DNA of 64,000 nucleotides from an uncultured Flavobacteriaceae bacterium. Its GTDB lineage: Bacteria > Bacteroidota > Bacteroidia > Flavobacteriales > Flavobacteriaceae. The DNA is taken from positions 1 to 64,000 of the forward strand of contig CANNGA010000011.1 in assembly GCA_947504035.1 (NCBI GenBank). The letters are read 5' to 3'. Shown piece by piece: positions 1 through 64,000 of the stretch. Made by a program: the position numbers and the translations under genes. Each line of letters opens with the position of its first letter. Position 1 is the first letter of the stretch. The notes below the pieces were generated by a model. That model saw only the letters and a program-made list of their open reading frames with translations, searched no databases and had not been told where the DNA came from.

Positions 1-173
1 TTGTCTAACAAAAAACACACAAAGTATTGTAAACATTAGGGGTGTAAAAATATAAGTAGAAAATCAGCAAGCCCTAATTAGAGTTATGTCTGTTATAGCA
101 TATAACTAACCAGACGAAATTTCATCTATTTAGAAACTTATTTGTTGCTGTGTATAATACAAATAAGATAGAT

Positions 174-335
174 TTATCGTTTCACCAAACTTTTTAATAA
201 TGATAATATAAAGAGTACTATAAAAACAAAGAATAATATTTTAGCAATTCCAGTTGCTGCACCTGCAATGCCTCCAAATCCTAAGACTGCAGCTATAATT
301 GCGATAATAATAAATGTAATTGACCAACGTAGCAT
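174..335 (-). CDS. DUF1328 family small membrane protein (YtjA-like)
   Basis: A 53-residue protein, found by reading the minus strand directly, starts at the ATG at 335 ([10 protein letters not shown]) and ends in TAA. It has two hydrophobic helices joined by a Gly/Ala-rich turn ([11 protein letters not shown], about residues 19-29) and a basic tail (KSLVKR). This is the layout of the DUF1328/YtjA family of inner-membrane peptides, which are often stress-induced; no biochemical function is established for them. It lies near other stress-type genes (PA2169-like, YtxH, CsbD). The identification is confident and the role is unknown. Confidence 0.85.
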
Positions 336-647
336 AATATTTTGATTTTAAATGATTAAATTAATTTAAGATAATGTTCATCTTAGCTATTGTAAAGGTC
401 GTTATATAAAGTGTATTACTTTAACGCTCATGCTAACAATATTAACGCATTTAAAACCTGAACACCAAACACTTAAACTAAAAAAAGCCTCAAGATTTTC
501 AAAATAAAATCGTCGAGGTTTTTCACGAACCAATCTCTAGCTAAATTACAAGTATCAGCTTTAAAGCATGTACTGTATCCGTATAAATGCTAACGCTATT
601 ATCGGCATGATGTGCGTTAACACTATATGATCTCGTAATTATAAATT
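336..647. other. intergenic stretch with a terminator only
   Basis: This 312-nt AT-rich gap separates two minus-strand genes. Apart from the hairpin at about 483-524 I see no open frame or repeat. The part next to 335 should hold the promoter of the DUF1328 gene, but there is no clear CAAAnnTA (reverse-strand -7) match. Confidence 0.5.
483..524 (-). terminator. rho-independent terminator of the PA2169-like gene
   Basis: A GCCTC / GAGGT outer stem with an inner GATTTT / AAAATC stem forms a hairpin. On the minus strand it is followed by a run of T residues. It sits about 125 nt after the stop codon of the four-helix protein gene. Confidence 0.6.
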
Positions 648-1097
648 TTAATTTAAGGCTTCTAAAGTAGAAATTGTATTAAGTCCGTGTGAAATTTGAT
701 GCTTCTGCTTCGTTAAAAGATCTAAAGTGGACGACGGTAAACGCGTTTCTTCAAGAACCTTACTATAGTCTTCGATAGTTGCTTTTTCACCTCTAATAGC
801 TTCTTCTAACATAGACTCTTCGTTGTCTATATTAATAAAACTTTTAATATCCATCCAAGTTCTGTGTGCTTTACCTGTTAAACTTCCTCCTTTATCAACC
901 TCTTGTCCATAAGACTTAATTTCTGTTTTTAGCTCATGACCAAACTGGTAACGCTCGTTGGCCTTTTGTTTAAAGTAATTTTTTAAAGCTGTGTTTTTTA
1001 CATTTTCAGATGCAGTTTTAAATCCTTTTTCTGCATCATAGGTTTTCTCTAAAAGCGTATTTAGCTTTTCTCCAATAGTTTCTGTGTACGTATTCAT
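648..1097 (-). CDS. PA2169-like four-helix-bundle protein (DUF2383)
   Basis: This 149-residue soluble, highly helical protein has no signal peptide. Its start (MNTYTETIGEKLNTLLE) and the pattern of Glu/His/Lys-rich helices (KTYDAEKGF at residues 18-26, ANERYQFGHELK about 46-57, EEAIRGEKATIEDY about 98-111) match the PA2169/DUF2383 ferritin-like family. Members are small four-helix bundles common in Bacteroidota and Proteobacteria stress clusters. Metal binding is suggested by the fold but not proven. It is monocistronic, with a terminator downstream. The family call is fairly sure and the function is unknown. Confidence 0.8.
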   Translation of the reverse strand: MNTYTETIGEKLNTLLEKTYDAEKGFKTASENVKNTALKNYFKQKANERYQFGHELKTEIKSYGQEVDKGGSLTGKAHRTWMDIKSFINIDNEESMLEEAIRGEKATIEDYSKVLEETRLPSSTLDLLTKQKHQISHGLNTISTLEALN

Positions 1098-1745
1098 ACT
1101 ATTTTTTTTAAGATTATAAAGACTTTTTTTAGATGTGTCCTATGTTCCACCTGTATAACAATCTGTTATCCAATTGTAAAATTAATACACAACACTAAGA
1201 GGGATTAGTGCAATCCCTATAAATAGTAATCCATTTAAAATTTTTAAATGTTACTAATGAGACGCCTTAATCTCTATTTTTAAGTCTAAAAGTTTTATTG
1301 TAGATTGCTCTTAGATATTATCTAAAAAAGGGATTCCAGTGCTATACCCTTAACATTATTAGTGTTTATCGTTACACATTAAAAAACAAACAAAACAACA
1401 ATCGTAACTTTTAATTATTTAATCCTATTCTCCTCTGCTAATAGCCAATCATATCTATACTTAAAGATCTATTATCACCTTATATAACTTAGAATCCAAT
1501 ACTGAATTCTAAAAAACGATATGTCATATAAAAACCATCAAAATAAAAGCAGCTTTTAATTTTACAGTTCAATTACTTCTTTTTGTTTAACAAAATCAAT
1601 TAAATTATTAACAAAAAGCCATATCTTTATACGACTTGATATTATTATAATTTATTTTTGCTCAGGCACTATCTAAATTATAACCTTGTGAATACAATAT
1701 GGCACCTCTAAGTTCAATTTTGACTCACAAAAAACAACACATCGC
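1098..1745. other. 648-nt divergent intergenic region
   Basis: This long AT-rich gap lies between divergently transcribed genes (PA2169-like on minus, AraC-type regulator on plus). I see no protein-coding frame with a recognisable product and no RNA gene. A TAnnTTTG box at 1653-1660 (TATTTTTG) is the only promoter-like element I could place, about 85 nt before the AraC start. Its -33 partner is not convincing. Confidence 0.45.
1653..1660 (+). promoter_or_regulatory. possible Bacteroidota -7 box for the AraC regulator
   Basis: TATTTTTG fits the TAnnTTTG consensus. A TTG at 1636-1638 is closer (14 nt) than the usual 17-23 nt, so the promoter call is weak. The leader to the ATG at 1746 would be about 80 nt. 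Confidence 0.3.
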
Positions 1746-2774
1746 ATGAAAACTATTAAAATAAAGGCAGATACTACTATAGAAATTCTTCAAGACATTC
1801 AAGCTGCTATTGGTGGTCATATAAAAGACAATTGGGGCGAGCACCATTTAATTGTAAATAATAGTAGCGCTAAAGGCACTATTCGTTTTATACCATTCGA
1901 CCATGGTGTAAGCTTACTACATTACGATTTAACGTGTTTTGAGGAGATTACTCTAGAAATTAAGGCCACCGACTTTAATCCTATTCGATTTATATATAAT
2001 ATGGAAGACACTTTTAAACACAGCTTTGGTGTAGACAAAAAAGAAAAAGCTGTAGAGCAGTTTCATTCTATTATATTCACCAATAAAACAAATGGTATTA
2101 ATTGTTTAACTTTTCCTGAAGGCGCTAAAATAGAGATGAATATCATACAAATTATAAGGACCAAATTCTTAAAAAAACGCACAACTAACATAGCTTCTCT
2201 TAATGAAAAACTCTATGAAGTTTTTGTAGATACCGACCATGATCATCGGTTTTCGCACTATGGTAGCCTTAACCTTAAAATGGCAGATTATGTAAATGCT
2301 ATTAAAAAAATAAAATCTAAGGGGATGGTACGCTTGTTAAAAATAGAATCTAGAGTCTATGAGGTTTTAACCATGCACATCCAACAACATAATTTGGTAT
2401 ACCAAGGTGTGCCCTTACCTACATCGCTCATAAAAAGGGAATTAAAAATCATTAGAAAATTAGGCAAATCTATTTCAAAACATCCATCGTATGCCTACAG
2501 TTTAGAGGAGTTGTCTTCAGAATCGGGTTTATCACAAGCCAAACTTCAAGACGGTTTTAAGTTTTTATACAACAGAACTGTTACAGAATATATAAGACAT
2601 ATACGCCTTGAAACTTCTCGCGAGTTGATTAAAACAACCGATTTAAATATTTCCCAAATCGTTTACACTATTGGTTTTACTAGTAGAAGTTATTTTTCTA
2701 AAATCTTTAAAGATAAATATGGCATCACGCCTTATGAATATAAAAAACAGTTGTTCATTCCTGTTGCAGTTTAG
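1746..2774 (+). CDS. AraC-family transcriptional regulator
   Basis: A 342-residue protein. The C-terminal ~100 residues form the double helix-turn-helix of AraC/XylS regulators: SLEELSSESGLSQAKLQDGF (about 247-266) is the first HTH and the end carries the family signature (IVYTIGFTSRSYFSKIFKDK followed by YGITPYEYK). The N-terminal ~230 residues lack the arabinose-type cupin signature and resemble PchR-like Bacteroidota regulators, so the ligand cannot be named. It is a single gene followed by a strong hairpin terminator. Its target is not evident; neighbours are stress genes, not sugar genes, so I would not link it to the rhamnose locus. Confidence 0.85.
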   Translation: MKTIKIKADTTIEILQDIQAAIGGHIKDNWGEHHLIVNNSSAKGTIRFIPFDHGVSLLHYDLTCFEEITLEIKATDFNPIRFIYNMEDTFKHSFGVDKKEKAVEQFHSIIFTNKTNGINCLTFPEGAKIEMNIIQIIRTKFLKKRTTNIASLNEKLYEVFVDTDHDHRFSHYGSLNLKMADYVNAIKKIKSKGMVRLLKIESRVYEVLTMHIQQHNLVYQGVPLPTSLIKRELKIIRKLGKSISKHPSYAYSLEELSSESGLSQAKLQDGFKFLYNRTVTEYIRHIRLETSRELIKTTDLNISQIVYTIGFTSRSYFSKIFKDKYGITPYEYKKQLFIPVAV

Positions 2775-2830
2775 AGGACTTAAACCTAAGTTAACTTTAA
2801 GTATTTTATATTTATCCCAAATAAAAAATA

Positions 2831-2860
2831 AAAGAGGCTTCAATTAACCGAAGCCTCTTT
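2831..2860. terminator. strong bidirectional hairpin terminator
   Basis: Perfect 11-bp arms (AAAGAGGCTTC at 2831-2841, GAAGCCTCTTT at 2850-2860) around an 8-nt loop, with A-tracts before and T-rich sequence after. It ends the AraC transcript. The rest of 2775-3100 shows no gene. Confidence 0.85.
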
Positions 2861-3100
2861 CTATTCCTAATGTTATGTAAATTCTTAATATTGAATGAAG
2901 TTTATTTTTTTTCAATTTTCGTTCCCGTATTTACTTCTATTTAATCCATATCGAATATTATGAACTGCTCCATTCTCAAGTAATATTTACAGCAATAACT
3001 TTTACGTCTTTATTATAAATTATAGTATATCTAGCTAGCACACAATATCCCATAGCCATAAATGTACTGTTTAAATGATTTTATACGTTTTAATTTCGAT

Positions 3101-3307
3101 TTATTTTATAATCTTCTTTAACAGTACCATCATGCCATATTTACTGGCTAGTTTAATACCTGTCTGTATCCAGTTGTACGGTTTTAAATCTTCCTTATAA
3201 TCTGCTTTCAATGCTTTAATTTCTTCCCAAGCAATATCACGCTCTAACTTTAAAATTTTTAAATCACGCGCAACGCTTTCCATATCATTATATACCTTGC
3301 CCTTCAT
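3101..3307 (-). CDS. small DUF6327-like protein
   Basis: This 68-residue protein starts at the ATG at 3307 (MKGKVYNDMESVARDL). A TTG at 3316 would add three residues and overlap the upstream gene. The body is a charged helix (DLKILKLERDIAWEEIKALK) followed by a C-terminal hydrophobic patch (YGMMVLLKKIIK). It matches the small Flavobacteriia proteins placed in DUF6327, which usually sit behind YtxH and holin-like genes, exactly as here. The ATG is one base after the upstream stop, so translational coupling is likely. The function is unknown, probably envelope-associated. Confidence 0.65.
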   Translation of the reverse strand: MKGKVYNDMESVARDLKILKLERDIAWEEIKALKADYKEDLKPYNWIQTGIKLASKYGMMVLLKKIIK

Positions 3308-3308
3308 A

Positions 3309-3656
3309 TCAATCAAAAAATGTTTCAGATAATTTTTTTGTTATCGTATTCGTAATCATTTTTTTAAAGCAGTAAACTACAATAGCTAATATTAAAAATG
3401 CAATACCTACACATACAAATCCTAAAGAAGGATTTTCTAAAACATTACCTATATACAAAGCTAAACCGATCGCTCCTAAAACCATTCCAACAAATACCAA
3501 ACCACCCATAATTAGCAATTTTAGCAACATACTCACAGTAAGTGTGAGCTGTTGGAAAATTTTCAACTTGTAATAAGCTTGAGATTTTTTTAAAAACTCC
3601 TGACTTGCTGCCGCTGCTTTGTCGTTTGTATCGCTTATTGCATTAACTAGCCCCAT
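3309..3656 (-). CDS. phage-holin-superfamily (DUF1469-like) membrane protein
   Basis: A 115-residue protein with an amphipathic N-terminal helix, then two transmembrane helices (about residues 44-70, rich in Leu/Gly/Val, and 76-98), and a basic C-terminus (KKMITNTITKKLSE). This is the layout of the putative actinobacterial holin-X / DUF1469 family, which in Bacteroidota accompanies YtxH proteins. It is the middle gene of a three-gene operon (YtxH, this gene, DUF6327). There is no lysis gene or other phage gene nearby, so a true holin role is unlikely; an envelope-stress role is inferred. Confidence 0.7.
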   Translation of the reverse strand: MGLVNAISDTNDKAAAASQEFLKKSQAYYKLKIFQQLTLTVSMLLKLLIMGGLVFVGMVLGAIGLALYIGNVLENPSLGFVCVGIAFLILAIVVYCFKKMITNTITKKLSETFFD

Positions 3657-3659
3657 GTA

Positions 3660-4025
3660 CTAAGATGTTTTTTGTATTTTTTTATTCTTTACTTTCAACT
3701 CTGCTAACTTTTTTTCTAAAGTCGTAATAATATCATCTGCTTTATGGCTTGCACTCTGCACTATGGCATCGACCTGTTCGTCTAAGGTCTGTTTCTTATC
3801 TGTTGCAGTGCTCACGACGCGCTCTTTTAAATCTTTAGCAGATGTCGTAAGTTGTTCCTTTGCTAATGCAGCTTCCGCAGTAAACTTCTCTTTTGCCAAG
3901 TTCGCCTCGTTTGCAATGCGTTCTCTAGTTTTACTGCCTTTATCTGGTGCAAATAATATACCTAAGGCAGCTCCTACAGCAGTTCCTGCTATTATTCCTA
4001 AAAATGTACTTCCGTTATTACTCAT
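3660..4025 (-). CDS. YtxH-domain general-stress protein
   Basis: A 121-residue protein with an N-terminal glycine/alanine-rich transmembrane segment (FLGIIAGTAVGAALGILFAP, residues 8-27) followed by DKGSKTRERI, the YtxH signature. The remainder is a long Ala/Lys/Glu coiled coil with repeats of AKEK/AKEQ. YtxH proteins are membrane-anchored general-stress proteins (named from Bacillus). It is the first gene of the operon; a CAAAGTTA box (reverse TAnnTTTG) lies at 4063-4070. Confidence 0.85.
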   Translation of the reverse strand: MSNNGSTFLGIIAGTAVGAALGILFAPDKGSKTRERIANEANLAKEKFTAEAALAKEQLTTSAKDLKERVVSTATDKKQTLDEQVDAIVQSASHKADDIITTLEKKLAELKVKNKKIQKTS

Positions 4026-4062
4026 GTTGTTATATTTTGAATTAGTGCTCTTATTGTTTTTA

Positions 4063-4070
4063 CAAAGTTA
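4063..4070 (-). promoter_or_regulatory. -7 promoter box of the YtxH operon
   Basis: Read on the minus strand this is TAACTTTG, a full match to TAnnTTTG, about 38 nt before the YtxH ATG. I see no good -33 TTG at normal spacing. Confidence 0.45.
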
Positions 4071-4207
4071 ACACTTCAATTCTCATATTCTTAGCACATA
4101 AGCAATCATTGTTACTTTATTTAGATATTTGATAAGCGCTCTTATTTTTAGCATCCGAGCTAAATAAATCTTGTATAATAAGCTATATTTAGTCTCAAAA
4201 ATTAAGA

Positions 4208-5569
4208 ATGCAAAGCGATATTACCACAACCAACCCTTACACACAAGATAAAATACACACCTATACTTATTATTCGAAACAAAAAATACAGAATTTATTA
4301 CATGATGCCGATGAAAGATTTCATAATTGGAAAATAACAGCAATTAAAGAACGTACGCAGCTTTTAAATGCTGTTGCCTCTCATTTAGAAGCGCAGGTGG
4401 AACATTACAGTGCCCTTATCACTACCGAAATGGGAAAACCGATCACTGAGAGTCGTTCAGAACTAAAGAAATGTATTGACTTATGCCACTTTTACAGTGC
4501 CAATGCCGAACAATTCTTAGCAGACACACTTATAGAGTCTGAGGCCCACGAAAGCTTCATCTCTTACGACCCTCTTGGCTGTGTCCTTGGTATCATGCCT
4601 TGGAATTTCCCCTTTTGGCAGGCCTTTCGTTTTGCTATACCTACTCTAACAGCTGGAAATACGGTATTACTAAAACATGCTGCCAATGTTACAGGTTGCG
4701 CTATGGCTATCGAAACTATTTTTAAGACGGCTGGTTATCCCGAAGGCTGCTTTACTACATTGCTTGCAGACCACGATACCATAGAAACCATAATACAGAA
4801 CGACATTGTAAAAGCTGTATCTCTCACAGGAAGTGAAAAAGCAGGAAGAACAATCGCTAAAATAGCAGGAGCTGCACTCAAGCCTATCGTCTTAGAACTT
4901 GGTGGTAATAATGCTTGTGTCGTTTTAGCAGATGCCGATTTAGACGCACATATAGACACCATAGTGAAAGCACGCATGCAAAATGCAGGACAAAGTTGTA
5001 TCGCTGCCAAACGGTTTATTGTAGAAGCTCCTATCTATGATGTATTTCTAGAACAATTCACTAAAAAAGTGGCTGCCTTAAAAGTTGAAGACCCTCAAAA
5101 AGACAGTTGCGAAATAGGAGTTCTTGCTCGTAAAGATTTGGCAGATACCTTGGCAGAACAAGTTAAAGCCTCAATAGCAAAAGGTGCGCACTTGCACTAT
5201 GGCAACACACAGCAACATGCCTATTACCAACCCACAATACTTACTAATGTTACACCAGACATGCCTGTGTTTACAGAAGAAACCTTTGGCCCTGTAGCTG
5301 CCATAATTAAAGTTGCGAATGCAGAAGAAGCTTATGCATTGGCACGAAACACCACGTTTGGACTTGGCACTATGGTATTTACTGCGGCTATAGAAGACGC
5401 CAAACGACAAATTATTAACATTCCAGATGGCTCTTTTTTTATAAACGACATGGTAAAATCAAACCCTGAGTTGCCTTTTGGTGGCACAAAAGCGTCTGGT
5501 TACGGTCGCGAACTGTCTAAAGAAGGGCTGTTTGCTTTTACAAATAAAAAAACAGTATACATAAAATAA
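4208..5569 (+). CDS. NAD(P)-dependent succinate-semialdehyde-type dehydrogenase
   Basis: A 453-residue aldehyde dehydrogenase of the short GabD/Sad subgroup. The substrate-side motif MPWNFPFWQAF is at 130-140, the catalytic Glu is E230 in LELGGNN, and the catalytic Cys is C264 in NAGQSCIAAKR. Conserved FTEETFGPVA and PFGGTKASGYGRE blocks follow. It probably oxidises succinate semialdehyde or a similar short aldehyde to the acid in the cytoplasm; the exact substrate cannot be read from sequence. It is followed after 23 nt by the GH3-type acyl-adenylating enzyme on the same strand, likely as an operon. Confidence 0.8.
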   Translation: MQSDITTTNPYTQDKIHTYTYYSKQKIQNLLHDADERFHNWKITAIKERTQLLNAVASHLEAQVEHYSALITTEMGKPITESRSELKKCIDLCHFYSANAEQFLADTLIESEAHESFISYDPLGCVLGIMPWNFPFWQAFRFAIPTLTAGNTVLLKHAANVTGCAMAIETIFKTAGYPEGCFTTLLADHDTIETIIQNDIVKAVSLTGSEKAGRTIAKIAGAALKPIVLELGGNNACVVLADADLDAHIDTIVKARMQNAGQSCIAAKRFIVEAPIYDVFLEQFTKKVAALKVEDPQKDSCEIGVLARKDLADTLAEQVKASIAKGAHLHYGNTQQHAYYQPTILTNVTPDMPVFTEETFGPVAAIIKVANAEEAYALARNTTFGLGTMVFTAAIEDAKRQIINIPDGSFFINDMVKSNPELPFGGTKASGYGRELSKEGLFAFTNKKTVYIK

Positions 5570-5592
5570 CCTTCAAAACTTCAAGACATCCT

Positions 5593-7116
5593 ATGGCTAT
5601 AATTGGCACTATCATTAAAGGCGTTATCTCTTTAAAAGACGTTATCACTCCTGACTTAAATCCTGTAGAAGCACAAAAAAAGGTATTTACATCTCTATTA
5701 GAAACCGCAAAAGATACAGCTTTTGGAAAACATTATAAATTTGAAGCACTCCTAAACGAGAAAGCACCTCAAAAAGCATTTGCAGATAGCATTCCCTATC
5801 ACGATTATAGCAAAATGAAAACCGAATGGTGGTACAAACTCCTTGATGGTGAAAAAGATATTACATGGCCTGGAGCACCAGACTATTTTGCTCTAAGTTC
5901 TGGTACTACAGGTAAAGAAAGTAAACGTATTCCTGTAACCGATGCTATGATTGAAGCCATAAGAACCACAGGAATTGCACAGGTATTTGCCTTAAGTAAC
6001 TTTAATCTACCAGCTGATTTTTTTGAAAAAGACATTATGATGCTAGGCAGTTCTACAGATCTTGCTGAAAAAGAAGCTCATCTCGAAGGAGAAATAAGTG
6101 GTATTAGCGCTAGTAACATTCCCAGTTGGTTTCGTAGCTATTATAAACCGGGAGAAAAAATAGCGCAGATAGACGATTGGGACGAGCGCGTGAAGCATAT
6201 TGCTAAAAATGCCAAACAATGGGATATTGGTGCCTTAAGCGGTATACCGTCTTGGATGGAACTCATGCTTACTGAAGTGATTGCACATCATAAAGTCTCT
6301 AATATACATGAGATATGGCCTAATTTACAAGTCTATACTTCTGGTGGCGTAGCATTTGGACCCTACAAAAAAAGTTTCAACGCTTTATTGGCCAAACCCA
6401 TTACAGTAATAGATACTTATTTAGCTTCTGAAGGGTTTCTAGCTTTCCAAGAACGTCCAGAAACAGATGCTATGAAATTAGTAACAGACAACGGTATTTA
6501 TTTTGAATTTGTACCGTTTCAACCAGAATACATCAATCAAGATGGCTCCATAGTTGCAGATGCGCCTTGTTTAACTTTAGAAGAAGTTACTCTAAACCAA
6601 GACTATGTTTTAATTATATCTACAGTAAGTGGTGCTTGGCGTTATTTAATTGGAGATACAATTGCTTTTACAGATGTGAAACGTGCGGAAATCGTAATCA
6701 CTGGACGCACAAAGTTTTTCCTAAACACGGTAGGATCTCAATTATCTGTCAACAAAATGGATGCCGCCGTACAACATTTAGAAAAAATCTTAAATGTTAG
6801 CATCCCCGAATATACGCTTTGCGCAAAACGTTATGATGACGACTTTTATCACAGTTGGTATTTAGGCGCAACCCTAGAGAATGCTAATGTCGTTAAAATT
6901 GCAAAAGACTTAGATGCCTTTTTAAGCAATGCTAATAAGAATTACAAAGTGGCACGTTCTAAAGCTTTAAAAGGTGTAAAAGTAAAAGTTGTACCGCCAG
7001 AAATCTTTCATAACTGGAGTGGTGCCAATAAAAAGAAAGGTGGCCAAGTTAAAATGGAGCGCGTCATGAACGAAGATAAATTTAAAGATTGGGAGGCCTT
7101 TGTTTCCAACTATTAA
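5593..7116 (+). CDS. GH3 auxin-responsive-promoter family acyl-adenylating enzyme
   Basis: A 507-residue member of the GH3 (plant auxin-conjugating) branch of the ANL adenylate-forming superfamily; it is not a glycoside hydrolase. The ATP-binding loop is ALSSGTTGKESKRIP (about 98-112), and a later motif (YLIGDTIAF near residue 351, then TGRTKFF) matches the hinge region. Plant enzymes conjugate acyl acids to amino acids; the bacterial substrates are unknown. The pairing with an aldehyde dehydrogenase suggests it uses the acid the dehydrogenase makes, but this is inference. It is convergent with the zincin gene, with only 3 nt between stops. Confidence 0.8.
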   Translation: MAIIGTIIKGVISLKDVITPDLNPVEAQKKVFTSLLETAKDTAFGKHYKFEALLNEKAPQKAFADSIPYHDYSKMKTEWWYKLLDGEKDITWPGAPDYFALSSGTTGKESKRIPVTDAMIEAIRTTGIAQVFALSNFNLPADFFEKDIMMLGSSTDLAEKEAHLEGEISGISASNIPSWFRSYYKPGEKIAQIDDWDERVKHIAKNAKQWDIGALSGIPSWMELMLTEVIAHHKVSNIHEIWPNLQVYTSGGVAFGPYKKSFNALLAKPITVIDTYLASEGFLAFQERPETDAMKLVTDNGIYFEFVPFQPEYINQDGSIVADAPCLTLEEVTLNQDYVLIISTVSGAWRYLIGDTIAFTDVKRAEIVITGRTKFFLNTVGSQLSVNKMDAAVQHLEKILNVSIPEYTLCAKRYDDDFYHSWYLGATLENANVVKIAKDLDAFLSNANKNYKVARSKALKGVKVKVVPPEIFHNWSGANKKKGGQVKMERVMNEDKFKDWEAFVSNY

Positions 7117-7119
7117 TAA

Positions 7120-7752
7120 TTAATTTTCGGCTGCATTCACCAATTCCATAATTTCCTCTGGTGACAAGTAGTATTTCTGGATACGTAATTTGTAACTGGA
7201 ATCTATGTCGGCATTATTTAAAATAAAATTCTTAGTTTCTAAAATGTAATTAGCCATACCATGTGCTACTGCAAAAGTATCAGCAGCCCGCTCTGCCTCT
7301 ATAATATGGTTGTCAAATAAGAGGTATTTCACTCCAAACCAAATTAGCTGTAGGTTTGTCATACGCTGGTAATCCATGACGTGCCCTAATTCATGGCCTA
7401 ACCAGCCTATCATAACTGCTTCAGGAACATCAGCTGTTTTATACACACTATCGGCTATTTTTATGCGTTCACTTATCATAATCACATATGAACGTTTTGC
7501 TCTGCTTTTAAACAAACTCCCAAAACGAGGTTGTGCTTGCATGGTCGATTTTTTTATTTTTGTTTTAAATTCAAAAGCTACTGCAACGTTATTAAGTTCT
7601 GGATAAAAAGCCAAAGCTTTTTGGGCTTGCTGTGCAATACGTTTAGGATAGATATGTGGAGATTCTTGTGCCATACATAAATTTATCTGCAAAGATATGC
7701 ATAGCATTACAGTGAAACTTTTAAAATGAAGTGCTTTTAAAAATTTAAGCAT
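7120..7752 (-). CDS. secreted HExxH zinc metallopeptidase-like protein
   Basis: A 210-residue protein with an N-terminal signal peptide (hydrophobic run about residues 12-26, cleavage probably near CMAQ). The zinc-binding HELGH lies at 120-124 and a downstream EAERAAD at 152-158 provides the third ligand (E154) in the gluzincin ExxxD arrangement. It is short compared with full M48 peptidases and lacks their transmembrane helices. It resembles small Bacteroidota gluzincins predicted to be periplasmic. The substrate is unknown. Confidence 0.7.
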   Translation of the reverse strand: MLKFLKALHFKSFTVMLCISLQINLCMAQESPHIYPKRIAQQAQKALAFYPELNNVAVAFEFKTKIKKSTMQAQPRFGSLFKSRAKRSYVIMISERIKIADSVYKTADVPEAVMIGWLGHELGHVMDYQRMTNLQLIWFGVKYLLFDNHIIEAERAADTFAVAHGMANYILETKNFILNNADIDSSYKLRIQKYYLSPEEIMELVNAAEN

Positions 7753-8139
7753 ATCAATGTATCTATTTTTCTATTATTATTAGCTTTTAAGCACATTGTT
7801 TAAGTATCGTCTTAAACCTTAACACTTAATAATATGAGTATCCTTAAGATTTGCAATCTAATATATACTGTTACAAATGTAATTCAATCGTAGCCAAAAC
7901 AGGGCTTTCTCCTCTTGTTTTAACGATTAAAAACTGTTTTATAATGACCTGTATACAACATTAACTAAGAAGTTTTAGGTGTGATAAACGCTTAGTTAAG
8001 CTAAACATAAATAGCTTTAAATTTAATGACACAGCATCAAAATGTAAGCTTTAATTTAACACTTATCTTCACATAAATTAAGTATCTTTGGGTAGTAGGG
8101 ATTTCCCCTATATTCCCAATTTTATAAAGCCCTTTTTCC
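7753..8139. other. 387-nt intergenic region with one promoter
   Basis: Divergent gap between the zincin and the radical-SAM gene. It holds the promoter box at 8083-8090. I see no further gene, repeat or strong hairpin. Confidence 0.5.
8083..8090 (+). promoter_or_regulatory. -7 promoter box of the radical-SAM pair
   Basis: TATCTTTG is an exact TAnnTTTG match followed by GGG, about 50 nt before the ATG at 8140. A -33 TTG is not obvious. Confidence 0.5.
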
Positions 8140-9402
8140 ATGTCTTTCGAACGTACACGCGAAAAACTAAATATTCTGGCTGATGCTGCCAAATATGATG
8201 TCTCCTGCTCTTCTAGCGGTAGTAACCGCAAAAATACCAACAAAGGACTTGGTGATGCTTCGTCCACGGGTATTTGCCATACCTACACCCAAGATGGTCG
8301 CTGTGTGTCACTCTTAAAAATCTTATTGACTAATCATTGTATTTTCGATTGTGCCTACTGTGTCACACGAAAAAGCAACCCTATTAAACGTGCTGCCTTT
8401 AAAGTCCAAGAAGTGGTAGATTTAACGATCAATTTTTACCGCAGAAATTATATAGAAGGTCTGTTTTTAAGCTCTGGAATTTTTAAAAGTGCCGACTATA
8501 CCATGGAACGTTTAGTGGCTGTAGCAAAAAAACTGCGCTTAGAAGAAAACTTTAATGGGTACATTCATCTAAAATCCATTCCAGACGCCTCCGATGAACT
8601 CATGCGAGAGGCAGGCTTGTATGCCGATCGTCTTAGTGTGAATATTGAAATCCCTACCAAAGCAGGTCTAAAAGCATTGGCGCCAGATAAGAAACATAGT
8701 GATTTTATAAAACCAATGACCAAGGTTAAAAATGAAATTCTTCAATATAAATCTGAAAAAAAAATAATCAAAAGCACTCCTAAATACGCCCCAGCAGGTC
8801 AAAGCACCCAGATGATTATTGGAGCTAGTGGAGAAAACGACATGCAAATCATGTACACCTCTAACCATTTATACTCAAAGTACAATCTAAAACGCGTGTA
8901 TTACTCGGGGTATATCCCTATTAGCCATGATAAACGCTTGCCTGGCATTGGTACAGAGGTTCCTGTTCTGCGCGAAAACCGTCTTTATCAAACCGACTGG
9001 TTACTGCGTTTTTATGGGTTTGATGTTAGAGAATTACTCAACCCAGACACTCCTAATCTAGATCTAGACATCGATCCTAAGCTATCATGGGCTTTACGCA
9101 ATTTAGCGCTATTTCCTGTAGATGTAAACAAGGCGGATAAAATGCTTTTAGCACGCGTGCCTGGTCTGGGTATGACCTCTGTAGAAAAAATCATTAAAGC
9201 CAGACGCTTTAGAGCCCTTAACTGGGAGCATTTAAAAACTATAGGCGTAAAACTAAACCGAGCGAAGTACTTTATCACCTGTAATTCTAAGACGTTTGAA
9301 ACTCGAGATTATACACCAGCACAACTCAAAACCATTATGGTTAACAGTTCTAATAGTAAATATAAAGCTGCTTTTACAGGCCAACTCACCTTATTCTCCT
9401 AA
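8140..9402 (+). CDS. putative DNA modification/repair radical SAM protein (TIGR03916-like)
   Basis: A 420-residue radical-SAM protein. The [4Fe-4S] cysteines are C67, C71 and C74 in CIFDCAYC. The C-terminal third carries helix-hairpin-helix DNA-binding motifs (VDVNKADKMLLARVPGLG, then MTSVEKIIKARR). This combination and length match the family called putative DNA modification/repair radical SAM protein. The stop codon overlaps the start of the next gene (TAATG), a member of its usual partner family TIGR03915. Together they are thought to act on DNA bases, sometimes linked to a uracil-DNA glycosylase; no chemistry is established. Confidence 0.85.
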   Translation: MSFERTREKLNILADAAKYDVSCSSSGSNRKNTNKGLGDASSTGICHTYTQDGRCVSLLKILLTNHCIFDCAYCVTRKSNPIKRAAFKVQEVVDLTINFYRRNYIEGLFLSSGIFKSADYTMERLVAVAKKLRLEENFNGYIHLKSIPDASDELMREAGLYADRLSVNIEIPTKAGLKALAPDKKHSDFIKPMTKVKNEILQYKSEKKIIKSTPKYAPAGQSTQMIIGASGENDMQIMYTSNHLYSKYNLKRVYYSGYIPISHDKRLPGIGTEVPVLRENRLYQTDWLLRFYGFDVRELLNPDTPNLDLDIDPKLSWALRNLALFPVDVNKADKMLLARVPGLGMTSVEKIIKARRFRALNWEHLKTIGVKLNRAKYFITCNSKTFETRDYTPAQLKTIMVNSSNSKYKAAFTGQLTLFS

Positions 9403-10154
9403 TGCAAAGCTCTATTTTGACATATGATGGCACTTTTGATGGCTTTTTAACCGCTATTTTCGAAATCTATGAGCAGCGTATTCCACAGCCTATCATTAAG
9501 CCTGCCGCTCATTTTAAACAACAACTTTTTAGTACGACGACAGAAATTTATACCGACACCAAAAAAGCGCAGCGTGTGTGGCATGGTATCACAGGGTATT
9601 GGGGGCTTCGCGAAAGTAAAGCTTTATACTATGCCTTTTTAAGTGAAATTGAAGGTATAGAAAACACCTTACTTGAGGTATTTCAATACACCTTTAGTAC
9701 TAAAAAGAATTGCAGTACCGACTATACCCATAAGGCCGTTTTAACACTCTCTAAAATCACAAAAAAAGTACATCGCGAGAAACACCGTATGGAAGCTTTT
9801 GTGCGTTTTCAAGAAACTAAAGATGGCGTTTTCTTTGCCAATATCTCACCAGATTTTGATGTTTTACCACTTGTCAACCGGCATTTTACCAACCGCTATG
9901 CCGATCAAAAATGGATCATTTATGATGTGAAGCGCAATTATGGTTTATTTTATAACTTGGAGCAGACCACCACAATCACCATAGACTTTAACAGCCCTTC
10001 TGCAGCACAATTTACCGCAGCTGAAAACGAATATCAAACCCTTTGGAAAGATTACTTTAAAAGTACAAACATCCAAGAGCGGGTTAATATGGCACTACAC
10101 ATTAAACATGTGCCCAAACGCTATTGGGCTTATTTAAGCGAAAAGCAACACTAA
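9402..10154 (+). CDS. TIGR03915 / DUF4130 putative DNA metabolism protein
   Basis: A 250-residue protein beginning MQSSILTYDGTFDGFLTAIFE, the typical start of TIGR03915 (SAM-linked DNA metabolism) proteins. Further family features are the central HREKHRMEAFVRFQ and the aromatic block DQKWIIYDVKRNYG. Its start overlaps the radical-SAM stop by 1 nt, so the two are co-translated and probably act as a functional pair. The family is also found fused to a uracil-DNA-glycosylase-like domain elsewhere; here it stands alone. Confidence 0.85.
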   Translation: MQSSILTYDGTFDGFLTAIFEIYEQRIPQPIIKPAAHFKQQLFSTTTEIYTDTKKAQRVWHGITGYWGLRESKALYYAFLSEIEGIENTLLEVFQYTFSTKKNCSTDYTHKAVLTLSKITKKVHREKHRMEAFVRFQETKDGVFFANISPDFDVLPLVNRHFTNRYADQKWIIYDVKRNYGLFYNLEQTTTITIDFNSPSAAQFTAAENEYQTLWKDYFKSTNIQERVNMALHIKHVPKRYWAYLSEKQH

Positions 10155-10258
10155 TCCCTGTGTATCTCAACATCTAAAACTTTATCTTTACGTTTCAAAT
10201 CACGTACAACTCAAAATGCTTACTGCTTAAGTTGGCATCCATTTATACTCTAAAACAG

Positions 10259-11221
10259 ATGAAAATAGTCGTATTAGACGGATACACATTAAACCCTGGG
10301 GATCTTACCTGGAGCGCTTTAGAACACTTAGGAACGGTTACTGTTTACGACCGAACTGCCTATACTACCGAGGCCATAGTAGAACACATTGGATCGGCGA
10401 CTGTTGTTTTTACCAATAAAACGCCGCTTAGTGCTGAGGTATTAAGTAAAACCCCTTCTGTTACCTATATTGGAGTGCTCGCCACCGGTTATAACGTCGT
10501 AGATACGGCTTATGCAGCACAAAACGATATTGTAGTGACTAATATTCCCGACTACAGTTCTGGTGCTGTAGCTCAATTCACCATGGCATTACTCTTAGAA
10601 CTGTGCCATCATATCGGTGCGCACGATGCTTCTGTTAAGCAAGGCGATTGGGTACGCAATCAAGATTTTAGCTACTGGAACACACCGCTTATAGAATTAG
10701 ACGGAAAAACTATTGGACTTATCGGTTTTGGAAAAATTGGCCGCGCTACAGCAAAATTAGCTGCTGCTTTTGGCATGAACGTCTTGATTTATAACCGAAC
10801 GGTGTATCCTGACTTTGAAAACGACGCCGTGTCATTTGTACCACTAGACACCTTATTAAAAACCGCAGATGTGGTAAGTCTTCACTGTCCGCTCAACGCC
10901 GATACTGAAGGCATTATAAACACGGCTAACCTTGCCAAAATGAAAACAGAAGCCATGCTTATCAATACCTCTAGAGGACCTTTGGTTGTTGAAGCTGATT
11001 TGGCAAAAGCACTCAACTCAGGACAAATTGCGGCTGCGGCTGTAGATGTGGTTTCAGCAGAACCTATGGCTGCTAACAATCCCTTATTAGACGCTAAAAA
11101 TTGCATTATCACCCCACATATTGCTTGGGCATCTCAAGCCGCTAGAAAACGCTTAATGGCTACTGCCGTTGGTAATTTAAAAGCGTTTTTAGAGGGAAAA
11201 ACTAAAAATATAGTGCGTTAA
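10259..11221 (+). CDS. D-2-hydroxyacid dehydrogenase (hydroxypyruvate/glycerate type)
   Basis: A 320-residue NAD(P)-dependent dehydrogenase. I take the ATG at 10259 (MKIVVLDGYTLNPGDL) because this is where the family starts; a TTG at 10232 would add nine residues. The Rossmann motif is GLIGFGKIGRA, the catalytic Arg lies in NTSRGPLV, the Glu in VSAEP, and the His in TPHIAWAS. It most resembles glycerate/hydroxypyruvate reductases. A TATCTTTA promoter-like box lies near 10182. It is cytoplasmic and the exact substrate is uncertain. Confidence 0.85.
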   Translation: MKIVVLDGYTLNPGDLTWSALEHLGTVTVYDRTAYTTEAIVEHIGSATVVFTNKTPLSAEVLSKTPSVTYIGVLATGYNVVDTAYAAQNDIVVTNIPDYSSGAVAQFTMALLLELCHHIGAHDASVKQGDWVRNQDFSYWNTPLIELDGKTIGLIGFGKIGRATAKLAAAFGMNVLIYNRTVYPDFENDAVSFVPLDTLLKTADVVSLHCPLNADTEGIINTANLAKMKTEAMLINTSRGPLVVEADLAKALNSGQIAAAAVDVVSAEPMAANNPLLDAKNCIITPHIAWASQAARKRLMATAVGNLKAFLEGKTKNIVR

Positions 11222-11305
11222 AAACGCTGTGTTTTAGCTTTATGATCGGATCAAAAGACATAAAAATTATCTCATTACTAATGCTAAAATGAATTCCATA
11301 TATTT

Positions 11306-12127
11306 ATGAAAATACATGTTTCAGTTCTATTTCTTCTCATTACACTGTCATTAGGTGCTCAAAATATAGCGCAACTCGATTACGGCGGTCATTTAACATT
11401 TAAACCAAATACGACGGCCTTTTTATTTGGGGATAATGTCAAGCTGAGAAAAGCACCTGATACAACATCTGAAGAACTCGCCCTTTTAAGAATTGGAACT
11501 GAAGTGACGCTATTAGAAATTACAGAGGTTTCCAAGGCTATAAACGGCTTTAATTCCAAATGGATAAAAATTAAAACAGATATCTATGAAGGTTATCTTC
11601 TTGATACATTTCTATCTACTGCTACGTTTATAGATTTAAATTATGTTACGCTTATAAATTTTAAACGCGATACTACCGAAACGCTTCATCTTAGGTTGCG
11701 ATTTTATGATACACAAACCACACAATACGAGGAGAAAACTTATAAGTTACCGCATGAAAGTATACACGTTGCTCATTTAGGCGCGAAAGGACTCGATGCC
11801 CTATCCAACATACTTCATGTAAACTATACACCTGAAGCATGTGGTATGGACAGCGGTGGTAGGTGTTTTTTTATAAAAAACAATACGATTGTAGAAGCCT
11901 TATCTTTATATGCCGTTTCTGAAGCTGGTCAGTTCTGGCAATCTGAGGCCTTGGTATTTCCTGCCGATGATGCTACTATAGGGCGCGGTCATTTTAAATT
12001 CGCACAAGAAATAGGCACTGTTATTGACGAGGATTCCCAATGGTACAAAAAGACCATTGTAGAAAGACAATACCAGATCATAGAAGGTAAAATTACACCT
12101 GAATTTAGAAGCGCATACAAGAATTGA
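11306..12127 (+). CDS. secreted protein with N-terminal SH3-like domain, function unknown
   Basis: A 273-residue protein with a signal peptide (residues 1-18, MKIHVSVLFLLITLSLGAQ). Next comes a bacterial SH3-like segment (about 38-95) recognisable by NVKLRKAPDTTSEELALLRIGTEV-type spacing and a final YEGYLLDTFL strand. The C-terminal half is unassigned and contains a Cys pair (CGMDSGGRC) that could form a disulfide. It is likely periplasmic. I do not recognise a catalytic site. A strong terminator follows. Confidence 0.6.
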   Translation: MKIHVSVLFLLITLSLGAQNIAQLDYGGHLTFKPNTTAFLFGDNVKLRKAPDTTSEELALLRIGTEVTLLEITEVSKAINGFNSKWIKIKTDIYEGYLLDTFLSTATFIDLNYVTLINFKRDTTETLHLRLRFYDTQTTQYEEKTYKLPHESIHVAHLGAKGLDALSNILHVNYTPEACGMDSGGRCFFIKNNTIVEALSLYAVSEAGQFWQSEALVFPADDATIGRGHFKFAQEIGTVIDEDSQWYKKTIVERQYQIIEGKITPEFRSAYKN

Positions 12128-12232
12128 TTTTTAAAGGAATGAGACTTAGTACAAGATATACTTACGTTCATTTTATATAGCATTTAAATAACAAATACAT
12201 CGAGGTTTATCGAGTATCTTATTTTAATCGTT

Positions 12233-12263
12233 AAGGGCAGTACTTGTAAGCACTGCCCTTTTT
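12233..12263 (+). terminator. rho-independent terminator
   Basis: Perfect 9-bp arms AAGGGCAGT (12233-12241) and ACTGCCCTT (12252-12260) around a 10-nt loop, followed by T residues. It terminates the SH3-like gene and may also serve the minus-strand gene that ends at 12306. Confidence 0.85.
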
Positions 12264-12305
12264 AGTATTCATCAAAAATTTTAAACTGCACTTAATATTA
12301 TTACA

Positions 12306-12704
12306 CTATTGTGTCGTATATTTTTTTTTAATGGCAGCTGCCTCTACATTTAAGAGCCCTAATACTTTCGATGGAGTTATCACCTGTATGGCCTTGCCTT
12401 CAGTAAAAACAATAACACCATTTAAGGCTTCAGTATTTTCTCTAAGAATGGAAATACAACTGTTGGTATCAAAATCAGTAATATCGCCTTCTATCGCATT
12501 AGAATCGATTATGTCTTGTATGGGTTTCTCTAAACGTTCGGCCAATTCTATCCACTGTGTTCCTGTTAAAGTGTCTTTAGAAATATCTATTGTCAAAAGG
12601 TCTTTATCTGAAGCTTTTAAATAGCCTAATGTCTGTATATCTCTATTACGTTTACTATTATAAACACAAGTTAATACGTTTTTATTACTGCCAAATACTC
12701 CCAT
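12306..12704 (-). CDS. thioredoxin-fold ArsC/Spx-like protein, no active-site Cys motif
   Basis: A 132-residue cytoplasmic protein. The pattern LLTIDISKDTLTGTQWIEL followed by an IVF...GKAIQVITP-like strand resembles the ArsC/Spx-like proteins of Flavobacteriia. The canonical arsenate-reductase CxxC or Cys near residue 12 is replaced by LTCVY, so catalysis is doubtful. It lies 1 nt downstream of the HPF gene and is co-transcribed. A stress role together with ribosome hibernation is inferred only. Confidence 0.45.
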   Translation of the reverse strand: MGVFGSNKNVLTCVYNSKRNRDIQTLGYLKASDKDLLTIDISKDTLTGTQWIELAERLEKPIQDIIDSNAIEGDITDFDTNSCISILRENTEALNGVIVFTEGKAIQVITPSKVLGLLNVEAAAIKKKYTTQ

Positions 12705-12705
12705 A

Positions 12706-13017
12706 TTAATATGTTTTCATAATTTCTTTACGCTTTTTAAGCTGTCGTGTAAGCTCCTCAATAGTCTCTGCAATGGCCTCTCTAAATGTACCATGTGATG
12801 ATTCAGCAAAGAGACGGGGTCCTGGAGCACTCAAACGAATACCACACTTCATCCCTGTGTTATTCGAACTTGTGTTTTCTGTTTTAAAAAATACATTCGC
12901 ACGAATCACAAAATCAAATTTATTAAATATGTTGCCTAACTTTTCTTTGGTATAGGCCTCTAGAGTAGTACTAGCTGAAACATCATGATACTCGAATATA
13001 ATTTTATCTGTAGTCAT
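12706..13017 (-). CDS. HPF/RaiA-family ribosome hibernation factor
   Basis: A 103-residue protein of the short HPF/RaiA type: N-terminal beta strand IIFEYHDVSAS, then helix LEAYTKEKLGNIFNKFD, and a C-terminal helix rich in Arg/Lys (AIAETIEELTRQLKKRKE). These proteins bind the 30S subunit in the decoding region during stationary phase. It has no long C-terminal dimerisation domain, so it is the short form. The promoter box is at 13041-13048 and it is first of a two-gene operon with the ArsC-like gene. Confidence 0.85.
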   Translation of the reverse strand: MTTDKIIFEYHDVSASTTLEAYTKEKLGNIFNKFDFVIRANVFFKTENTSSNNTGMKCGIRLSAPGPRLFAESSHGTFREAIAETIEELTRQLKKRKEIMKTY

Positions 13018-13040
13018 AAGTAATGTGTTTTTATTTGATA

Positions 13041-13048
13041 CAAATTTA
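13041..13048 (-). promoter_or_regulatory. -7 promoter box of the HPF operon
   Basis: On the minus strand it reads TAAATTTG, an exact TAnnTTTG match, giving a short leader of about 20 nt to the HPF ATG at 13017. Confidence 0.5.
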
Positions 13049-13209
13049 AAGCTATCTAATAGGCGATATTAACTGATATGCGTAAGATCTTCTCGCATAT
13101 GCGAAACTTATAACTTTATAACATACATACCATGCATATCAGCACCTGTTTAAACGTTCTGAGCTAATAAAATAAAATGATCATGCCGAATTTTGCACTA
13201 AAAGTATTT

Positions 13210-13875
13210 ATGACACATCCAATCATTCTAGAAAGTATCACGCATATCAACCATAATGTTGTAAGATTGATCACCTCTAAACCAGATGGTTATACATTTA
13301 AACCTGGTCAAGCTACAAATATGGCCATTGACCAACCTGGACAGCTATCTAAAAAACGACCGTTTACCTTTACAAATCTACCAAATGAAGACTGTTTAGA
13401 ATTCACTATAAAAATCTATCCGTCACACCATGGAGTTACGAAACAAATTGAAACTTTAACTCCCGGTACTGAACTAATTATAGAAAATCCTTGGGGAACA
13501 ATACACTATAAAGGAGAAGGCACCTTTATTGCGGGAGGAGCAGGAATTACACCTTTTATCGCTATTCTAAAAGATTTAAGACAAAAGGGGCAACTGCAAA
13601 ATAACCGTTTGTTTTTTGGTTCTAAAACAGAAAAGGACATCATCTACAAAATGAATTTAGAAGCTTGGCTAGGAACAGACTTTAATGTCGTTTTATCTGA
13701 TGAAAAGCACGATGCATACGCACAGGGATATATTGATGCTGCTCTACTTACCAAACATAACATAGCCCTTAATAAACCCGTGTACTTATGTGGTCCTCCT
13801 AATATGATGAACGCCGTAAAAGAGGACTTGTATACACTAGGTCTCCCCGACTCGCAATTGGTCACTGAGGCTTAA
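13210..13875 (+). CDS. ferredoxin-NADP reductase-like FAD-binding oxidoreductase
   Basis: A 221-residue flavoprotein (start at the ATG at 13210, MTHPIILESI, fits the family; an in-frame ATG at 13177 would add 11 residues). The FAD-binding motif is KRPFTFTNLP, the NAD(P)-binding glycine motif is GGAGITPF, and the C-terminal CGPPNMM is the hallmark of the ferredoxin-reductase superfamily. There is no 2Fe-2S domain, so the electron partner must be separate. It resembles flavodoxin reductases near MscS/CsbD stress genes in related bacteria. The physiological acceptor is unknown. Confidence 0.75.
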   Translation: MTHPIILESITHINHNVVRLITSKPDGYTFKPGQATNMAIDQPGQLSKKRPFTFTNLPNEDCLEFTIKIYPSHHGVTKQIETLTPGTELIIENPWGTIHYKGEGTFIAGGAGITPFIAILKDLRQKGQLQNNRLFFGSKTEKDIIYKMNLEAWLGTDFNVVLSDEKHDAYAQGYIDAALLTKHNIALNKPVYLCGPPNMMNAVKEDLYTLGLPDSQLVTEA

Positions 13876-13992
13876 AATCCATTTTCTACCACAACTTAAA
13901 CATGTTGTATGATTACACTTTTACCCTTCTGCGTACAATCTAATTACATCAAACAATAAAGTCATTTTATCATTTTATTCCTAACAACCATT

Positions 13993-14904
13993 ATGAAAAC
14001 AACACCTCCATCCGAAATACTCTCTACTACTTTGGCAGATTACTACAATAGTTTTATCACGACTCTACCCAGAATCGCTTTAAGTATATTGGTCATTATT
14101 GCAGGGGTATTGGTTGCTCGTTTTTTGACAAATTTCTATAAACGAAGAGTCCTAAAAAAGGCAGAAGATCCTTTAATGGCGCGCTTTCTTGCTCAGGCTA
14201 TAAAATTTGTATTTATAACTATTGCCATATTACTAGCTTTACAAGTCGCTGGTTTAGACGGCGTGGCTACAGGTATACTAACCGCCGCTGGTGGTGTCGC
14301 CATCGTTTTAGGTTTTGCATTTCAAGATATAGGAAAGAATTTTTTAGCAGGTATTATTCTTGCCTTTAACAGACCATTCAACATTAATGATACCATTAAA
14401 GTGGGTGAGCTCTTTGGTAAGATCAAAGCATTAAATTTTAGATATATGCACATTAAAACCTTCGATGGCCGTGACATATATGTCCCCAATAGTGATGTAT
14501 TGACGAAACCCGTTGAAAATTATACTGCTGATGGCTTTTTTAGAAATGATTTTAGTGTTGGTATTGGGTATGAAGATGATATTGAGGATGCAAAACATAT
14601 CATTCAAACCATTTTAGACACTAATGAGTTTATAGTCCACGATGATGCACACGAAAATTTTGTTTTTGAAAACGAACTTGCTGCCAGCACCGTCAACCTT
14701 AAAGTTTATTTCTGGGTAAATACCAAAGACTATAGAAAATCTGCTATTGTAGTTAGAGGTAATCTTATTAGAAAAATTAAAGAAACCTTAGAACAAGAAG
14801 GCTTCTATTTACCAGCGGATATTACAGAATTAAAACTCTATGGCAATGAAGAGGACATTCCCTTACGAGTTAAAAAAGATCCAGGTGAAACCAAGGTCTC
14901 ATAA
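13993..14904 (+). CDS. small-conductance mechanosensitive channel, MscS family
   Basis: A 303-residue membrane protein with about three N-terminal helices. The pore-lining helix is glycine/alanine-rich (GVATGILTAAGGVAIVLGFA, about 90-109), followed by the MscS signature FQDIGKNFLAG. The C-terminal beta domain includes FNINDTIKVGELFG and the VPNSDVLTKPVENYT motif. It opens under membrane tension to release solutes on osmotic downshock. Length fits the basic MscS architecture. Confidence 0.92.
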   Translation: MKTTPPSEILSTTLADYYNSFITTLPRIALSILVIIAGVLVARFLTNFYKRRVLKKAEDPLMARFLAQAIKFVFITIAILLALQVAGLDGVATGILTAAGGVAIVLGFAFQDIGKNFLAGIILAFNRPFNINDTIKVGELFGKIKALNFRYMHIKTFDGRDIYVPNSDVLTKPVENYTADGFFRNDFSVGIGYEDDIEDAKHIIQTILDTNEFIVHDDAHENFVFENELAASTVNLKVYFWVNTKDYRKSAIVVRGNLIRKIKETLEQEGFYLPADITELKLYGNEEDIPLRVKKDPGETKVS

Positions 14905-15046
14905 ATGTGCTCTATTCGTTTATTATTGAGTTATTTAGGTTTTGCATTACATTCTTGATGCTTTGCGATACGATTTAAAATTATGTTTTTGTAGTTTTAA
15001 AACATAGAGTTAAAGTAGCTCTTTGTAACCTTAAAATCAAATAATT

Positions 15047-15247
15047 ATGTCGAAACCATGGCAAGATAAAGCAAAAGGCAACTGGAATATTGCAAAAGGA
15101 AAATTAAAACAAAAATGGGGAGTACTAACAGACGATGATTTGGATTATGCAGAAGGCAAGGAAGATGAATTGTTAGGAAAAATTCAGAAACGTACTGGTG
15201 AATCTAAAGCAAATGTTAACGCGTTCTTAGAAGACTTAAAATACTAA
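15047..15247 (+). CDS. CsbD-family stress protein
   Basis: A 66-residue hydrophilic protein starting MSKPWQDKAKGNWNIAKGKLK and containing KWGVLTDDDLDYAEGKEDEL, a clear CsbD-domain match. CsbD proteins are sigma-B/general-stress induced in Bacillus and are abundant in Bacteroidota under stress; no molecular role is proven. It is a single gene with a strong terminator downstream, beside MscS. Confidence 0.9.
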   Translation: MSKPWQDKAKGNWNIAKGKLKQKWGVLTDDDLDYAEGKEDELLGKIQKRTGESKANVNAFLEDLKY

Positions 15248-15355
15248 TATAAAACGTGCTTTCCGTAGTTACATACCAATAAAAAGTAACTGTTTTCGAA
15301 ATGTAATTAACGCATTTAGAGTCTAAGTCTTAAAAAAAAATGTATTAGACATACA

Positions 15356-15396
15356 AAAAAAGGCACTGAACAAGTATTATGTACAGTGCCTTTTTT
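15356..15396. terminator. bidirectional terminator between CsbD and the rhamnose operon
   Basis: Arms AAAAAAGGCACTG (15356-15368) and CAGTGCCTTTTTT (15384-15396) are fully complementary, with T runs in both directions. It ends the CsbD transcript on plus and, on minus, the rhamnose operon that ends at 15511. Confidence 0.88.
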
Positions 15397-15510
15397 ATAT
15401 AATATCTATACCGTTACAGTTTAAAGTATTTCACATACATATGCAGCAATAGTCTCTACAGGTATGGAAGTACCACAATGAACGGTAATAGTGATTTTTT
15501 ACGTCTTCTA

Positions 15511-15678
15511 CTACTCTTCTTTCATCCAGAAAGGCGTTGCAGCAAACCAAAGTAATGTTCCTATTAGCATGAGTACTTTTACAGTACTGGCTTCCATCTT
15601 TCCTAAAAATGAAAGTATACTCACCAATAATATTAAAACAGCTATAGATACGCCACTAATTAATTTTAGTATTTTCAT
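15511..15678 (-). CDS. 55-residue membrane peptide at the end of the rhamnose operon
   Basis: Read directly on the minus strand: ATG at 15678, TAG at 15511-15513. It encodes MKILKLISGVSIAVLILLVS, then ILSFLGKMEASTVKVLMLIG and a C-terminal TLLWFAATPFWMKEE. Two hydrophobic helices flank a short polar loop. The ATG is 3 nt after the permease stop, so it is translationally coupled to the NCS1-type transporter. It could be a small accessory subunit of that transporter; I know no named family. Confidence 0.75.
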   Translation of the reverse strand: MKILKLISGVSIAVLILLVSILSFLGKMEASTVKVLMLIGTLLWFAATPFWMKEE

Positions 15679-15681
15679 AAT

Positions 15682-17067
15682 TTAAGATTTTTGAAGTTTC
15701 ATAATAAGGACATATAATGCACTAGAAGCAATCCAACATGGTATTACGGCATAGGCTGCAAAAACGTCTTTTGTAAAGATAAAATATAAACCTAGAGCTA
15801 CTGGTATAACCCAAGCTAATAACACAGCTGTATTAAAACTCGACCCTTTTCCTTCGGCATAATCTTGTGTAAAGTTCATCTTTTTCGCTAAATAGTGGTT
15901 TACAAAAATAACCCCACCCATAGGGCCTAAGATAGTACCATATAACCCTACAAAACCAAGTAATTGACTTGACAATGCTGGGAATATACCAGCTACAGTA
16001 GCTATTACACCTGCTAAAATAACACCTGAATAGGTTTTTGCATTAGAAGGGAATAAACTTTGAAATGCTAAACCTGCACGGTAAATGGTAGGGTTCGCTG
16101 TAGTCCAACCTGCTACAATCACACAGATAATTCCTGTCCACCCCACAGCGCTCCATGCTAAAGCTCCTGGATTAGCAGAGATATCTCCTGTTAGTTTAAT
16201 TTGAGCGGCTAACATAAAAGAGGCACAGATCCATGCCATATAATGTCCTAAAAACATACCTATAGAAGGGCCCCATCCTGCGCGTACATCTTTAGCAAAA
16301 CGCATGATCGATAAATCGGCCATTCCAAAGTGCATCGCAGCATTACATAACCATGAGAACACTACAATCTTCCAGAATCCAAAATCTACTTTACCGTTTG
16401 CAGCCTGTACAACGCTTACACCTTTATCCCACTCTGTTAATAAACGCTCCCAAGAATCAACTTCCATTTGAGTTAATGCAGATAAACCACAAGCCGCAAA
16501 AACAACAATCATCCAAGGCGCAGCAATATTCGCGAATTTAGACACTGTATTATATCCTGCAGCGGCTACAATTGTCATTACTAAGCCTACAATAATTACA
16601 ATAGTAGAAAATGCAGGTGTACTTAATCCAAGAATAGATTCAGGAACCGTGAAATTTACATCAAAAGGAATACCAACAGCACTAGCAGACACCGTAATCA
16701 TAGCTCCAGCTAAAAAACAGAAGAGTACACCATTAACTACATTATACACTTTTACTAGATGTTTTCCTGCAATTTTTTCTAATTGGTAGTACAAGGTTAG
16801 TTTACTAGATACAGCTATAGGCGCTACTAAATACCGCCATGTAAGTATGGCTAATATATTACCTATAAGTAATCCAAAGATTAAATCTTTTAAACTGGCA
16901 CCTGCTGCTAAAAACAAAGGACCAATCATAAATTCTGTACCTGCGGCATGCTCTCCAGCATACATCCCTAAAAAAGATTTCCAACCTTTTAATTTTGAAG
17001 TTGGTATTGGGCTTCTTTCGAATTCGCCACCACCAACATCTTCTATTTCTACTGCTGTTTCACTCAT
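15682..17067 (-). CDS. NCS1-like (purine-cytosine-permease family) transporter in the rhamnose operon
   Basis: A 461-residue integral membrane protein with about 12 helices. It has the NCS1 start KGWKSFLGMYAGEHAAGTEF and the conserved loop WTTANPTIYRAGLAF. NCS1 proteins are mostly Na+/H+ symporters for nucleobases, hydantoins or vitamins. This one is the only inner-membrane transporter in the rhamnose operon, 26 nt after the lactate dehydrogenase gene, and no RhaT-type symporter is seen. Transport of L-rhamnose or lactate is therefore inferred from context. A 55-residue membrane peptide follows after 3 nt. Confidence 0.75.
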   Translation of the reverse strand: MSETAVEIEDVGGGEFERSPIPTSKLKGWKSFLGMYAGEHAAGTEFMIGPLFLAAGASLKDLIFGLLIGNILAILTWRYLVAPIAVSSKLTLYYQLEKIAGKHLVKVYNVVNGVLFCFLAGAMITVSASAVGIPFDVNFTVPESILGLSTPAFSTIVIIVGLVMTIVAAAGYNTVSKFANIAAPWMIVVFAACGLSALTQMEVDSWERLLTEWDKGVSVVQAANGKVDFGFWKIVVFSWLCNAAMHFGMADLSIMRFAKDVRAGWGPSIGMFLGHYMAWICASFMLAAQIKLTGDISANPGALAWSAVGWTGIICVIVAGWTTANPTIYRAGLAFQSLFPSNAKTYSGVILAGVIATVAGIFPALSSQLLGFVGLYGTILGPMGGVIFVNHYLAKKMNFTQDYAEGKGSSFNTAVLLAWVIPVALGLYFIFTKDVFAAYAVIPCWIASSALYVLIMKLQKS

Positions 17068-17093
17068 ATTTTATTTAGTTTGTGTTTGTTTTT

Positions 17094-18242
17094 TTATTTC
17101 ACAAGGTGCTCTGGAAAATCGGATGTTTTTTCACAACACAATTGTTCCATAACCTGCTGTAATTCCGTTTTTAATAACGAAATGGTATGATCGCCACCTT
17201 TATTCCCTAAAGCAGATACGCCATACATGAATGAGCGTCCCATAAATGTAAATTTAGCACCACTAGCCATAGCTCTGGCAATGTCTGGTCCTGAGCGTAC
17301 ACCACTATCCATCATCACTTCTATTTGGTCTCCATACTTTTCTGCTATAGTAGCTAGTGGTTTAATGGTAGATTCTCCAGCGTCTAATTGACGCCCACCG
17401 TGGTTAGACACAATAATTCCATCTAAACCTAAACGAATGGCTTGCTCGGCATCATATTCAGAAGCGACACCTTTTAAGACTAATTTGCCTTTCCACATAT
17501 CGCGAATTGGCTTAATTTTGTCTTCATTAAGACGTCCAGAAAAGGTTTGATCCATAAACTTACCTAATTGTTTTAAGTCTAAATTTTTAGGCATATATGG
17601 TAATAAATTCGCGAAATTAGGAATACCGTGTTTTAAAGTTTGTAAACTCCAATGTGGTCTTCCAAAAGCTTGTAAGATATTCGTGATATTCATCTTTGGT
17701 GGCATGGCCAAACCATTTCTAATATCTCTTGGTCTAAACCCAAAACTAGGCACATCACAAAGAATAACCAAAACAGGGCATTCTGCTGCTTCTGCACGCT
17801 TAATAATATCATCTCTAAGGCTGTCTTCGGTAGGATGGTACAATTGAAACCAAGCCTTACCTTCTGTTAATTCTGCAGCACGCTCTATACTTGTAGTGGT
17901 TACTGTACTTAGAATAAACGGAATATTGTGTTCGAAAGCTGCTTTAGCTAAAATTTCTGGAGAATTAGGCCACATGAGTCCTTGTAACCCTACTGGGGCA
18001 ATACCAAAAGGCGCATCGTACTCTATACCAAATAAATTGGTTTTTTGAGACGAGCCATGGTGCTTTCTTAGATAGTTTGGCTTTAGCTGCACCTCTCTTA
18101 ATTCGGAGGTATTGCGAATTAAATTGACATCTTCATTACACCCACCATCTAAATATTCAAAAGCAAATTTTGGAATCTTTTGCTTTGCTCTCGTTCTTAA
18201 GTCATCTACTGATGGATAACGCGTATCGAACTTTAAAGCCAT
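17094..18242 (-). CDS. lldD: FMN-dependent L-lactate dehydrogenase / alpha-hydroxyacid oxidase
   Basis: A 382-residue TIM-barrel flavoenzyme. N-terminal FAFEYLDGGCNEDVN is typical of the family. The catalytic His and substrate Arg lie in SNHGGRQLD, and the phosphate-binding part is MDSGVRSGPDIARAMASGA followed by GRSFMYG. It would oxidise L-lactate to pyruvate with a membrane or soluble acceptor. In this operon L-lactate is the expected product of the fused aldolase/lactaldehyde dehydrogenase, so it closes the rhamnose-to-pyruvate route. An oxidase acting on another 2-hydroxyacid is the alternative. Confidence 0.8.
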   Translation of the reverse strand: MALKFDTRYPSVDDLRTRAKQKIPKFAFEYLDGGCNEDVNLIRNTSELREVQLKPNYLRKHHGSSQKTNLFGIEYDAPFGIAPVGLQGLMWPNSPEILAKAAFEHNIPFILSTVTTTSIERAAELTEGKAWFQLYHPTEDSLRDDIIKRAEAAECPVLVILCDVPSFGFRPRDIRNGLAMPPKMNITNILQAFGRPHWSLQTLKHGIPNFANLLPYMPKNLDLKQLGKFMDQTFSGRLNEDKIKPIRDMWKGKLVLKGVASEYDAEQAIRLGLDGIIVSNHGGRQLDAGESTIKPLATIAEKYGDQIEVMMDSGVRSGPDIARAMASGAKFTFMGRSFMYGVSALGNKGGDHTISLLKTELQQVMEQLCCEKTSDFPEHLVK

Positions 18243-18318
18243 ATCTTTTTATTTTTTAATTTAAAACTTTTCTCTTAATCTTGTACACATCCCGTTTTAG
18301 GTATGCCTCTATTTAGCA

Positions 18319-19689
18319 CTAACTTACAATAAACGGTACGTGCTTTTTAAGTGCGTAATTCTTTTTTAAGAATTTAGAATTTAGGCGTGTATCTGAAATA
18401 GATATCGCTGCACCTAATGCAGACCCTAATGAGGCCTGTGTTGTTCTTAATTTCTTATCTCTAAAATAATGAGAAAGTAATTTAATGTATAGGTCGTTAT
18501 CACTAAAACCACCATCTACATACAATCTGCTAATAGTGTCTTCACCTATAGCTTTTTTAATACATTTTATTTGTAACAATACCAACTCTGTCATTAATTG
18601 ATGGTAGGCATGTTCATATTTCGTAAATGTAATATGAGTTTCTGCAGGCATATCTTCGTCTTCTAAACCTTCCCATTTAAAGGCATGTTTAAAATCCTTG
18701 ATCAATTCAAAATACGTATCGTAATTAAACTTCACATTTCTATGGTAATCGTCATCTACACCATAACGTTCGTTTAACTTTTGTACCTGTAATTTATATT
18801 CATTTCCTAAGAATAGTCGTGCTGCTTTAACAGGTTTCCCATTAATACGCATGTAATTAATGGCATCACTATCGTTAGTGTCTTTTGAAATTGGATTTTC
18901 AGTAAACGGATTAAAGGCAATACTCCAAGTTCCTGTAGAGACTAAAATAAATTTTTTCTTAATACTTCTTACATAAGGTAATAAAGCCGCAGAACTATCG
19001 TGTATACCTACACCAATTTTAATACGATTACCGTTGTAATTCATATTAATACTAGTTTCTGTAGACACGATAGGCGGCAATATTTTATCTAATCCTTCTT
19101 TATATACCCACAAGTGGTAATCTTTCTCGGCATAATCCCAAAGTGCTGTATGACAACCAATACTGGTATATTCACTTAAAGGAATACCTGTAAAAACGTA
19201 ACTTAAATACTGTGGTAAGTGTAAAGAGTACTTAATCTTTTTAAAGACTTCAGGTTTTGTGGTCTTTAACCAGTACAATTGCAATCCAGAATTTAACATG
19301 CTTAAATCTGCACATCCTGTTTGTTGCAAGAAATCTTCTTTAGGGCCATAGGCTTCGAAAAAAGAAGAAACCACCTCGTCTGGTAAAGGCTTTGTATAGT
19401 TGTAAAGTGGTGTTACAGGATTACCATTTTCATCTAAATGCACAAAACTAGCACCGTAAGTTGAAAAGTTAATGGCTTTAACTCTAAACTTTTTAGCGGT
19501 AAGGATACGGTTAAACACCTCTTTGAGCCATTTTTGCAATGCAGCAAGATCTTCTGTTGGATGCCCGTCCTCGTCTTCTATTTCGTCGAACGAAATGTAT
19601 TCTTTATGTACTTCTTTAAAATCTTTATCAAAAAGAAAAAACTTTTTATTCGTTTTTCCTATATCAAAAACAGCTGTTACGTTTTTCAT
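18319..19689 (-). CDS. rhaB: FGGY-family L-rhamnulokinase
   Basis: A 456-residue FGGY sugar kinase. The N-terminal phosphate-binding loop is AVFDIGKTNKKFFLFD, the substrate region has INFSTYGASFVHLD, and the ATP-site signature is VSTGTWSIAFNPF with later YVDGGFSDNDLYIKLL. It phosphorylates a ketose in the cytoplasm. Its position between the RhaI-type isomerase and the lactate dehydrogenase makes L-rhamnulose the likely substrate. It is closer to the Bacteroidota FGGY branch than to E. coli RhaB; fuculokinase is the alternative. Confidence 0.82.
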   Translation of the reverse strand: MKNVTAVFDIGKTNKKFFLFDKDFKEVHKEYISFDEIEDEDGHPTEDLAALQKWLKEVFNRILTAKKFRVKAINFSTYGASFVHLDENGNPVTPLYNYTKPLPDEVVSSFFEAYGPKEDFLQQTGCADLSMLNSGLQLYWLKTTKPEVFKKIKYSLHLPQYLSYVFTGIPLSEYTSIGCHTALWDYAEKDYHLWVYKEGLDKILPPIVSTETSINMNYNGNRIKIGVGIHDSSAALLPYVRSIKKKFILVSTGTWSIAFNPFTENPISKDTNDSDAINYMRINGKPVKAARLFLGNEYKLQVQKLNERYGVDDDYHRNVKFNYDTYFELIKDFKHAFKWEGLEDEDMPAETHITFTKYEHAYHQLMTELVLLQIKCIKKAIGEDTISRLYVDGGFSDNDLYIKLLSHYFRDKKLRTTQASLGSALGAAISISDTRLNSKFLKKNYALKKHVPFIVS

Positions 19690-19699
19690 ACTCTATATA

Positions 19700-20980
19700 T
19701 TATAGCCCTGTTGCTACAGTATTTCTACCTCTTTCTTTAATTAATTGCCCTCTTACATCTAAACTTCTGTACGCATTGATAGGACTTAATACACCACCAG
19801 CGTTTAAACGCGCTTTTTCTAATAATGGTCTAACGTCTGTTCTGTATGCTCCTTGTAAAATCTCTTGACATTTTACAACATCATTATCTAATTGTGCTGC
19901 TTTTAACTCCTTTTGGTCAATTAACATCGCTTTAGCGTATGCTTCTTGTATCGCTTCTAAAGATTGAATTAAATCTTCTAATGGATCTTTTACGTTATGA
20001 CTTGCATCGATCATCCATGCTAAATCTGGGTTTTGAGGATTGTTTTCCATACCGTATACCAATTCGTTGAAAATTAAGAACAACGCATAAGGTTTGATAC
20101 TTCCTACTGTTAAATCGTCATCACCGTACTTACTATCATTAAAGTGGAAACCACCTAATTTACCTTTTAATTGTAAGATAGAAACGATTTGTTCGATGTT
20201 AGAGTTTGGTAAGTGGTGTCCTAAATCTACTAAAGTGTATGCTTTATCGCCACAACCATTAGCTAACATTAAAGACGCTCCCCAATCTTGGATAACTGTA
20301 CTGTAGAAGTTTGGCTCGTAAGGCTTGTACTCTACTAATAGTTTCCAATCGTCTGGTAACCCTTTGTAAATATCAATTAAACTGTCTTGTGTATTTTGAA
20401 ACGCTGTTTGGAAGTTATTTTGTCCTGGGAAACAAGACCCATCGGCTAACCATACAGTTAAGGCTTTAGACCCTAATTTGTCACCAATTTTAATAACGTC
20501 TAAGTTGTGTTGTATAGCCTGCTCTCTTACGGCTTGGCTTGTATTGCTTAAAGACCCGTACTTGTACGTTTCGCCAGCATCTTTTTGATCTTGGAATGTA
20601 TTAGAGTTTACAGCATCAAACTTTATATTTAAAGCATCTGCTTGCTCTTTAATTGCAGCATAATCAGAAGGGATGTCCCATGGAATGTGTAATGATACCG
20701 CTCCAGCAGTTTGTGTTAAGCTATGTAACACACCTATATCTTCAATCTTTTGTTCTAGACTAGAAGGTTCTCCATAAAAAGAAAAACGCCCAAAACGCGT
20801 TCCACCTGCTCCTAAAGCCCAACTTGGTATTGCAACTTGAAAGTCTGCTAACTTAGATACTATTGCATTAACATCTTTACCTTGCTTGGTTAACTTATTG
20901 GCTAAAAAATCAAAATTATCTTTATGATTGTCTAATCCTGATTTGTTTGATTCTGATACTTGATCTTGATTTATTTTCAT
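19700..20980 (-). CDS. rhaI: L-rhamnose isomerase, RhaI type (TIM-barrel sugar isomerase)
   Basis: A 426-residue xylose-isomerase-like TIM-barrel enzyme of the Pseudomonas stutzeri RhaI group, not the E. coli RhaA group. Metal ligands can be placed at the Glu of VEYKPYEPNFY, the Asp/His of LVDLGHHLPN, and the His/Asp of GGFHFNDSKYGDDDL; a later Asp is in MIDASHN. It interconverts L-rhamnose and L-rhamnulose with Mn2+ or a similar metal. It lies 10 nt before the kinase. A large hairpin precedes it at 21010-21046. Confidence 0.85.
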   Translation of the reverse strand: MKINQDQVSESNKSGLDNHKDNFDFLANKLTKQGKDVNAIVSKLADFQVAIPSWALGAGGTRFGRFSFYGEPSSLEQKIEDIGVLHSLTQTAGAVSLHIPWDIPSDYAAIKEQADALNIKFDAVNSNTFQDQKDAGETYKYGSLSNTSQAVREQAIQHNLDVIKIGDKLGSKALTVWLADGSCFPGQNNFQTAFQNTQDSLIDIYKGLPDDWKLLVEYKPYEPNFYSTVIQDWGASLMLANGCGDKAYTLVDLGHHLPNSNIEQIVSILQLKGKLGGFHFNDSKYGDDDLTVGSIKPYALFLIFNELVYGMENNPQNPDLAWMIDASHNVKDPLEDLIQSLEAIQEAYAKAMLIDQKELKAAQLDNDVVKCQEILQGAYRTDVRPLLEKARLNAGGVLSPINAYRSLDVRGQLIKERGRNTVATGL

Positions 20981-21009
20981 TTGTATTGACTTCTTTAAAA
21001 ATCAAAAAG

Positions 21010-21046
21010 ATACTTCCAAAAACATAAGGTATGTTTATGGAAGTAT
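21010..21046 (-). terminator. intercistronic hairpin between aldolase and isomerase genes
   Basis: Arms 21010-21024 (ATACTTCCA then AAAACA) and 21032-21046 (TGTTTA then TGGAAGTAT) pair over 14 of 15 positions around a 7-nt loop. On the minus strand the hairpin is followed by CTTTTTGATTTTTAAAG. It looks like an intrinsic terminator or attenuator inside the operon. It may reduce downstream expression or stabilise the aldolase mRNA 3' end. Confidence 0.65.
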
Positions 21047-21077
21047 GCTTCTATAAAATTAATTGGATGTTAAAAAC

Positions 21078-23183
21078 TTATCTTACGAATGCATTCGCCA
21101 TTCCACCATCAACATTAATAATGTTTCCAGTAGACTTATCTAGAATACCTACTAAAGAGAATACACCGTTTGCAATATCATCTGGAGTGATGATAGCATG
21201 TAATAAGTTTCTCTTAGCGTAAAATGCTGGTAATTCTTCTACGGTAATACCGTTTGCTTTAGCACGTCCTTCGGCCCAAGCACCTTCCCATATTTTACTA
21301 CCTACAATAACACCATCTGGATTTACTGTATTTACTCGTACTTTATCTTTTGCTAATTCAGCAGCTAATAAACGTACCATGTGCTGTTGTGCTGCTTTTG
21401 CAGTACCGTAAGCAACATTATTTGGTCCAGCTACTAATCCGTTTTTACTTGCAATAGCGATGTAATCACCACCAAGGCCTTGCTGACGAGCGATTGCTGC
21501 AAATTGTTTTGCTAAATCAAACTGTCCTTTTACAAGAATACTTTGTAAAATATTCCAATCTTTATCTGTAGTATCTTCAATTGGTTTAGAGATCGCTAAT
21601 CCAGCACTATGTACAATGATATCTACCCCACCAAATTCTAAAATTGCTTTTTTGTAAGCACTTGCGATAGATTCTGTGCTTGTAACATCACATACAGCAT
21701 ATGTAGATACATCACGCTTGTATGTAGCGTTAGCTTCTACAAGTGCTTCTTCGTTAATATCTGTAAGTACAACATTAGCACCTTGAGCTGCTAATTTATC
21801 AGCGATAGCTTTACCAATTCCACCACCTGCTCCAGTAACTAATGCTACTTTACGAGATAATGGTAATTCTTTTGGCATACGTTGTAATTTCGCCTCTTCT
21901 AATAACCAGTATTCTATATCAAATGCTTCTTGTCTTGGTAAAGACGTGTAAGCAGTAATCGCTTCTGCACCACGCATTACGTTAATAGCATTGATGTAGA
22001 ATTCACTAGCCACACGTGTTGTTTGCTTGTTTTTTGCAAAACTAAACATACCAACTCCAGGGAAAATAATAATTACTGGATTTGCATCACGTATTGCTGG
22101 GCTATTGTCTTTTTTGCATGTGTTGTAATAATCTACATACTCTTGACGGTAAGCTGCAAATGCAGGCTCTAATTTCTTTAATATAGCATCTGAATCTGAT
22201 AAATCTTCGTTTTTATCTAATTCTAATACTAAAGGCTGAATTTTTGTTCTCAAGAAGTGATCTGGACAAGAAGTACCCATAGGTGCCAATCTTTCTAAAT
22301 CATTACTGTTGATGTATTCCATCACCACGTCTGTATCAGAGAAGTGTCCAATCATTCTATTTTCAGAAGAACATAATCCTCTTAATAATGGCATTAATTG
22401 AGACGCTTTTTCTAAACGTTCTTCTTGTGGTAAGCTCTCTACTTTTTGACCTCCAAAAACAGGACCATTAGCTTCGATCTTTTTTGTGATATAGTCTGAA
22501 GCCATTTCAATAACTTCTAAACTATTCATATAACATTCATAAGATGTATCACCCCATGTAAATAAACCGTGGCTTCCTAAAACGATACCTCTAATACCTG
22601 GGTTATCTGCTAAACACTTTTCTAACTGTAAACCTAAATCGAAACCTGGCTTTTGCCAAGGCACCCATCCCATAGTATCTCCCCAAATCTCTTTGGTTAC
22701 TTTCTCACTATCTTCTGCAGCTGCAACAGCAATTAACGCATCTGGATGTAAGTGATCGATATGTGCAAAAGGTAATAAACCATGTAAAGGCGTATCAATA
22801 GATGGTGCTTTACTGTCTAAATCATAAATACAGTGATTAAAAAGACCTACCATACGATCTTCATCGTGTAATCCTTGGTAAACATTCTTTAAGTCTCTTA
22901 ATCTTTTTGTGTAAAGACCTGCAATACCAGATCTCGTTAACGTTCCTATGTCTCCACCAGAACCTTTAACCCACATTACCTCAACTTCTTCATTTGTTAA
23001 AGGATCTGTTTCAATTGTTTTACAGCTCGTGTTTCCACCTCCGTAATTTGTAATTCTTAAATCTGCACCTAAGATGTTTGAACGGTACAAAAATAATTCT
23101 ACTTGATTGTCATTTAACGCTGCCGCTTTTTCGTCGTCCCACAGGTAATCAACGTATTTAAAAGTCTTCGTGATGTTTTCCAT
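21078..23183 (-). CDS. rhaD: bifunctional rhamnulose-1-phosphate aldolase / short-chain (lactaldehyde) dehydrogenase
   Basis: A 701-residue fusion. Residues 1-~420 are a class II aldolase: zinc-ligand block FAHIDHLHPDALIA and the second His in LGSHGLFTWG. From about 445 a short-chain dehydrogenase follows: NAD loop VTGAGGGIGKAIA and catalytic Tyr/Lys in NVAYGTAKAAQQ. This is the TIGR02632-type enzyme. The aldolase splits L-rhamnulose-1-P into DHAP and L-lactaldehyde, and the SDR half oxidises lactaldehyde to L-lactate. It is first in the operon; a TATATTTG -7 box lies at 23210-23217. Confidence 0.9.
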   Translation of the reverse strand: MENITKTFKYVDYLWDDEKAAALNDNQVELFLYRSNILGADLRITNYGGGNTSCKTIETDPLTNEEVEVMWVKGSGGDIGTLTRSGIAGLYTKRLRDLKNVYQGLHDEDRMVGLFNHCIYDLDSKAPSIDTPLHGLLPFAHIDHLHPDALIAVAAAEDSEKVTKEIWGDTMGWVPWQKPGFDLGLQLEKCLADNPGIRGIVLGSHGLFTWGDTSYECYMNSLEVIEMASDYITKKIEANGPVFGGQKVESLPQEERLEKASQLMPLLRGLCSSENRMIGHFSDTDVVMEYINSNDLERLAPMGTSCPDHFLRTKIQPLVLELDKNEDLSDSDAILKKLEPAFAAYRQEYVDYYNTCKKDNSPAIRDANPVIIIFPGVGMFSFAKNKQTTRVASEFYINAINVMRGAEAITAYTSLPRQEAFDIEYWLLEEAKLQRMPKELPLSRKVALVTGAGGGIGKAIADKLAAQGANVVLTDINEEALVEANATYKRDVSTYAVCDVTSTESIASAYKKAILEFGGVDIIVHSAGLAISKPIEDTTDKDWNILQSILVKGQFDLAKQFAAIARQQGLGGDYIAIASKNGLVAGPNNVAYGTAKAAQQHMVRLLAAELAKDKVRVNTVNPDGVIVGSKIWEGAWAEGRAKANGITVEELPAFYAKRNLLHAIITPDDIANGVFSLVGILDKSTGNIINVDGGMANAFVR

Positions 23184-23674
23184 TGTTATATTATAAATAA
23201 AATATTGCCCAAATATAAATTAGACGCGTAATATTTGTATCCTGTACTATACTGCAAAAAAAACAACTGAAAGTAAGAAAAATCCAAAGCTTAACATACA
23301 AACAACGTTTTATTCAATTCAAATAAAGAATATCGAAATATTACCACTTTTCATCGGGTAAAAATTTGAATTCCGTAAATATAGGTTTTTATTCTTTTAA
23401 TTTTTCTTAACATTAATTTAATCTTCAAAATTAAAAGAACTCATTTTTCATTAGAAATACATCTGCTTGTTGTCAATTCCGCATTTATTGCCTTATAAAA
23501 ATTAATAATTACCCTTATTTTATGTAAAAATAAAAACAATTTCTCAAACTCCCTTTAAAACAGACAGATACATCTTAAATTATATTCAATTTATATTTTT
23601 CATTATTAATATCCTTCGCTAAATTTGTATAAATTACAGAGCCCGTTATATATTTTAGATAAACTGAATTGAAA
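23184..23674. promoter_or_regulatory. divergent control region rhaD / GntR regulator
   Basis: This 491-nt AT-rich gap has a -7 box for each gene: TATATTTG on minus at 23210-23217 (leader about 20 nt) and TAAATTTG on plus at 23620-23627. Next to each lies a similar element, TTTGTATcctGTAC at 23234-23247 and TTTGTATaaaTTAC at 23624-23637. The second contains the dyad TGTA-N5-TACA. The half-site ATTTGTA resembles the operator of AraR-type GntR/LacI hybrid regulators, so these are candidate operators of the adjacent GntR protein. No gene is seen in the gap. Confidence 0.45.
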
Positions 23675-24715
23675 ATGATGAAATTTATAAAAATTGATGA
23701 AGATTCTAGGATTCCTAAATATCAACAAATTATAGATTCTATTATTCATAATATATCTATTGGGAATCTCACGATCGATCAAAAAATTCCATCCATTAAT
23801 ATGTTTAGTGAGGAGTTTTATTTATCCAGAGATACGGTAGAAAAGGCCTATGGTATTCTAAAAGAGCGTAATATTATTACATCTATAAGAGGGAAAGGTT
23901 TTTATATCTCTAGAACAAAATTAATTTCTAAAGTTAACATCTTGTTTCTTGTTAACAAACTGAGCACTTACAAATTAAGAACTTACAATCATTTTATAGA
24001 TGCTATTGGTGCCAATTCGCATACCGATTTACACATTTACCACTGTAGTGAAACGTTATTTTTAAACCTGTTAAATAAGAACAAATCGGCCTACGATTAT
24101 TTTATCATCATGCCGCATTTTAAAACTGAAGGTTTAAAACATGTTAGCTTTACAGAAAAGGTGATCGAGGCGATGAAAAGCATTCCTCGAAACAAACTTA
24201 TCGTATTAGACAATATAAAGCCTAATATTGAGGGCAGCCTAAGAGAGATTTATCAGGATTTTGAAAATGATATTTACGACGCCTTAAAGTTAGGATTGTA
24301 TAAAATAGAAAAATACAAAAAAATCATGTTGATCTATCCTAGCAAATCCGTATACCCCTACCCGCGAAGAATTTTACATGGGTTTCGAAAGTTTTGTGTG
24401 GAGCACCAATTAGACTTTGAAATTATGGATAAAATTTACGATGATATGATTGTAAAAAAAGGCGATTTATTCATCACTATTGAAGAATCAGATTTGGTGA
24501 ATCTCGTAAAACAGGTAAGGGAAGACGAATTTGAAATTGGTACAGACATTGGTATCATCTCTTATAACGACACACCACTTAAGGAACTACTAGGCATCAC
24601 CGTAATGTCTACCGATTTTAAAGTCATGGGAGAAACCGCAGCACACATGATCCTTAATAAAGAAACGGGACAAGTAAAAGTACCTTTTAATTTTATAGAA
24701 CGCGAGTCGCTCTAA
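23675..24715 (+). CDS. GntR-family regulator with LacI-like sugar-binding domain
   Basis: A 346-residue protein from the ATG at 23675; a TTG at 23669 is the alternative. N-terminal winged helix of the GntR type: SRIPKYQQIIDSIIHNISIG, then KIPSINMFSEEF, and DTVEKAYGILKERNIITSIR, about residues 8-75. The rest is a periplasmic-binding-protein fold (LIVLDNIKPNIEGS, IGIISYNDTPLKELL) as in AraR. It is divergent from the rhamnose operon and probably senses rhamnose, rhamnulose or a phosphorylated form. A repressor role is inferred from architecture. Confidence 0.85.
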   Translation: MMKFIKIDEDSRIPKYQQIIDSIIHNISIGNLTIDQKIPSINMFSEEFYLSRDTVEKAYGILKERNIITSIRGKGFYISRTKLISKVNILFLVNKLSTYKLRTYNHFIDAIGANSHTDLHIYHCSETLFLNLLNKNKSAYDYFIIMPHFKTEGLKHVSFTEKVIEAMKSIPRNKLIVLDNIKPNIEGSLREIYQDFENDIYDALKLGLYKIEKYKKIMLIYPSKSVYPYPRRILHGFRKFCVEHQLDFEIMDKIYDDMIVKKGDLFITIEESDLVNLVKQVREDEFEIGTDIGIISYNDTPLKELLGITVMSTDFKVMGETAAHMILNKETGQVKVPFNFIERESL

Positions 24716-24743
24716 CCCTCATAACCTACTTGATTACGGATAA

Positions 24744-27239
24744 CTATTTATAGTCTTTATAAAAAGATTTTGAACTGCTTAAATCTACAGTAGTCTCGTT
24801 AAATTTTAAGGCATCACCATCTCCTACATAGATGCTTTTTAAATTTTCGCTAGCATCTAACGTAATAACGGCAAAAGTCCCTTTAAAATAGAGGTCTAAA
24901 TTCGTACTCTTAAATGTCTCGCCTTTAGATTGGGTGATAATATATTGAATCAATTTTGTTTTCTTTAATTTACTCACCACCTTTAATCCTTTATACAGGC
25001 CGTTCTGTTCTAATTTCGAAACCGATTGTATGGTTGGTTTTTCTTTTTTCCCAAAGGGTTCGTATACCACTACAAAAGGCGTATCCCATGCAGGACCTTT
25101 GTGTCGTATTACCAATGTTGGTGTTGGCAAAGTATTGTAAGGTGCAGGTGCTTGAAATGTGTGCGGTGCTTGAACTGTGGTATAGGTACGTCCTTCAAAA
25201 CCTGGAATGTGCAATTGCATTGCTGCTGCTCCCGTAGCTAATTGCTGGGTGCGAAATGTTGCTTTCACTGTTTTGTCATAAACTTGTGATGTTTTAACGG
25301 CTTCGAAAAAATGCCATCCGGGATTTCTATATGCACCTCGTGTCCATTCCAAATTGGCATTGGCTTTATAACGCAATGGGGTGTGTTCCAGTTTAAGATC
25401 TGTATTTTCTATTTGCAATGTATCTGCAATATTATGATACAGAAAGTCGTGATACTCGTTGGGTAATGCCGATTTAGAACGAAACACATCGACATAATAG
25501 CCTGTTTTTGGAGATGTTCTAATTAGAGCTAAAGTACGTTCTTGTGTCGCTTCTGCTCCCGTTCCTGCCGTATCTTCAAAACTGGTTTGACTAAACGAGT
25601 GGTGTGGTGAAATACCTGCTGCACCCACCTGAGGTTCCATTGCTACCACCTGTATGGTATGCATTCCCAAATTAGCCCATTGTCCTTCGCCTTGCGAAGC
25701 CCCATTTACAATAACCGTATTGTGGGCTGCAAAAATTCTAGAATAGTTTTCGTGTAGGTCTTTGCCATATTTACCACGGCCGTTATCCACACCTAATACC
25801 TGCCCTTCTCCATACAATTCTATATTCATCCCTTCGGCATGCCCATGCACCATGTGTGCGCCTCCTACAAAACACATCAAACCGTCTTTTGCTTTTCCTG
25901 TTGTGCTTAAATTCCGTTGCATTACAATCCCTGCGTGGTATACACGGTCGGTTCTAGGCAACTCCAAAGGCGCTACTTTTTCGGTATGAGGGGCGTCGTA
26001 CCAAAATAGGGCTTCCACCCCAAAACGGGTATACGTTTTGTCTTGTTGGGCACGTGCAATAAGTGGTTTTAATTTTGCTTGAAGTCCTTCTAGTCCGTCC
26101 ATTTTAGCCAATAAGTAAGCATCCTCATAAGCATCATAAGGTGCGTGTCCAAAACGTTTTCCATCTCCCCAACGTACCAACTCGTCATTAGGGTACTTAA
26201 AATAGTCTAACCGTGGCAATGCGTGCAAGATGTTCTCATACGTTTTACCTAATTGCAATTCTGGTTTGTATTTGTTCACAACCAACATCAGTCGTGTTAA
26301 AATTACAGTGACATGGTTTAAATACTGTGAGGTCTCTGGCCAAATATCTCCTTTACCCTTGTAGTTTTTCGCCATCACATCAAGGGCATCTTGGTTTGCT
26401 GTACTCTCCGTTAAAAAATAAGACAGATAGCGCTCTCGCTCTTCTGGATTGTCCATAGCCAAAGCGTTATAAACTAAACTTGGGGCTTCTAGAACAGGGT
26501 GATTGGAATTGGTTTGTCCGTAATTTACAGAGATGTCGATGTACGTTTTAAAAACCTGCTGGGCTTCTGCTATGGGAAAATCTACAGTGGCTTGCTGTAC
26601 AATATCAAAGGGCTTTCCGCCTTCATTAAGATAGGGTGCTATAAAATCGTAAATTAAAGGTAGCTTATCACCTATAACACGTACTTCTCTAAAGCCATCA
26701 TACGGAAAAAGCCATCCGCCCCTACCGTGCCATTCTGAGAGTTTGGTTTTCTGTACAGATTTTACAAAGGCATATAAAATGCTACTGGACACATAAGCGT
26801 AGCGCTCGTCTTGAGACAGGTAATACATCACACTACAATCCAACGCCGCCTGAAGATAGGTTTTTAAAAGCTCTGCAGGTTCCCATTCTTCTGCCGTAGC
26901 ATTATCTAAATTTTTGTGTACGCCATCTTCTACATGATCGGTTTGATAAAAAGGTGGATAGGTATTTTTAGAAGCTTCGGCCCAATTAAACGGTAATTGC
27001 TTTATGTAATCTGTAGGGGTGTTATGAAACGCCTTTACATGGGGTTGTGTTTGCGCTTTCAAATTTGAATACATCTTCTTTGCCCATTTTTGCGTCTTTA
27101 TTTTGTGTTGTATTTCTGCGCGTTCGCTTGCTTTTACCAAGATAAAAGGGCGTTCCAACTTTTGGGCATGGCTTGCGCTAACAACAAACAGGAGCACAAC
27201 TAATTTATAGATAATGTTTTGAGCGTATTGTAATGTCAT
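24744..27239 (-). CDS. heparinase II/III-like polysaccharide lyase, probable PL40 ulvan lyase
   Basis: An 831-residue secreted enzyme. I place the start at the ATG at 27239, giving a good signal peptide (MTLQYAQNIIYKLVVLLFVV, then SASHAQ); the frame stays open 23 codons upstream but that extension would bury the signal. The N-terminal half is an (alpha/alpha) toroid (GRGGWLFPYDGFREVR, NHPVLEAPSLVYN). The C-terminal half is a heparinase II/III-type beta sandwich with HGHAEGMNIELYGEG and a downstream NYSRIFAAHNTVIVNG. Heparinase II/III-like enzymes in rhamnose/sulfatase loci include the ulvan lyase family PL40 of Formosa. It would cleave between sulfated rhamnose and uronate by beta-elimination. 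Confidence 0.65.
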   Translation of the reverse strand: MTLQYAQNIIYKLVVLLFVVSASHAQKLERPFILVKASERAEIQHKIKTQKWAKKMYSNLKAQTQPHVKAFHNTPTDYIKQLPFNWAEASKNTYPPFYQTDHVEDGVHKNLDNATAEEWEPAELLKTYLQAALDCSVMYYLSQDERYAYVSSSILYAFVKSVQKTKLSEWHGRGGWLFPYDGFREVRVIGDKLPLIYDFIAPYLNEGGKPFDIVQQATVDFPIAEAQQVFKTYIDISVNYGQTNSNHPVLEAPSLVYNALAMDNPEERERYLSYFLTESTANQDALDVMAKNYKGKGDIWPETSQYLNHVTVILTRLMLVVNKYKPELQLGKTYENILHALPRLDYFKYPNDELVRWGDGKRFGHAPYDAYEDAYLLAKMDGLEGLQAKLKPLIARAQQDKTYTRFGVEALFWYDAPHTEKVAPLELPRTDRVYHAGIVMQRNLSTTGKAKDGLMCFVGGAHMVHGHAEGMNIELYGEGQVLGVDNGRGKYGKDLHENYSRIFAAHNTVIVNGASQGEGQWANLGMHTIQVVAMEPQVGAAGISPHHSFSQTSFEDTAGTGAEATQERTLALIRTSPKTGYYVDVFRSKSALPNEYHDFLYHNIADTLQIENTDLKLEHTPLRYKANANLEWTRGAYRNPGWHFFEAVKTSQVYDKTVKATFRTQQLATGAAAMQLHIPGFEGRTYTTVQAPHTFQAPAPYNTLPTPTLVIRHKGPAWDTPFVVVYEPFGKKEKPTIQSVSKLEQNGLYKGLKVVSKLKKTKLIQYIITQSKGETFKSTNLDLYFKGTFAVITLDASENLKSIYVGDGDALKFNETTVDLSSSKSFYKDYK

Positions 27240-27577
27240 AACTTTTGAGAGTGGGTTAAAACGGATGCTTTTTGCCTTGCGTTGTAGCAAAGCTCTACCT
27301 ATAATCAAAAATCATACCTAATGCGCTTTTTAAATAAAAGATTTATGCGTCTCCAATATGGGAACGCCTTCAAAATTGACCAAGTCAAAATACCAGCGAC
27401 ATTATATGTATTAAATCCTTCTTCTCGTTAGCCAAAAATCAACATACAATCAGTTTAAAATCAAAACTTTACTTGTGAAATAATGCGCTAACAAAGAAAT
27501 CTATAAAAAAGGGCTTTATATTTCCATTTCTATAAAGTAGTACTTGAGTATCGTTTATTTTCCCGTCTCACAACTTT
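27240..27577. other. intergenic region at the boundary of the accessory island
   Basis: This 338-nt gap lies between the lyase and the DUF4272 gene, both minus-strand. I see no gene and no convincing terminator or TAnnTTTG box. It marks the left border of genes unrelated to polysaccharide use. Confidence 0.4.
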
Positions 27578-28801
27578 TTAGGTATCACAACTCACATCAT
27601 CCCAAGCTTCATCAAAATGATGTATCAACCAATTTAAGGCGTAATGCCTTTCATAAACCACTCCACTATTAACTTCTGCTGTAGCGCTACCATTTATTCT
27701 TGCATCAACACAAGCCCAATCTATTCTGTAATAAAGATCATTCGCATCTAATATTTCAGCTTTTGTTCTTATTTGAAATTGAGTATTTATAAAATCAAGA
27801 GGTTTTTTACCATTTCCAATAGGGTATTTCTCAAACGGAATCGTATTTAAATCAGCCATTTCATTAGGAAAACCAAGGTCTTCAACAATGTTAAGTGCCC
27901 ACATTAAAGTCCAAATACCTTCACATTTCCAAGTTTCTTGATTTTTTTTATCTTCTGTAGGATCCTGAAGAAAGTCTTTTTCTTTGGGTGTCAGTAGTTC
28001 AGATATGTTATTTTCAACTAAATAAAGCACGGCTTCAGGTCCAGACATCTGATTGAATGCAACAGAATTAGTAACTGTTAAAATGGTTATTCGTTCTGCA
28101 ATTTCTTTTACAGATCGTATTTGTGTCTCACTTTCGCTTTCAATAAAAGGTAAATTATAATTTACTTTAAGTCCTTTATTTTTTAAAATAACTTCATTTT
28201 TTTCCTTTCGCTTTACTTGTTCTTCTGAAACATTATCCTGATCGCCGTCATAGTACTTAGATTCAATATTCACTTTTAAAGTATCAATGTCACAATTCCC
28301 ATTTTGATCTATAATTAAATGTCCGTTGGCATCCAAAAAATGTTGCGCATCTGATTTTGAAATGACGGTATCAGGTTGCGCAAAAATGACAGCTTCGAAA
28401 GCGGTTGCTATTTTTTTAATGATGTCGGCTAAATTTTTAATTTGACCTTTTTCTTGTTGAATCGAAAATTCGGCATTTAAAGTTTGTATTTTTTGTAAAA
28501 ACAACCCTTTTACACTCTCATTATTTGATGGTAGAGAGGCTACAAAGCTATACAACCCTTTTAAATTTTCATTTAAGGGACATTGTGTTCCTTCATGTAT
28601 TCTGTAACTTGGTTGTTTTCTTTCTCTATATAAAAATTTCAATTTACTACTGGCTGAGAAAAGACCTCCTTTGAGTTCTATCGTTATTTCACCCGAAGCA
28701 TCCTGCTTCAAAGGCGTTAGTTTCCCTTTAGGAAAACTTTCCTTCAAAATTTCTTGTAATTTTTCGAAACCTAATTTATGAGAATATAAAGTGCAAATCA
28801 T
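27578..28801 (-). CDS. DUF4272 domain protein
   Basis: A 407-residue soluble protein with no signal; the start is the ATG at 28801 after a TTG. The C-terminal ~200 residues carry the DUF4272 pattern: IAERITILTVTNSV, then TWKCEGIWTLMWAL, DANDLYYRIDWACVDAR, and the end VVYERHYALNWLIHHFDE followed by WDDVSCDT. The N-terminal ~200 residues are not assigned. DUF4272 proteins are scattered in variable regions and some are suspected immunity-type proteins; no function is proven. Its first 21 codons plus upstream bases are perfectly repeated at 30319-30409. Confidence 0.8.
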   Translation of the reverse strand: MICTLYSHKLGFEKLQEILKESFPKGKLTPLKQDASGEITIELKGGLFSASSKLKFLYRERKQPSYRIHEGTQCPLNENLKGLYSFVASLPSNNESVKGLFLQKIQTLNAEFSIQQEKGQIKNLADIIKKIATAFEAVIFAQPDTVISKSDAQHFLDANGHLIIDQNGNCDIDTLKVNIESKYYDGDQDNVSEEQVKRKEKNEVILKNKGLKVNYNLPFIESESETQIRSVKEIAERITILTVTNSVAFNQMSGPEAVLYLVENNISELLTPKEKDFLQDPTEDKKNQETWKCEGIWTLMWALNIVEDLGFPNEMADLNTIPFEKYPIGNGKKPLDFINTQFQIRTKAEILDANDLYYRIDWACVDARINGSATAEVNSGVVYERHYALNWLIHHFDEAWDDVSCDT

Positions 28802-28830
28802 CAATTTATGTTTTTCGTTTTGTAAGTCTA
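28740..28830. repeat. 91-bp direct repeat, copy A (5' end of the DUF4272 gene)
   Basis: Identical base for base to 30319-30409. It covers the first 21 codons of the DUF4272 gene and about 29 bases upstream. Similarity stops abruptly on both sides. Confidence 0.95.
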
Positions 28831-28923
28831 ATTAGTTTTTTTTAATCCAGTTCGTAATATTCGACTGGTATTTTTACAACCTTTTTCATTTCAAAATCAA
28901 AGTTAATTAGAACATGAACCCTA

Positions 28924-29478
28924 CTATTCTTTTTGCCACATGTTCTTATAGATTTCGTAACAAATACATGTTTCATATTCTGGATATTCTTTTAGTCTAG
29001 GATGATTAAATTCACCTAGTTTTCGCATTCCTATTTTTTTCATGACGTTTTCTGATTTAGAATTATTCCCCGTACACGTTGAGATTATTTTATCCAAATT
29101 CAGCACATTAAACCCAAAATCAAGACACTTTTTAGCGCCCTCGGTTGCAAAACCCTTTCCCCAAGCACTTTTTTTTAATCGCCAACCAATATCAATTGCA
29201 GGCGTGAATTCCGTTTGGTAATCTTGAAACGCCAAACCTATAAATCCAATGAATCCTCCGCTCTCTAAAATCTCTGTTGCGAAATACGTGTAGCTATGTG
29301 TTTGATAATGCCATTTTAGTTTTTGTAGTAGTACTTCATTGTCTTTCTTATCCAAAGTTTTCGGGAAATGTTCCATGACATCTACATCTGAATTCAAGAT
29401 TTCTAACATTTTCAAATCGCTTTCCACCCAATTGCGAAACCCTAACCGCTCTGATTTAAAAAGGTATGCTTTTTTCAA
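28924..29478 (-). CDS. GNAT N-acetyltransferase (RimJ/RimL type)
   Basis: A 184-residue acetyltransferase: N-terminal LFKSERLGFRNWVESDL, acetyl-CoA loop KKSAWGKGFATEGAKKCLDF (about 122-141), and the terminal motif STCTGNNSKSENVMKKIGM. The only start in frame is TTG at 29478, as an in-frame TAG lies upstream. It belongs to the ribosomal-protein/small-molecule N-acetyltransferase branch. The substrate is unknown. It is an island gene with no link to the polysaccharide locus. Confidence 0.85.
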   Translation of the reverse strand: MKKAYLFKSERLGFRNWVESDLKMLEILNSDVDVMEHFPKTLDKKDNEVLLQKLKWHYQTHSYTYFATEILESGGFIGFIGLAFQDYQTEFTPAIDIGWRLKKSAWGKGFATEGAKKCLDFGFNVLNLDKIISTCTGNNSKSENVMKKIGMRKLGEFNHPRLKEYPEYETCICYEIYKNMWQKE

Positions 29479-29540
29479 TGTTAATGTGGTTTTCTAAATC
29501 TTTAAAGATGTTAATATAAAAAATTAATCTTCTTAAAATT

Positions 29541-30032
29541 TTATGAAGGCCTATGTTTTTCATTTGATCCAAAATATATTTCTGATTCGTGATAAAATAA
29601 CAACGCCCAATGAAGAGATGCATCGATGACTGTTAAATCATCAGAACCACTATAGTAGAAATCATCAAAATACTTAATCAAAATTTTCCAAGGAACTACC
29701 ATTGCTTCTTCAGGTTGCCAAGACAGGTAAACTTCTTTATCAAACGAAAAGCCTCTCTGATAGAGCCATTTTTTTATTTCAGATGTGTTAACATCAGACA
29801 GTTTCGCTTTATCTATAGATTTAAAAAAGCCTTTTTTAAAAGGTATATCTTTATGCAAATCAACTGTTAGTATATGGCGCCATAAAAAAGTGGAAGCCTC
29901 TTTATTTAATGGCATTAATTGTTCTAAATGCGCTTCAGGTAAAAGGTTATAATTTGTATCCGTAAACCGCCATTTTAATTGAAAATCATTTAAGTCAATT
30001 ATATGCTCTTTTATGTTGTCAAAACTAATCAT
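29541..30032 (-). CDS. hypothetical protein
   Basis: A 163-residue soluble protein, rich in Trp and aromatic residues (LKWRFTDTNYNLLP, TFLWRHILTVD, YLSWQPEEAMVVPWKIL). It has no signal peptide or membrane helix. The ending (ALLFYHESEIYFGSNEKH) and general look recall small immunity-type proteins of variable islands, but I cannot assign a family. It sits between the GNAT gene and a small membrane protein, 4 nt from the latter. Confidence 0.55.
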   Translation of the reverse strand: MISFDNIKEHIIDLNDFQLKWRFTDTNYNLLPEAHLEQLMPLNKEASTFLWRHILTVDLHKDIPFKKGFFKSIDKAKLSDVNTSEIKKWLYQRGFSFDKEVYLSWQPEEAMVVPWKILIKYFDDFYYSGSDDLTVIDASLHWALLFYHESEIYFGSNEKHRPS

Positions 30033-30036
30033 TAAT

Positions 30037-30255
30037 TCAAGTAAGAGATCTGGATTTTATTTCCAAAACGAATATCAAAACAATCAAAAACACCCCTATA
30101 AAGCCATTATATACTCTATCCAAAGTTACTGTACTTTTTTTGAATCCGAAATATCTAACATAATTACTTAATAGAGATGGTAAGCCTTTATATGAAGCGT
30201 AAAAGAAGTATATACTGAATATACCTGCCAGTATTTGATACAATTTGTAGTTCAT
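30037..30255 (-). CDS. small two-helix membrane protein, hypothetical
   Basis: A 72-residue protein with a hydrophobic N-terminus (LYQILAGIFSIYFFYASYKG) and a second helix near the C-terminus (GFIGVFLIVLIFVLEIKSRS). No family is recognised. It is co-directional with the hypothetical gene 4 nt downstream and probably co-transcribed. Confidence 0.5.
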   Translation of the reverse strand: MNYKLYQILAGIFSIYFFYASYKGLPSLLSNYVRYFGFKKSTVTLDRVYNGFIGVFLIVLIFVLEIKSRSLT

Positions 30256-30299
30256 ATTTTTAGCTTACAATAACAAATATTCGTGTTTTATGGATAAAA

Positions 30300-30380
30300 T
30301 CATTTATTCACCATATAATCCTTCAAAATTTCTTGTAATTTTTCGAAACCTAATTTATGAGAATATAAAGTGCAAATCAT
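30300..30380 (-). pseudogene. truncated second copy of the DUF4272 gene (5' remnant)
   Basis: The open frame starts identically to the DUF4272 gene (MICTLYSHKLGFEKLQEILK, from the ATG at 30380). It then diverges to DYMVNK and stops at TGA 30300-30302. It is a 26-codon remnant inside the 91-bp direct repeat. Confidence 0.75.
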
Positions 30381-30409
30381 CAATTTATGTTTTTCGTTTT
30401 GTAAGTCTA
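30319..30409. repeat. 91-bp direct repeat, copy B
   Basis: Perfect match to 28740-28830 at a constant offset of 1,579 bases. Both copies lie in the same orientation and flank the GNAT, hypothetical and small-membrane genes. Confidence 0.95.
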
Positions 30410-30519
30410 CATAGTGGTTTTATAGTTTTCAAAACAGCAATTATTTTATTATTATTCTGAACGTAAAATATCAATAGAACTTAACTGTCTCTCCATATGC
30501 TCCCCTGTTGGTATTGCAT

Positions 30520-30792
30520 TTATTTTGGACATACTATAACTAAAAATAGACTCACCAATAACAGTTCTGTTATGTTTAGTACTATTTTATTTTCGATCGT
30601 TAAAGATAAAACAAAGTCAACAAATAGTCCTATTATTCCAAATCCAATCCCAATAATCATTGCCATGAATTGATAACCAAAAGGGTCAATCACAGCTTTA
30701 AAATTAAGAACTATTATTAATACACAGATCAAAATTAGAAGAACTAAAAAAACTAATAGAACTGAAATCTTTTTTAATACAACTTCTTTCAT
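30520..30792 (-). CDS. small membrane protein, hypothetical
   Basis: A 90-residue protein, nearly all hydrophobic, with three predicted helices (about 7-29, 38-61 and 68-88). There is a basic start (MKEVVLKKISV) and a short tail (VIVCPK). It has no recognised family. It is an island gene on the same strand as its neighbours. Base composition is visibly AT-rich. Confidence 0.5.
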   Translation of the reverse strand: MKEVVLKKISVLLVFLVLLILICVLIIVLNFKAVIDPFGYQFMAMIIGIGFGIIGLFVDFVLSLTIENKIVLNITELLLVSLFLVIVCPK

Positions 30793-30902
30793 ATTTAATA
30801 TATAGATAGCTCTTAAAATTTCACAACCGTTGCGTAATGTCCCATTATAAAGCTAACCTTGACAAAGCGAAACTTCATTATTACAATGAGATTAAACATT
30901 TT

Positions 30903-31406
30903 TTAACTCAAATATGTAATTATAGCTTCGTTATTTTCAGAGGCCTTTTTATAAAACGCTTTAAAAGCTTTAAAACTCTCAATTAAAAATTCACGGGATT
31001 CTGATTCCATCCAAATTTCAGGATAAATACCAATTTCGTTCATTGTTGAACCGTTGATTTTACTTTTCAAAAGTCCACCTGTAATTTTTTCCAATTCAGA
31101 ATTTGTCGCTTTTACTTGACTCGGATTTAGATAATGAGCAGGCCCATATCCAAGATCTTGTTCTTCATCAATAATTTGAAAACTAAAAAGCGCTCTTTGC
31201 AATTCATTAGGTTCGTTTTCTATTGCTCCAACTATATTTCCAGTTAAAATATAATTTATACCGTCCCAAGATTTATCCAAATCAAGAAACCATTCCGCCT
31301 CATAACTCTCCTCTTCATAAATTTTATTTTCAAGAGTTTCAGAGTTTTCCAAAAAGCTATTCAGTTGTTCTTGAGACACTCTGATGATATTCCCAATCAT
31401 TCCCAT
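30903..31406 (-). CDS. DUF1877 (YfbM-like) protein
   Basis: A 167-residue soluble protein beginning MGMIGNIIRVSQEQLNSFL, the same opening as E. coli YfbM, which supports the ATG at 31406 over the one at 31400. Other family blocks are LDLDKSWDGINYILTG, LGYGPAHYLNPSQV and the C-terminal FKAFYKKASENNEAII. DUF1877 proteins have a known fold but no known activity. They recur in variable islands next to other suspected immunity-type genes. Confidence 0.85.
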   Translation of the reverse strand: MGMIGNIIRVSQEQLNSFLENSETLENKIYEEESYEAEWFLDLDKSWDGINYILTGNIVGAIENEPNELQRALFSFQIIDEEQDLGYGPAHYLNPSQVKATNSELEKITGGLLKSKINGSTMNEIGIYPEIWMESESREFLIESFKAFKAFYKKASENNEAIITYLS

Positions 31407-31609
31407 AATTCTAATTTTGTTTTAAACTTTTCTAAATCGTTTAAAATGCGAATAGCATCCGTAAGCATACTTACTCCCCCACCAAAATAACACTTTCCCC
31501 ACAAACAAACCACCCTACCTCAAAAAAACACCTAAAATCACCTACAAAATCACAGCATAACCTTCAGCTTTATTTATCCATTTGTTATTTCTAACACCAT
31601 TTAATGCCT

Positions 31610-31617
31610 TATGTTTG
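31610..31617 (+). promoter_or_regulatory. promoter of the LRR-kinase gene
   Basis: TATGTTTG is an exact -7 box, with a TTTG at 31581-31584 as a possible -33 element (25-nt gap, slightly long). It lies just upstream of the ATG at 31639. This shows that the earlier in-frame ATG at 31582 would lie upstream of the transcript. Confidence 0.5.
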
Positions 31618-31638
31618 CAGCCAATTATATCGATAAAC

Positions 31639-32931
31639 ATGGTACATACATTAGAAGCCTTAAAATCTGGTACACTCGTTGGAACAAAACGCTTAAAATT
31701 AGCCTGTGGTTTAACTGAATTTCCTGAAGAGATTTTAAGTCTTGCTGATACTTTAGAGGTATTGGATTTATCGGATAACGCCATGTCTACCCTACCTGAT
31801 AGCATTTCGCAATTAAAAAAGCTAAAAATCATCTTCTTTGCCAAGAACAACTTTACTGTTTTCCCTACTGTATTGGCAAAATGTCCAGCCTTGAGTATGA
31901 TTGGTTTTAAGTCGAATGCCATTACAACCGTACCAGAGCAGGCCTTTCCGCCTTTATTAAGATGGCTCATCCTTACCGATAATAAAATTGAGGTGTTACC
32001 AAAAAGTATAGGGCATTGCCATTTACTTCAAAAATGTGCCTTGGCTGGAAATCGGATTAAAGCACTCCCTGCTGAAATGGCCAACTGTATAAATTTAGAA
32101 TTACTAAGACTCTCTGCGAATGCACTGCAATCCATACCTGACTGGCTTTTTGAATTGCCGCGTTTATCTTGGGTGGCCTTTGGAGGCAATCCTGCGGCCT
32201 ATACTCCAAAATCACAGTCCGCTATAAGCACGTTTGATTGGGACGATTTCGCTATCGACACGTTGTTAGGTGAAGGTGCTTCCGGGTTTATCTCTAAAGC
32301 ACATTGGATTTCTAAATCAAAAGATGTTGCCATCAAAATTTTTAAAGGTGCAGTAACAAGCGATGGCTTACCAGAAGACGAAATGAAAGCCTCCATTTTA
32401 GCGGGTGCACATCCCAATTTAATTCCTGTTTTGGGAAAAATAAGCAAACACCCAGAGGCTAAAAATGGTTTGGTTTTAAAACTTATAGGGACGTCTTTTA
32501 AGAACTTAGGCAACCCACCGAGTTTAGAGAGCTGTACCCGAGATGTTTTTGACGACACCTCTAGTTTTAGTCATGCCGATATATTGAAAATTGCCAAAAG
32601 TATCGCTGCTGTTGCCCAACAATTACATCAAAAAGGTATTAATCATGGTGATCTTTACGCGCATAATATATTGGTAGATGCTACTGCGGATTGCCTTTTG
32701 GGTGATTTTGGTGCGGCATCGTTTTATGATACCAATACACCTATAGCGCATAATATTGAACGTATTGAGGTTAGCGCCTATGGCTGTTTATTAGAAGATC
32801 TATTGGAACAGTCTGATCTGTCTGAAGCGCTTCAACATAAATGGCAGGCACTCATTGCCAATTGTACTGCAAAAACGGTTAGCACACGTCCTGGTTTTTC
32901 GGATATTGTAAACACGCTAAAGGCCTTTTAA
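31639..32931 (+). CDS. leucine-rich-repeat protein kinase
   Basis: A 430-residue cytoplasmic protein from the ATG at 31639. Residues about 15-190 are roughly seven leucine-rich repeats (VLDLSDNAMSTLPDSI, LILTDNKIEVLPKSI). Residues 205-430 are a eukaryotic-type kinase domain: glycine loop GEGASG (211-216), Lys233 in VAIKIF, catalytic HGDLYAHN (336-343, with HGD for HRD), and DFG 356-358. It has no membrane helix or signal. It is the only plus-strand gene in the right part of the window and is convergent with the sulfatases. Substrates are unknown; the catalytic residues look intact. Confidence 0.85.
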   Translation: MVHTLEALKSGTLVGTKRLKLACGLTEFPEEILSLADTLEVLDLSDNAMSTLPDSISQLKKLKIIFFAKNNFTVFPTVLAKCPALSMIGFKSNAITTVPEQAFPPLLRWLILTDNKIEVLPKSIGHCHLLQKCALAGNRIKALPAEMANCINLELLRLSANALQSIPDWLFELPRLSWVAFGGNPAAYTPKSQSAISTFDWDDFAIDTLLGEGASGFISKAHWISKSKDVAIKIFKGAVTSDGLPEDEMKASILAGAHPNLIPVLGKISKHPEAKNGLVLKLIGTSFKNLGNPPSLESCTRDVFDDTSSFSHADILKIAKSIAAVAQQLHQKGINHGDLYAHNILVDATADCLLGDFGAASFYDTNTPIAHNIERIEVSAYGCLLEDLLEQSDLSEALQHKWQALIANCTAKTVSTRPGFSDIVNTLKAF

Positions 32932-32989
32932 CCAATTAAAGGCTACGGCACTTTAGCGTATTTGTTTTATCAATCTACCCAACTGTGTT

Positions 32990-34414
32990 TTATTTATAAC
33001 TACTGGCCAATTCTTTTTTAGCTTTTAGTGCTACTCTCATTTTTTCAAGTACAGCCTTTTTGCTATCATCTCCCGCTATGTTTTTATTCTCCTTAGGGTC
33101 TTGTTTTAAATTGTACAGCATCTCTTCTCCGTTTTCGAATAACGAATACGTAAATTCTTCGGTGACTATAGCATCCGCCTTTTTGAAACGCGCATAGGCA
33201 TTTGTTCTAAACGTTTGCTTTGGGTTATCCAAAACCGCTGTAAAACTTTTTCCCATAACGTCTTCTGGCACTTTTACGTTAGCCAAATCGCAAAGCGTAG
33301 GGTAAATATCAACACTTTCTACCAAGGCTTTGGTTGCTGTCCCTTTGGCTTTCCCTGGTACTTTTACAATTAATGGCACTTGTAAGGCTTTATGTAAGGT
33401 ATTATGCTTGCCCCAAAATTCATGTTCTCCTAAATGCCATCCGTGGTCACCCCATAATACTACAATCGTATTTTCTGCCAAACCAAGCACTTCCAATTCT
33501 CTAAGCACTTCACCTACCATTTGATCGACATAGCTCACGCAGGCATAATAGCCATGACGCATCATTTTATGAAACGCTTCCGTATTAGGTTTATAGTCTC
33601 CAAAGCTATAGCTTTTAAACTCACCACTACCTCTTAACAAGCGAGGTGCATTTTCTGGCAACTCGCGATTGTCTGCAATCTCAATAGCAGCTCTATCGTA
33701 CAAATCCCAATATTTCTTAGGCGCATAGAATGGCATGTGTGGTCTAAAAAAACCGCAAGCCATAAAAAAAGACTCCCCAGAGGCTTTAAATTGGCGTAAA
33801 TCACTAATCGTTTTTTGTGCTATTTTATAATCTGGATAGCCCGTCTCATCAACGTCTGGCGCTTCGTAAATACGGCCATTACCAGATTTCATCAGTACAT
33901 CGTTGGTCGTAGGATCGTAAGCCACACGATGTCCACCTTTAGGCATCCAAGGATTTTGACTCCAACTCGCTTCCTGAACATCTTTGTTGTAATGAAAAAT
34001 CTTTCCGTTAGAAATACAGGTATACCCCGCTTCTTTAAAAACACCTGGTAATGTTTTGGCATTCGGTACATCCTCTTGGGCTTTTGCTTTATAATCTATA
34101 AAACGAGTTTTAGTCGGTAAAATACCCGTAAGCAAACTCGCCCTAGAAGCACCACAAACAGGCACATTACAATAAGCGCGGTTAAAGACTAAAGCTTCTT
34201 TTGCAAACTGATCGATGTTTGGCGATTTTACCTGTGGCACGCCATAACATCCTAACTCGGGTCTTAAATCGTCTATAGCAATAAAGAGTACGTTTTTAGG
34301 CTTTTGATTTTGATTCTGACTCTGCTCTTGAGTAACTACCGCGTTTTCTTTGGGTTTACATGCTACCAAAAGCAGTATTGCACTACTTAAACATATTAAA
34401 AATTTGTTCATCAT
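32990..34414 (-). CDS. S1 sulfatase lipoprotein (iduronate-2-sulfatase-like)
   Basis: A 474-residue sulfatase with a lipobox (LLLVAC, Cys19). The metal site has DD48-49 and GDHGWHLGEHEFWGKHN. The formylglycine motif is C87-G-A-S-R91; Ala replaces the usual Pro, which is tolerated in this family. It is similar to the S1_7 iduronate-2-sulfatase-like group. It would remove a sulfate ester from a rhamnose/uronate oligosaccharide, probably in the periplasm. It is last of a three-sulfatase set with gaps of 5 and 12 nt. Confidence 0.85.
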   Translation of the reverse strand: MMNKFLICLSSAILLLVACKPKENAVVTQEQSQNQNQKPKNVLFIAIDDLRPELGCYGVPQVKSPNIDQFAKEALVFNRAYCNVPVCGASRASLLTGILPTKTRFIDYKAKAQEDVPNAKTLPGVFKEAGYTCISNGKIFHYNKDVQEASWSQNPWMPKGGHRVAYDPTTNDVLMKSGNGRIYEAPDVDETGYPDYKIAQKTISDLRQFKASGESFFMACGFFRPHMPFYAPKKYWDLYDRAAIEIADNRELPENAPRLLRGSGEFKSYSFGDYKPNTEAFHKMMRHGYYACVSYVDQMVGEVLRELEVLGLAENTIVVLWGDHGWHLGEHEFWGKHNTLHKALQVPLIVKVPGKAKGTATKALVESVDIYPTLCDLANVKVPEDVMGKSFTAVLDNPKQTFRTNAYARFKKADAIVTEEFTYSLFENGEEMLYNLKQDPKENKNIAGDDSKKAVLEKMRVALKAKKELASSYK

Positions 34415-34419
34415 TATTT

Positions 34420-35919
34420 CTACCAGTGTTTAATAATCGTGTAATCGTCTTCGCTTAAGGTGTTCTTTATAGCATCAGGAATTTTTCGTCTAGGTGTGTC
34501 TTGATCTAGCTTAAACCCTTTTTTACCTTTGGCGGTAATTAACGGCATGTGTCCTATGGTGTCATCTAAGAAATCGCCCTGTGCTTTCATCCAAGCAAAC
34601 AAATCCTTTTTTAAGGTGGCTTTAATCGCTTGTAGTTTGGGATCGTTTGCTAAGTTTTTTTGTTCAAAAGGATCATTTTGTACATCGTAAAGCACTTCTA
34701 AGGGCTCGTTTTTAAATTTAGTAGCGCCGCGTTTTATAAAATAATCAACATTCGGTTTCCCTGTTAAATTTTTATCTAAAACTTCAATCGAATTAAAATT
34801 ACGGATGTACTTATAGCGGGTGTTACGTATCATTCTTGAAGGAAAGACTTCTGAATTTAAGATATTTTGATTCGTTCTTACCCCGTACACATAGGTGTTC
34901 ACTGGAGCATCTTTACCTTCTAATAGAGGTAAAAAACTCTTTCCATCCATATCGTCTGTAGACTTGCTTCCTGCTATATTCATAAACGTAGGCAGAACGT
35001 CGGTATAATGCACCAACTGATTGGATGTTGTTCCTGCTTTTATTACTTTAGGCCATCTTGCTACAAAAGGCACTTTTAAGCCTATATCTTTTACGGTAAA
35101 TTTACCCGACACCCCATGATCTGCACTGTAAATAAATAAGGTGTTATCATCTAAATAACTATCGACCAATTCCAGTACTTTTTCAATTTGTGTATTATCT
35201 TCTTCGATACTTCGGTAATAGCCTGCTTTCTTTTTCACAAAGGCCTTATCGGTTTTCTTTTTTTCATTAAACGGAAAAAATTTAATATCCGCTGCCTTCG
35301 CATTTTTAACATCAAAATACTTTCCATGTGGGTATTTTGAGGTGATAAACATACAAAATGGGGTTTTTGTAGTTTTAAAGTAATGTGCCATACTATCTAA
35401 TGGAATGTAAGCTCTAGGTACATCTTTTTTAGGTACTGGTGCCCATTCGCGATCCCAATCGTAAACACTAGCTGGTTTTACATGGCTTTTTCCTGCTAAA
35501 ACCACTTCGTAACCCAACTTCTTCATTCTAGACGTTACACTTTCTATAGTAGGTCGCGTGGCACTATGGTTGGCAAAACAGCCATTTTTTAAAGGGTAAT
35601 TTCCTGTGAACAATTGTGATCTGCTTGGTGCACAAATGGCCTGTGCAGTAAAGGCATTTGTAAATAGCATCCCTTCTTTGGCCAAACGGTCTACGGCAGA
35701 GGTATTTACTTTCTCATTGCCATAACAACCATAATCGTAGACGTCTTGATCGTCTGCCAAATAAAAAATTAGATTCGGTCGGTCTGTTTTTGTTTCTGCT
35801 GTATTTGCCTTAGTCACCGTTTTTGGTGTCGCATCTGCTTGTTTAATTCCAGAACAGGCCATAAGTATAGCAGCTATACAAGCTAGAGGGCCTAAAATCA
35901 TGGTTTTTTTATGCTTCAT
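34420..35919 (-). CDS. S1 sulfatase lipoprotein (N-sulfoglucosamine-sulfohydrolase-like)
   Basis: A 499-residue sulfatase; I use the ATG at 35919 (MKHKKTMILGPLACIAAILM, then ACSG) because 35928 is a TTG. The lipobox LMAC anchors it to a membrane. Metal ligands are the DD of YLADDQDVYDYG and the YSADHGVSG block. The formylglycine motif is CAPSR (Cys96). It looks like the heparan N-sulfatase-like S1_8 group, which in ulvan loci acts on rhamnose-3-sulfate-type substrates; the exact ester is not predictable. It is the middle gene of the sulfatase trio. Confidence 0.82.
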   Translation of the reverse strand: MKHKKTMILGPLACIAAILMACSGIKQADATPKTVTKANTAETKTDRPNLIFYLADDQDVYDYGCYGNEKVNTSAVDRLAKEGMLFTNAFTAQAICAPSRSQLFTGNYPLKNGCFANHSATRPTIESVTSRMKKLGYEVVLAGKSHVKPASVYDWDREWAPVPKKDVPRAYIPLDSMAHYFKTTKTPFCMFITSKYPHGKYFDVKNAKAADIKFFPFNEKKKTDKAFVKKKAGYYRSIEEDNTQIEKVLELVDSYLDDNTLFIYSADHGVSGKFTVKDIGLKVPFVARWPKVIKAGTTSNQLVHYTDVLPTFMNIAGSKSTDDMDGKSFLPLLEGKDAPVNTYVYGVRTNQNILNSEVFPSRMIRNTRYKYIRNFNSIEVLDKNLTGKPNVDYFIKRGATKFKNEPLEVLYDVQNDPFEQKNLANDPKLQAIKATLKKDLFAWMKAQGDFLDDTIGHMPLITAKGKKGFKLDQDTPRRKIPDAIKNTLSEDDYTIIKHW

Positions 35920-35931
35920 CGTCTTCAATTC

Positions 35932-37572
35932 TTATTTTTTGTATGCTTTTACCCCATCTTTCTTAGGATAAGGCACATTTTCACCATTTTTTACCCAGGT
36001 TCCTGTTGGGGCTTTGTTCGCTTTTAACCAAGCTAACATATCTGCATTCATTTGTAAAGCGATTTTTAACTGCTTCTTGGTGGGATTGTTTAAAAGATTT
36101 TTCTTTTCAGAAATGTCACTATTTACATGGTACATGGCAAAGGTTTCCTTTTCATAAAAATAAAATAGCTTGTAGTAGTCGCTCCCAATTCGTGTTTGAA
36201 TGAGTGTTGAAGGTGAAAAGCGTTCGTCCATATAACCTGGTAAATGCCAGAACAAATTGTCTCGAGACAACCATTTTTCTTCGCCTTTAAGAATTTTAGC
36301 AAACGAAACCCCATCGTATTGTGCTGTACTACCATTGGACTTCTTTAATGTTGAAAGGTCTACTCCTGTTAATTCGGCTAGTGTGGGTAAAAAATCAATA
36401 CAGTGTACCGATTGATTTGTTATCGTATTTGCTTTAATAACACCCGGATATCTAAAAATTAAAGGCACTCTAATACCGCCTTCTGTTAGCGTTCCTTTTT
36501 TCCCTGTTAGTGGTTTATTATCTTTTAACCCGCCATTATCTGAATAAACGATAAAAATTGTATTGTTGGTAATGTCATCCGAGACATCGCCATCGCCATT
36601 CGGATCTTTTATTGCACGGTTAATCTTGCCGATATTTTGATCCAACAGCTCAATCATAGACGCATATTCTGCCAAACGCTCATTTAAACCGCGCTTTCTA
36701 TATTTTTCAGTCAAATCTTTTCGACCTACAACTTTAGAATGCACCGCATGAAAAGGTACATATAAAAAGAATGGTTGATCGCTATTCGCATTTTCTTTGA
36801 TATAGTCTACTGAAAAATCACCGATCGCATCTGTGAGGTGTTTTGGTGTGCCCTCTAAAAGTGATAACTCACTTCGTGAAGCATACGGCTTAAGTGTGGT
36901 ATTGATGTAATTTTGATCGTAAGGTGTCGCATACTTATCGACGTATTTGGACTTGAAAGTCCAACCTCTACGATCGGATTGCAAGGCCATATAATACGAT
37001 TTTGTACGTTTCCCATCGACAGGTGCAGCGATAATATGGTGAATATCGGCTGGCAAATCAATACCAAAATCGCCTACCAAAGGATGCGGCGTCCCATGAC
37101 TCTTCCCTATAAAAGCGGTTTTGTAACCTTGAGTTTTAAGGGCGTCGAAGATATTGATCCCGTCCTCTGCAATTACTTTTTTCTGCTGAAACGGTTTGAT
37201 TGGCAAATTAGGGAATCCTTTTGTTCTTTTATCTTGCCTGCTTAAAGAGCCTACATTATACACTTGATTATCTTCCCCTGTAGGATACTGCCCGCTAATT
37301 AGAGAAGCTCTAGAGGGTGCACAGTTTTGGTTGGTGTACGCGTAAGCAAAAGACATGCCTTCTGATGCTAATTGATCGATTACAGGTGTTTCGTATCGTT
37401 TAGAACCTCTGCCACCATTGGTATTACCTGTGCTCACATCCACCCATCCTAAATCGTCGGCAAATAATAATACGATATTGGGTTTTGCTTTTTTTTCTGT
37501 TTTAGATTGAGAGAAAGTCAATAGCGGTGCTACTGCCAGAACACCTATTGTGATCTTTGAAATTAAGCGCAT
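35932..37572 (-). CDS. S1 sulfatase, secreted
   Basis: A 546-residue sulfatase with a cleavable signal peptide (MRLISKITIGVLAVAPLLTF, then SQS). Metal site LLFADDLGWVDVS (DD39-40); formylglycine motif C84-A-P-S-R88; YSDNGGLKDNKP block and the typical ARS-type C-terminus. It has no lipobox, unlike its two neighbours, so it is soluble in the periplasm or exported. It is first of the trio: 34420-35919 follows after 12 nt. A terminator just upstream (37621-37656) separates it from the GH39-like gene. Confidence 0.85.
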   Translation of the reverse strand: MRLISKITIGVLAVAPLLTFSQSKTEKKAKPNIVLLFADDLGWVDVSTGNTNGGRGSKRYETPVIDQLASEGMSFAYAYTNQNCAPSRASLISGQYPTGEDNQVYNVGSLSRQDKRTKGFPNLPIKPFQQKKVIAEDGINIFDALKTQGYKTAFIGKSHGTPHPLVGDFGIDLPADIHHIIAAPVDGKRTKSYYMALQSDRRGWTFKSKYVDKYATPYDQNYINTTLKPYASRSELSLLEGTPKHLTDAIGDFSVDYIKENANSDQPFFLYVPFHAVHSKVVGRKDLTEKYRKRGLNERLAEYASMIELLDQNIGKINRAIKDPNGDGDVSDDITNNTIFIVYSDNGGLKDNKPLTGKKGTLTEGGIRVPLIFRYPGVIKANTITNQSVHCIDFLPTLAELTGVDLSTLKKSNGSTAQYDGVSFAKILKGEEKWLSRDNLFWHLPGYMDERFSPSTLIQTRIGSDYYKLFYFYEKETFAMYHVNSDISEKKNLLNNPTKKQLKIALQMNADMLAWLKANKAPTGTWVKNGENVPYPKKDGVKAYKK

Positions 37573-37620
37573 TACATTTATTTTTATTTGATTTTACTTT
37601 TATGATTTTCAATAACGCAA

Positions 37621-37656
37621 AAAAATTCCTACCTTAAGTTTAAGATAGAAATTTTT
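37621..37656 (-). terminator. intrinsic terminator downstream of the GH39-like gene
   Basis: 17-nt arms at 37621-37637 and 37640-37656. On the minus-strand RNA the stem is complete, with two G-U pairs, and is followed by seven U residues. It ends the GH39-like transcript 23 nt after its stop and makes the sulfatase trio a separate unit. Confidence 0.75.
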
Positions 37657-37678
37657 TAAAACTATTTTTTATTGCATA

Positions 37679-40237
37679 TTAATTATATACTATCTTTTTA
37701 TAATCATCCTTAATTTTAATGATGTACAGGCCTCGAGAAAAGTTAGAGATATCTACTGTCTTTCCTTTTCCTGAAACGACCTTAATACCTGTCAAATTAT
37801 AAACTTCCCAATATTCAGCATTTTGAGTTTTTAATGTAAATATACCCCTAGAACTTGGATTAGGAAAGACTGCAAAGGTATTATTTAATTTGTTGTCTTC
37901 TACAGATAGGCTTTCTTGTAAAAATGTTGCCTGTATATCTAGATTTGAGTTTACCGTTATGGCTAAAGGGTTTTCTGTACTTATAACATCTCCAGTCCAA
38001 CCTTGAAATACCCAACCCTGATCTGCTATGGCTGTTAAATTAAATTTCTGCCCTGCAAGAGACGTTCCACTTCTATAGTTTAATAAACCGTTACCTTCTT
38101 TCGAAATAAAGACATCGAATATCTCTGCACTTTGCAAAGGTATAAATTCAATACGATCAAATTCAATACGACCTGAATTTACACTTTCATACACTTTAAA
38201 CTCATTAATGGTACCTGTCCAATGCGACCAGTTTGTTAAATCTACATCTATAGTATGCCATTCATCATCATTAGGAATGGTTATTTTTTTTCTTCCAGGG
38301 GCAAATTCTGTACCAGGAACATTTGCCGCTAGTTGTAGGCTTGAGTCTTCAGTATTATTTTTAACTACCAGTCGTAACGTACCATACAAATCAGAATCTA
38401 TATTTAAACCTGTAATAGCAGCCATAGGAAATGCAAAACCACTAGAATAATTCAAGGTTAATTTATCATCATCAGTGTTTACCGTCATTCCCGAGCTAAC
38501 TGCACCCCACGGCGAAAAGTCTTCAGTCGTTGTCCATACAACTGTTGCAGGTGTAATGGTTTCTACGAAATAATCTTCGGTTCTAAACTCAAATTTTTCA
38601 AACGCAAAAGAAGCTATCTCTGTTGCTATATTTATTTTTGATCCTATGCCGTCGTCCTCTCGTGGGGTTGTTACACTACTTTTCCAATCTGTATATTCAT
38701 GTGGGTTCGGATTGTCGTAAGCTGCATACGCCGCTAAACCAGCTTCGGTTAAAATCCTATCTGGAGCGCCTCTGTCGTTAAATCCATTTTTCACATATCC
38801 TGATCCTGGGTTATCTTCTAGAAAATTCTGAAGTTTGTTATTTGTATTATCATAAGAAAGACTTCTATAGTATAAGGTTGTGCCTACAGGTAGTTCTGAA
38901 TTAAACGCTACGTTTACTGTTTCATTAGTTCTGTAAGTCAATGAACTCCCATTATAATTATAAATTAAGACATCGTATTCTGTAGCTGTTTCACTTTTTG
39001 CGAAAAAGGCATCTAGATCATTACTTGAAGTGTTAGGGGTTCCAGAAACATCAGAAGCATAATGCACTTTACCATTCATAGAATTTAGCGTTGTTATTGC
39101 AGGAGGGTCTTGTGACCCTGTTCTATTCCCCCATCTGTAAATTAAATCTAGTCCTTTGTCTTTATTTTTATAATAGATATTAGAAAAAGACAATTCTACA
39201 ATTTCAGCATGAGATGTTTCAGCATTGATAAACCCTCTTCCGTCTGCTCCATTCATGGTTGTTACCGTAGCATATTCCATCAAATCTATAGTCGCGTTAC
39301 TATTCCATTTAGGGTGATTTACCAATCCTCCAAAAAGCTTTTCAAATTTGGTTCTCATATTACGTAAATTACTATTTCCTATAATTACGTAATCTGATAT
39401 GCCCCAAAAATCGTATCTTAAATTATGATCAGATGCGTAGCTTATTAAATCTTCTGCAAAAGAAGCAAAAGGTTCTCCTTTGTAATTTAATACTGTTCCG
39501 TTTCTAAAAACAAAATCAGGAGCTCTTGTGTGAACACCTACAATTGCCTCGGGCAAAACGGCTCGAATAGCTTGCTCTGTATTTTCAAAATGTTCTATAA
39601 AGTCTTGTTTGGTTCCAAACCAATGGTCTGGCGTTTCTATCTCGGAACCTATTCTAAATCGCCAAGACAAAACTTGTGTTTCCCCATAAGTTTCTACTAG
39701 CTTGGTCATTAAAGCTTTTATGTAGTCGTGATAGGCTTGCTTATCTGCTGGAGGTAAAGAGTTTCCGTAAATAGAAATTTGTTCATCTTCACGAAAATTC
39801 ACATTGTCTCTAGTTCCAGCAGGAATAAATGTATATCCGTGTTGAAATGCCCATGAAGGTTGATCTAATACTATTTGAAGAAGCTCTGTTTGAGAATTAA
39901 TAATTTTATTCAATCGTTCTATAAGTGGTTCAAATCTGTAAACGTACTGATTGTTAATAGAATCGTACAGACAAGTGTCAAAATCTAAATCTTTTACATC
40001 TTCTCCATTAACAACTTTTTTAATACCTCCTATCATTCTAACCGTGTTCATTTTAAGACCTGGACGAATATTAGAACCATTTTTTGGACTAATGCGATTA
40101 GCAACAGACCATATATTATGTAAAGGTTCATTTTGCCTAGTCATGTCTGTAAAATCTGTAGAGAGTGTAACTTGAGCCTCTACGCCTATAAAAATAAAAA
40201 GTGTTAGAACTAAAATTAATTTTTCTTTAAGTACCAT
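37679..40237 (-). CDS. GH39-like glycoside hydrolase with InlB-type repeat and T9SS sorting domain
   Basis: An 852-residue secreted protein. Signal peptide 1-21. The clan GH-A catalytic domain is about 25-450, with candidate acid/base E199 (RIGSEIETPDHW) and nucleophile E321 (DLMEYATVTT). A beta-sandwich carbohydrate-binding region follows (about 560-705), then an InlB-like repeat (GWVFQGWTGDV) at about 710-775. A T9SS type A sorting domain (FAVFPNPSSRGIF to the end, about 785-852) closes the protein. It is the only enzyme here with a T9SS tail, so it is probably the cell-surface or secreted hydrolase. Formosa ulvan loci contain a GH39 acting near Rha-Xyl linkages, the likely model. It stands alone between a terminator and a palindrome. 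Confidence 0.7.
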   Translation of the reverse strand: MVLKEKLILVLTLFIFIGVEAQVTLSTDFTDMTRQNEPLHNIWSVANRISPKNGSNIRPGLKMNTVRMIGGIKKVVNGEDVKDLDFDTCLYDSINNQYVYRFEPLIERLNKIINSQTELLQIVLDQPSWAFQHGYTFIPAGTRDNVNFREDEQISIYGNSLPPADKQAYHDYIKALMTKLVETYGETQVLSWRFRIGSEIETPDHWFGTKQDFIEHFENTEQAIRAVLPEAIVGVHTRAPDFVFRNGTVLNYKGEPFASFAEDLISYASDHNLRYDFWGISDYVIIGNSNLRNMRTKFEKLFGGLVNHPKWNSNATIDLMEYATVTTMNGADGRGFINAETSHAEIVELSFSNIYYKNKDKGLDLIYRWGNRTGSQDPPAITTLNSMNGKVHYASDVSGTPNTSSNDLDAFFAKSETATEYDVLIYNYNGSSLTYRTNETVNVAFNSELPVGTTLYYRSLSYDNTNNKLQNFLEDNPGSGYVKNGFNDRGAPDRILTEAGLAAYAAYDNPNPHEYTDWKSSVTTPREDDGIGSKINIATEIASFAFEKFEFRTEDYFVETITPATVVWTTTEDFSPWGAVSSGMTVNTDDDKLTLNYSSGFAFPMAAITGLNIDSDLYGTLRLVVKNNTEDSSLQLAANVPGTEFAPGRKKITIPNDDEWHTIDVDLTNWSHWTGTINEFKVYESVNSGRIEFDRIEFIPLQSAEIFDVFISKEGNGLLNYRSGTSLAGQKFNLTAIADQGWVFQGWTGDVISTENPLAITVNSNLDIQATFLQESLSVEDNKLNNTFAVFPNPSSRGIFTLKTQNAEYWEVYNLTGIKVVSGKGKTVDISNFSRGLYIIKIKDDYKKIVYN

Positions 40238-40260
40238 TTGTATATGTATTTACAACTTTA

Positions 40261-40284
40261 TTTTAACTTATAGGTAAGTTAAAA
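40261..40284. promoter_or_regulatory. perfect palindrome upstream of the GH39-like gene
   Basis: TTTTAACTTA (40261-40270), TAGG spacer, TAAGTTAAAA (40275-40284): a perfect 10-bp inverted repeat 24 nt before the ATG. It has no T-tail on the minus strand, so an operator or a 5'-leader hairpin is more likely than a terminator. Confidence 0.4.
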
Positions 40285-40389
40285 GTCTCTGTATTGCATG
40301 GCAAACTACAAACAATATTCATAAATACTGTCATGTAGAGTCTTGATGATAAATTGGTTAGTCCTATAGGGTTTAATATTTATAAGTAA

Positions 40390-41916
40390 TCATCGGTCTG
40401 CTCCAATTACCTTTACAGGCGTTTTTTGAGCGCCGTTTACACGTTTTTTCTGCGCTACAAAATAAGGCTGAAAGGTATAATTTGAAGCTGCATCCCAAAT
40501 GACATTTTTCTGAGGCAACAGCGCTTTTAATGCCTTCTTTTCAGCATTAAATTTTGCATTACCAGCTTCATTATGCCATTCATTTGGATCTACACGATGG
40601 TCGTAAAATTCTTCTGTACCATCTTCATAGCGAATGTATCTATAGCCGTCTTTTTTTACAGCATGATTATTCATCGCAAAGGTAGTAATTGCATAAGACT
40701 CTGCCACACCTTTATCGCTTTGCATCATAGCGACCAAACTCTTGCCTTCGTTTCTAGTGTAAGCAGGCAGTCCGCTTAATTCTAAAAGCGTCGGATAAAT
40801 AGAAAGCATTTCTACTGGTGCTGTTATTTTTTTGCCCTTAGGTACATTAGGCCCTGCCAATAATAAAGGGGCTTTGGTAGCCGTTTCCCAAAGTGCATGT
40901 TTGGCAAAAGTGCCTTTTTCTCCTAAACGGTAGCCATGATCGGACCATAAAACAATGATGGTATTATCGGCATGTTTACTACGTTCTAAAGCATCTAAAA
41001 CGCGTCCTAATTCGTAATCCACATAACTCATACAGGCCAAATAGGCTTGCACAATCTTTTTCCATTCCCCACTCCCCTTTGCCCATTCTGTAGATGGCAT
41101 CATGGGTAAGTCGTTTATTTGCAAGCCAATGTTTGGAATGTCTTTTAAATCATCGGCCAAATAAGGTGGTGTTTGTATGCCTTCTAAAGGATGCATATCA
41201 AACCATTTTTGAGACACATACAAAGGGACATGCACACGTAAAAACCCCAATCCCATAAAAAAAGGTTTATCGTACTGGCGTTGCAAACGTTCTACTGCCC
41301 AATTTACAGATTGGTGATCTGGCATCAGGCTGTCTTGCTCTGGAAAAGCGCCCCAATCTGTACTGGTACGCCCATGTTTCCCCTTAATACCATTACCAAA
41401 ACCATCCCAGACAAATCGCTTTTTTGGGTAAGGCCCAAAACCTTTTACGCGACCTCCAGACTCGTCAAAAACACCATCAGGCGCGTGTATATGAAACAGC
41501 TTACCAATTCCCATTGTATGATACCCATTTTGCTTAAAATACTCGGGGAGAAAGGTGATATCTTTAGTTGCAGGATTGCCTGCTCTTCTAATTTTATTGT
41601 CGGGCGTCATGCCATAAATCCCTGTTGTCGACGGACGTAAACCCGTCATCACAGAAGCACGCGAAGGTCCACATAAAGGGGCTTGAACATGGGCATTGGT
41701 AAAAGTAACGCCCATTTTTGCCAACCTCTCAAAATTAGGGGTTTTAGCATTGGAATAGCCATCGATTGGTGTTATCCAATTGTTTAAATCATCCACCGCA
41801 ATAAACAGCACATTCGGCTTTTCAAGGCTTTTTTGCGTCTCTTTACTTTTTTTTAGATTACAAGAAAACACAAGTCCCACTACGGCAGCGACTACCAAAT
41901 AATTATATGTCGTCAT
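40390..41916 (-). CDS. S1 sulfatase lipoprotein (iduronate-2-sulfatase-like, S1_7 type)
   Basis: A 508-residue sulfatase with a lipobox (VFSC, Cys19). Metal ligands DD42-43 (AVDDLNNW) and WSDHGYRLGEKGTF; formylglycine motif C82-G-P-S-R86. It resembles iduronate-2-sulfatase-like S1_7 enzymes. It is the last gene of the long right-hand operon, 7 nt after the sulfatase at 41924. It would desulfate oligosaccharides in the periplasm so that the rhamnosidases can act. Confidence 0.86.
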   Translation of the reverse strand: MTTYNYLVVAAVVGLVFSCNLKKSKETQKSLEKPNVLFIAVDDLNNWITPIDGYSNAKTPNFERLAKMGVTFTNAHVQAPLCGPSRASVMTGLRPSTTGIYGMTPDNKIRRAGNPATKDITFLPEYFKQNGYHTMGIGKLFHIHAPDGVFDESGGRVKGFGPYPKKRFVWDGFGNGIKGKHGRTSTDWGAFPEQDSLMPDHQSVNWAVERLQRQYDKPFFMGLGFLRVHVPLYVSQKWFDMHPLEGIQTPPYLADDLKDIPNIGLQINDLPMMPSTEWAKGSGEWKKIVQAYLACMSYVDYELGRVLDALERSKHADNTIIVLWSDHGYRLGEKGTFAKHALWETATKAPLLLAGPNVPKGKKITAPVEMLSIYPTLLELSGLPAYTRNEGKSLVAMMQSDKGVAESYAITTFAMNNHAVKKDGYRYIRYEDGTEEFYDHRVDPNEWHNEAGNAKFNAEKKALKALLPQKNVIWDAASNYTFQPYFVAQKKRVNGAQKTPVKVIGADR

Positions 41917-41923
41917 AACTAAT

Positions 41924-43264
41924 TTATTTTGCCCTAAAAGCCTCTATATGTTGTTTTAATTTTTCAACGATTTCAGGATGCTGTTCTGCAATATTATTTT
42001 TTTCAAATGGATCTTCATCTGTATTAAACAGTTCTACCTTGGCCTTGGATTTTCGTTTTGAATCTGGTAGAATTAACTTATACGGTTTTGCTACAGCCAT
42101 AGTATAAAACAAACTTGATGCCACTGTATTAAAATCGTGTGCATAAATTTCACCAAAAATCGTTTTTCGCGCTGCCAACTGCTTTTCATCTAAAACACTA
42201 ATTCCTGGTAAAGCTTTTGGTTTTTCTATATTCAATATATCTAAAACTGTAGGTACCATATCGATACTACTCACTACGGTTTCTGTATCCATTTTGGGTT
42301 TAATTTTACCAGCCCACTTATACATAATTGGGGTACGTATTCCTAAATCGTAAGGTGCACGTTTGGAATTTTTTGCAGAACTGCCGTTATCACTATTTTG
42401 TACCCATCCGTTATCACACACATAAACAAACAAGGTGTTTTCTGTAAGTCCTTTGTCTTCTATAATATCGAATAATTGACCACAGGTTTCGTCAAACCAT
42501 TCGCACATGGCCCAATATTTGGCAAGATATTTAGAATCTGTCTTTTTAGAATATTTTTCTAGTAAACGCTTTGGGGGTGTATGGGGCTTATGTGGTAAAA
42601 ATGGTGCATACCATAAAAAGAAAGGTTTCTTTTCTTTGAGGGCTAAATCGACATAACTTGTTAAAGTATCCATGCCTTTTCTTCCAATCTGTAATCCGTA
42701 ATCTCCATGACGTCCGCCACGTTTGGGATCGCCATGCGTCATCCCATAATCAAAACCACCTATTTTATAATTACCATGCCACCATTTTCCCGTTTGAAAA
42801 GAAAGATACCCTTTTTCCTTAAGTAAATCTGGCAGTGTGGTTATAGCTTTAAAATCTTCTATAACGGCTTCATAATTTTTGGCCCTCCATGCTTTTTTCT
42901 CTTCTCTTTTATCTCCAGGTAGTTTCTTGTCATTTCCTAAAATACCATGATCTTTGGGATACATTCCTGTGATTATGGTTGCTAAAGAAGGTGAGCATAA
43001 CGAAGTAGGTACATACCCTTTTTGGAAGGTTAAACTTTCGGAGGCAAATTGATCTAAACGCGGTGTTTCTATGTTTTTATCGCCCATAAACCCATAATCT
43101 GTCCATGACTGATCGTCTGATAAGATAAAAACAATATTTGGCGTGGATGTTGCTGCCTGTGAAAGGCTTTTGGTGTTACTATCCTTACCTTTTGGTGTAT
43201 TGCCACAAGACAACAGTACTCCCATTATTAAGACAGTAACGCTTACTACTTTAAGTGTTTTCAT
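41924..43264 (-). CDS. S1-type sulfatase lipoprotein with CxPxL instead of CxPxR
   Basis: A 446-residue sulfatase-fold protein, lipobox LLSC (Cys20). The metal site is present (LSDDQSWTDYG, DD50-51; CDNGWVQNSDNGSS block). The formylglycine motif reads C90-S-P-S-L94: the Arg normally required is Leu, encoded TTA at 42983-42985. Some S1 subfamilies (I recall S1_16-like sequences with a CxPSLA pattern) share this, so it may be a genuine variant rather than a dead enzyme. It lies between the S1_7-like sulfatase and the GH2 gene, in the same operon. Confidence 0.82.
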   Translation of the reverse strand: MKTLKVVSVTVLIMGVLLSCGNTPKGKDSNTKSLSQAATSTPNIVFILSDDQSWTDYGFMGDKNIETPRLDQFASESLTFQKGYVPTSLCSPSLATIITGMYPKDHGILGNDKKLPGDKREEKKAWRAKNYEAVIEDFKAITTLPDLLKEKGYLSFQTGKWWHGNYKIGGFDYGMTHGDPKRGGRHGDYGLQIGRKGMDTLTSYVDLALKEKKPFFLWYAPFLPHKPHTPPKRLLEKYSKKTDSKYLAKYWAMCEWFDETCGQLFDIIEDKGLTENTLFVYVCDNGWVQNSDNGSSAKNSKRAPYDLGIRTPIMYKWAGKIKPKMDTETVVSSIDMVPTVLDILNIEKPKALPGISVLDEKQLAARKTIFGEIYAHDFNTVASSLFYTMAVAKPYKLILPDSKRKSKAKVELFNTDEDPFEKNNIAEQHPEIVEKLKQHIEAFRAK

Positions 43265-43287
43265 TTATAGTTATTTAGATGATTATT

Positions 43288-46137
43288 TTATTCTATTGTT
43301 ATTTTAAAGGTTTGATTATCGTTTTCAGCAGTATTCCAATTGATAAACAAGGATAACGAACCTGATAAAGGCGCATCTATTGGTGTGGGTTGCGCATCAG
43401 GTCCAAATTCTATTGGTTTTTTCCATTTTGAGCCTACCGCAGAAATCGCATTAAAAAAGTAAATGCCTTCTTTTTTAGGATATGCCCATGTAGCGCTTTT
43501 AGCATTGTACCCATTTACAGGGTTTAAAACTCCTAGAATCACATCGCTATTATTTTGGAATCCTATAGATACATGGTCTTCCATATAAAACACAGCCCAT
43601 TTCCAAGGTGCAAAACACCCTTCGAATTCTGGTTGATTATAAACCTCTCCAGGAATATTTATTTGTTGATCTACAGCATATACATCATACAGTCCTCCTT
43701 GTGTTCGGTTTTTCCAAATTCGCGCTGGCCCCTCGCCTAACCACCGTTTACTTTTAACCGCTTCGGCTTTTAGTTCCATGCCAACACCTGCATAGGCATA
43801 AGAGCCTTTAGTTGTTTTGTAGGTATAATCTAATTTTAATTCGCCGCTGGGTTTTATAGTCCAAACTAAATTTGTAAAACCCTTTACATTTCTGGCTTGT
43901 ATTATATAATTCTCGTTAACTTTTTTTATTGTGGTGATATGTGTTTCTACTATTTCTTTTGTTCTGGCTTTTAAGGTATCGGCACGTTTAACTACGAGAT
44001 AAGGAAAATTTTTAATGCTTGTTGCTTTTCCTTTTACAGCTATGGTCTTTAAAACACCAGTTTCTTTATCAAACAAAATTGTGTTCTCTCCGATATAAAA
44101 CAGGAACGGATTCTCTTCATCTTGGATAACTTTATTTTGTTTTGAGGTTTGAAAAAAGCGTGTGTCTTTTTCAAGGCTTAATCGTTTTTCATAAACTAAT
44201 ATCCCTTTAGTGTCAAAAACTTCAAGTGCTAAGGCATCAAATTTAGGACGCTGTTCTGGCAAAACAATCCTTAACACTCCTGAATTTCCAGAGGCAATGC
44301 TAGGCACCTCCACGTTTCCTGTGGCTACAGTTCTAAATCCTGAGGCCGATGTGTTTGGAGTTTCAAAGGCAATGAGTTTCCAGTTGATCTTACAGTCCTT
44401 TAAATTCGTAACATCGAATTTATTTTGAACGGTTAATTCGCCATTAAAATTGGCTGTTATTTTATCTTCTTTAATCTGTACTGGCGACCAAATTTCTCTT
44501 ACCGCATAGTAACTGCCATCTTTTTCGCCATGAGGCCCTACAATACCATCTGGTGCATTATTCCCTTGATGAAAGGGCTGGTTATTCATATCTGTTCGTC
44601 GCAAGCCTTCATCAAAAAGTGCCCAAATCATTAGGCCACCGCCTACTTTAGAGGTCTCTATGGCATCCCAGTAGGTTTTTAAGTTTGCACCGCCCCCACC
44701 ATCATAAAGGGCATGCAAGGCTTCATTGGGCAATACAATATGATTGTCTTCAAACAAACGCTGCTTTAATAAGGCATAAGAGGGGTAAAAATTCGTTTTT
44801 ACGATATCAAAATCGGGGGAATAGTTTTTATAAATATCTCCTGTTTTAGTCTCATTTTTTAAAGGTCTTCTTTTCTGAATATCCCACTTAAAAAAAGCGG
44901 CATCAAATTTGGGATTATGTGCCAAATGGTTGCCATTACTCCAAAGCACAACCGATGGATGATTGACATCTCTTACAACAAGTTCTTTTACAATCTTACT
45001 CCCCATTGCATCGGGATAGGAATGCCTCCAACCTGGTAATTCGTCCATTGCCATTAGCCCAAAAGAATCGCATAGGTCTAAAAACTCAGCATCTGGCGGG
45101 TAATGACAAATACGCACGGTATTAAAATTCATCTCCTGCATCAGTTTTATATTATCTAGCATATCTTGCCTAGTTAATGTGCGCCCTGTCTCTGGCCTAA
45201 AACTATGCATGTTTGCTCCTTTTAATAAAATGCGTTTGCCATTGAGGTAAAAACCGTCATGGTCGCGCACTTCAAAGGTTCTGAATCCAAACTTTTGTTT
45301 GTAGCTATGTATTGTTTTCTTTTTTTGTTTTAAAGACACCTCAACACTATACAGGTTTGGGTACTCATGAGACCATGCTGCAATACCTTTTAAAGTAGTT
45401 TCTAAATGTCCTTTATTTTTAGAAACTTTTCCAGAAAATGACTTTCCTACTTTTTGATTGTTACTATTGTAAACCTGTGCTGTAACCGATAGGTTTTCTT
45501 TAGAGACTTCTGTAAAAACATCCATTTTAAAATCACCATTCATTTGGGCATCAATAGCAACACGATCTATAAAATTTACTGGCAGTTCTTCAATATAAAC
45601 AGGTCTAAAAATACCCCCAAACAACCAGTAATCTGCAATACGCTCTGCTTTTACCACCTGTGGATGCGTTGCTGGTTTCAATACTTCAACTTCTAAAATA
45701 TTGTTTCCTGATTTTAAAAAATTAGTGATTTCATATTTAAACTCTGTAAAGCCTCCTATGTGTGTATCTCCTATTTGTTGTCCATTTAACTTGACTGTTG
45801 TTTCGGTCATGGAACCCTGAAAAACAATAAAATAACGTTTATCTGATTTTAAATTGAATTTAAAGTTATGACGGTACAACCCCATTTCTGGTCTTGTTTT
45901 ATAATCTTTGTGGTCTTTGCCATAGGTATAATAGCCAAAACCTTTGGTTTCCCAATTTGATGGCACAGGAATGCTGGTCCAGTATCCGCTATTACGACCT
46001 TCAGACATTTTAAAGTCCCAGTCTACAGCAGTATCGGCATAGGTACCTGACAAGTAGGTTTTTGTTTGTGCTTTAAGACCAGCTAAGGTTAAGCAAAACA
46101 ACAGGAATCCCAATACATCTTTTAGTTTAACAGCCAT
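43288..46137 (-). CDS. GH2-family glycoside hydrolase, atypical acid/base site
   Basis: A 949-residue protein with signal peptide (MAVKLKDVLGFLLFCLTLAG, then LKAQ). It has the GH2 sugar-binding, Ig-like and TIM-barrel domains: GLYRHNFKF, RTFEVRDHDGFYLNGKRILL, then ANMHSFRPETGRT. The nucleophile is likely E472 in PNEALHALYDGGGGA. The acid/base position, normally GNE, reads SNG-N-H404, encoded CAT at 44926-44928. The C-terminal beta-sandwich domain is complete. Substrate might be a beta-linked xylose, uronate or galactose residue of the polymer; activity needs testing because of the His substitution. It is 19 nt from uxaA. Confidence 0.8.
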   Translation of the reverse strand: MAVKLKDVLGFLLFCLTLAGLKAQTKTYLSGTYADTAVDWDFKMSEGRNSGYWTSIPVPSNWETKGFGYYTYGKDHKDYKTRPEMGLYRHNFKFNLKSDKRYFIVFQGSMTETTVKLNGQQIGDTHIGGFTEFKYEITNFLKSGNNILEVEVLKPATHPQVVKAERIADYWLFGGIFRPVYIEELPVNFIDRVAIDAQMNGDFKMDVFTEVSKENLSVTAQVYNSNNQKVGKSFSGKVSKNKGHLETTLKGIAAWSHEYPNLYSVEVSLKQKKKTIHSYKQKFGFRTFEVRDHDGFYLNGKRILLKGANMHSFRPETGRTLTRQDMLDNIKLMQEMNFNTVRICHYPPDAEFLDLCDSFGLMAMDELPGWRHSYPDAMGSKIVKELVVRDVNHPSVVLWSNGNHLAHNPKFDAAFFKWDIQKRRPLKNETKTGDIYKNYSPDFDIVKTNFYPSYALLKQRLFEDNHIVLPNEALHALYDGGGGANLKTYWDAIETSKVGGGLMIWALFDEGLRRTDMNNQPFHQGNNAPDGIVGPHGEKDGSYYAVREIWSPVQIKEDKITANFNGELTVQNKFDVTNLKDCKINWKLIAFETPNTSASGFRTVATGNVEVPSIASGNSGVLRIVLPEQRPKFDALALEVFDTKGILVYEKRLSLEKDTRFFQTSKQNKVIQDEENPFLFYIGENTILFDKETGVLKTIAVKGKATSIKNFPYLVVKRADTLKARTKEIVETHITTIKKVNENYIIQARNVKGFTNLVWTIKPSGELKLDYTYKTTKGSYAYAGVGMELKAEAVKSKRWLGEGPARIWKNRTQGGLYDVYAVDQQINIPGEVYNQPEFEGCFAPWKWAVFYMEDHVSIGFQNNSDVILGVLNPVNGYNAKSATWAYPKKEGIYFFNAISAVGSKWKKPIEFGPDAQPTPIDAPLSGSLSLFINWNTAENDNQTFKITIE

Positions 46138-46156
46138 GGTTTCGCTTTTTATATTT

Positions 46157-47764
46157 TTATAATGACACGCCTCTTTTCCACGGTATAAAATCGTGCTGTC
46201 CTAATAATTTTGCTTTAGTAACTACTGTACCACTTGCTACTTTTATGATAAAATCGAGCAGTTCTTCTGCCATTTCCTGTATGGTTTTTTCGCCACGAAT
46301 CACTGCGCCTGTTTCAATATCTATAATATCAGACATTTTATCTGCCAGTTCTGTATTGGAAGCGACTTTTATCACAGGAGCGATAGGATTACCTGTTGGC
46401 GTACCTAATCCTGTGGTAAACAACACCAAATTAGCACCTGCACCCACCAAAGCGGTGGTGCTTTCCACATCGTTGCCCGGGGTACACAAGAGGTTTAATC
46501 CTGGTTTAGACAAATACTCTCCATAATCTAAAACGGCTTCTACTGGAGATGCGCCTCCTTTTTTTGCTGCCCCAGCAGATTTCATGGCATCGGTAATAAG
46601 ACCATCTTTTATGTTTCCCGGAGAGGGATTCATATCGAACCCAGATCCTGCATTAATCACCGCGTTTTCAAAATCCTTCATGAGTTTTAAAAACTTCTCA
46701 GCATCGTCTTCATGTACACATCGGTTCACCAATTCTTGTTCTACACCACAGAGTTCTGGAAATTCTGCTAAAATCGCAGTTCCGTTTAAAGCAACTAGCA
46801 TATCAGATACCATACCTAAAGTGGGATTAGCAGAAATACCCGAAAACCCATCGGAACCTCCACATTCTAATCCGATTCGTAATTTGGATAATGGTGCTGG
46901 TTTTCGACGGATGGTATTGGCTTCTTTTATAGCGTTAAAAGACGTTTTTATAATGGTAGATAACATCTCATCTACCGTTCCCATTTGCTGCTGTTCGTAG
47001 ATTAGAACTGGCTTTTCTAACTGAGGGTTTATGGCGTGTAATGCTGCTTTAAAAGTCGTTATTTGTAAATTTTGGCAACCTAAACTGAGTACAGTAACGC
47101 CTGCGACATTGGGATTATTTACATAGCCTGCTAATAATTTTGCTAAACTTTCGGCATCTTGACGAATACCGCCACAACCACCAGGATGCGTTATGAAGCG
47201 CACATCAATATTATCAAAAACTCTAGTCGTTTTGCCGGCCTCTTCTACAACTTCTTTTCCTGATATTAATGCTCTTAACAAATTTTGGTGCGGGTTATTT
47301 TTCTGTTCTAATAGTTCTTTATCAAAGATCTCTTTTAATATGTCTATGTTTCTGTTTTCGCAAAAAACAAGAGGAAAAAACAACCATACATTCTCTGTAC
47401 CTACTTGTCCGTCGGGGCGGTGGTAGCCCAAAAATGTTTTGTCTTTCCAGCGCTCTACATTTGGCGCATTCCAACCTAAAGTTTCTGTTTTACCAAACAC
47501 CTTCTCGCTTTCGTGTTTAACGTTTCGTGTTGTTAATACCTCTCCCGTATTTATAAACGCAGTTGCTTTACCTACTAAAACGCCATACATTATAATCTTA
47601 TCACCAACATGAAAGGGGTTTAATGCCACCTTATGTTTAGATGTTGTGTCCGATATAATTTTCACTGCAGTACCTTGACAAAACGCCGTAGTTCCCGCCT
47701 CTAGGTCTACCAAAGCCACAGCAACATTATCTAAGGCATTTACTTTTATTAGCTTTTCTTTCAT
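46157..47764 (-). CDS. uxaA: altronate dehydratase
   Basis: A 535-residue enzyme with an N-terminal SAF domain (residues ~8-90, NPFHVGDKIIMYGVLVGKA) and the UxaA/GarD catalytic core (FITHPGGCGGIRQDAE, GLECGGSDGFSGISANPTLG, GSGFDMNPSPGNIKDGL). It dehydrates D-altronate to 2-keto-3-deoxygluconate with Fe2+ or Mn2+. It lies 8 nt after uxaB, its pathway partner. The pair implies that the locus also feeds galacturonate-type units to KDG; UxaC, KdgK and KdgA are not in the window. Confidence 0.88.
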   Translation of the reverse strand: MKEKLIKVNALDNVAVALVDLEAGTTAFCQGTAVKIISDTTSKHKVALNPFHVGDKIIMYGVLVGKATAFINTGEVLTTRNVKHESEKVFGKTETLGWNAPNVERWKDKTFLGYHRPDGQVGTENVWLFFPLVFCENRNIDILKEIFDKELLEQKNNPHQNLLRALISGKEVVEEAGKTTRVFDNIDVRFITHPGGCGGIRQDAESLAKLLAGYVNNPNVAGVTVLSLGCQNLQITTFKAALHAINPQLEKPVLIYEQQQMGTVDEMLSTIIKTSFNAIKEANTIRRKPAPLSKLRIGLECGGSDGFSGISANPTLGMVSDMLVALNGTAILAEFPELCGVEQELVNRCVHEDDAEKFLKLMKDFENAVINAGSGFDMNPSPGNIKDGLITDAMKSAGAAKKGGASPVEAVLDYGEYLSKPGLNLLCTPGNDVESTTALVGAGANLVLFTTGLGTPTGNPIAPVIKVASNTELADKMSDIIDIETGAVIRGEKTIQEMAEELLDFIIKVASGTVVTKAKLLGQHDFIPWKRGVSL

Positions 47765-47772
47765 TACACGTC

Positions 47773-49227
47773 TTAAAATTGTTTTGAAAAATGGAGGAAC
47801 CCTTGTTCTATGCCCTTGCTTTCAATCGCTTCTAAAGCATAGGTTATGGCATGTGTTAAGCCCTTTACCTCGTTTAGGTTTTCACCCCAATACATTTCTA
47901 AACCCAACACCGCTTTTGCTACAGAAGATAGTGTGTCTAACTTCCAAAGTTCAGAAAATTGCGCTTCAATAGCGGCACTGTCTTGTACAGGAAGTACTGC
48001 GCCTTTCCAATGGCCTTTATAAAACTGAATTAAACAGGCAAGGGCAAAGGTTAAATGCCTTGGTAATGTCCCCTTAAGTTTTAGGTATTCTAAAAGACTT
48101 GGTAGGACTCTAACTTTAAATTTTGATACGGTATTTAAAGCGATACTTGATAATTTATGTACTATAAAAGGGTTTTTGAACCTATCAAAAACGGCTTCGG
48201 CAAAATGTGCTAATTCTGCCTCGTCCATGTCTAGGGTTGCTATAATTTCATTAAAAACAGCCTTCTCTACAAATGTACCTGTAAATGGATGCTCTATGGT
48301 TTCTTTAACTGTTGTATTACCATACAATAAAGAAAAAGGTACCATAGCGGTATGTGCCCCATTTAAAATTCGAACTTTTCGCGTTCTGTAAGGTTGCATA
48401 TCATCTACAATCTTTACATCTAAGGTTGTTTTGCTAAATGGTAATGCTTTTTTTAATGCAGCTCCTCCTTCGATAACCCAAAGAAAAAATGGTTCGGCAG
48501 CTACTATTAAATCGTCTTTATATGGCAATTGACGCGTATAAATTTCAATATCGTTTTTGGGATACCCCGGCACAATGCGATCTACCAAAGTATTGTGAAA
48601 TGAATTACATTCTAAAACCCATGTCTTAAATTTCAATCCTAATTCCCAATCGTCTATGTAGCGTAATATGATCTCTTTTAATGTTTTTGCATTGTAGTTG
48701 ATAAGCTCACAAGGTATTATTTTTAATCCTTTGGTGCTGTCGCCATTAAAATGCTTAAACCTTTCGTACAAAAACACTGTGAGTTTTGCTGGAAAAGAAC
48801 GTGGCGGCTGCATTTCTAACGAGTCGCTTTTCACATAAGCAATACCTGCTTCTGTGGTATTAGAGATCACAAACTCTAAGTGGTCTTCTTTTGCCAAACT
48901 AAGGTACTCTTGAAAATCGGTATACGGATTAACACCTTGCACTACATTTGTTATAAGCTTGTGCTCTTGAATGTCCTGCCCTCCTTTTCGGCCTTTCATA
49001 AAAAGTGTATATAGCCCATCTTGATCGTTAATCAAGTTAACCATTCCATTTTCTATGGGTTGTACTATGGCGATTCCTGCATTAAAGCTAGCGGCTTTAT
49101 TTAATTCTTGAAATGCATAGCCTATAAATGCCCTTAAAAAATTACCTTCTCCAAATTGCGCCACTTTAATTGGTAACTTGTCTTCTACTTTTAAAGTCTT
49201 TCTATTTAAACCTTGCTTTGTAATCAT
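47773..49227 (-). CDS. uxaB: tagaturonate reductase
   Basis: A 484-residue NADH-dependent long-chain polyol dehydrogenase, about the length of E. coli UxaB. N-terminal Rossmann part VAQFGEGNFLRAFIGYAFQE; the middle holds ECNSFHNTLVDRIVPGYP. The catalytic Lys/His region is TRKVRILNGAHTAMV, followed by FMEHPFTG-like VKETIEHPFTGTFVEKAV. It reduces D-tagaturonate to D-altronate. Fructuronate reductase (UxuB) is the close alternative, but pairing with UxaA supports UxaB. Confidence 0.85.
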   Translation of the reverse strand: MITKQGLNRKTLKVEDKLPIKVAQFGEGNFLRAFIGYAFQELNKAASFNAGIAIVQPIENGMVNLINDQDGLYTLFMKGRKGGQDIQEHKLITNVVQGVNPYTDFQEYLSLAKEDHLEFVISNTTEAGIAYVKSDSLEMQPPRSFPAKLTVFLYERFKHFNGDSTKGLKIIPCELINYNAKTLKEIILRYIDDWELGLKFKTWVLECNSFHNTLVDRIVPGYPKNDIEIYTRQLPYKDDLIVAAEPFFLWVIEGGAALKKALPFSKTTLDVKIVDDMQPYRTRKVRILNGAHTAMVPFSLLYGNTTVKETIEHPFTGTFVEKAVFNEIIATLDMDEAELAHFAEAVFDRFKNPFIVHKLSSIALNTVSKFKVRVLPSLLEYLKLKGTLPRHLTFALACLIQFYKGHWKGAVLPVQDSAAIEAQFSELWKLDTLSSVAKAVLGLEMYWGENLNEVKGLTHAITYALEAIESKGIEQGFLHFSKQF

Positions 49228-49361
49228 TGTTTATGCACTCTTTTTTTAATGGCATTATTACAGGTATTTTAATAGGGTATTTTCACATGAATACCTCTAA
49301 AAAGCGATATTTACATTGAAATAATTAACGCTTTAACTCGTTGAGTTTCCCTTTTATTCTT

Positions 49362-50789
49362 TTACCGCTTCTTCTTTAAAATTTTAGCTTCACTTTTTAC
49401 ACGTTTAATAGGACCGTTATCTCCTAACAAATACATTTTCCTGTAGTCTGTTCCGTATTTTCTTTCTCCTACAATAATTCGAGCGTCGGGATGCGGATTA
49501 TCTATAAGTGATGATATCACGAAAGCAGCATTTTTTCGACGTAAAAGCACCGTTCCTTTTTTAAAGGATGCACCACCATTAAAGCTATCCCATCTGCTAA
49601 CTTCTCCAACATCGTCGCTCGTTTTACTTTCTATATATAGACTTACTTCTTTTGATGATTTTACTTCTATATCACCATTACCTCTGGGCAGGTCTTTATT
49701 ATTACTTTTTAGCCAATTTTTTCCGCCCCATCTAAAATACTGTATGCGTTTAGGGCCGCTTCTCTTCTCTCCTACATCAGGCCCTACCATCATACAAACT
49801 TGCGGGTTTCCATTAGGATCTACATCAACCACACCTTGAAATGTCCAATCGTCAGGAATTTCCCTTACCAACGTTTTTTGGTCTGCCATTTCCTTAGTTA
49901 AAGGCATTTGTAATGGTTCGTTTTTAACATTTTTCCACACGCCTGTTTTAGTATCAAATACCATGTAATAGATATTATGCCTTTCTGGTATATGCCCTCT
50001 AGCATCTTGCGCGTTTTTATTATCTCTACAAATATGATAATCGAACGCTACAATAATATCATTTCCATTCCCTTTGCTTACCCAAGGGTACCAAGAATCT
50101 TCGGCTTCAATATTTTGTAAGCGTTTATGTTTTAAAAATGAAACAGGCGCACCAAAAGTAACACCATTGTCTGTAGATTTTTGATACACCCAATCACTCC
50201 TGTGTGCGCCATGACGGTAAAACAAATACATATCGCCGTTATCCATTTTTACAAACTGACTGTAGGTTCCAAACAATGATACATTATCTAATGTTTGCCA
50301 TGAAGAAATATCTAAAGGCTTTTTAGAAACTGCATGCAAATTTTTACCATAATGATGATTGCCTAACGGATTTTCTCCATCTGTGGGAGCACCTCCATGC
50401 CCACCAAAAGCAATATGGATATAGCCTGCATCATCTATAAGTATGGCAGGTTTACCGTGGTTATCTATTCTTTTCTTACGATTAGGGTCTTTACCCATTT
50501 CACTTACCCCCGCTTTAAATGGGCCTTTCCATTCTTTTGTGGTATGATTGTAAGACGCTACATAAGGGTCTTCCTTTTCGCCTTGGTAGCATACGTAAGT
50601 AATTCCATTATGATAAACTCCTGCAGGATGTTGTACGATGGCCACAGCATTTCCAAAACCATTATCGGCAAAGTAATCGACCGTTTTATGCGATTTTGTG
50701 GTTTTGGTAGTATCTTTTTGTGTTGATGCACATCCTAAAAGGCAAAAACAAATGCATAGTATTTTAAAAATGTGTGTATTGAATATCAT
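49362..50789 (-). CDS. PL25-type ulvan lyase lipoprotein (BNR_4 beta-propeller)
   Basis: A 475-residue lipoprotein (lipobox LLGC, Cys20) with a seven-bladed-propeller BNR_4 domain. Candidate catalytic residues H111, H131, Y176, R192 and Y234 show the same spacing (20, 45, 16, 42) as the active-site set I recall for the PL25 lyase PLSV_3936 (His123, His143, Tyr188, Arg204, Tyr246), offset by 12. This supports PL25: beta-elimination at the uronate next to rhamnose-3-sulfate. It precedes uxaB with a 134-nt gap and follows the GH106 genes by 2 nt. It is likely attached to the outer membrane. Confidence 0.75.
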   Translation of the reverse strand: MIFNTHIFKILCICFCLLGCASTQKDTTKTTKSHKTVDYFADNGFGNAVAIVQHPAGVYHNGITYVCYQGEKEDPYVASYNHTTKEWKGPFKAGVSEMGKDPNRKKRIDNHGKPAILIDDAGYIHIAFGGHGGAPTDGENPLGNHHYGKNLHAVSKKPLDISSWQTLDNVSLFGTYSQFVKMDNGDMYLFYRHGAHRSDWVYQKSTDNGVTFGAPVSFLKHKRLQNIEAEDSWYPWVSKGNGNDIIVAFDYHICRDNKNAQDARGHIPERHNIYYMVFDTKTGVWKNVKNEPLQMPLTKEMADQKTLVREIPDDWTFQGVVDVDPNGNPQVCMMVGPDVGEKRSGPKRIQYFRWGGKNWLKSNNKDLPRGNGDIEVKSSKEVSLYIESKTSDDVGEVSRWDSFNGGASFKKGTVLLRRKNAAFVISSLIDNPHPDARIIVGERKYGTDYRKMYLLGDNGPIKRVKSEAKILKKKR

Positions 50790-50791
50790 AG

Positions 50792-53700
50792 TTATAGCGC
50801 TGTTTTTTTATAAAATTGAAGTTGTACAGGGCCTAATAAACCAGACATTTTTAATTCATCATCTTTTTTCCAATGCTTCCACGAGGAAAATGTTTGTCGT
50901 TTAGAATCACGAGATTCTGGACGTGATAACCAACTAGGAAGCACCTTGGTTTTATTACCTCTGCGCTGGTAATCTAAAGGTTCTTTTTCGTCGCCAATCA
51001 AGCGGTTTACCCATAAATTTGTAATTTTTAATTGTATGGTATTTTGACCTTTTTTGACATAATTACCAATAGCAACTCTAAAAGGTGCTTTCCATAGGGT
51101 GCTTACTTTTTTACCATTTACACTAACCTCTGCAATTACCGCTACGCTTCCTAAATCCAATTCAAATGCATTGTCCTTGCATAACTGCTTTTTAGATAGG
51201 GTGAATTGTTTTTCATAAATTGCAGTACCTGAAAAATGCTGAATATCGTCTTCTGCTACTTCCGACCAAGATGATAAGGTTGTAAAGTGCTGCTTTAGTG
51301 CTGTACCATCTTTTAAAGGAAATGTGACCTCCCAATTGTCAGATAGGTTTATCGGCTTTGGAACGGTTACTTTTACTTCTTTTGACTTTCCTGAAGCTGT
51401 CGTATACGATAAACGTCCAGAAAAAGGCGTTTTCCAAATGGTAGTGCCTTTGGTTTTATAAATTTCTGATGTGGGTATAGATCGGTTTAAATTCAAAAAT
51501 TCGCCTTCTGGAATTATAGTGGTTCTTGAATTGCCATCGGTTTCGAATGTAATTTTTAGAAAATTAGTAGCGTTTTTTAATGCTTTACCATGAACCAATT
51601 CATCTGAGATTTTGATATTCAAATGTTCTGAAGCTACTTGTGCTTTGATGTCTTCGGTAACATCAAAAGCTTCAAAATTTTTAGGCACCCCTTTGGTTTC
51701 TGCTTTAAATTTACCAAATACCGCAGAAATGATTTTGAGGGGTTGGTTTCCTGCATCTATTTTAACAAACTCTCGTTCTTCGGCATGTACATGTTCGACC
51801 TTATCTCCAATTTGATATTCCATTCGAAACTCTTTAACATAACCCATCGCTGGATCGCAATCGCAAAAGGCTCTAGACATCTGAAAATTTAATGTCCCAC
51901 CCTTTACCTCGGCTGCAACTTTAGCTGTAATGTCGATTAAGCCTTCTTGCAAAAAGTTACCATATTCTGCTTTTATGATTTTTAAGTTAGATAGTGGTGC
52001 TGGTGTTGGTTTTTCTAATTTTACATCAGCTTCAACAATGTGATTTTTATCTACTGAATTTTCTTTAAATACTACAAAAACAGACTGTTCACTATCTAAA
52101 ACAATAGGAATATTTATAGTACCATCATCATTACTTTTCCAAACGGCTACTTTTTTAATATCTCCTGTTTCTGCATTCCAAATTTCAGGTGATTTATTTG
52201 CGACTTTAAAACGTCCTGTAAATGCCACTTTTTCCTTTTTGGCATTGGCTATAAAATAGATCTCGGCGTCCTTTGTTTTTCTGTGTATAAACCCAATGTC
52301 TTCCCTATTCGCCTCGGCAATAGAAAAATCTGGAACAATCTTCTTTTTAGTTAAAAACTCTTGAACGCTAATGGTTTTTATTAGCCCTTTATCCCAAAGG
52401 GCACTAGCTGTACGTTTTATATAAGCATCACTTTCGGGGTAATTGCTCAAACTAGGCGATTTTTTAGGTTTGTGCCCTATAACTGTTGCGCCTTTTTTAA
52501 CCAATGCCTCTATAATCTTTAATGTTTTAGGCGTTATCCAATCACTTTCGGGTAAACTTAGCACTTCGTATGCGACTCCAAATTTTGTAACGATTTTACC
52601 GTTTTTCACGGATAATTCGGGGAGTTTATGAGCTCCGATTAAGTCATAATCATAGCCCGCTGTTTTAAGTTCTGGCAATAAAAATGCGGTGTTGGGAGAC
52701 GAATCGCCTGTAAACACCAATACCTCTGCAACATTAGTGCCTTGTTGTAATAAGTATTGCGATTTGGCCAAATAATCCAAATAACTTTTGCTTTGACTCC
52801 ACCAGGTATTTAAACGGTTAAAATCAAAACCGTGGTAACTTAAGGCTATACCTGGGGCAACATCCCAAGGTTGATGCACATAGGTATGAAATATAAATCG
52901 GGTAATGCCTTCTGCCCATGCTTTATCGCCAATAGATTTTATCGTTGCAGGGTGTTTGTCCCAGCCCCCAATACCGGTAAAAGATTCTGCCCCAACAATG
53001 CTGCTTCCGTTTAAATGGGCTATAGAAGATACAAATTTTGAAGAATCAAAAAACGGGTAGCCTCCACTCCAAAACTCACACATCACGATATCGCCTTTTG
53101 CGCCTACTTGCATATTATCAAAAGGGCCCCAATAGGGTTCTACAGAAAATTTTAGTTTGTTTTTATGACACAATTCTGCAAAATGGCCATAATAGTTTTC
53201 GGCCATGGCATCGCCAATGGTACGTCTAAAATCCCACTGAAAACGCTCTGTAACTTCACCACTATCTACATAATAGCCTGCTAAGGTTGCCAAATACGGT
53301 GTCATGTCGTAACCTCTTCGTTTTTTAAATTGCTGTTCAAAACCTGTTGTCCAGTTTTGTGCCCCAACCTCGTAGCTGTCAATCAAACAATTTGTTACGG
53401 TTTCTCCAACTAAATCGCCTAGTTTATTCAAAATGGGTTGTACACCCGCTTTCCAATAGGCGTCTAAAGCTTTTTTAGACATTTTATCGACTTCTAAACC
53501 ATGTCCACCATCTACTGCGGGTCTGTTTTTTGCACCATTAGGCGTATGCCCTATTCGTAGAATAACCCATTCGCCCTTGGGCGCTTCCCATTCTAAAATA
53601 CCTTCTTCAGACAATTTAGAACTAATGTCTATAATACGTTCCTTTTTTACAATGGCATCTTTTGAAATTGCCTTGGTATCTGGCAATAAATGGTTCCGAA

Positions 53701-54271
53701 TTCTATCGGATAATATTTTATAATCTAAGCCATCAATCTTAACGGATGCCTTAGGTTTTGGAAAGGCTAAAACAGCAATATCTTGGTAATAGGTAAACTT
53801 GGTTTTTGGCTTTGGAAGTGCTTTTTTCAACAGACGTCCTCCATCAACAATAAGCTCGCTAGAAACTACGGTTTGCATGGCATTTTCTTCGGTAACCCAA
53901 GGGCCGCCGCTAGACGACCAGCCTGCACTATTATGAAATGCCAATTCTAAATCTAAACGCTTTGCTTCTGTGGCTGCAAAGTGAAATAAGTCTAACCATT
54001 CTTCGCTTAAATAGGTAATCCCGCCTTTTGGAAAACCTAAATGCACGTTAAACAATTGCGCTTCCTGAATGCCTACGTGTTTCATGGCTTCTAAATCTTT
54101 TGTTATACCAGACTTAGAAACGTTACCACTTATCCAATGCCACCATGTTCTGGCTTTTGCTGCATTGGGTGGTGTTTTAAATCCTGCTTCTAAAGTAGCA
54201 GGCACCTCTTGTGCATAGAGAGCTATGCTACACCATAAAACAGTTATAATAATATATATTTTCTTCTTCAT
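50792..54271 (-). CDS. GH106 alpha-L-rhamnosidase (third, most diverged copy)
   Basis: A 1,159-residue secreted enzyme, start at the ATG at 54271 (GTG at 54280 rejected), signal MKKKIYIIITVLWCSIALYA. GH106 hallmarks: GITKDLEAMKHVGIQEAQLF, HNSAGWSSSGGPWV, the DSYEVGAQNW acid motif near residue 300, EPYWGPFDNM, then EFWSGGYP, and NTWWSQSKSYLDYLAKSQYLL. It ends with a jelly-roll domain carrying TNLWVNRLIGDE. It lacks the discoidin-like insertion of its two neighbours. It hydrolyses terminal alpha-L-rhamnose, probably from lyase-released, desulfated oligosaccharides in the periplasm. Confidence 0.88.
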   Translation of the reverse strand: MKKKIYIIITVLWCSIALYAQEVPATLEAGFKTPPNAAKARTWWHWISGNVSKSGITKDLEAMKHVGIQEAQLFNVHLGFPKGGITYLSEEWLDLFHFAATEAKRLDLELAFHNSAGWSSSGGPWVTEENAMQTVVSSELIVDGGRLLKKALPKPKTKFTYYQDIAVLAFPKPKASVKIDGLDYKILSDRIRNHLLPDTKAISKDAIVKKERIIDISSKLSEEGILEWEAPKGEWVILRIGHTPNGAKNRPAVDGGHGLEVDKMSKKALDAYWKAGVQPILNKLGDLVGETVTNCLIDSYEVGAQNWTTGFEQQFKKRRGYDMTPYLATLAGYYVDSGEVTERFQWDFRRTIGDAMAENYYGHFAELCHKNKLKFSVEPYWGPFDNMQVGAKGDIVMCEFWSGGYPFFDSSKFVSSIAHLNGSSIVGAESFTGIGGWDKHPATIKSIGDKAWAEGITRFIFHTYVHQPWDVAPGIALSYHGFDFNRLNTWWSQSKSYLDYLAKSQYLLQQGTNVAEVLVFTGDSSPNTAFLLPELKTAGYDYDLIGAHKLPELSVKNGKIVTKFGVAYEVLSLPESDWITPKTLKIIEALVKKGATVIGHKPKKSPSLSNYPESDAYIKRTASALWDKGLIKTISVQEFLTKKKIVPDFSIAEANREDIGFIHRKTKDAEIYFIANAKKEKVAFTGRFKVANKSPEIWNAETGDIKKVAVWKSNDDGTINIPIVLDSEQSVFVVFKENSVDKNHIVEADVKLEKPTPAPLSNLKIIKAEYGNFLQEGLIDITAKVAAEVKGGTLNFQMSRAFCDCDPAMGYVKEFRMEYQIGDKVEHVHAEEREFVKIDAGNQPLKIISAVFGKFKAETKGVPKNFEAFDVTEDIKAQVASEHLNIKISDELVHGKALKNATNFLKITFETDGNSRTTIIPEGEFLNLNRSIPTSEIYKTKGTTIWKTPFSGRLSYTTASGKSKEVKVTVPKPINLSDNWEVTFPLKDGTALKQHFTTLSSWSEVAEDDIQHFSGTAIYEKQFTLSKKQLCKDNAFELDLGSVAVIAEVSVNGKKVSTLWKAPFRVAIGNYVKKGQNTIQLKITNLWVNRLIGDEKEPLDYQRRGNKTKVLPSWLSRPESRDSKRQTFSSWKHWKKDDELKMSGLLGPVQLQFYKKTAL

Positions 54272-54281
54272 AATCGACACC

Positions 54282-57200
54282 TTATTTTGTTATTATTTTT
54301 GAGGTTGTAATGCTTACAGGGCCTAACAAACCTGCGGGTAGTAATTTATCGGTCGCTTTTTGAAACGAATACGCACTAAAGGTTGTTCTAGGGCCTTCTG
54401 GAAGTGGTTTATTGTGTCTGAACCATTCTGGCATTTTTACCATATCTCCTCTAAAATTAGAAGGGCCAAAACCACGTTTATTTCTCCTGATATCGTATCC
54501 CGTTTGGTTGGGTAATTTTTCATCGCCTATTAAACGGTTGGTCCATTGGTTGGTTACCGCAATTACCAATTCGTTTTCGCCTTCTTGTAATGCTGCTGTA
54601 ACGTCTAGACTGTAAGGGGCTAACCAGCTTACGCCTATAGGCTTTCCGTTAAGCGTGACTTCTGCAATAACATGAACCTCGCCAAGATTTAGCGTAAAGT
54701 GTCGGTCTGCTTTCAACAGGCCTTTTTTTACATTAAACTTGGTACTATAAATGGCTGTTCCCGAATAGTGTTTAATACCTTCGTCCCTATGGGTTGTCCA
54801 ATCCAATAAGGTATTGGTTTTTAACTGCGCTTTGTGATGGTCTTCTTCACGGAAATCGATGGTCCACTCGTTAGCAATAGCTATAGGTTTTGGTAAATCG
54901 GTAACGTTTATATTCCATTTTTCAGTCGTATTGATTAAGCTTGAATAGTTGCCGTTTTCGAAAACTTTCATCTTCAATTTTTGATTATTTTGATGTATTG
55001 AAAATAAAGGTGGCTTTGAAGCCGTTGTTTCTACAGCAGTAATTTGAGTTGCTCCTTTTGATGATTTTTTAAACACCACAAACACCGATTCTTGAGGTTT
55101 TAGATGAATTGATACCTCTGTTCTCCCCGCTTTATGAGAATAGGCTGCCAATTCAACAATTTCTCCACTGGTACTTTTCCATAATTCTGGTACTTTTCCG
55201 TTTACTAAAAAACTGCATTCTAGCGTTTCAGATTCGGTTAAATTATGATTGTAAATGAAATAAATATCTTCATTCTCGGTACGTCTGTGGTAGTAATTAA
55301 AATCGGGTTGTCCTTTAACGATAAGGTCTTTTTTGATGTTATTCGCCTTAAATATACGTTCCCATTCGTAAGTACTATAGGTCGTTTTACTGGACCAAAT
55401 TGCCGCTACTAGGCTTTCAAATTCTGCTTGCATTGCGGCGGTACGAACATAGCCCCCTAATTGCTTTGGCTTTTGGCCTATAATTAAAGCCCCTTGTGTT
55501 GCTAATTTTTCAAGTCCGCGTAATGTCTCTAAACTCATCGCCTGTAGCTTTGGTAATACCAGAGCGTTATAACTAATGCCATTAGGTAATTTTAATTTTC
55601 CATTGTCTATCGTTAAACGATTAATAATAACCTCAGCATTTACACAATCGTATTTATACGCTGCTGGCAATTGTGGTTTGAGTTGTTTTGGGTGAATGAC
55701 ATGGTTGGGCGCTCTATCGCCAACAAATACCAAGAGGTCTACCACAGGATTTCCCTGTCGTAACATATAGGAACCTCGTGCCAAATAACGGATCCATTCT
55801 GGGCCTGCATTGTCCCACCAAGTTTGGGTACGGTCTATGTGAGAGCCTACAAAACTCATAGACATGCCTGGTTCTACATGGGTGTTGGATTGGTGTGCAA
55901 AACGGTGAAACATGTATTCGTTAATACCGTTTGTCCACTCGTAATCGCCCTTTTGTTTGGCTAAAGCGGGATGAAAACTCCAATTTAATTTGGTACTGGT
56001 AAAGGCTTCTGCCGAAATTACATTTTTACCATATATATGTCCCGAAGATACGGCGGCTCTTTTGTGCTTATTGGGTTTGCCTAACCAAAATTCGCCCATA
56101 GGAATATCGGCATTTCGCCCTGCATCTAAGCTGTTAAAAGGACCTACAAAACCATAAGGTTCAATATAAGATAACAGACCATCTTCATGGCATAGTTCGG
56201 TAAAATAATCGAAATAATTGGTAACCATTAGATCGCTTACCAAACGTTTCATATCCCAAAAGACGCCATCAATTGTGGGAAGGTCTTCAACATATTTCCC
56301 TGCAAACAAGGGTAAAAACGGTACAAAATCGTAATTATAGGTCTTTTTAAAGGTCTTTTCCATACCGTCCGTCCAGTTTTGAGGGCCTACCTCATAACTA
56401 TCAATCTCTACATACTGCAAGGCATTAGGCGCATCTATTTTAGCTTGTTTTACCAATTCACCAACAAAGGCATCGTAGTGTATTTTTAAGGCTTTACGGC
56501 TAAATTTATCGATTTCTAATCCTGTTCCAGCATCAGAAGCAGGTTCGTTTGTAGCACCAGAAGCCGTATATCCAAAACGCATAACCGTCCAATTCCCTTT
56601 GGGTAATTTTGCTTTTAATTGACCTGAAGTATTCATTTTATTGGTCAGAACAATGATGTCGTCTTTTTTAATAAAGTCTTTGGCGTTTGGATTGCCCAGT
56701 GGTCTTTTATTTTTTCGGTAAGACGTAAATTCCAGTTCATTGCCTAAGGTATAATTTGCAGAAAGCTGCATCTCATAAATACCTGCATCAAAATCGGTTT
56801 GCAGTCTGAAGTAACGTGCTGTGATAGGTTTAAAATGATCTTTCACATAACATTCGTCCTTTCCTATACGCTGTAATTTAGTGGTATGTGCTTTGGTGAA
56901 ATTTACACCATCGTTAGATTTTAAAAGGGTAACGGTGCCTTTACGTTTGTTAAAAAATAGCGACATCGATTGTATGGCATGCGCTTTTCCGTAATCGTAT
57001 TGCACCCATTCCTTAGGTTTTAAATCTGATAGGGTTGTTGTTTTACCGTCGGTCGCTAAGGCGATATCAAAGGTTGCACTTGATGTTGTGATTTTTGGCG
57101 CTGCACTGGCATCTATAAGTTCGGTTTCTAAGGTTGGATAAGCCACTACAGCAATATCCTTATAAAAATCATGTCGTGCTGGTGGTTGTGCAAGTTGTAA

Positions 57201-57650
57201 TGTAACTTGTTTTCCACCTTTTACAATTTGGCTGCTGTGCACCACCACCTTCATAGCGTGTTCTGGTGTTACCCAAGGTCCTCCGCTAGAGGTCCACCCA
57301 TCGCAATTGTGTACCCCAAAACTTAGTTCCAAGGCTTCACACTCTTTGGCTGCATGCGTTAAAATATCGCGGTGTTCTTGCGAATTGTACGTTACATCGC
57401 CTTCTGGTAAGCCCATAGACACGTTAAATACCAAAATACCGCCTATGCCAGCATCCTTTATGGCTTTTAAATCTTTTGTAAATCCTGCTTTAGACATGTT
57501 ATCGCTATTCACATGGTACCAGGTGCGTGGTTTTGAGTCCTGAGGCGGATTGATAAAGCCTGATTCAAGATGGCCTGTCGTTGCTGGCTTTTGTCCAAAG
57601 CCAATGGCTACAGCAAAGAGCAGACTCCATAACAGATACTTTTTTATCAT
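54282..57650 (-). CDS. GH106 alpha-L-rhamnosidase (copy 2)
   Basis: A 1,122-residue secreted enzyme (signal MIKKYLLWSLLFAVAIGFG). GH106 blocks: GFTKDLKAIKDAGIGGILVF (57-76), HNCDGWTSSGGPWVTP, acid motif EIDSYEVGPQNW with E420, EPYGFVGPFN, EFWLGKPN and TWWDNAGPEWIRYLARGSYM. An F5/8-type discoidin-like insert lies at about 195-300 (EWVQYDYGKA, then LLKSNDGVNF). The C-terminal galactose-binding-like domain ends GPVSIT. It is closely related to the copy at 57663-61040, suggesting duplication. It is 10 nt from the GH106 at 50792-54271. Confidence 0.88.
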   Translation of the reverse strand: MIKKYLLWSLLFAVAIGFGQKPATTGHLESGFINPPQDSKPRTWYHVNSDNMSKAGFTKDLKAIKDAGIGGILVFNVSMGLPEGDVTYNSQEHRDILTHAAKECEALELSFGVHNCDGWTSSGGPWVTPEHAMKVVVHSSQIVKGGKQVTLQLAQPPARHDFYKDIAVVAYPTLETELIDASAAPKITTSSATFDIALATDGKTTTLSDLKPKEWVQYDYGKAHAIQSMSLFFNKRKGTVTLLKSNDGVNFTKAHTTKLQRIGKDECYVKDHFKPITARYFRLQTDFDAGIYEMQLSANYTLGNELEFTSYRKNKRPLGNPNAKDFIKKDDIIVLTNKMNTSGQLKAKLPKGNWTVMRFGYTASGATNEPASDAGTGLEIDKFSRKALKIHYDAFVGELVKQAKIDAPNALQYVEIDSYEVGPQNWTDGMEKTFKKTYNYDFVPFLPLFAGKYVEDLPTIDGVFWDMKRLVSDLMVTNYFDYFTELCHEDGLLSYIEPYGFVGPFNSLDAGRNADIPMGEFWLGKPNKHKRAAVSSGHIYGKNVISAEAFTSTKLNWSFHPALAKQKGDYEWTNGINEYMFHRFAHQSNTHVEPGMSMSFVGSHIDRTQTWWDNAGPEWIRYLARGSYMLRQGNPVVDLLVFVGDRAPNHVIHPKQLKPQLPAAYKYDCVNAEVIINRLTIDNGKLKLPNGISYNALVLPKLQAMSLETLRGLEKLATQGALIIGQKPKQLGGYVRTAAMQAEFESLVAAIWSSKTTYSTYEWERIFKANNIKKDLIVKGQPDFNYYHRRTENEDIYFIYNHNLTESETLECSFLVNGKVPELWKSTSGEIVELAAYSHKAGRTEVSIHLKPQESVFVVFKKSSKGATQITAVETTASKPPLFSIHQNNQKLKMKVFENGNYSSLINTTEKWNINVTDLPKPIAIANEWTIDFREEDHHKAQLKTNTLLDWTTHRDEGIKHYSGTAIYSTKFNVKKGLLKADRHFTLNLGEVHVIAEVTLNGKPIGVSWLAPYSLDVTAALQEGENELVIAVTNQWTNRLIGDEKLPNQTGYDIRRNKRGFGPSNFRGDMVKMPEWFRHNKPLPEGPRTTFSAYSFQKATDKLLPAGLLGPVSITTSKIITK

Positions 57651-57662
57651 AATTTTAAAGTT

Positions 57663-60600
57663 CTATTTTTTAATAATTTTTGTGCTTTTTAGGCGTACAG
57701 GTCCTAATAATCCCGCAGGAATAGTAGGGTCTCCTTTTTTGTAAAACGGAAAGGTTGTAAATGTTGAACGCTGCTTTAGCGGTGGTGGTTCATTGTTTAA
57801 ATACCACTCTGGCATATGACGCCTGCTATAGGTTGTTTCTTTAGGGAAATTTTCATCTCCAATAAGCCTATTGGTCCATTGGTTTGTCGTTTCTATAGTG
57901 ATGTTATTTTCTCCCTTTACGATATACGATGACACCTCTAAGGTATGCGGTGCTTTCCAGCTAATACCAACCTCTTTTCCATTAATAATAACTTTAGCTG
58001 CAATGTTTACCTCCCCTAAATCTAAGGTCATTTTAATGTCCTTTTTAAGATGTGATTTTTGAACACGAAATGTATTGGAATATAGGGCTGTACCTGAATA
58101 ATATTTAATACCTTCATTGGCATGAGACGTCCAATCGATAAGTTTAGGAAAGGTATATGTTTTCTTATCGGACTTAACATCTGGAAACGTCACCTTCCAA
58201 TCTCCTGTAATCTCTATAGCCTTTGGCACCTCTTTTTCTGAAATAGCTACGGTAGTTCCATCACTTAAAGCTACGGCGTAATCGCCCGCTTTTTCAACTT
58301 CAAAATGCAATACGTTTTCTTCCGATAAATAACTTTTAATATGATGTTGCGTTTTAAAGGCTTCTGGTTTTACAGAGCGTACTCCTGAAGATTTTTCTCT
58401 AAATACCACAAATATAGAGCCTTCTTTTGGCAAATGGATTAACGCTTTTGTTTTACCGTCTTCTTCTACATATGTGGCAAGTTTAGTAATCTCTCCTGTT
58501 GTTTGGTTCCACAACTCCGGTATTTTGCCAGTAACATTAAATGTGCAACTGTAACTTTTGGCGTTTTGTTCTGGATTATAGAAAAAATAGATGTCTTCAG
58601 TTTTCGTTTTCCTATGGATGTAATTAATAGCTGTTCCATCTTCTATGTAAAGATCTTTGGGAATGTGATGTGCTTTAAAAATGGTATCCCAATCCTTAGG
58701 CAAATGCGTTGTTGGTTGCTCCCAAATGGTATTGACTAAGCTGGTGAATTTTGCCTTATCGGCAGCAGTTACAGCATAGCCTCCTAAGGCTTCTGGTTTA
58801 TTCCCTACAATTACAACACCCTCGTTGGCCAATTCTGCAATGCGTTGTAGTGTAGACCATTTAATTTGCTTTGTATTTTTAAGGTATAATACATGATAGC
58901 TTATTCCATTAGGCAATACCATTTTAGAATTTTTAACCTGTATTCTATGCACCAATGCATCTGTATTGATGCAATCAAAATTAATATGTTTAGGAAGCCT
59001 TGGTTGAAACCTATGCGCTTTAATAATTGAATTTGGCGAACCATCTCCTACAAAAACAAGTAAATCTGAAACGGGATTCCCTTGGCGTAATAAGTATTGA
59101 CCTCGTGCTAAATATTTAAACCATGCCTTACCTGCATTATACCACCACGTTTGCGTACGGTCTATATGCGATCCCCATTGGCTCATTGTCATGCCGGGCT
59201 TAACATGGGTATTGGCTTGGTGCGCAAAACGGTGAAACATAAATTCATTAATCCCTAAGGTCCACGCCTTATCTCCTGTTAACTTTAGACTTCCTGGGTG
59301 GCCTTTCCAGTTGATTTCTGGGCGGGCAGAAAACGCTTCGGCAGAAACTATATTCTTGCCATAAATACGAGCGCCAGATACTGCTGTTCCGGCTTGAAAA
59401 CGTTGATGCATCCAGAACTCTCCCATGGTAATGTCTACTTTTTTAGCTGCATCGAGTTCGTTAAAATCACCATTGAAACTATAGGGCTCTACATAACTTA
59501 TTAATCCATCTTCATGACATAGTTCTGTAAAATAATCAAAATAATTTTCGGTAATCATTTTGCTATTAAAGTTGCGTATGTCCCATAATACGCGATCACT
59601 GGTTTCGGCATCTTCTACATATTTACCAGCATAAAGTGGTAAAAATGGTAGCACATCGTAGCCCAATTCATTTTTAAAACCATTTTCATAGCCACTTGTC
59701 CAATTTTGGCCACCTACTTCATAACTATCAATTTCTATATATTGCAAAGCATTTGGTGCCACTTTTTTTGATGCTGCAATGGTATTTCTTACGTAGCCCT
59801 CGTAAAAAGCTTTAAAGGCGGGCTTACTCATTTTATCCACTTCCCACCCTGTACCTTCATCTGAAGCAGGCACATTAAAAGCAGCGGTAATAGTGTACCC
59901 AAAACGCATGATCGTCCAGTTTCCTTTAGGTAATTCTGTTGTTAAATGCCCATTCGCATCCATCGCATTTGTGATATTAATAATGCTCTTTTTGGGTATG
60001 ATATGCGATTGGTCTACGGTTTTAATTTTTGGCATTTTGTGATTCTCTATTTTAAACAAAGAGGTTCTTGCCAAGGTTTTATTGATCTGTTTTAAATTAC
60101 TTAATGTTATTTCTGTAGGTTGTAAAGGTACTTCTGAAACAATTCTGAAAAAACGTGACTTAACACCATTAAAAGCCAGCTCTACAGCCCGCTCGTACTT
60201 TACGATAGGCATAGGCTTTATTTGTCTTACTTTTTTGTAATTGATACCATCTTCTGACGTCATTAAATGAATCGTTCCCTTTTTTCTTGGAGGTTGGTAT
60301 AAACTTATATTTAGGGTATTTAAGGTAAACGGCTTGTCGTATGTAAAATCAATCCACTGCGGCTTCTTCTGCGTGGCATCCAAGTAAAGGTCTTTATCTA
60401 TTTTTTGATCTGTAAGCAGTTCTAAATCAAGTCCTTTTTGAGAACTGCTTAATGTGGGTTTGTTTTCTAAGTCTTGTATATCGGCCTCCAAAGCAGGATA
60501 GGCAATTACAGCAACATCTTTGTAAAAGCCACCGCGCTGCGAGGGTTGTGGCAATTGCAAATTTAATTTGCCACCTTTGGTAACCGTTTGGGTATAAGTG

Positions 60601-61040
60601 ACACGTTTCATGGCATTTTCGGGTGTTACCCAAGGTCCTCCACTAGAGGTCCAACCATCACAGTTATGCACGCCAAAACTCAACCCTAACCTTTCGCACT
60701 CCGCCGCCGCAAAAGCGGTCATTTCTATATGCTCTGGCGAATTAAAAATCGTGTTGCCTTTTGGTACATAATGGGTGACATTAAACAAGATAATTCCTCC
60801 AATACCAACTTGAGCCATGGCTTCTAAATCTTTAGTCAATCCCGCTTTGGTCATATTACCACTCATAACATGCATCCATGTTTTTGGTTTTACCGCATTT
60901 GAAGGGTTTTTAAAGCCGTATACCAAATCGTGAGTTTTTAACTGCTCAACTTCCGCCCTTTTATCCTGAGCTTGTAAACTGAATGTCACTAACATACAGA
61001 TAAAAATAACATGTAAGAATGTGATGGTTTGTGTTTTCAT
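57663..61040 (-). CDS. GH106 alpha-L-rhamnosidase (copy 1)
   Basis: A 1,125-residue secreted enzyme (signal MKTQTITFLHVIFICMLVTF, then SLQA). GH106 blocks: GLTKDLEAMAQVGIGGIILF, HNCDGWTSSGGPWVTP, acid motif EIDSYEVGGQNW near residue 440, EPYSFNGDFNELD, then EFWMHQ, and TWWYNAGKAWFKYLARGQYL. It has the same discoidin-like insert (about 215-320) as copy 2 and the same C-terminal QWTNRLIGDEN. It is 12 nt upstream of copy 2 and 24 nt downstream of the PL8 gene. Different chain positions or sulfation contexts for the three copies are inferred. Confidence 0.88.
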   Translation of the reverse strand: MKTQTITFLHVIFICMLVTFSLQAQDKRAEVEQLKTHDLVYGFKNPSNAVKPKTWMHVMSGNMTKAGLTKDLEAMAQVGIGGIILFNVTHYVPKGNTIFNSPEHIEMTAFAAAECERLGLSFGVHNCDGWTSSGGPWVTPENAMKRVTYTQTVTKGGKLNLQLPQPSQRGGFYKDVAVIAYPALEADIQDLENKPTLSSSQKGLDLELLTDQKIDKDLYLDATQKKPQWIDFTYDKPFTLNTLNISLYQPPRKKGTIHLMTSEDGINYKKVRQIKPMPIVKYERAVELAFNGVKSRFFRIVSEVPLQPTEITLSNLKQINKTLARTSLFKIENHKMPKIKTVDQSHIIPKKSIINITNAMDANGHLTTELPKGNWTIMRFGYTITAAFNVPASDEGTGWEVDKMSKPAFKAFYEGYVRNTIAASKKVAPNALQYIEIDSYEVGGQNWTSGYENGFKNELGYDVLPFLPLYAGKYVEDAETSDRVLWDIRNFNSKMITENYFDYFTELCHEDGLISYVEPYSFNGDFNELDAAKKVDITMGEFWMHQRFQAGTAVSGARIYGKNIVSAEAFSARPEINWKGHPGSLKLTGDKAWTLGINEFMFHRFAHQANTHVKPGMTMSQWGSHIDRTQTWWYNAGKAWFKYLARGQYLLRQGNPVSDLLVFVGDGSPNSIIKAHRFQPRLPKHINFDCINTDALVHRIQVKNSKMVLPNGISYHVLYLKNTKQIKWSTLQRIAELANEGVVIVGNKPEALGGYAVTAADKAKFTSLVNTIWEQPTTHLPKDWDTIFKAHHIPKDLYIEDGTAINYIHRKTKTEDIYFFYNPEQNAKSYSCTFNVTGKIPELWNQTTGEITKLATYVEEDGKTKALIHLPKEGSIFVVFREKSSGVRSVKPEAFKTQHHIKSYLSEENVLHFEVEKAGDYAVALSDGTTVAISEKEVPKAIEITGDWKVTFPDVKSDKKTYTFPKLIDWTSHANEGIKYYSGTALYSNTFRVQKSHLKKDIKMTLDLGEVNIAAKVIINGKEVGISWKAPHTLEVSSYIVKGENNITIETTNQWTNRLIGDENFPKETTYSRRHMPEWYLNNEPPPLKQRSTFTTFPFYKKGDPTIPAGLLGPVRLKSTKIIKK

Positions 61041-61064
61041 TTTATATAATCTACTAATTCTAAT

Positions 61065-63179
61065 CTATTTGTTACGTTCTAATGCCAATACAACGGATTC
61101 CCCTGCATGCTCTCCTTGGGGCAATGCAACGTTTAACTGGGTTTTACCATTGTGGTAAGTGCTATTTATTGTGGTATAATGTCCTTGTAACGTTACTTTT
61201 ACCGTTTTTAAAATTTGTGCGGGATCGCTAACTGTCAATTGTAAATGGTCTGTTTTTTCTTCTAATAAAAGCACGCAAGGGTGATCTACAGCAAGTCCTC
61301 CTTTAAGTTTTGAATTGCCTTTTTTATAAAAAACCATTCCTGCTAATGTTTGGTCCACACTTTCGACCGACTGAAATACCGCTGTATTCACAATTTTGAA
61401 AGGATGGTTTTCATGCAAATTCATCATTTTTTCTTCTGATGCATTTGGCACTAAAATATACGTATAGGCTGCATTTTTAGGTCTTGTGCCATGGGATACC
61501 CACAGCTTAAAAATATGCTCTGTTAAAAGCACCGGACGGTAGCGTTTTGCCACCTTATTCCAACTGCCAACTAATATATTGGTTGCAATATTGGTGTTTT
61601 GATTTTTAGGAAAAAAGTAGCCAATGCTATCATGCAACACCCAATCTATAGCTGCATTTTTTTGTTTACGTATGGGCTTCTGGATGTGACCTGCTTTACT
61701 AACAACAACATTCCCTTTTAAAAAGGATTGGTTAATTGCAGTAGTGGTTTCTGCATTTTTATCTGATGAAATATCAGTTCCCAGACACACAATAAAATCG
61801 TTAAACATGAACCACGATTTTTTGGCCTTTAGCCCATCTCTATCGTAATCCATTACTGCGATACCATTTTGTCCATTAGAAACGCCACCAACAAATACGC
61901 CATTGGTTTTAAAATCTCTAAATTTAATACTAGGTAGTTTAGCGGTGTCTTGCGCAATGGTTGTTCCTGGAAGTTTTTTCCAATCCCAAAATGGAAATAC
62001 ATTTTGATAGGCCTGGTTGTTTACCGACAATAAGGCGAGTCCATCGCCCATATAATAGCCTTGTACATTTTCGCTGTTTACCGACTCTGTGCCTACCACA
62101 CGTTTGGAACTCATTTTAACAGAAAAGTAAAAATCATTACGACGGTGTACATGAAAATCTGATTCCCAAAAATGCTTGTTTCCTGATAAAACGGTGCTAC
62201 TAATAGCTGCATCATAAGCCTTTGCATGAGGCTTATCTAACTGTTTCATCTGTTCTAAACAAACTTTTAAGCGTGCTGCTTTCTTTTGCTGTTCATCTTT
62301 GTAGAGATGTCGTCCTAAAGCGCTAACACCATAAGAATTGTTCCAATATATCCATTGTTGCCCTTCTAAAACGTAATTTCTTAATGTAGCTATTTTATGC
62401 TTTTCAAATTGAAAAGGGGTCGCATTTACAAACGCATAGCATTGTATCATATTTTCTAAATACCACAGCCCATAATTGCCAAATTGCAATTGCGCACCGT
62501 GTTCGTGATAGGACCAATCGGCTTTAATACCTACATTTTTAGAAACTTTTAATTCTTCTTGAATGGCTTTGCTTGCCTCGGCTACAGTTTCTACATCTCG
62601 CAATAACAAGGATTTTAGTAGTACATTGGTCGCTAACCACACTTTATTTTGCCCAGACATTTTTATTTTGGCACGATTGGCGAGCTCAATCCCTTTATCG
62701 AATTGCGTTTTGGTCAATTCACTTTCCATTAGCAACAGTGTTGGTAGCAAAAATTTAGGCACCCCAATATGTTGATCGTGCCAATTGGCACTTAAAAAAT
62801 CATGATCTAACCAATAGTCTAGGCTTTTGTGTATTTTTTTTGAAAGCGCTTTATCCTTATACAATTTTGAACTTTTAGACGTATAGCTAATGGCTAAAAT
62901 TTGCAGGTATTTTAAATGGTCTTTTACAGGCCATTCGCTCTTTATTTTGGTGTTATAGTCTATCGTATTCCAAGAACCGTCTTCCTGTAAGGTGGATAAT
63001 AGATGGTCTACAGTTTGCGGTTCTGCTTTGTGCTGCACATAATAGTTTAAAACATTTTCATGCAATTGCGCTAGTGCTTCTGGGTACAATTGCTTTATCT
63101 CCCTATCGGATGTATTACAACCAAATATGAGAAGAATAAGAACGCCTATACCATATGCTTTAAAATACTTGAGCACCAT
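61065..63179 (-). CDS. PL8-family polysaccharide lyase lipoprotein
   Basis: A 704-residue lipoprotein (lipobox IFGC, Cys21) with the PL8 (alpha/alpha)-toroid and beta-sandwich. Catalytic residues align with chondroitinase AC spacing: H227 and Y236 (EHGAQLQFGNYG, 9 apart) and R290 (GVSALGRH, 63 after the His); N178 fits the neutralising Asn. The middle carries VHRRNDFYFSVKMSSKRVVG and YYMGDGLALL. Known PL8 lyases act on hyaluronan, chondroitin or xanthan side chains; none of these fits this locus, so another glucuronate- or iduronate-containing chain is the likely substrate. Confidence 0.85.
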   Translation of the reverse strand: MVLKYFKAYGIGVLILLIFGCNTSDREIKQLYPEALAQLHENVLNYYVQHKAEPQTVDHLLSTLQEDGSWNTIDYNTKIKSEWPVKDHLKYLQILAISYTSKSSKLYKDKALSKKIHKSLDYWLDHDFLSANWHDQHIGVPKFLLPTLLLMESELTKTQFDKGIELANRAKIKMSGQNKVWLATNVLLKSLLLRDVETVAEASKAIQEELKVSKNVGIKADWSYHEHGAQLQFGNYGLWYLENMIQCYAFVNATPFQFEKHKIATLRNYVLEGQQWIYWNNSYGVSALGRHLYKDEQQKKAARLKVCLEQMKQLDKPHAKAYDAAISSTVLSGNKHFWESDFHVHRRNDFYFSVKMSSKRVVGTESVNSENVQGYYMGDGLALLSVNNQAYQNVFPFWDWKKLPGTTIAQDTAKLPSIKFRDFKTNGVFVGGVSNGQNGIAVMDYDRDGLKAKKSWFMFNDFIVCLGTDISSDKNAETTTAINQSFLKGNVVVSKAGHIQKPIRKQKNAAIDWVLHDSIGYFFPKNQNTNIATNILVGSWNKVAKRYRPVLLTEHIFKLWVSHGTRPKNAAYTYILVPNASEEKMMNLHENHPFKIVNTAVFQSVESVDQTLAGMVFYKKGNSKLKGGLAVDHPCVLLLEEKTDHLQLTVSDPAQILKTVKVTLQGHYTTINSTYHNGKTQLNVALPQGEHAGESVVLALERNK

Positions 63180-63181
63180 AA

Positions 63182-64000
63182 TTAATCAATAAACAGCTCG
63201 TCTATATATGGCCCACTTTTACCTGTGGTTTCTAATCGGATGCTATTAGCACCTGCTTTTAAGCGAATAATGGTGGGTACAAACTTCCATTCTTTTTCCC
63301 AACCACCAGTGGGCTTAAATTCTAGGGTTCTAATGTATTCGTCGTTTACATACAACTTCATAGGGTGCTTCTGCCCTTCGTTATTGTGCATGTATCGCAA
63401 ACGAATGCTGTAATCGCCGCCTTCGCCATCATTTTCTTGGTAAAATTCTACCGAACCTTCTTTATTTTCAAAAGTTACAAAACCGCTTCCTTTAAAACGT
63501 CTCGCTTCTCGACTGGCTTTGGCATTGCCTTTCAAAATTCCATCTTCGGCAGAGAGGTTTACACCTCTACCAATCCATAGATCTTTAGAATGCTCATCAC
63601 CCCAAAACAAACCTTCATTCTTACCAAAGGCTTCGCTTAGCGTAAGTACTACTTTGCCATTTTGTTTTACAATGGCTTTTACGGTTGTACCATCTGTAAT
63701 TGTGAAAGGTGCTTTATAAATGCGTCCCTTTGTTTCTGGGTCATCGCCATTCGTGGTATAGAACACCTCTAGTTTTGAAGATGCTTTTTTCCCTAAAACA
63801 GCGATCTCTTTAACATCAATAGTAATTTCGTTTGAAATGTATAGGGCTTTATCACCTAAGATGGATGCCGTAAGTATTGCTGCGTTTTTAGCATCGGGCA
63901 GAGCTCTTAGAAACAGTCGTGTTTTTCCAAAAAACAAGGCTCTATACTCCGATTTTGTTCTGCTTGTTGGATCAATAGGATTGCCATTTTCCATAGAGAT
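63182..64000 (-). CDS. C-terminal part of a GH2-family hydrolase (partial, runs off the window)
   Basis: The reading frame continues through the right edge; the Met at 63994 is internal (codons Ile-Ser precede it). Visible parts are the GH2 C-terminal strand ENGNPIDPTSRTKSEYRALF followed by FGKTRLFLRA; then a chitobiase/hexosaminidase C-terminal-like domain (FYTTNGDDPETKGRIYKAPF); then a CBM35/CBM6-like domain (DYSIRLRYMHNNEGQKHPMKL, with LKAGANSIRLETTGKSG and DELFI at the end). It is 2 nt upstream of the PL8 gene. The catalytic domain lies outside. Confidence 0.75.
   Translation of the reverse strand: MSMENGNPIDPTSRTKSEYRALFFGKTRLFLRALPDAKNAAILTASILGDKALYISNEITIDVKEIAVLGKKASSKLEVFYTTNGDDPETKGRIYKAPFTITDGTTVKAIVKQNGKVVLTLSEAFGKNEGLFWGDEHSKDLWIGRGVNLSAEDGILKGNAKASREARRFKGSGFVTFENKEGSVEFYQENDGEGGDYSIRLRYMHNNEGQKHPMKLYVNDEYIRTLEFKPTGGWEKEWKFVPTIIRLKAGANSIRLETTGKSGPYIDELFID

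Follow-up and report, generated by a model that had tools for sequence, protein, structure and literature searches.

Lyases of family PL8 are best known from animal polysaccharides. What is one of them doing among enzymes for a sulfated seaweed polymer, and which polymer is it? The window, by which we mean the whole 64,000-nucleotide stretch analysed, comes from a marine Flavobacteriaceae bacterium and had been predicted to serve an ulvan variant or another sulfated rhamnan, with its own rhamnose catabolism. Gene content, homology, synteny and active-site conservation were all determined by computation. Pfam searches and comparison with solved structures located every enzyme family that the original prediction had named, as follows.

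15682..17067, minus strand: putative transporter of 461 aa closing the rhamnose operon; resembles permeases weakly (NCBIfam 7.9e-12, below cut-off)
17094..18242, minus strand: LldD-like FMN-dependent L-lactate dehydrogenase; PF01070 at 7.9e-117, NCBIfam below cut-off
18319..19689, minus strand: RhaB-like rhamnulokinase; FGGY, TIGR02627 at 3.7e-20, below cut-off
19700..20980, minus strand: RhaI L-rhamnose isomerase; TIGR02629 at 5.5e-151, below cut-off
21078..23183, minus strand: RhaEW fusion, rhamnulose-1-P aldolase / lactaldehyde dehydrogenase; NF006191 (E 0) and TIGR02632 (2.1e-281), above cut-offs
23669..24715, plus strand: GntR-type regulator with periplasmic-binding-like sensor domain (PF00392, PF13377), between the rhamnose operon and PL40
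24744..27308, minus strand: PL40 ulvan lyase, Uly1040-like; Hepar_II_III_C, E 3.2e-177 to Uly1040 (9vtk)
32990..34414, minus strand: S1 sulfatase a; PF00884, variant motif CGASR by alignment
34420..35928, minus strand: S1 sulfatase b; PF00884, motif CAPSR
35932..37572, minus strand: S1 sulfatase c; PF00884, motif CAPSR
37679..40237, minus strand: GH39 with type-IX secretion tail; PF01229, PF18962
40390..41916, minus strand: S1 sulfatase d; PF00884, motif CGPSR
41924..43264, minus strand: S1 sulfatase e; PF00884, variant motif CSPSL by alignment
43288..46137, minus strand: GH2a, adjoining UxaA/UxaB; PF02836, NCBIfam nearest exo-beta-1,4-galactosidase, below cut-off
46157..47764, minus strand: UxaA, altronate/galactarate dehydratase family; PF20629, PF04295, NCBIfam only galactarate dehydratase, below cut-off
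47773..49227, minus strand: UxaB tagaturonate reductase; PF08125, NF002969 at 2.8e-192, above cut-off
49362..50789, minus strand: PL25 ulvan lyase; BNR_4, E 1.5e-155 to 5uam
50792..54280, minus strand: GH106a, alpha-L-rhamnosidase family, orthologue kept across related loci; PF17132 at 3e-192
54282..57650, minus strand: GH106b; PF17132 at 4.5e-178
57663..61040, minus strand: GH106c, missing from the corresponding position in the related genome G249; PF17132 at 2e-176
61065..63179, minus strand: PL8 lyase of the ulvan-locus clade; PF02278, PF08124, PF02884
63182..64000, minus strand: GH2b, C-terminal part, cut by the window end; complete at contig 63182-66229

The window holds the first, left part of one ulvan-type locus occupying 15.7-137.7 kb of a 144 kb contig. 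The original prediction had found no SusC/SusD pair and pointed beyond position 64,000 for one; its absence holds within the window and fails for the locus, the pair lying at 92156-96867 (SusD 92156-93739, SusC 93826-96867) on the same contig and strand, 28-33 kb past the window end. The extension also adds PL24, PL28, a second PL40, two GH78, GH3, GH43, GH5, a GH88/GH105-type hydrolase (PF07470) and six more S1 sulfatases, and the whole locus thus holds 11 S1 sulfatases, two GH78, three GH106 and one PF07470 protein. Between 32990 and 106614 every called gene of at least 120 aa lies on one strand, and many are separated by less than 30 bp, which leaves no concern about chance clustering. Related loci show a similar gene order. 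The gene-level hallmarks of a Bacteroidota ulvan PUL are present: at least one ulvan lyase of PL24/PL25/PL28/PL37/PL40 (here PL40, PL25, PL24 and PL28), a SusC/SusD pair, here outside the window, and S1 sulfatases with a rhamnosidase and an unsaturated uronyl hydrolase (GH88/GH105).

In alignment with Uly1040, the PL40 of the window keeps the catalytic Asn245, Tyr305, Asp358, His485 and His487 (the last two in a His-Gly-His motif) and has His at the Trp246 position, an occasional replacement according to the available text of PMC12915356, which also gives the residue roles. PL25 is homologous to the solved PL25 5uam over the catalytic domain (residues 33-465, E 1.5e-155). Comparison with solved structures thus keeps both candidates inside lyase families, on which the prediction depended. 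Past the window, PL24 (match to 6byp, E 2.9e-168) and PL28 (PF22826, 6.4e-117) carry type-IX secretion tails, and ulvan-lyase beta-trefoil domains occur in the locus. Because PL24, PL25, PL28 and PL40 share one cluster, there is little doubt, and we are nearly certain, that the target is ulvan, the sulfated main polymer of green-tide seaweed. The predicted direction therefore stands and is sharpened from a variant or other rhamnan to ulvan itself. The three GH106 and two GH78 genes would also suit another sulfated rhamnan, such as the rhamnan sulfate of Monostroma; against four ulvan lyase families with their beta-trefoil domains, we consider this highly improbable.

Most of the locus is a known kind of system. 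Judging from the available text of PMC8511951, PUL H of Formosa agariphila KMM 3901 likewise has PL40, PL28, GH39, GH43, GH78, GH3, GH2 and S1 sulfatases, and the PF07470, GH3, GH78, GH39 and GH43 proteins found here are of the types used in the Formosa pathway described there; that text's enzyme list names GH105 for PUL H, whereas our PF07470 match may be GH88 or GH105, and PL24, PL25, GH106 and PL8 are not named in it. The ulvan locus of Pseudoalteromonas marina PUA1001, in the accessible part of PMC13050008, shares PL24, PL25 and PL40 with GH106, although that organism belongs to the Pseudomonadota, its locus has two sulfatases against eleven here, and that part of the text mentions no PL8. 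GH106, which the original prediction had counted as non-standard together with PL8 and uxaAB, is therefore already published in an ulvan locus. All three GH106 proteins match PF17132 over nearly the whole model (E 3e-192 to 2e-176). Of the 15 loci read, 12 have an orthologue within the cluster. The three that do not are G163, G169 and L039, a locus at a contig end in a MAG that yielded no GH106 match at all. PL8 and uxaAB remain non-standard, and the departures of the locus are the PL8 clade and the UxaA-UxaB segment. The sulfatase motif was matched in nine of the 11 S1 sulfatases, and alignment showed variants of it in the remaining two; by analogy, the GH39 is probably a beta-xylosidase.

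A 638-aa protein of no known domain adjoins PL28; its position resembles that of P29_PDnc (whose construct runs to residue 622), the neighbour of P30_PL28 in the available description of Formosa. Neither copy of this protein matched Pfam, nor did the 639-aa copy match PDB or NCBIfam; we considered P29_PDnc/PL37 for the two copies and, from position and length only, do not claim it.

The window very probably contains the left-hand portion of a single, very large locus for ulvan utilization, for which we infer a scheme, its secretion, import, order of steps and every substrate included. PL24 and PL28, with their type-IX tails, would be secreted and cut ulvan extracellularly, and SusC/SusD would import the oligosaccharides. 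PL40, PL25, the 11 S1 sulfatases, GH78/GH106, the GH88/GH105-type hydrolase, GH3, GH39, GH43, GH5 and GH2 would then yield rhamnose, uronates and xylose. Rhamnose would be burned by the adjacent RhaI-RhaB-RhaEW-LldD operon, beside the GntR-type regulator, while unsaturated uronate and glucuronate would pass to a separate island on contig C20.

The phosphorylative rhamnose operon and GntR regulator that had been predicted beside the lyases are indeed there. Isomerase, kinase and RhaEW fusion occur together, as the RhaEW-type pathway requires; RhaEW scores above its NCBIfam cut-offs, and RhaI, RhaB and LldD, though below theirs, are adjacent. The accessible text of PMC3870299 describes this pathway with the same three enzymes and reports lldD in some rha regulons; what sets the present operon apart is that it adjoins a PL40 gene, with a GntR-type regulator. 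PL40 adjoins the rhamnose operon in six of the seven loci, our own included, where that side was fetched. Orthologues of the 461-aa putative transporter, which gave no match in a Pfam search, occupy the same operon-end position in G249 and G152. A literature search combining ulvan, rhamnose isomerase and polysaccharide utilization returned no match. The linkage of a full rhamnose operon to the locus provides a genetic marker for ulvan use.

The PL8 protein, which carries a lipobox-like signal, has all three Pfam domains of its family above cut-off: PF08124 (N-terminal helical), PF02278 (super-sandwich) and PF02884 (C-terminal). These it shares with chondroitinase AC (1cb8/1hm2; E 1.5e-91 to 1cb8), together with the catalytic residues: the Asn/His/Tyr/Arg/Glu/Asn set of that enzyme is kept in all six ulvan-locus PL8s aligned, window copy included. 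What distinguishes it from chondroitinase AC, besides its ulvan-locus context, is NWH in place of NWW, found in 6/6 ulvan-locus PL8s, whereas 14 of 15 other PL8 rows have NWW and one has NWY. The Arg292 position holds Lys in five and Glu in one of the six, and the Trp427 position is not Trp in the alignment; the NWW aromatic pair and second Arg that mark chondroitin/hyaluronan PL8s are thus missing. In the tree the six form one clade (support 100/100) on a private stem of 0.66 changes per column. A fold model from a five-row alignment was poor (mean pLDDT 48) and was kept out of the argument. Might this nonetheless be an ordinary chondroitin/hyaluronan-type lyase, present by chance, for instance to attack glycosaminoglycan-like polymers of animal or bacterial origin on the surface of the alga? 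Its nearest solved relative and kept catalytic set agree with that, while the separate clade, the change to NWH and a GH106-GH2 slot in 6/6 loci argue against it. So do four of the family's other PL8 loci, whose surroundings were read (the second locus of G153, G017, G021 and G119), where neither GH106a nor GH2b was found in the 20 kb fetched around PL8 and two lie beside GH88-type genes. We regard this explanation as improbable.

Among the genomes examined, the PL8 clade was found only in seaweed-type (ulvan) clusters. Named relatives come from five loci, only two of which (L038, L039) are in the close clade, and a class-wide search of 395 genomes at E <= 1e-100 recovered no clade member except the one in the window's genome and, besides it, just two relatives at 35%. 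In all five loci that show that flank, GH106 directly adjoins PL8, and in all six GH2b is no more than three genes away from PL8. In sister clusters the same slot holds a PL38-like lyase, GH59 or nothing, being empty in four of the 15 loci read. A PF05426 lyase nearest to 3nfv and 8bdq, which we take to be PL38, fills it in G152 and G153, and PL8 and PF05426 stand side by side in G045. PF05426-type lyases occur somewhere in 10 of the 15 genomes tested; the genome of the window itself gave none at E <= 1e-15. PL8 at >=60% identity occurs in three of 12 PL25-bearing genomes. PL8 is therefore accessory rather than core, conserved in a subset of relatives. G002 has GH106a-PL8-GH2b and a PL24-like gene but lacks PL25, and the 80 kb fetched there contain no PL40, so PL8 may have its role in the GH106-GH2 steps.

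A conserved slot with interchangeable PL8, PL38-like lyase and GH59 suggests that a single feature of the substrate is handled by unrelated enzymes: PL38 lyases (BoPL38, Aly38A, CUL-I, TpPL38A, RiPL38), whose PF05426 relatives fill the slot, are of a different Pfam family from PL8, and GH59 is of a different chemistry from lyases. The interchange also names enzymes for assay. It leaves the PL8 substrate unfixed, because PL38 also has alginate- and hyaluronan/chondroitin-active members (accessible part of PMC13027841) and PF05426 may cover more than PL38. Ulvan contains consecutive GlcA and beta-1,2 GlcA branches, and green-algal walls contain traces of glucuronan, as the available texts of PMC8511951 and PMC9092854 describe; the fate of the branched, GlcA-rich parts of ulvan is poorly known. 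We think the chances evenly balanced that this separate PL8 clade, which among the genomes examined occurs only in ulvan loci of Flavobacteriaceae, has a new substrate in GlcA-rich stretches or branches of ulvan or glucuronan and can be exchanged for a PL38-type lyase within a modular slot. The specific step in the scheme, that PL8 would cut the GlcA-rich stretches left by classical ulvan lyases, whether consecutive or side-chain GlcA residues in ulvan or the glucuronan of Ulva, is our proposal and falls slightly short of an even chance. If true, it would to our knowledge be the first PL8 lyase of a green-algal polysaccharide.

PL8 enzymes cleave on the 4-side of the uronate, at the bond that ulvan lyases also attack. 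With this, its location and the NWW to NWH change, which suggests a different neighbour sugar, PL8 could instead be a further ulvan lyase family cutting the backbone Rha3S-GlcA bond. We find this rather unlikely, as PL24, PL25, PL28 and PL40 are already in the locus and the lyase in the slot of sister loci is PL38-like, not of a known ulvan lyase family. The literature found for ulvan and PL8, within the accessible text of papers including PMC6168547, PMC8072126, PMC12323373 and PMC11381880, places no PL8 in an ulvan locus, nor does that of PMC12323373 place PL38 in one; the Formosa 'PL8' of PMC8072126 was, according to that text, reassigned to PL33/PL40 by its authors. A search for ulvan, PL8, GH106 and PUL together gave no match.

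The other departure is a 6.1 kb segment (43266-49370) in which GH2a, UxaA and UxaB are contiguous. It is absent at the matching place of the close relative G249, in whose genome no UxaA was found at E <= 1e-20, and among the loci read UxaAB lies inside the ulvan locus only in our own genome. Conceivably, if doubtfully, the pair was captured beside GH2a to burn uronate that GH2a releases, a galacturonate or iduronate branch without counterpart in the close relative. The contiguous segment missing from G249 favours capture, as does the C20 island (KduI, an SDR that is probably KduD, UxuA, UxaC and a TRAP transporter): with UxuA and UxaC already there and no UxaE found, the pair would add a separate route. 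Against it, we know of no report of galacturonate in ulvan and of no pathway joining iduronate to UxaB, and in G044 the ulvan cluster includes GH2a but not UxaAB, which sits in another SusC/SusD cluster on C3. Drainage of glucuronate into UxaAB via the UxaE epimerase was rejected, there being no UxaE in 5/5 genomes. A galacturonidase role for GH2a was considered and is not claimed.

Finally, the locus core has 96.5% DNA identity to that of G249 and was probably exchanged recently; so similar a core in otherwise more diverged lineages suggests that such loci move between marine bacteria.

The genome that carries the window (4.23 Mb, 73 contigs) holds the ulvan locus on C11, a contig of 144,278 bp whose positions 1-64000 make up the window. 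The enzyme families named for the window in the original prediction were all borne out in place by Pfam. By sequence comparison with solved structures, the heparinase-like protein is assigned to PL40 (Uly1040, 9vtk, E 3.2e-177), the BNR_4 protein to PL25 (5uam, 1.5e-155) and the 704-aa lyase to PL8 (1cb8, 1.5e-91). Alignment with Uly1040 matches Asn245, Tyr305, Asp358, His485 and His487 in the window PL40 and places His at the Trp246 position; a Trp246-to-His replacement is reported in the Uly1040 paper (PMC12915356). The ulvan cluster extends to about 137.7 kb of C11, nearly all of it on one strand.

Features of the cluster beyond the window (C11 coordinates; Pfam assignments unless stated otherwise)
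Beyond window: GH2b, then three S1 sulfatases, GH43, two GH78
77475-79394: 639-aa protein, no known domain, no Pfam match
Beyond window: two BNR_4 plus ulvan-lyase beta-trefoil proteins with type-IX tails
Beyond window: two GH3, GH5
92156-96867: SusD/SusC
Between SusD/SusC and second PL40: 3-keto-disaccharide-hydrolase-domain protein
98425-100881: second PL40 (E 1.6e-84 to Uly1040)
After second PL40: S1, GH43
107037-109647, opposite strand from main cluster: small PL28-like proteins
Between these and the 638-aa protein: S1, GH43
114244-116160: 638-aa protein, no known domain, no Pfam match
116387-118396: PL28 (6.4e-117)
After PL28: third BNR_4 plus trefoil protein
122605-128056 (L004): DUF1501/PSCyt module
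Last in cluster: GH2, S1, PF07470 (GH88-type) protein, GH3, GH43

The first BNR_4 plus trefoil protein is a PL24 (6byp, 2.9e-168). Over 809 residues the third shares 49% identity with it; the second reaches 38% over just 233 residues, and its family assignment is less sure. The 638-aa protein adjoins PL28, the position held in Formosa by the dehydratase P29_PDnc; it is 47% identical to the 639-aa protein. The two small adjoining genes at 107037-109647 are 68% identical to each other, the first being a stand-alone PL28 domain.

The locus belongs to a known type of system. GH106 within an ulvan locus has already been reported for Pseudoalteromonas marina (PMC13050008), and the RhaEW pathway with lldD is described from other bacteria (PMC3870299). 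What sets this locus apart is the PL8 clade and its interchangeable slot, the place before GH2b on the GH106 side. No report of PL8 within an ulvan locus was found in the literature searched, which is weak evidence, as subscription papers lay largely outside it.

Among 249 family genomes, our own included, PL25 has matches in 12 and PL8 in 14 (E <= 1e-30); four of the latter, again counting our own, are at least 60% identical and ten are at most 35% identical. Surroundings were examined at 15 loci: our own (G000), G249 (L038, CANLCJ010000007.1, an uncultured Flavobacteriaceae MAG), G250 (L039, an Algibacter MAG), G044, G045, G002, G153, G152, G163, G169, G070, G132, G145, G176 and G071. The gene order S1_d-S1_e-PL25-GH106a-(GH106b)-[slot]-GH2b-S1_f-GH78a-GH78b-PL24 is a recurring one among them, broken by gaps and insertions. 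Six loci have PL8 in the slot (G000, G249, G044, G045, G002, L039), three have a PF05426 lyase there (G045, G152, G153) and four a GH59 (G045, G163, G169, L039), while four have an empty slot (G070, G132, G145, G071); GH2b was not found in the 40 kb examined in G176. Of the seven loci where that side was covered, the rhamnose operon adjoins PL40 in six: G000, G249, G044, G045, G153 and G152. In the seventh, neither was found in the 80 kb examined in G002, nor was PL25 found in that genome at E <= 1e-30; its locus holds a PL24-like gene (68% identity, 506 residues).

In a tree of 21 rows, some partial, the six ulvan-locus PL8s form a single clade with support 100/100 and a stem of 0.66 changes per column. 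The alignment seems out of register near 175 and 225 in several distant rows, which are excluded from the residue claims. All six keep Asn175, His225, Tyr234, Arg288, Glu371 and Asn374 of chondroitinase AC, whose numbering and roles at these positions we assume. All six carry NWH, against NWW in 14 and NWY in one of the 15 other rows; at the Arg292 position five of them have Lys and the sixth has Glu. The window PL8 is likely a lipoprotein, judging from its N-terminus, which ends with a lipobox-like LIFGC. The PF05426 proteins that fill the same slot resemble 3nfv and 8bdq, which we take to be members of CAZy family PL38, and hence we treat these proteins as PL38. Ulvan contains consecutive GlcA as well as side chains of beta-1,2 GlcA (PMC8511951), and traces of glucuronan occur in green-algal walls (PMC9092854). 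From the PL38-like slot-sharers together with these polymer features, we predict a GlcA-GlcA type substrate for PL8.

The ulvan core was compared at the DNA level with G249, a close relative. Window segments 31477-37601, 40388-43265 and 49371-57679, and 61085-69268, which runs past the window, are 96.3-96.6% identical to G249 C7 (L070-L075). The rhamnose operon with PL40 is 91-92% identical, ulvan-locus pieces past 69.3 kb 66-83%, a 4.5-kb rpoB fragment 90.2% and the rpoB surroundings 89.1% over 15.7 kb aligned; genes left of the rhamnose operon, at 71-72%, lie on a different G249 contig. On C20, the island for uronate catabolism (SDRs, UxuA, KduI, UxaC and a TRAP transporter) is 95.3% identical over 10.5 kb (C20:5668-16215, L092), above rpoB, as would be expected had it been moved like the ulvan core. 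Since core and island are both more alike than rpoB, recent horizontal exchange between lineages is likely, the background being these few regions and G249 a MAG.

Three segments are without a counterpart at the matching G249 places: GH39 (37602-40387), GH2a-UxaA-UxaB (43266-49370) and GH106c (57680-61084). GH39 was probably lost in G249, because both G044 and G045 have it at this position. UxaA was not found in G249 at E <= 1e-20; G044 has UxaAB in a separate SusC/SusD cluster on its contig C3. UxaE was not found in any of the five genomes tested.

Nine of the 11 S1 sulfatases in the cluster carry C-X-P-X-R and one has CGASR. In the remaining one, at window 41924-43264, CSPSL replaces the motif, which was also not found in its G044 and G045 orthologues. 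The module at 122605-128056 places NHL-, DUF1501- and PSCyt1/PSD1-domain proteins inside the ulvan locus, under Pfam names that refer to Planctomycetes; in G249, both DUF1501 and PSCyt genes are found twice. Also inside the locus, on the opposite strand, a gene at window 31582-32931 encodes leucine-rich repeats together with a protein kinase domain of eukaryotic type, and is 98% identical in G249.
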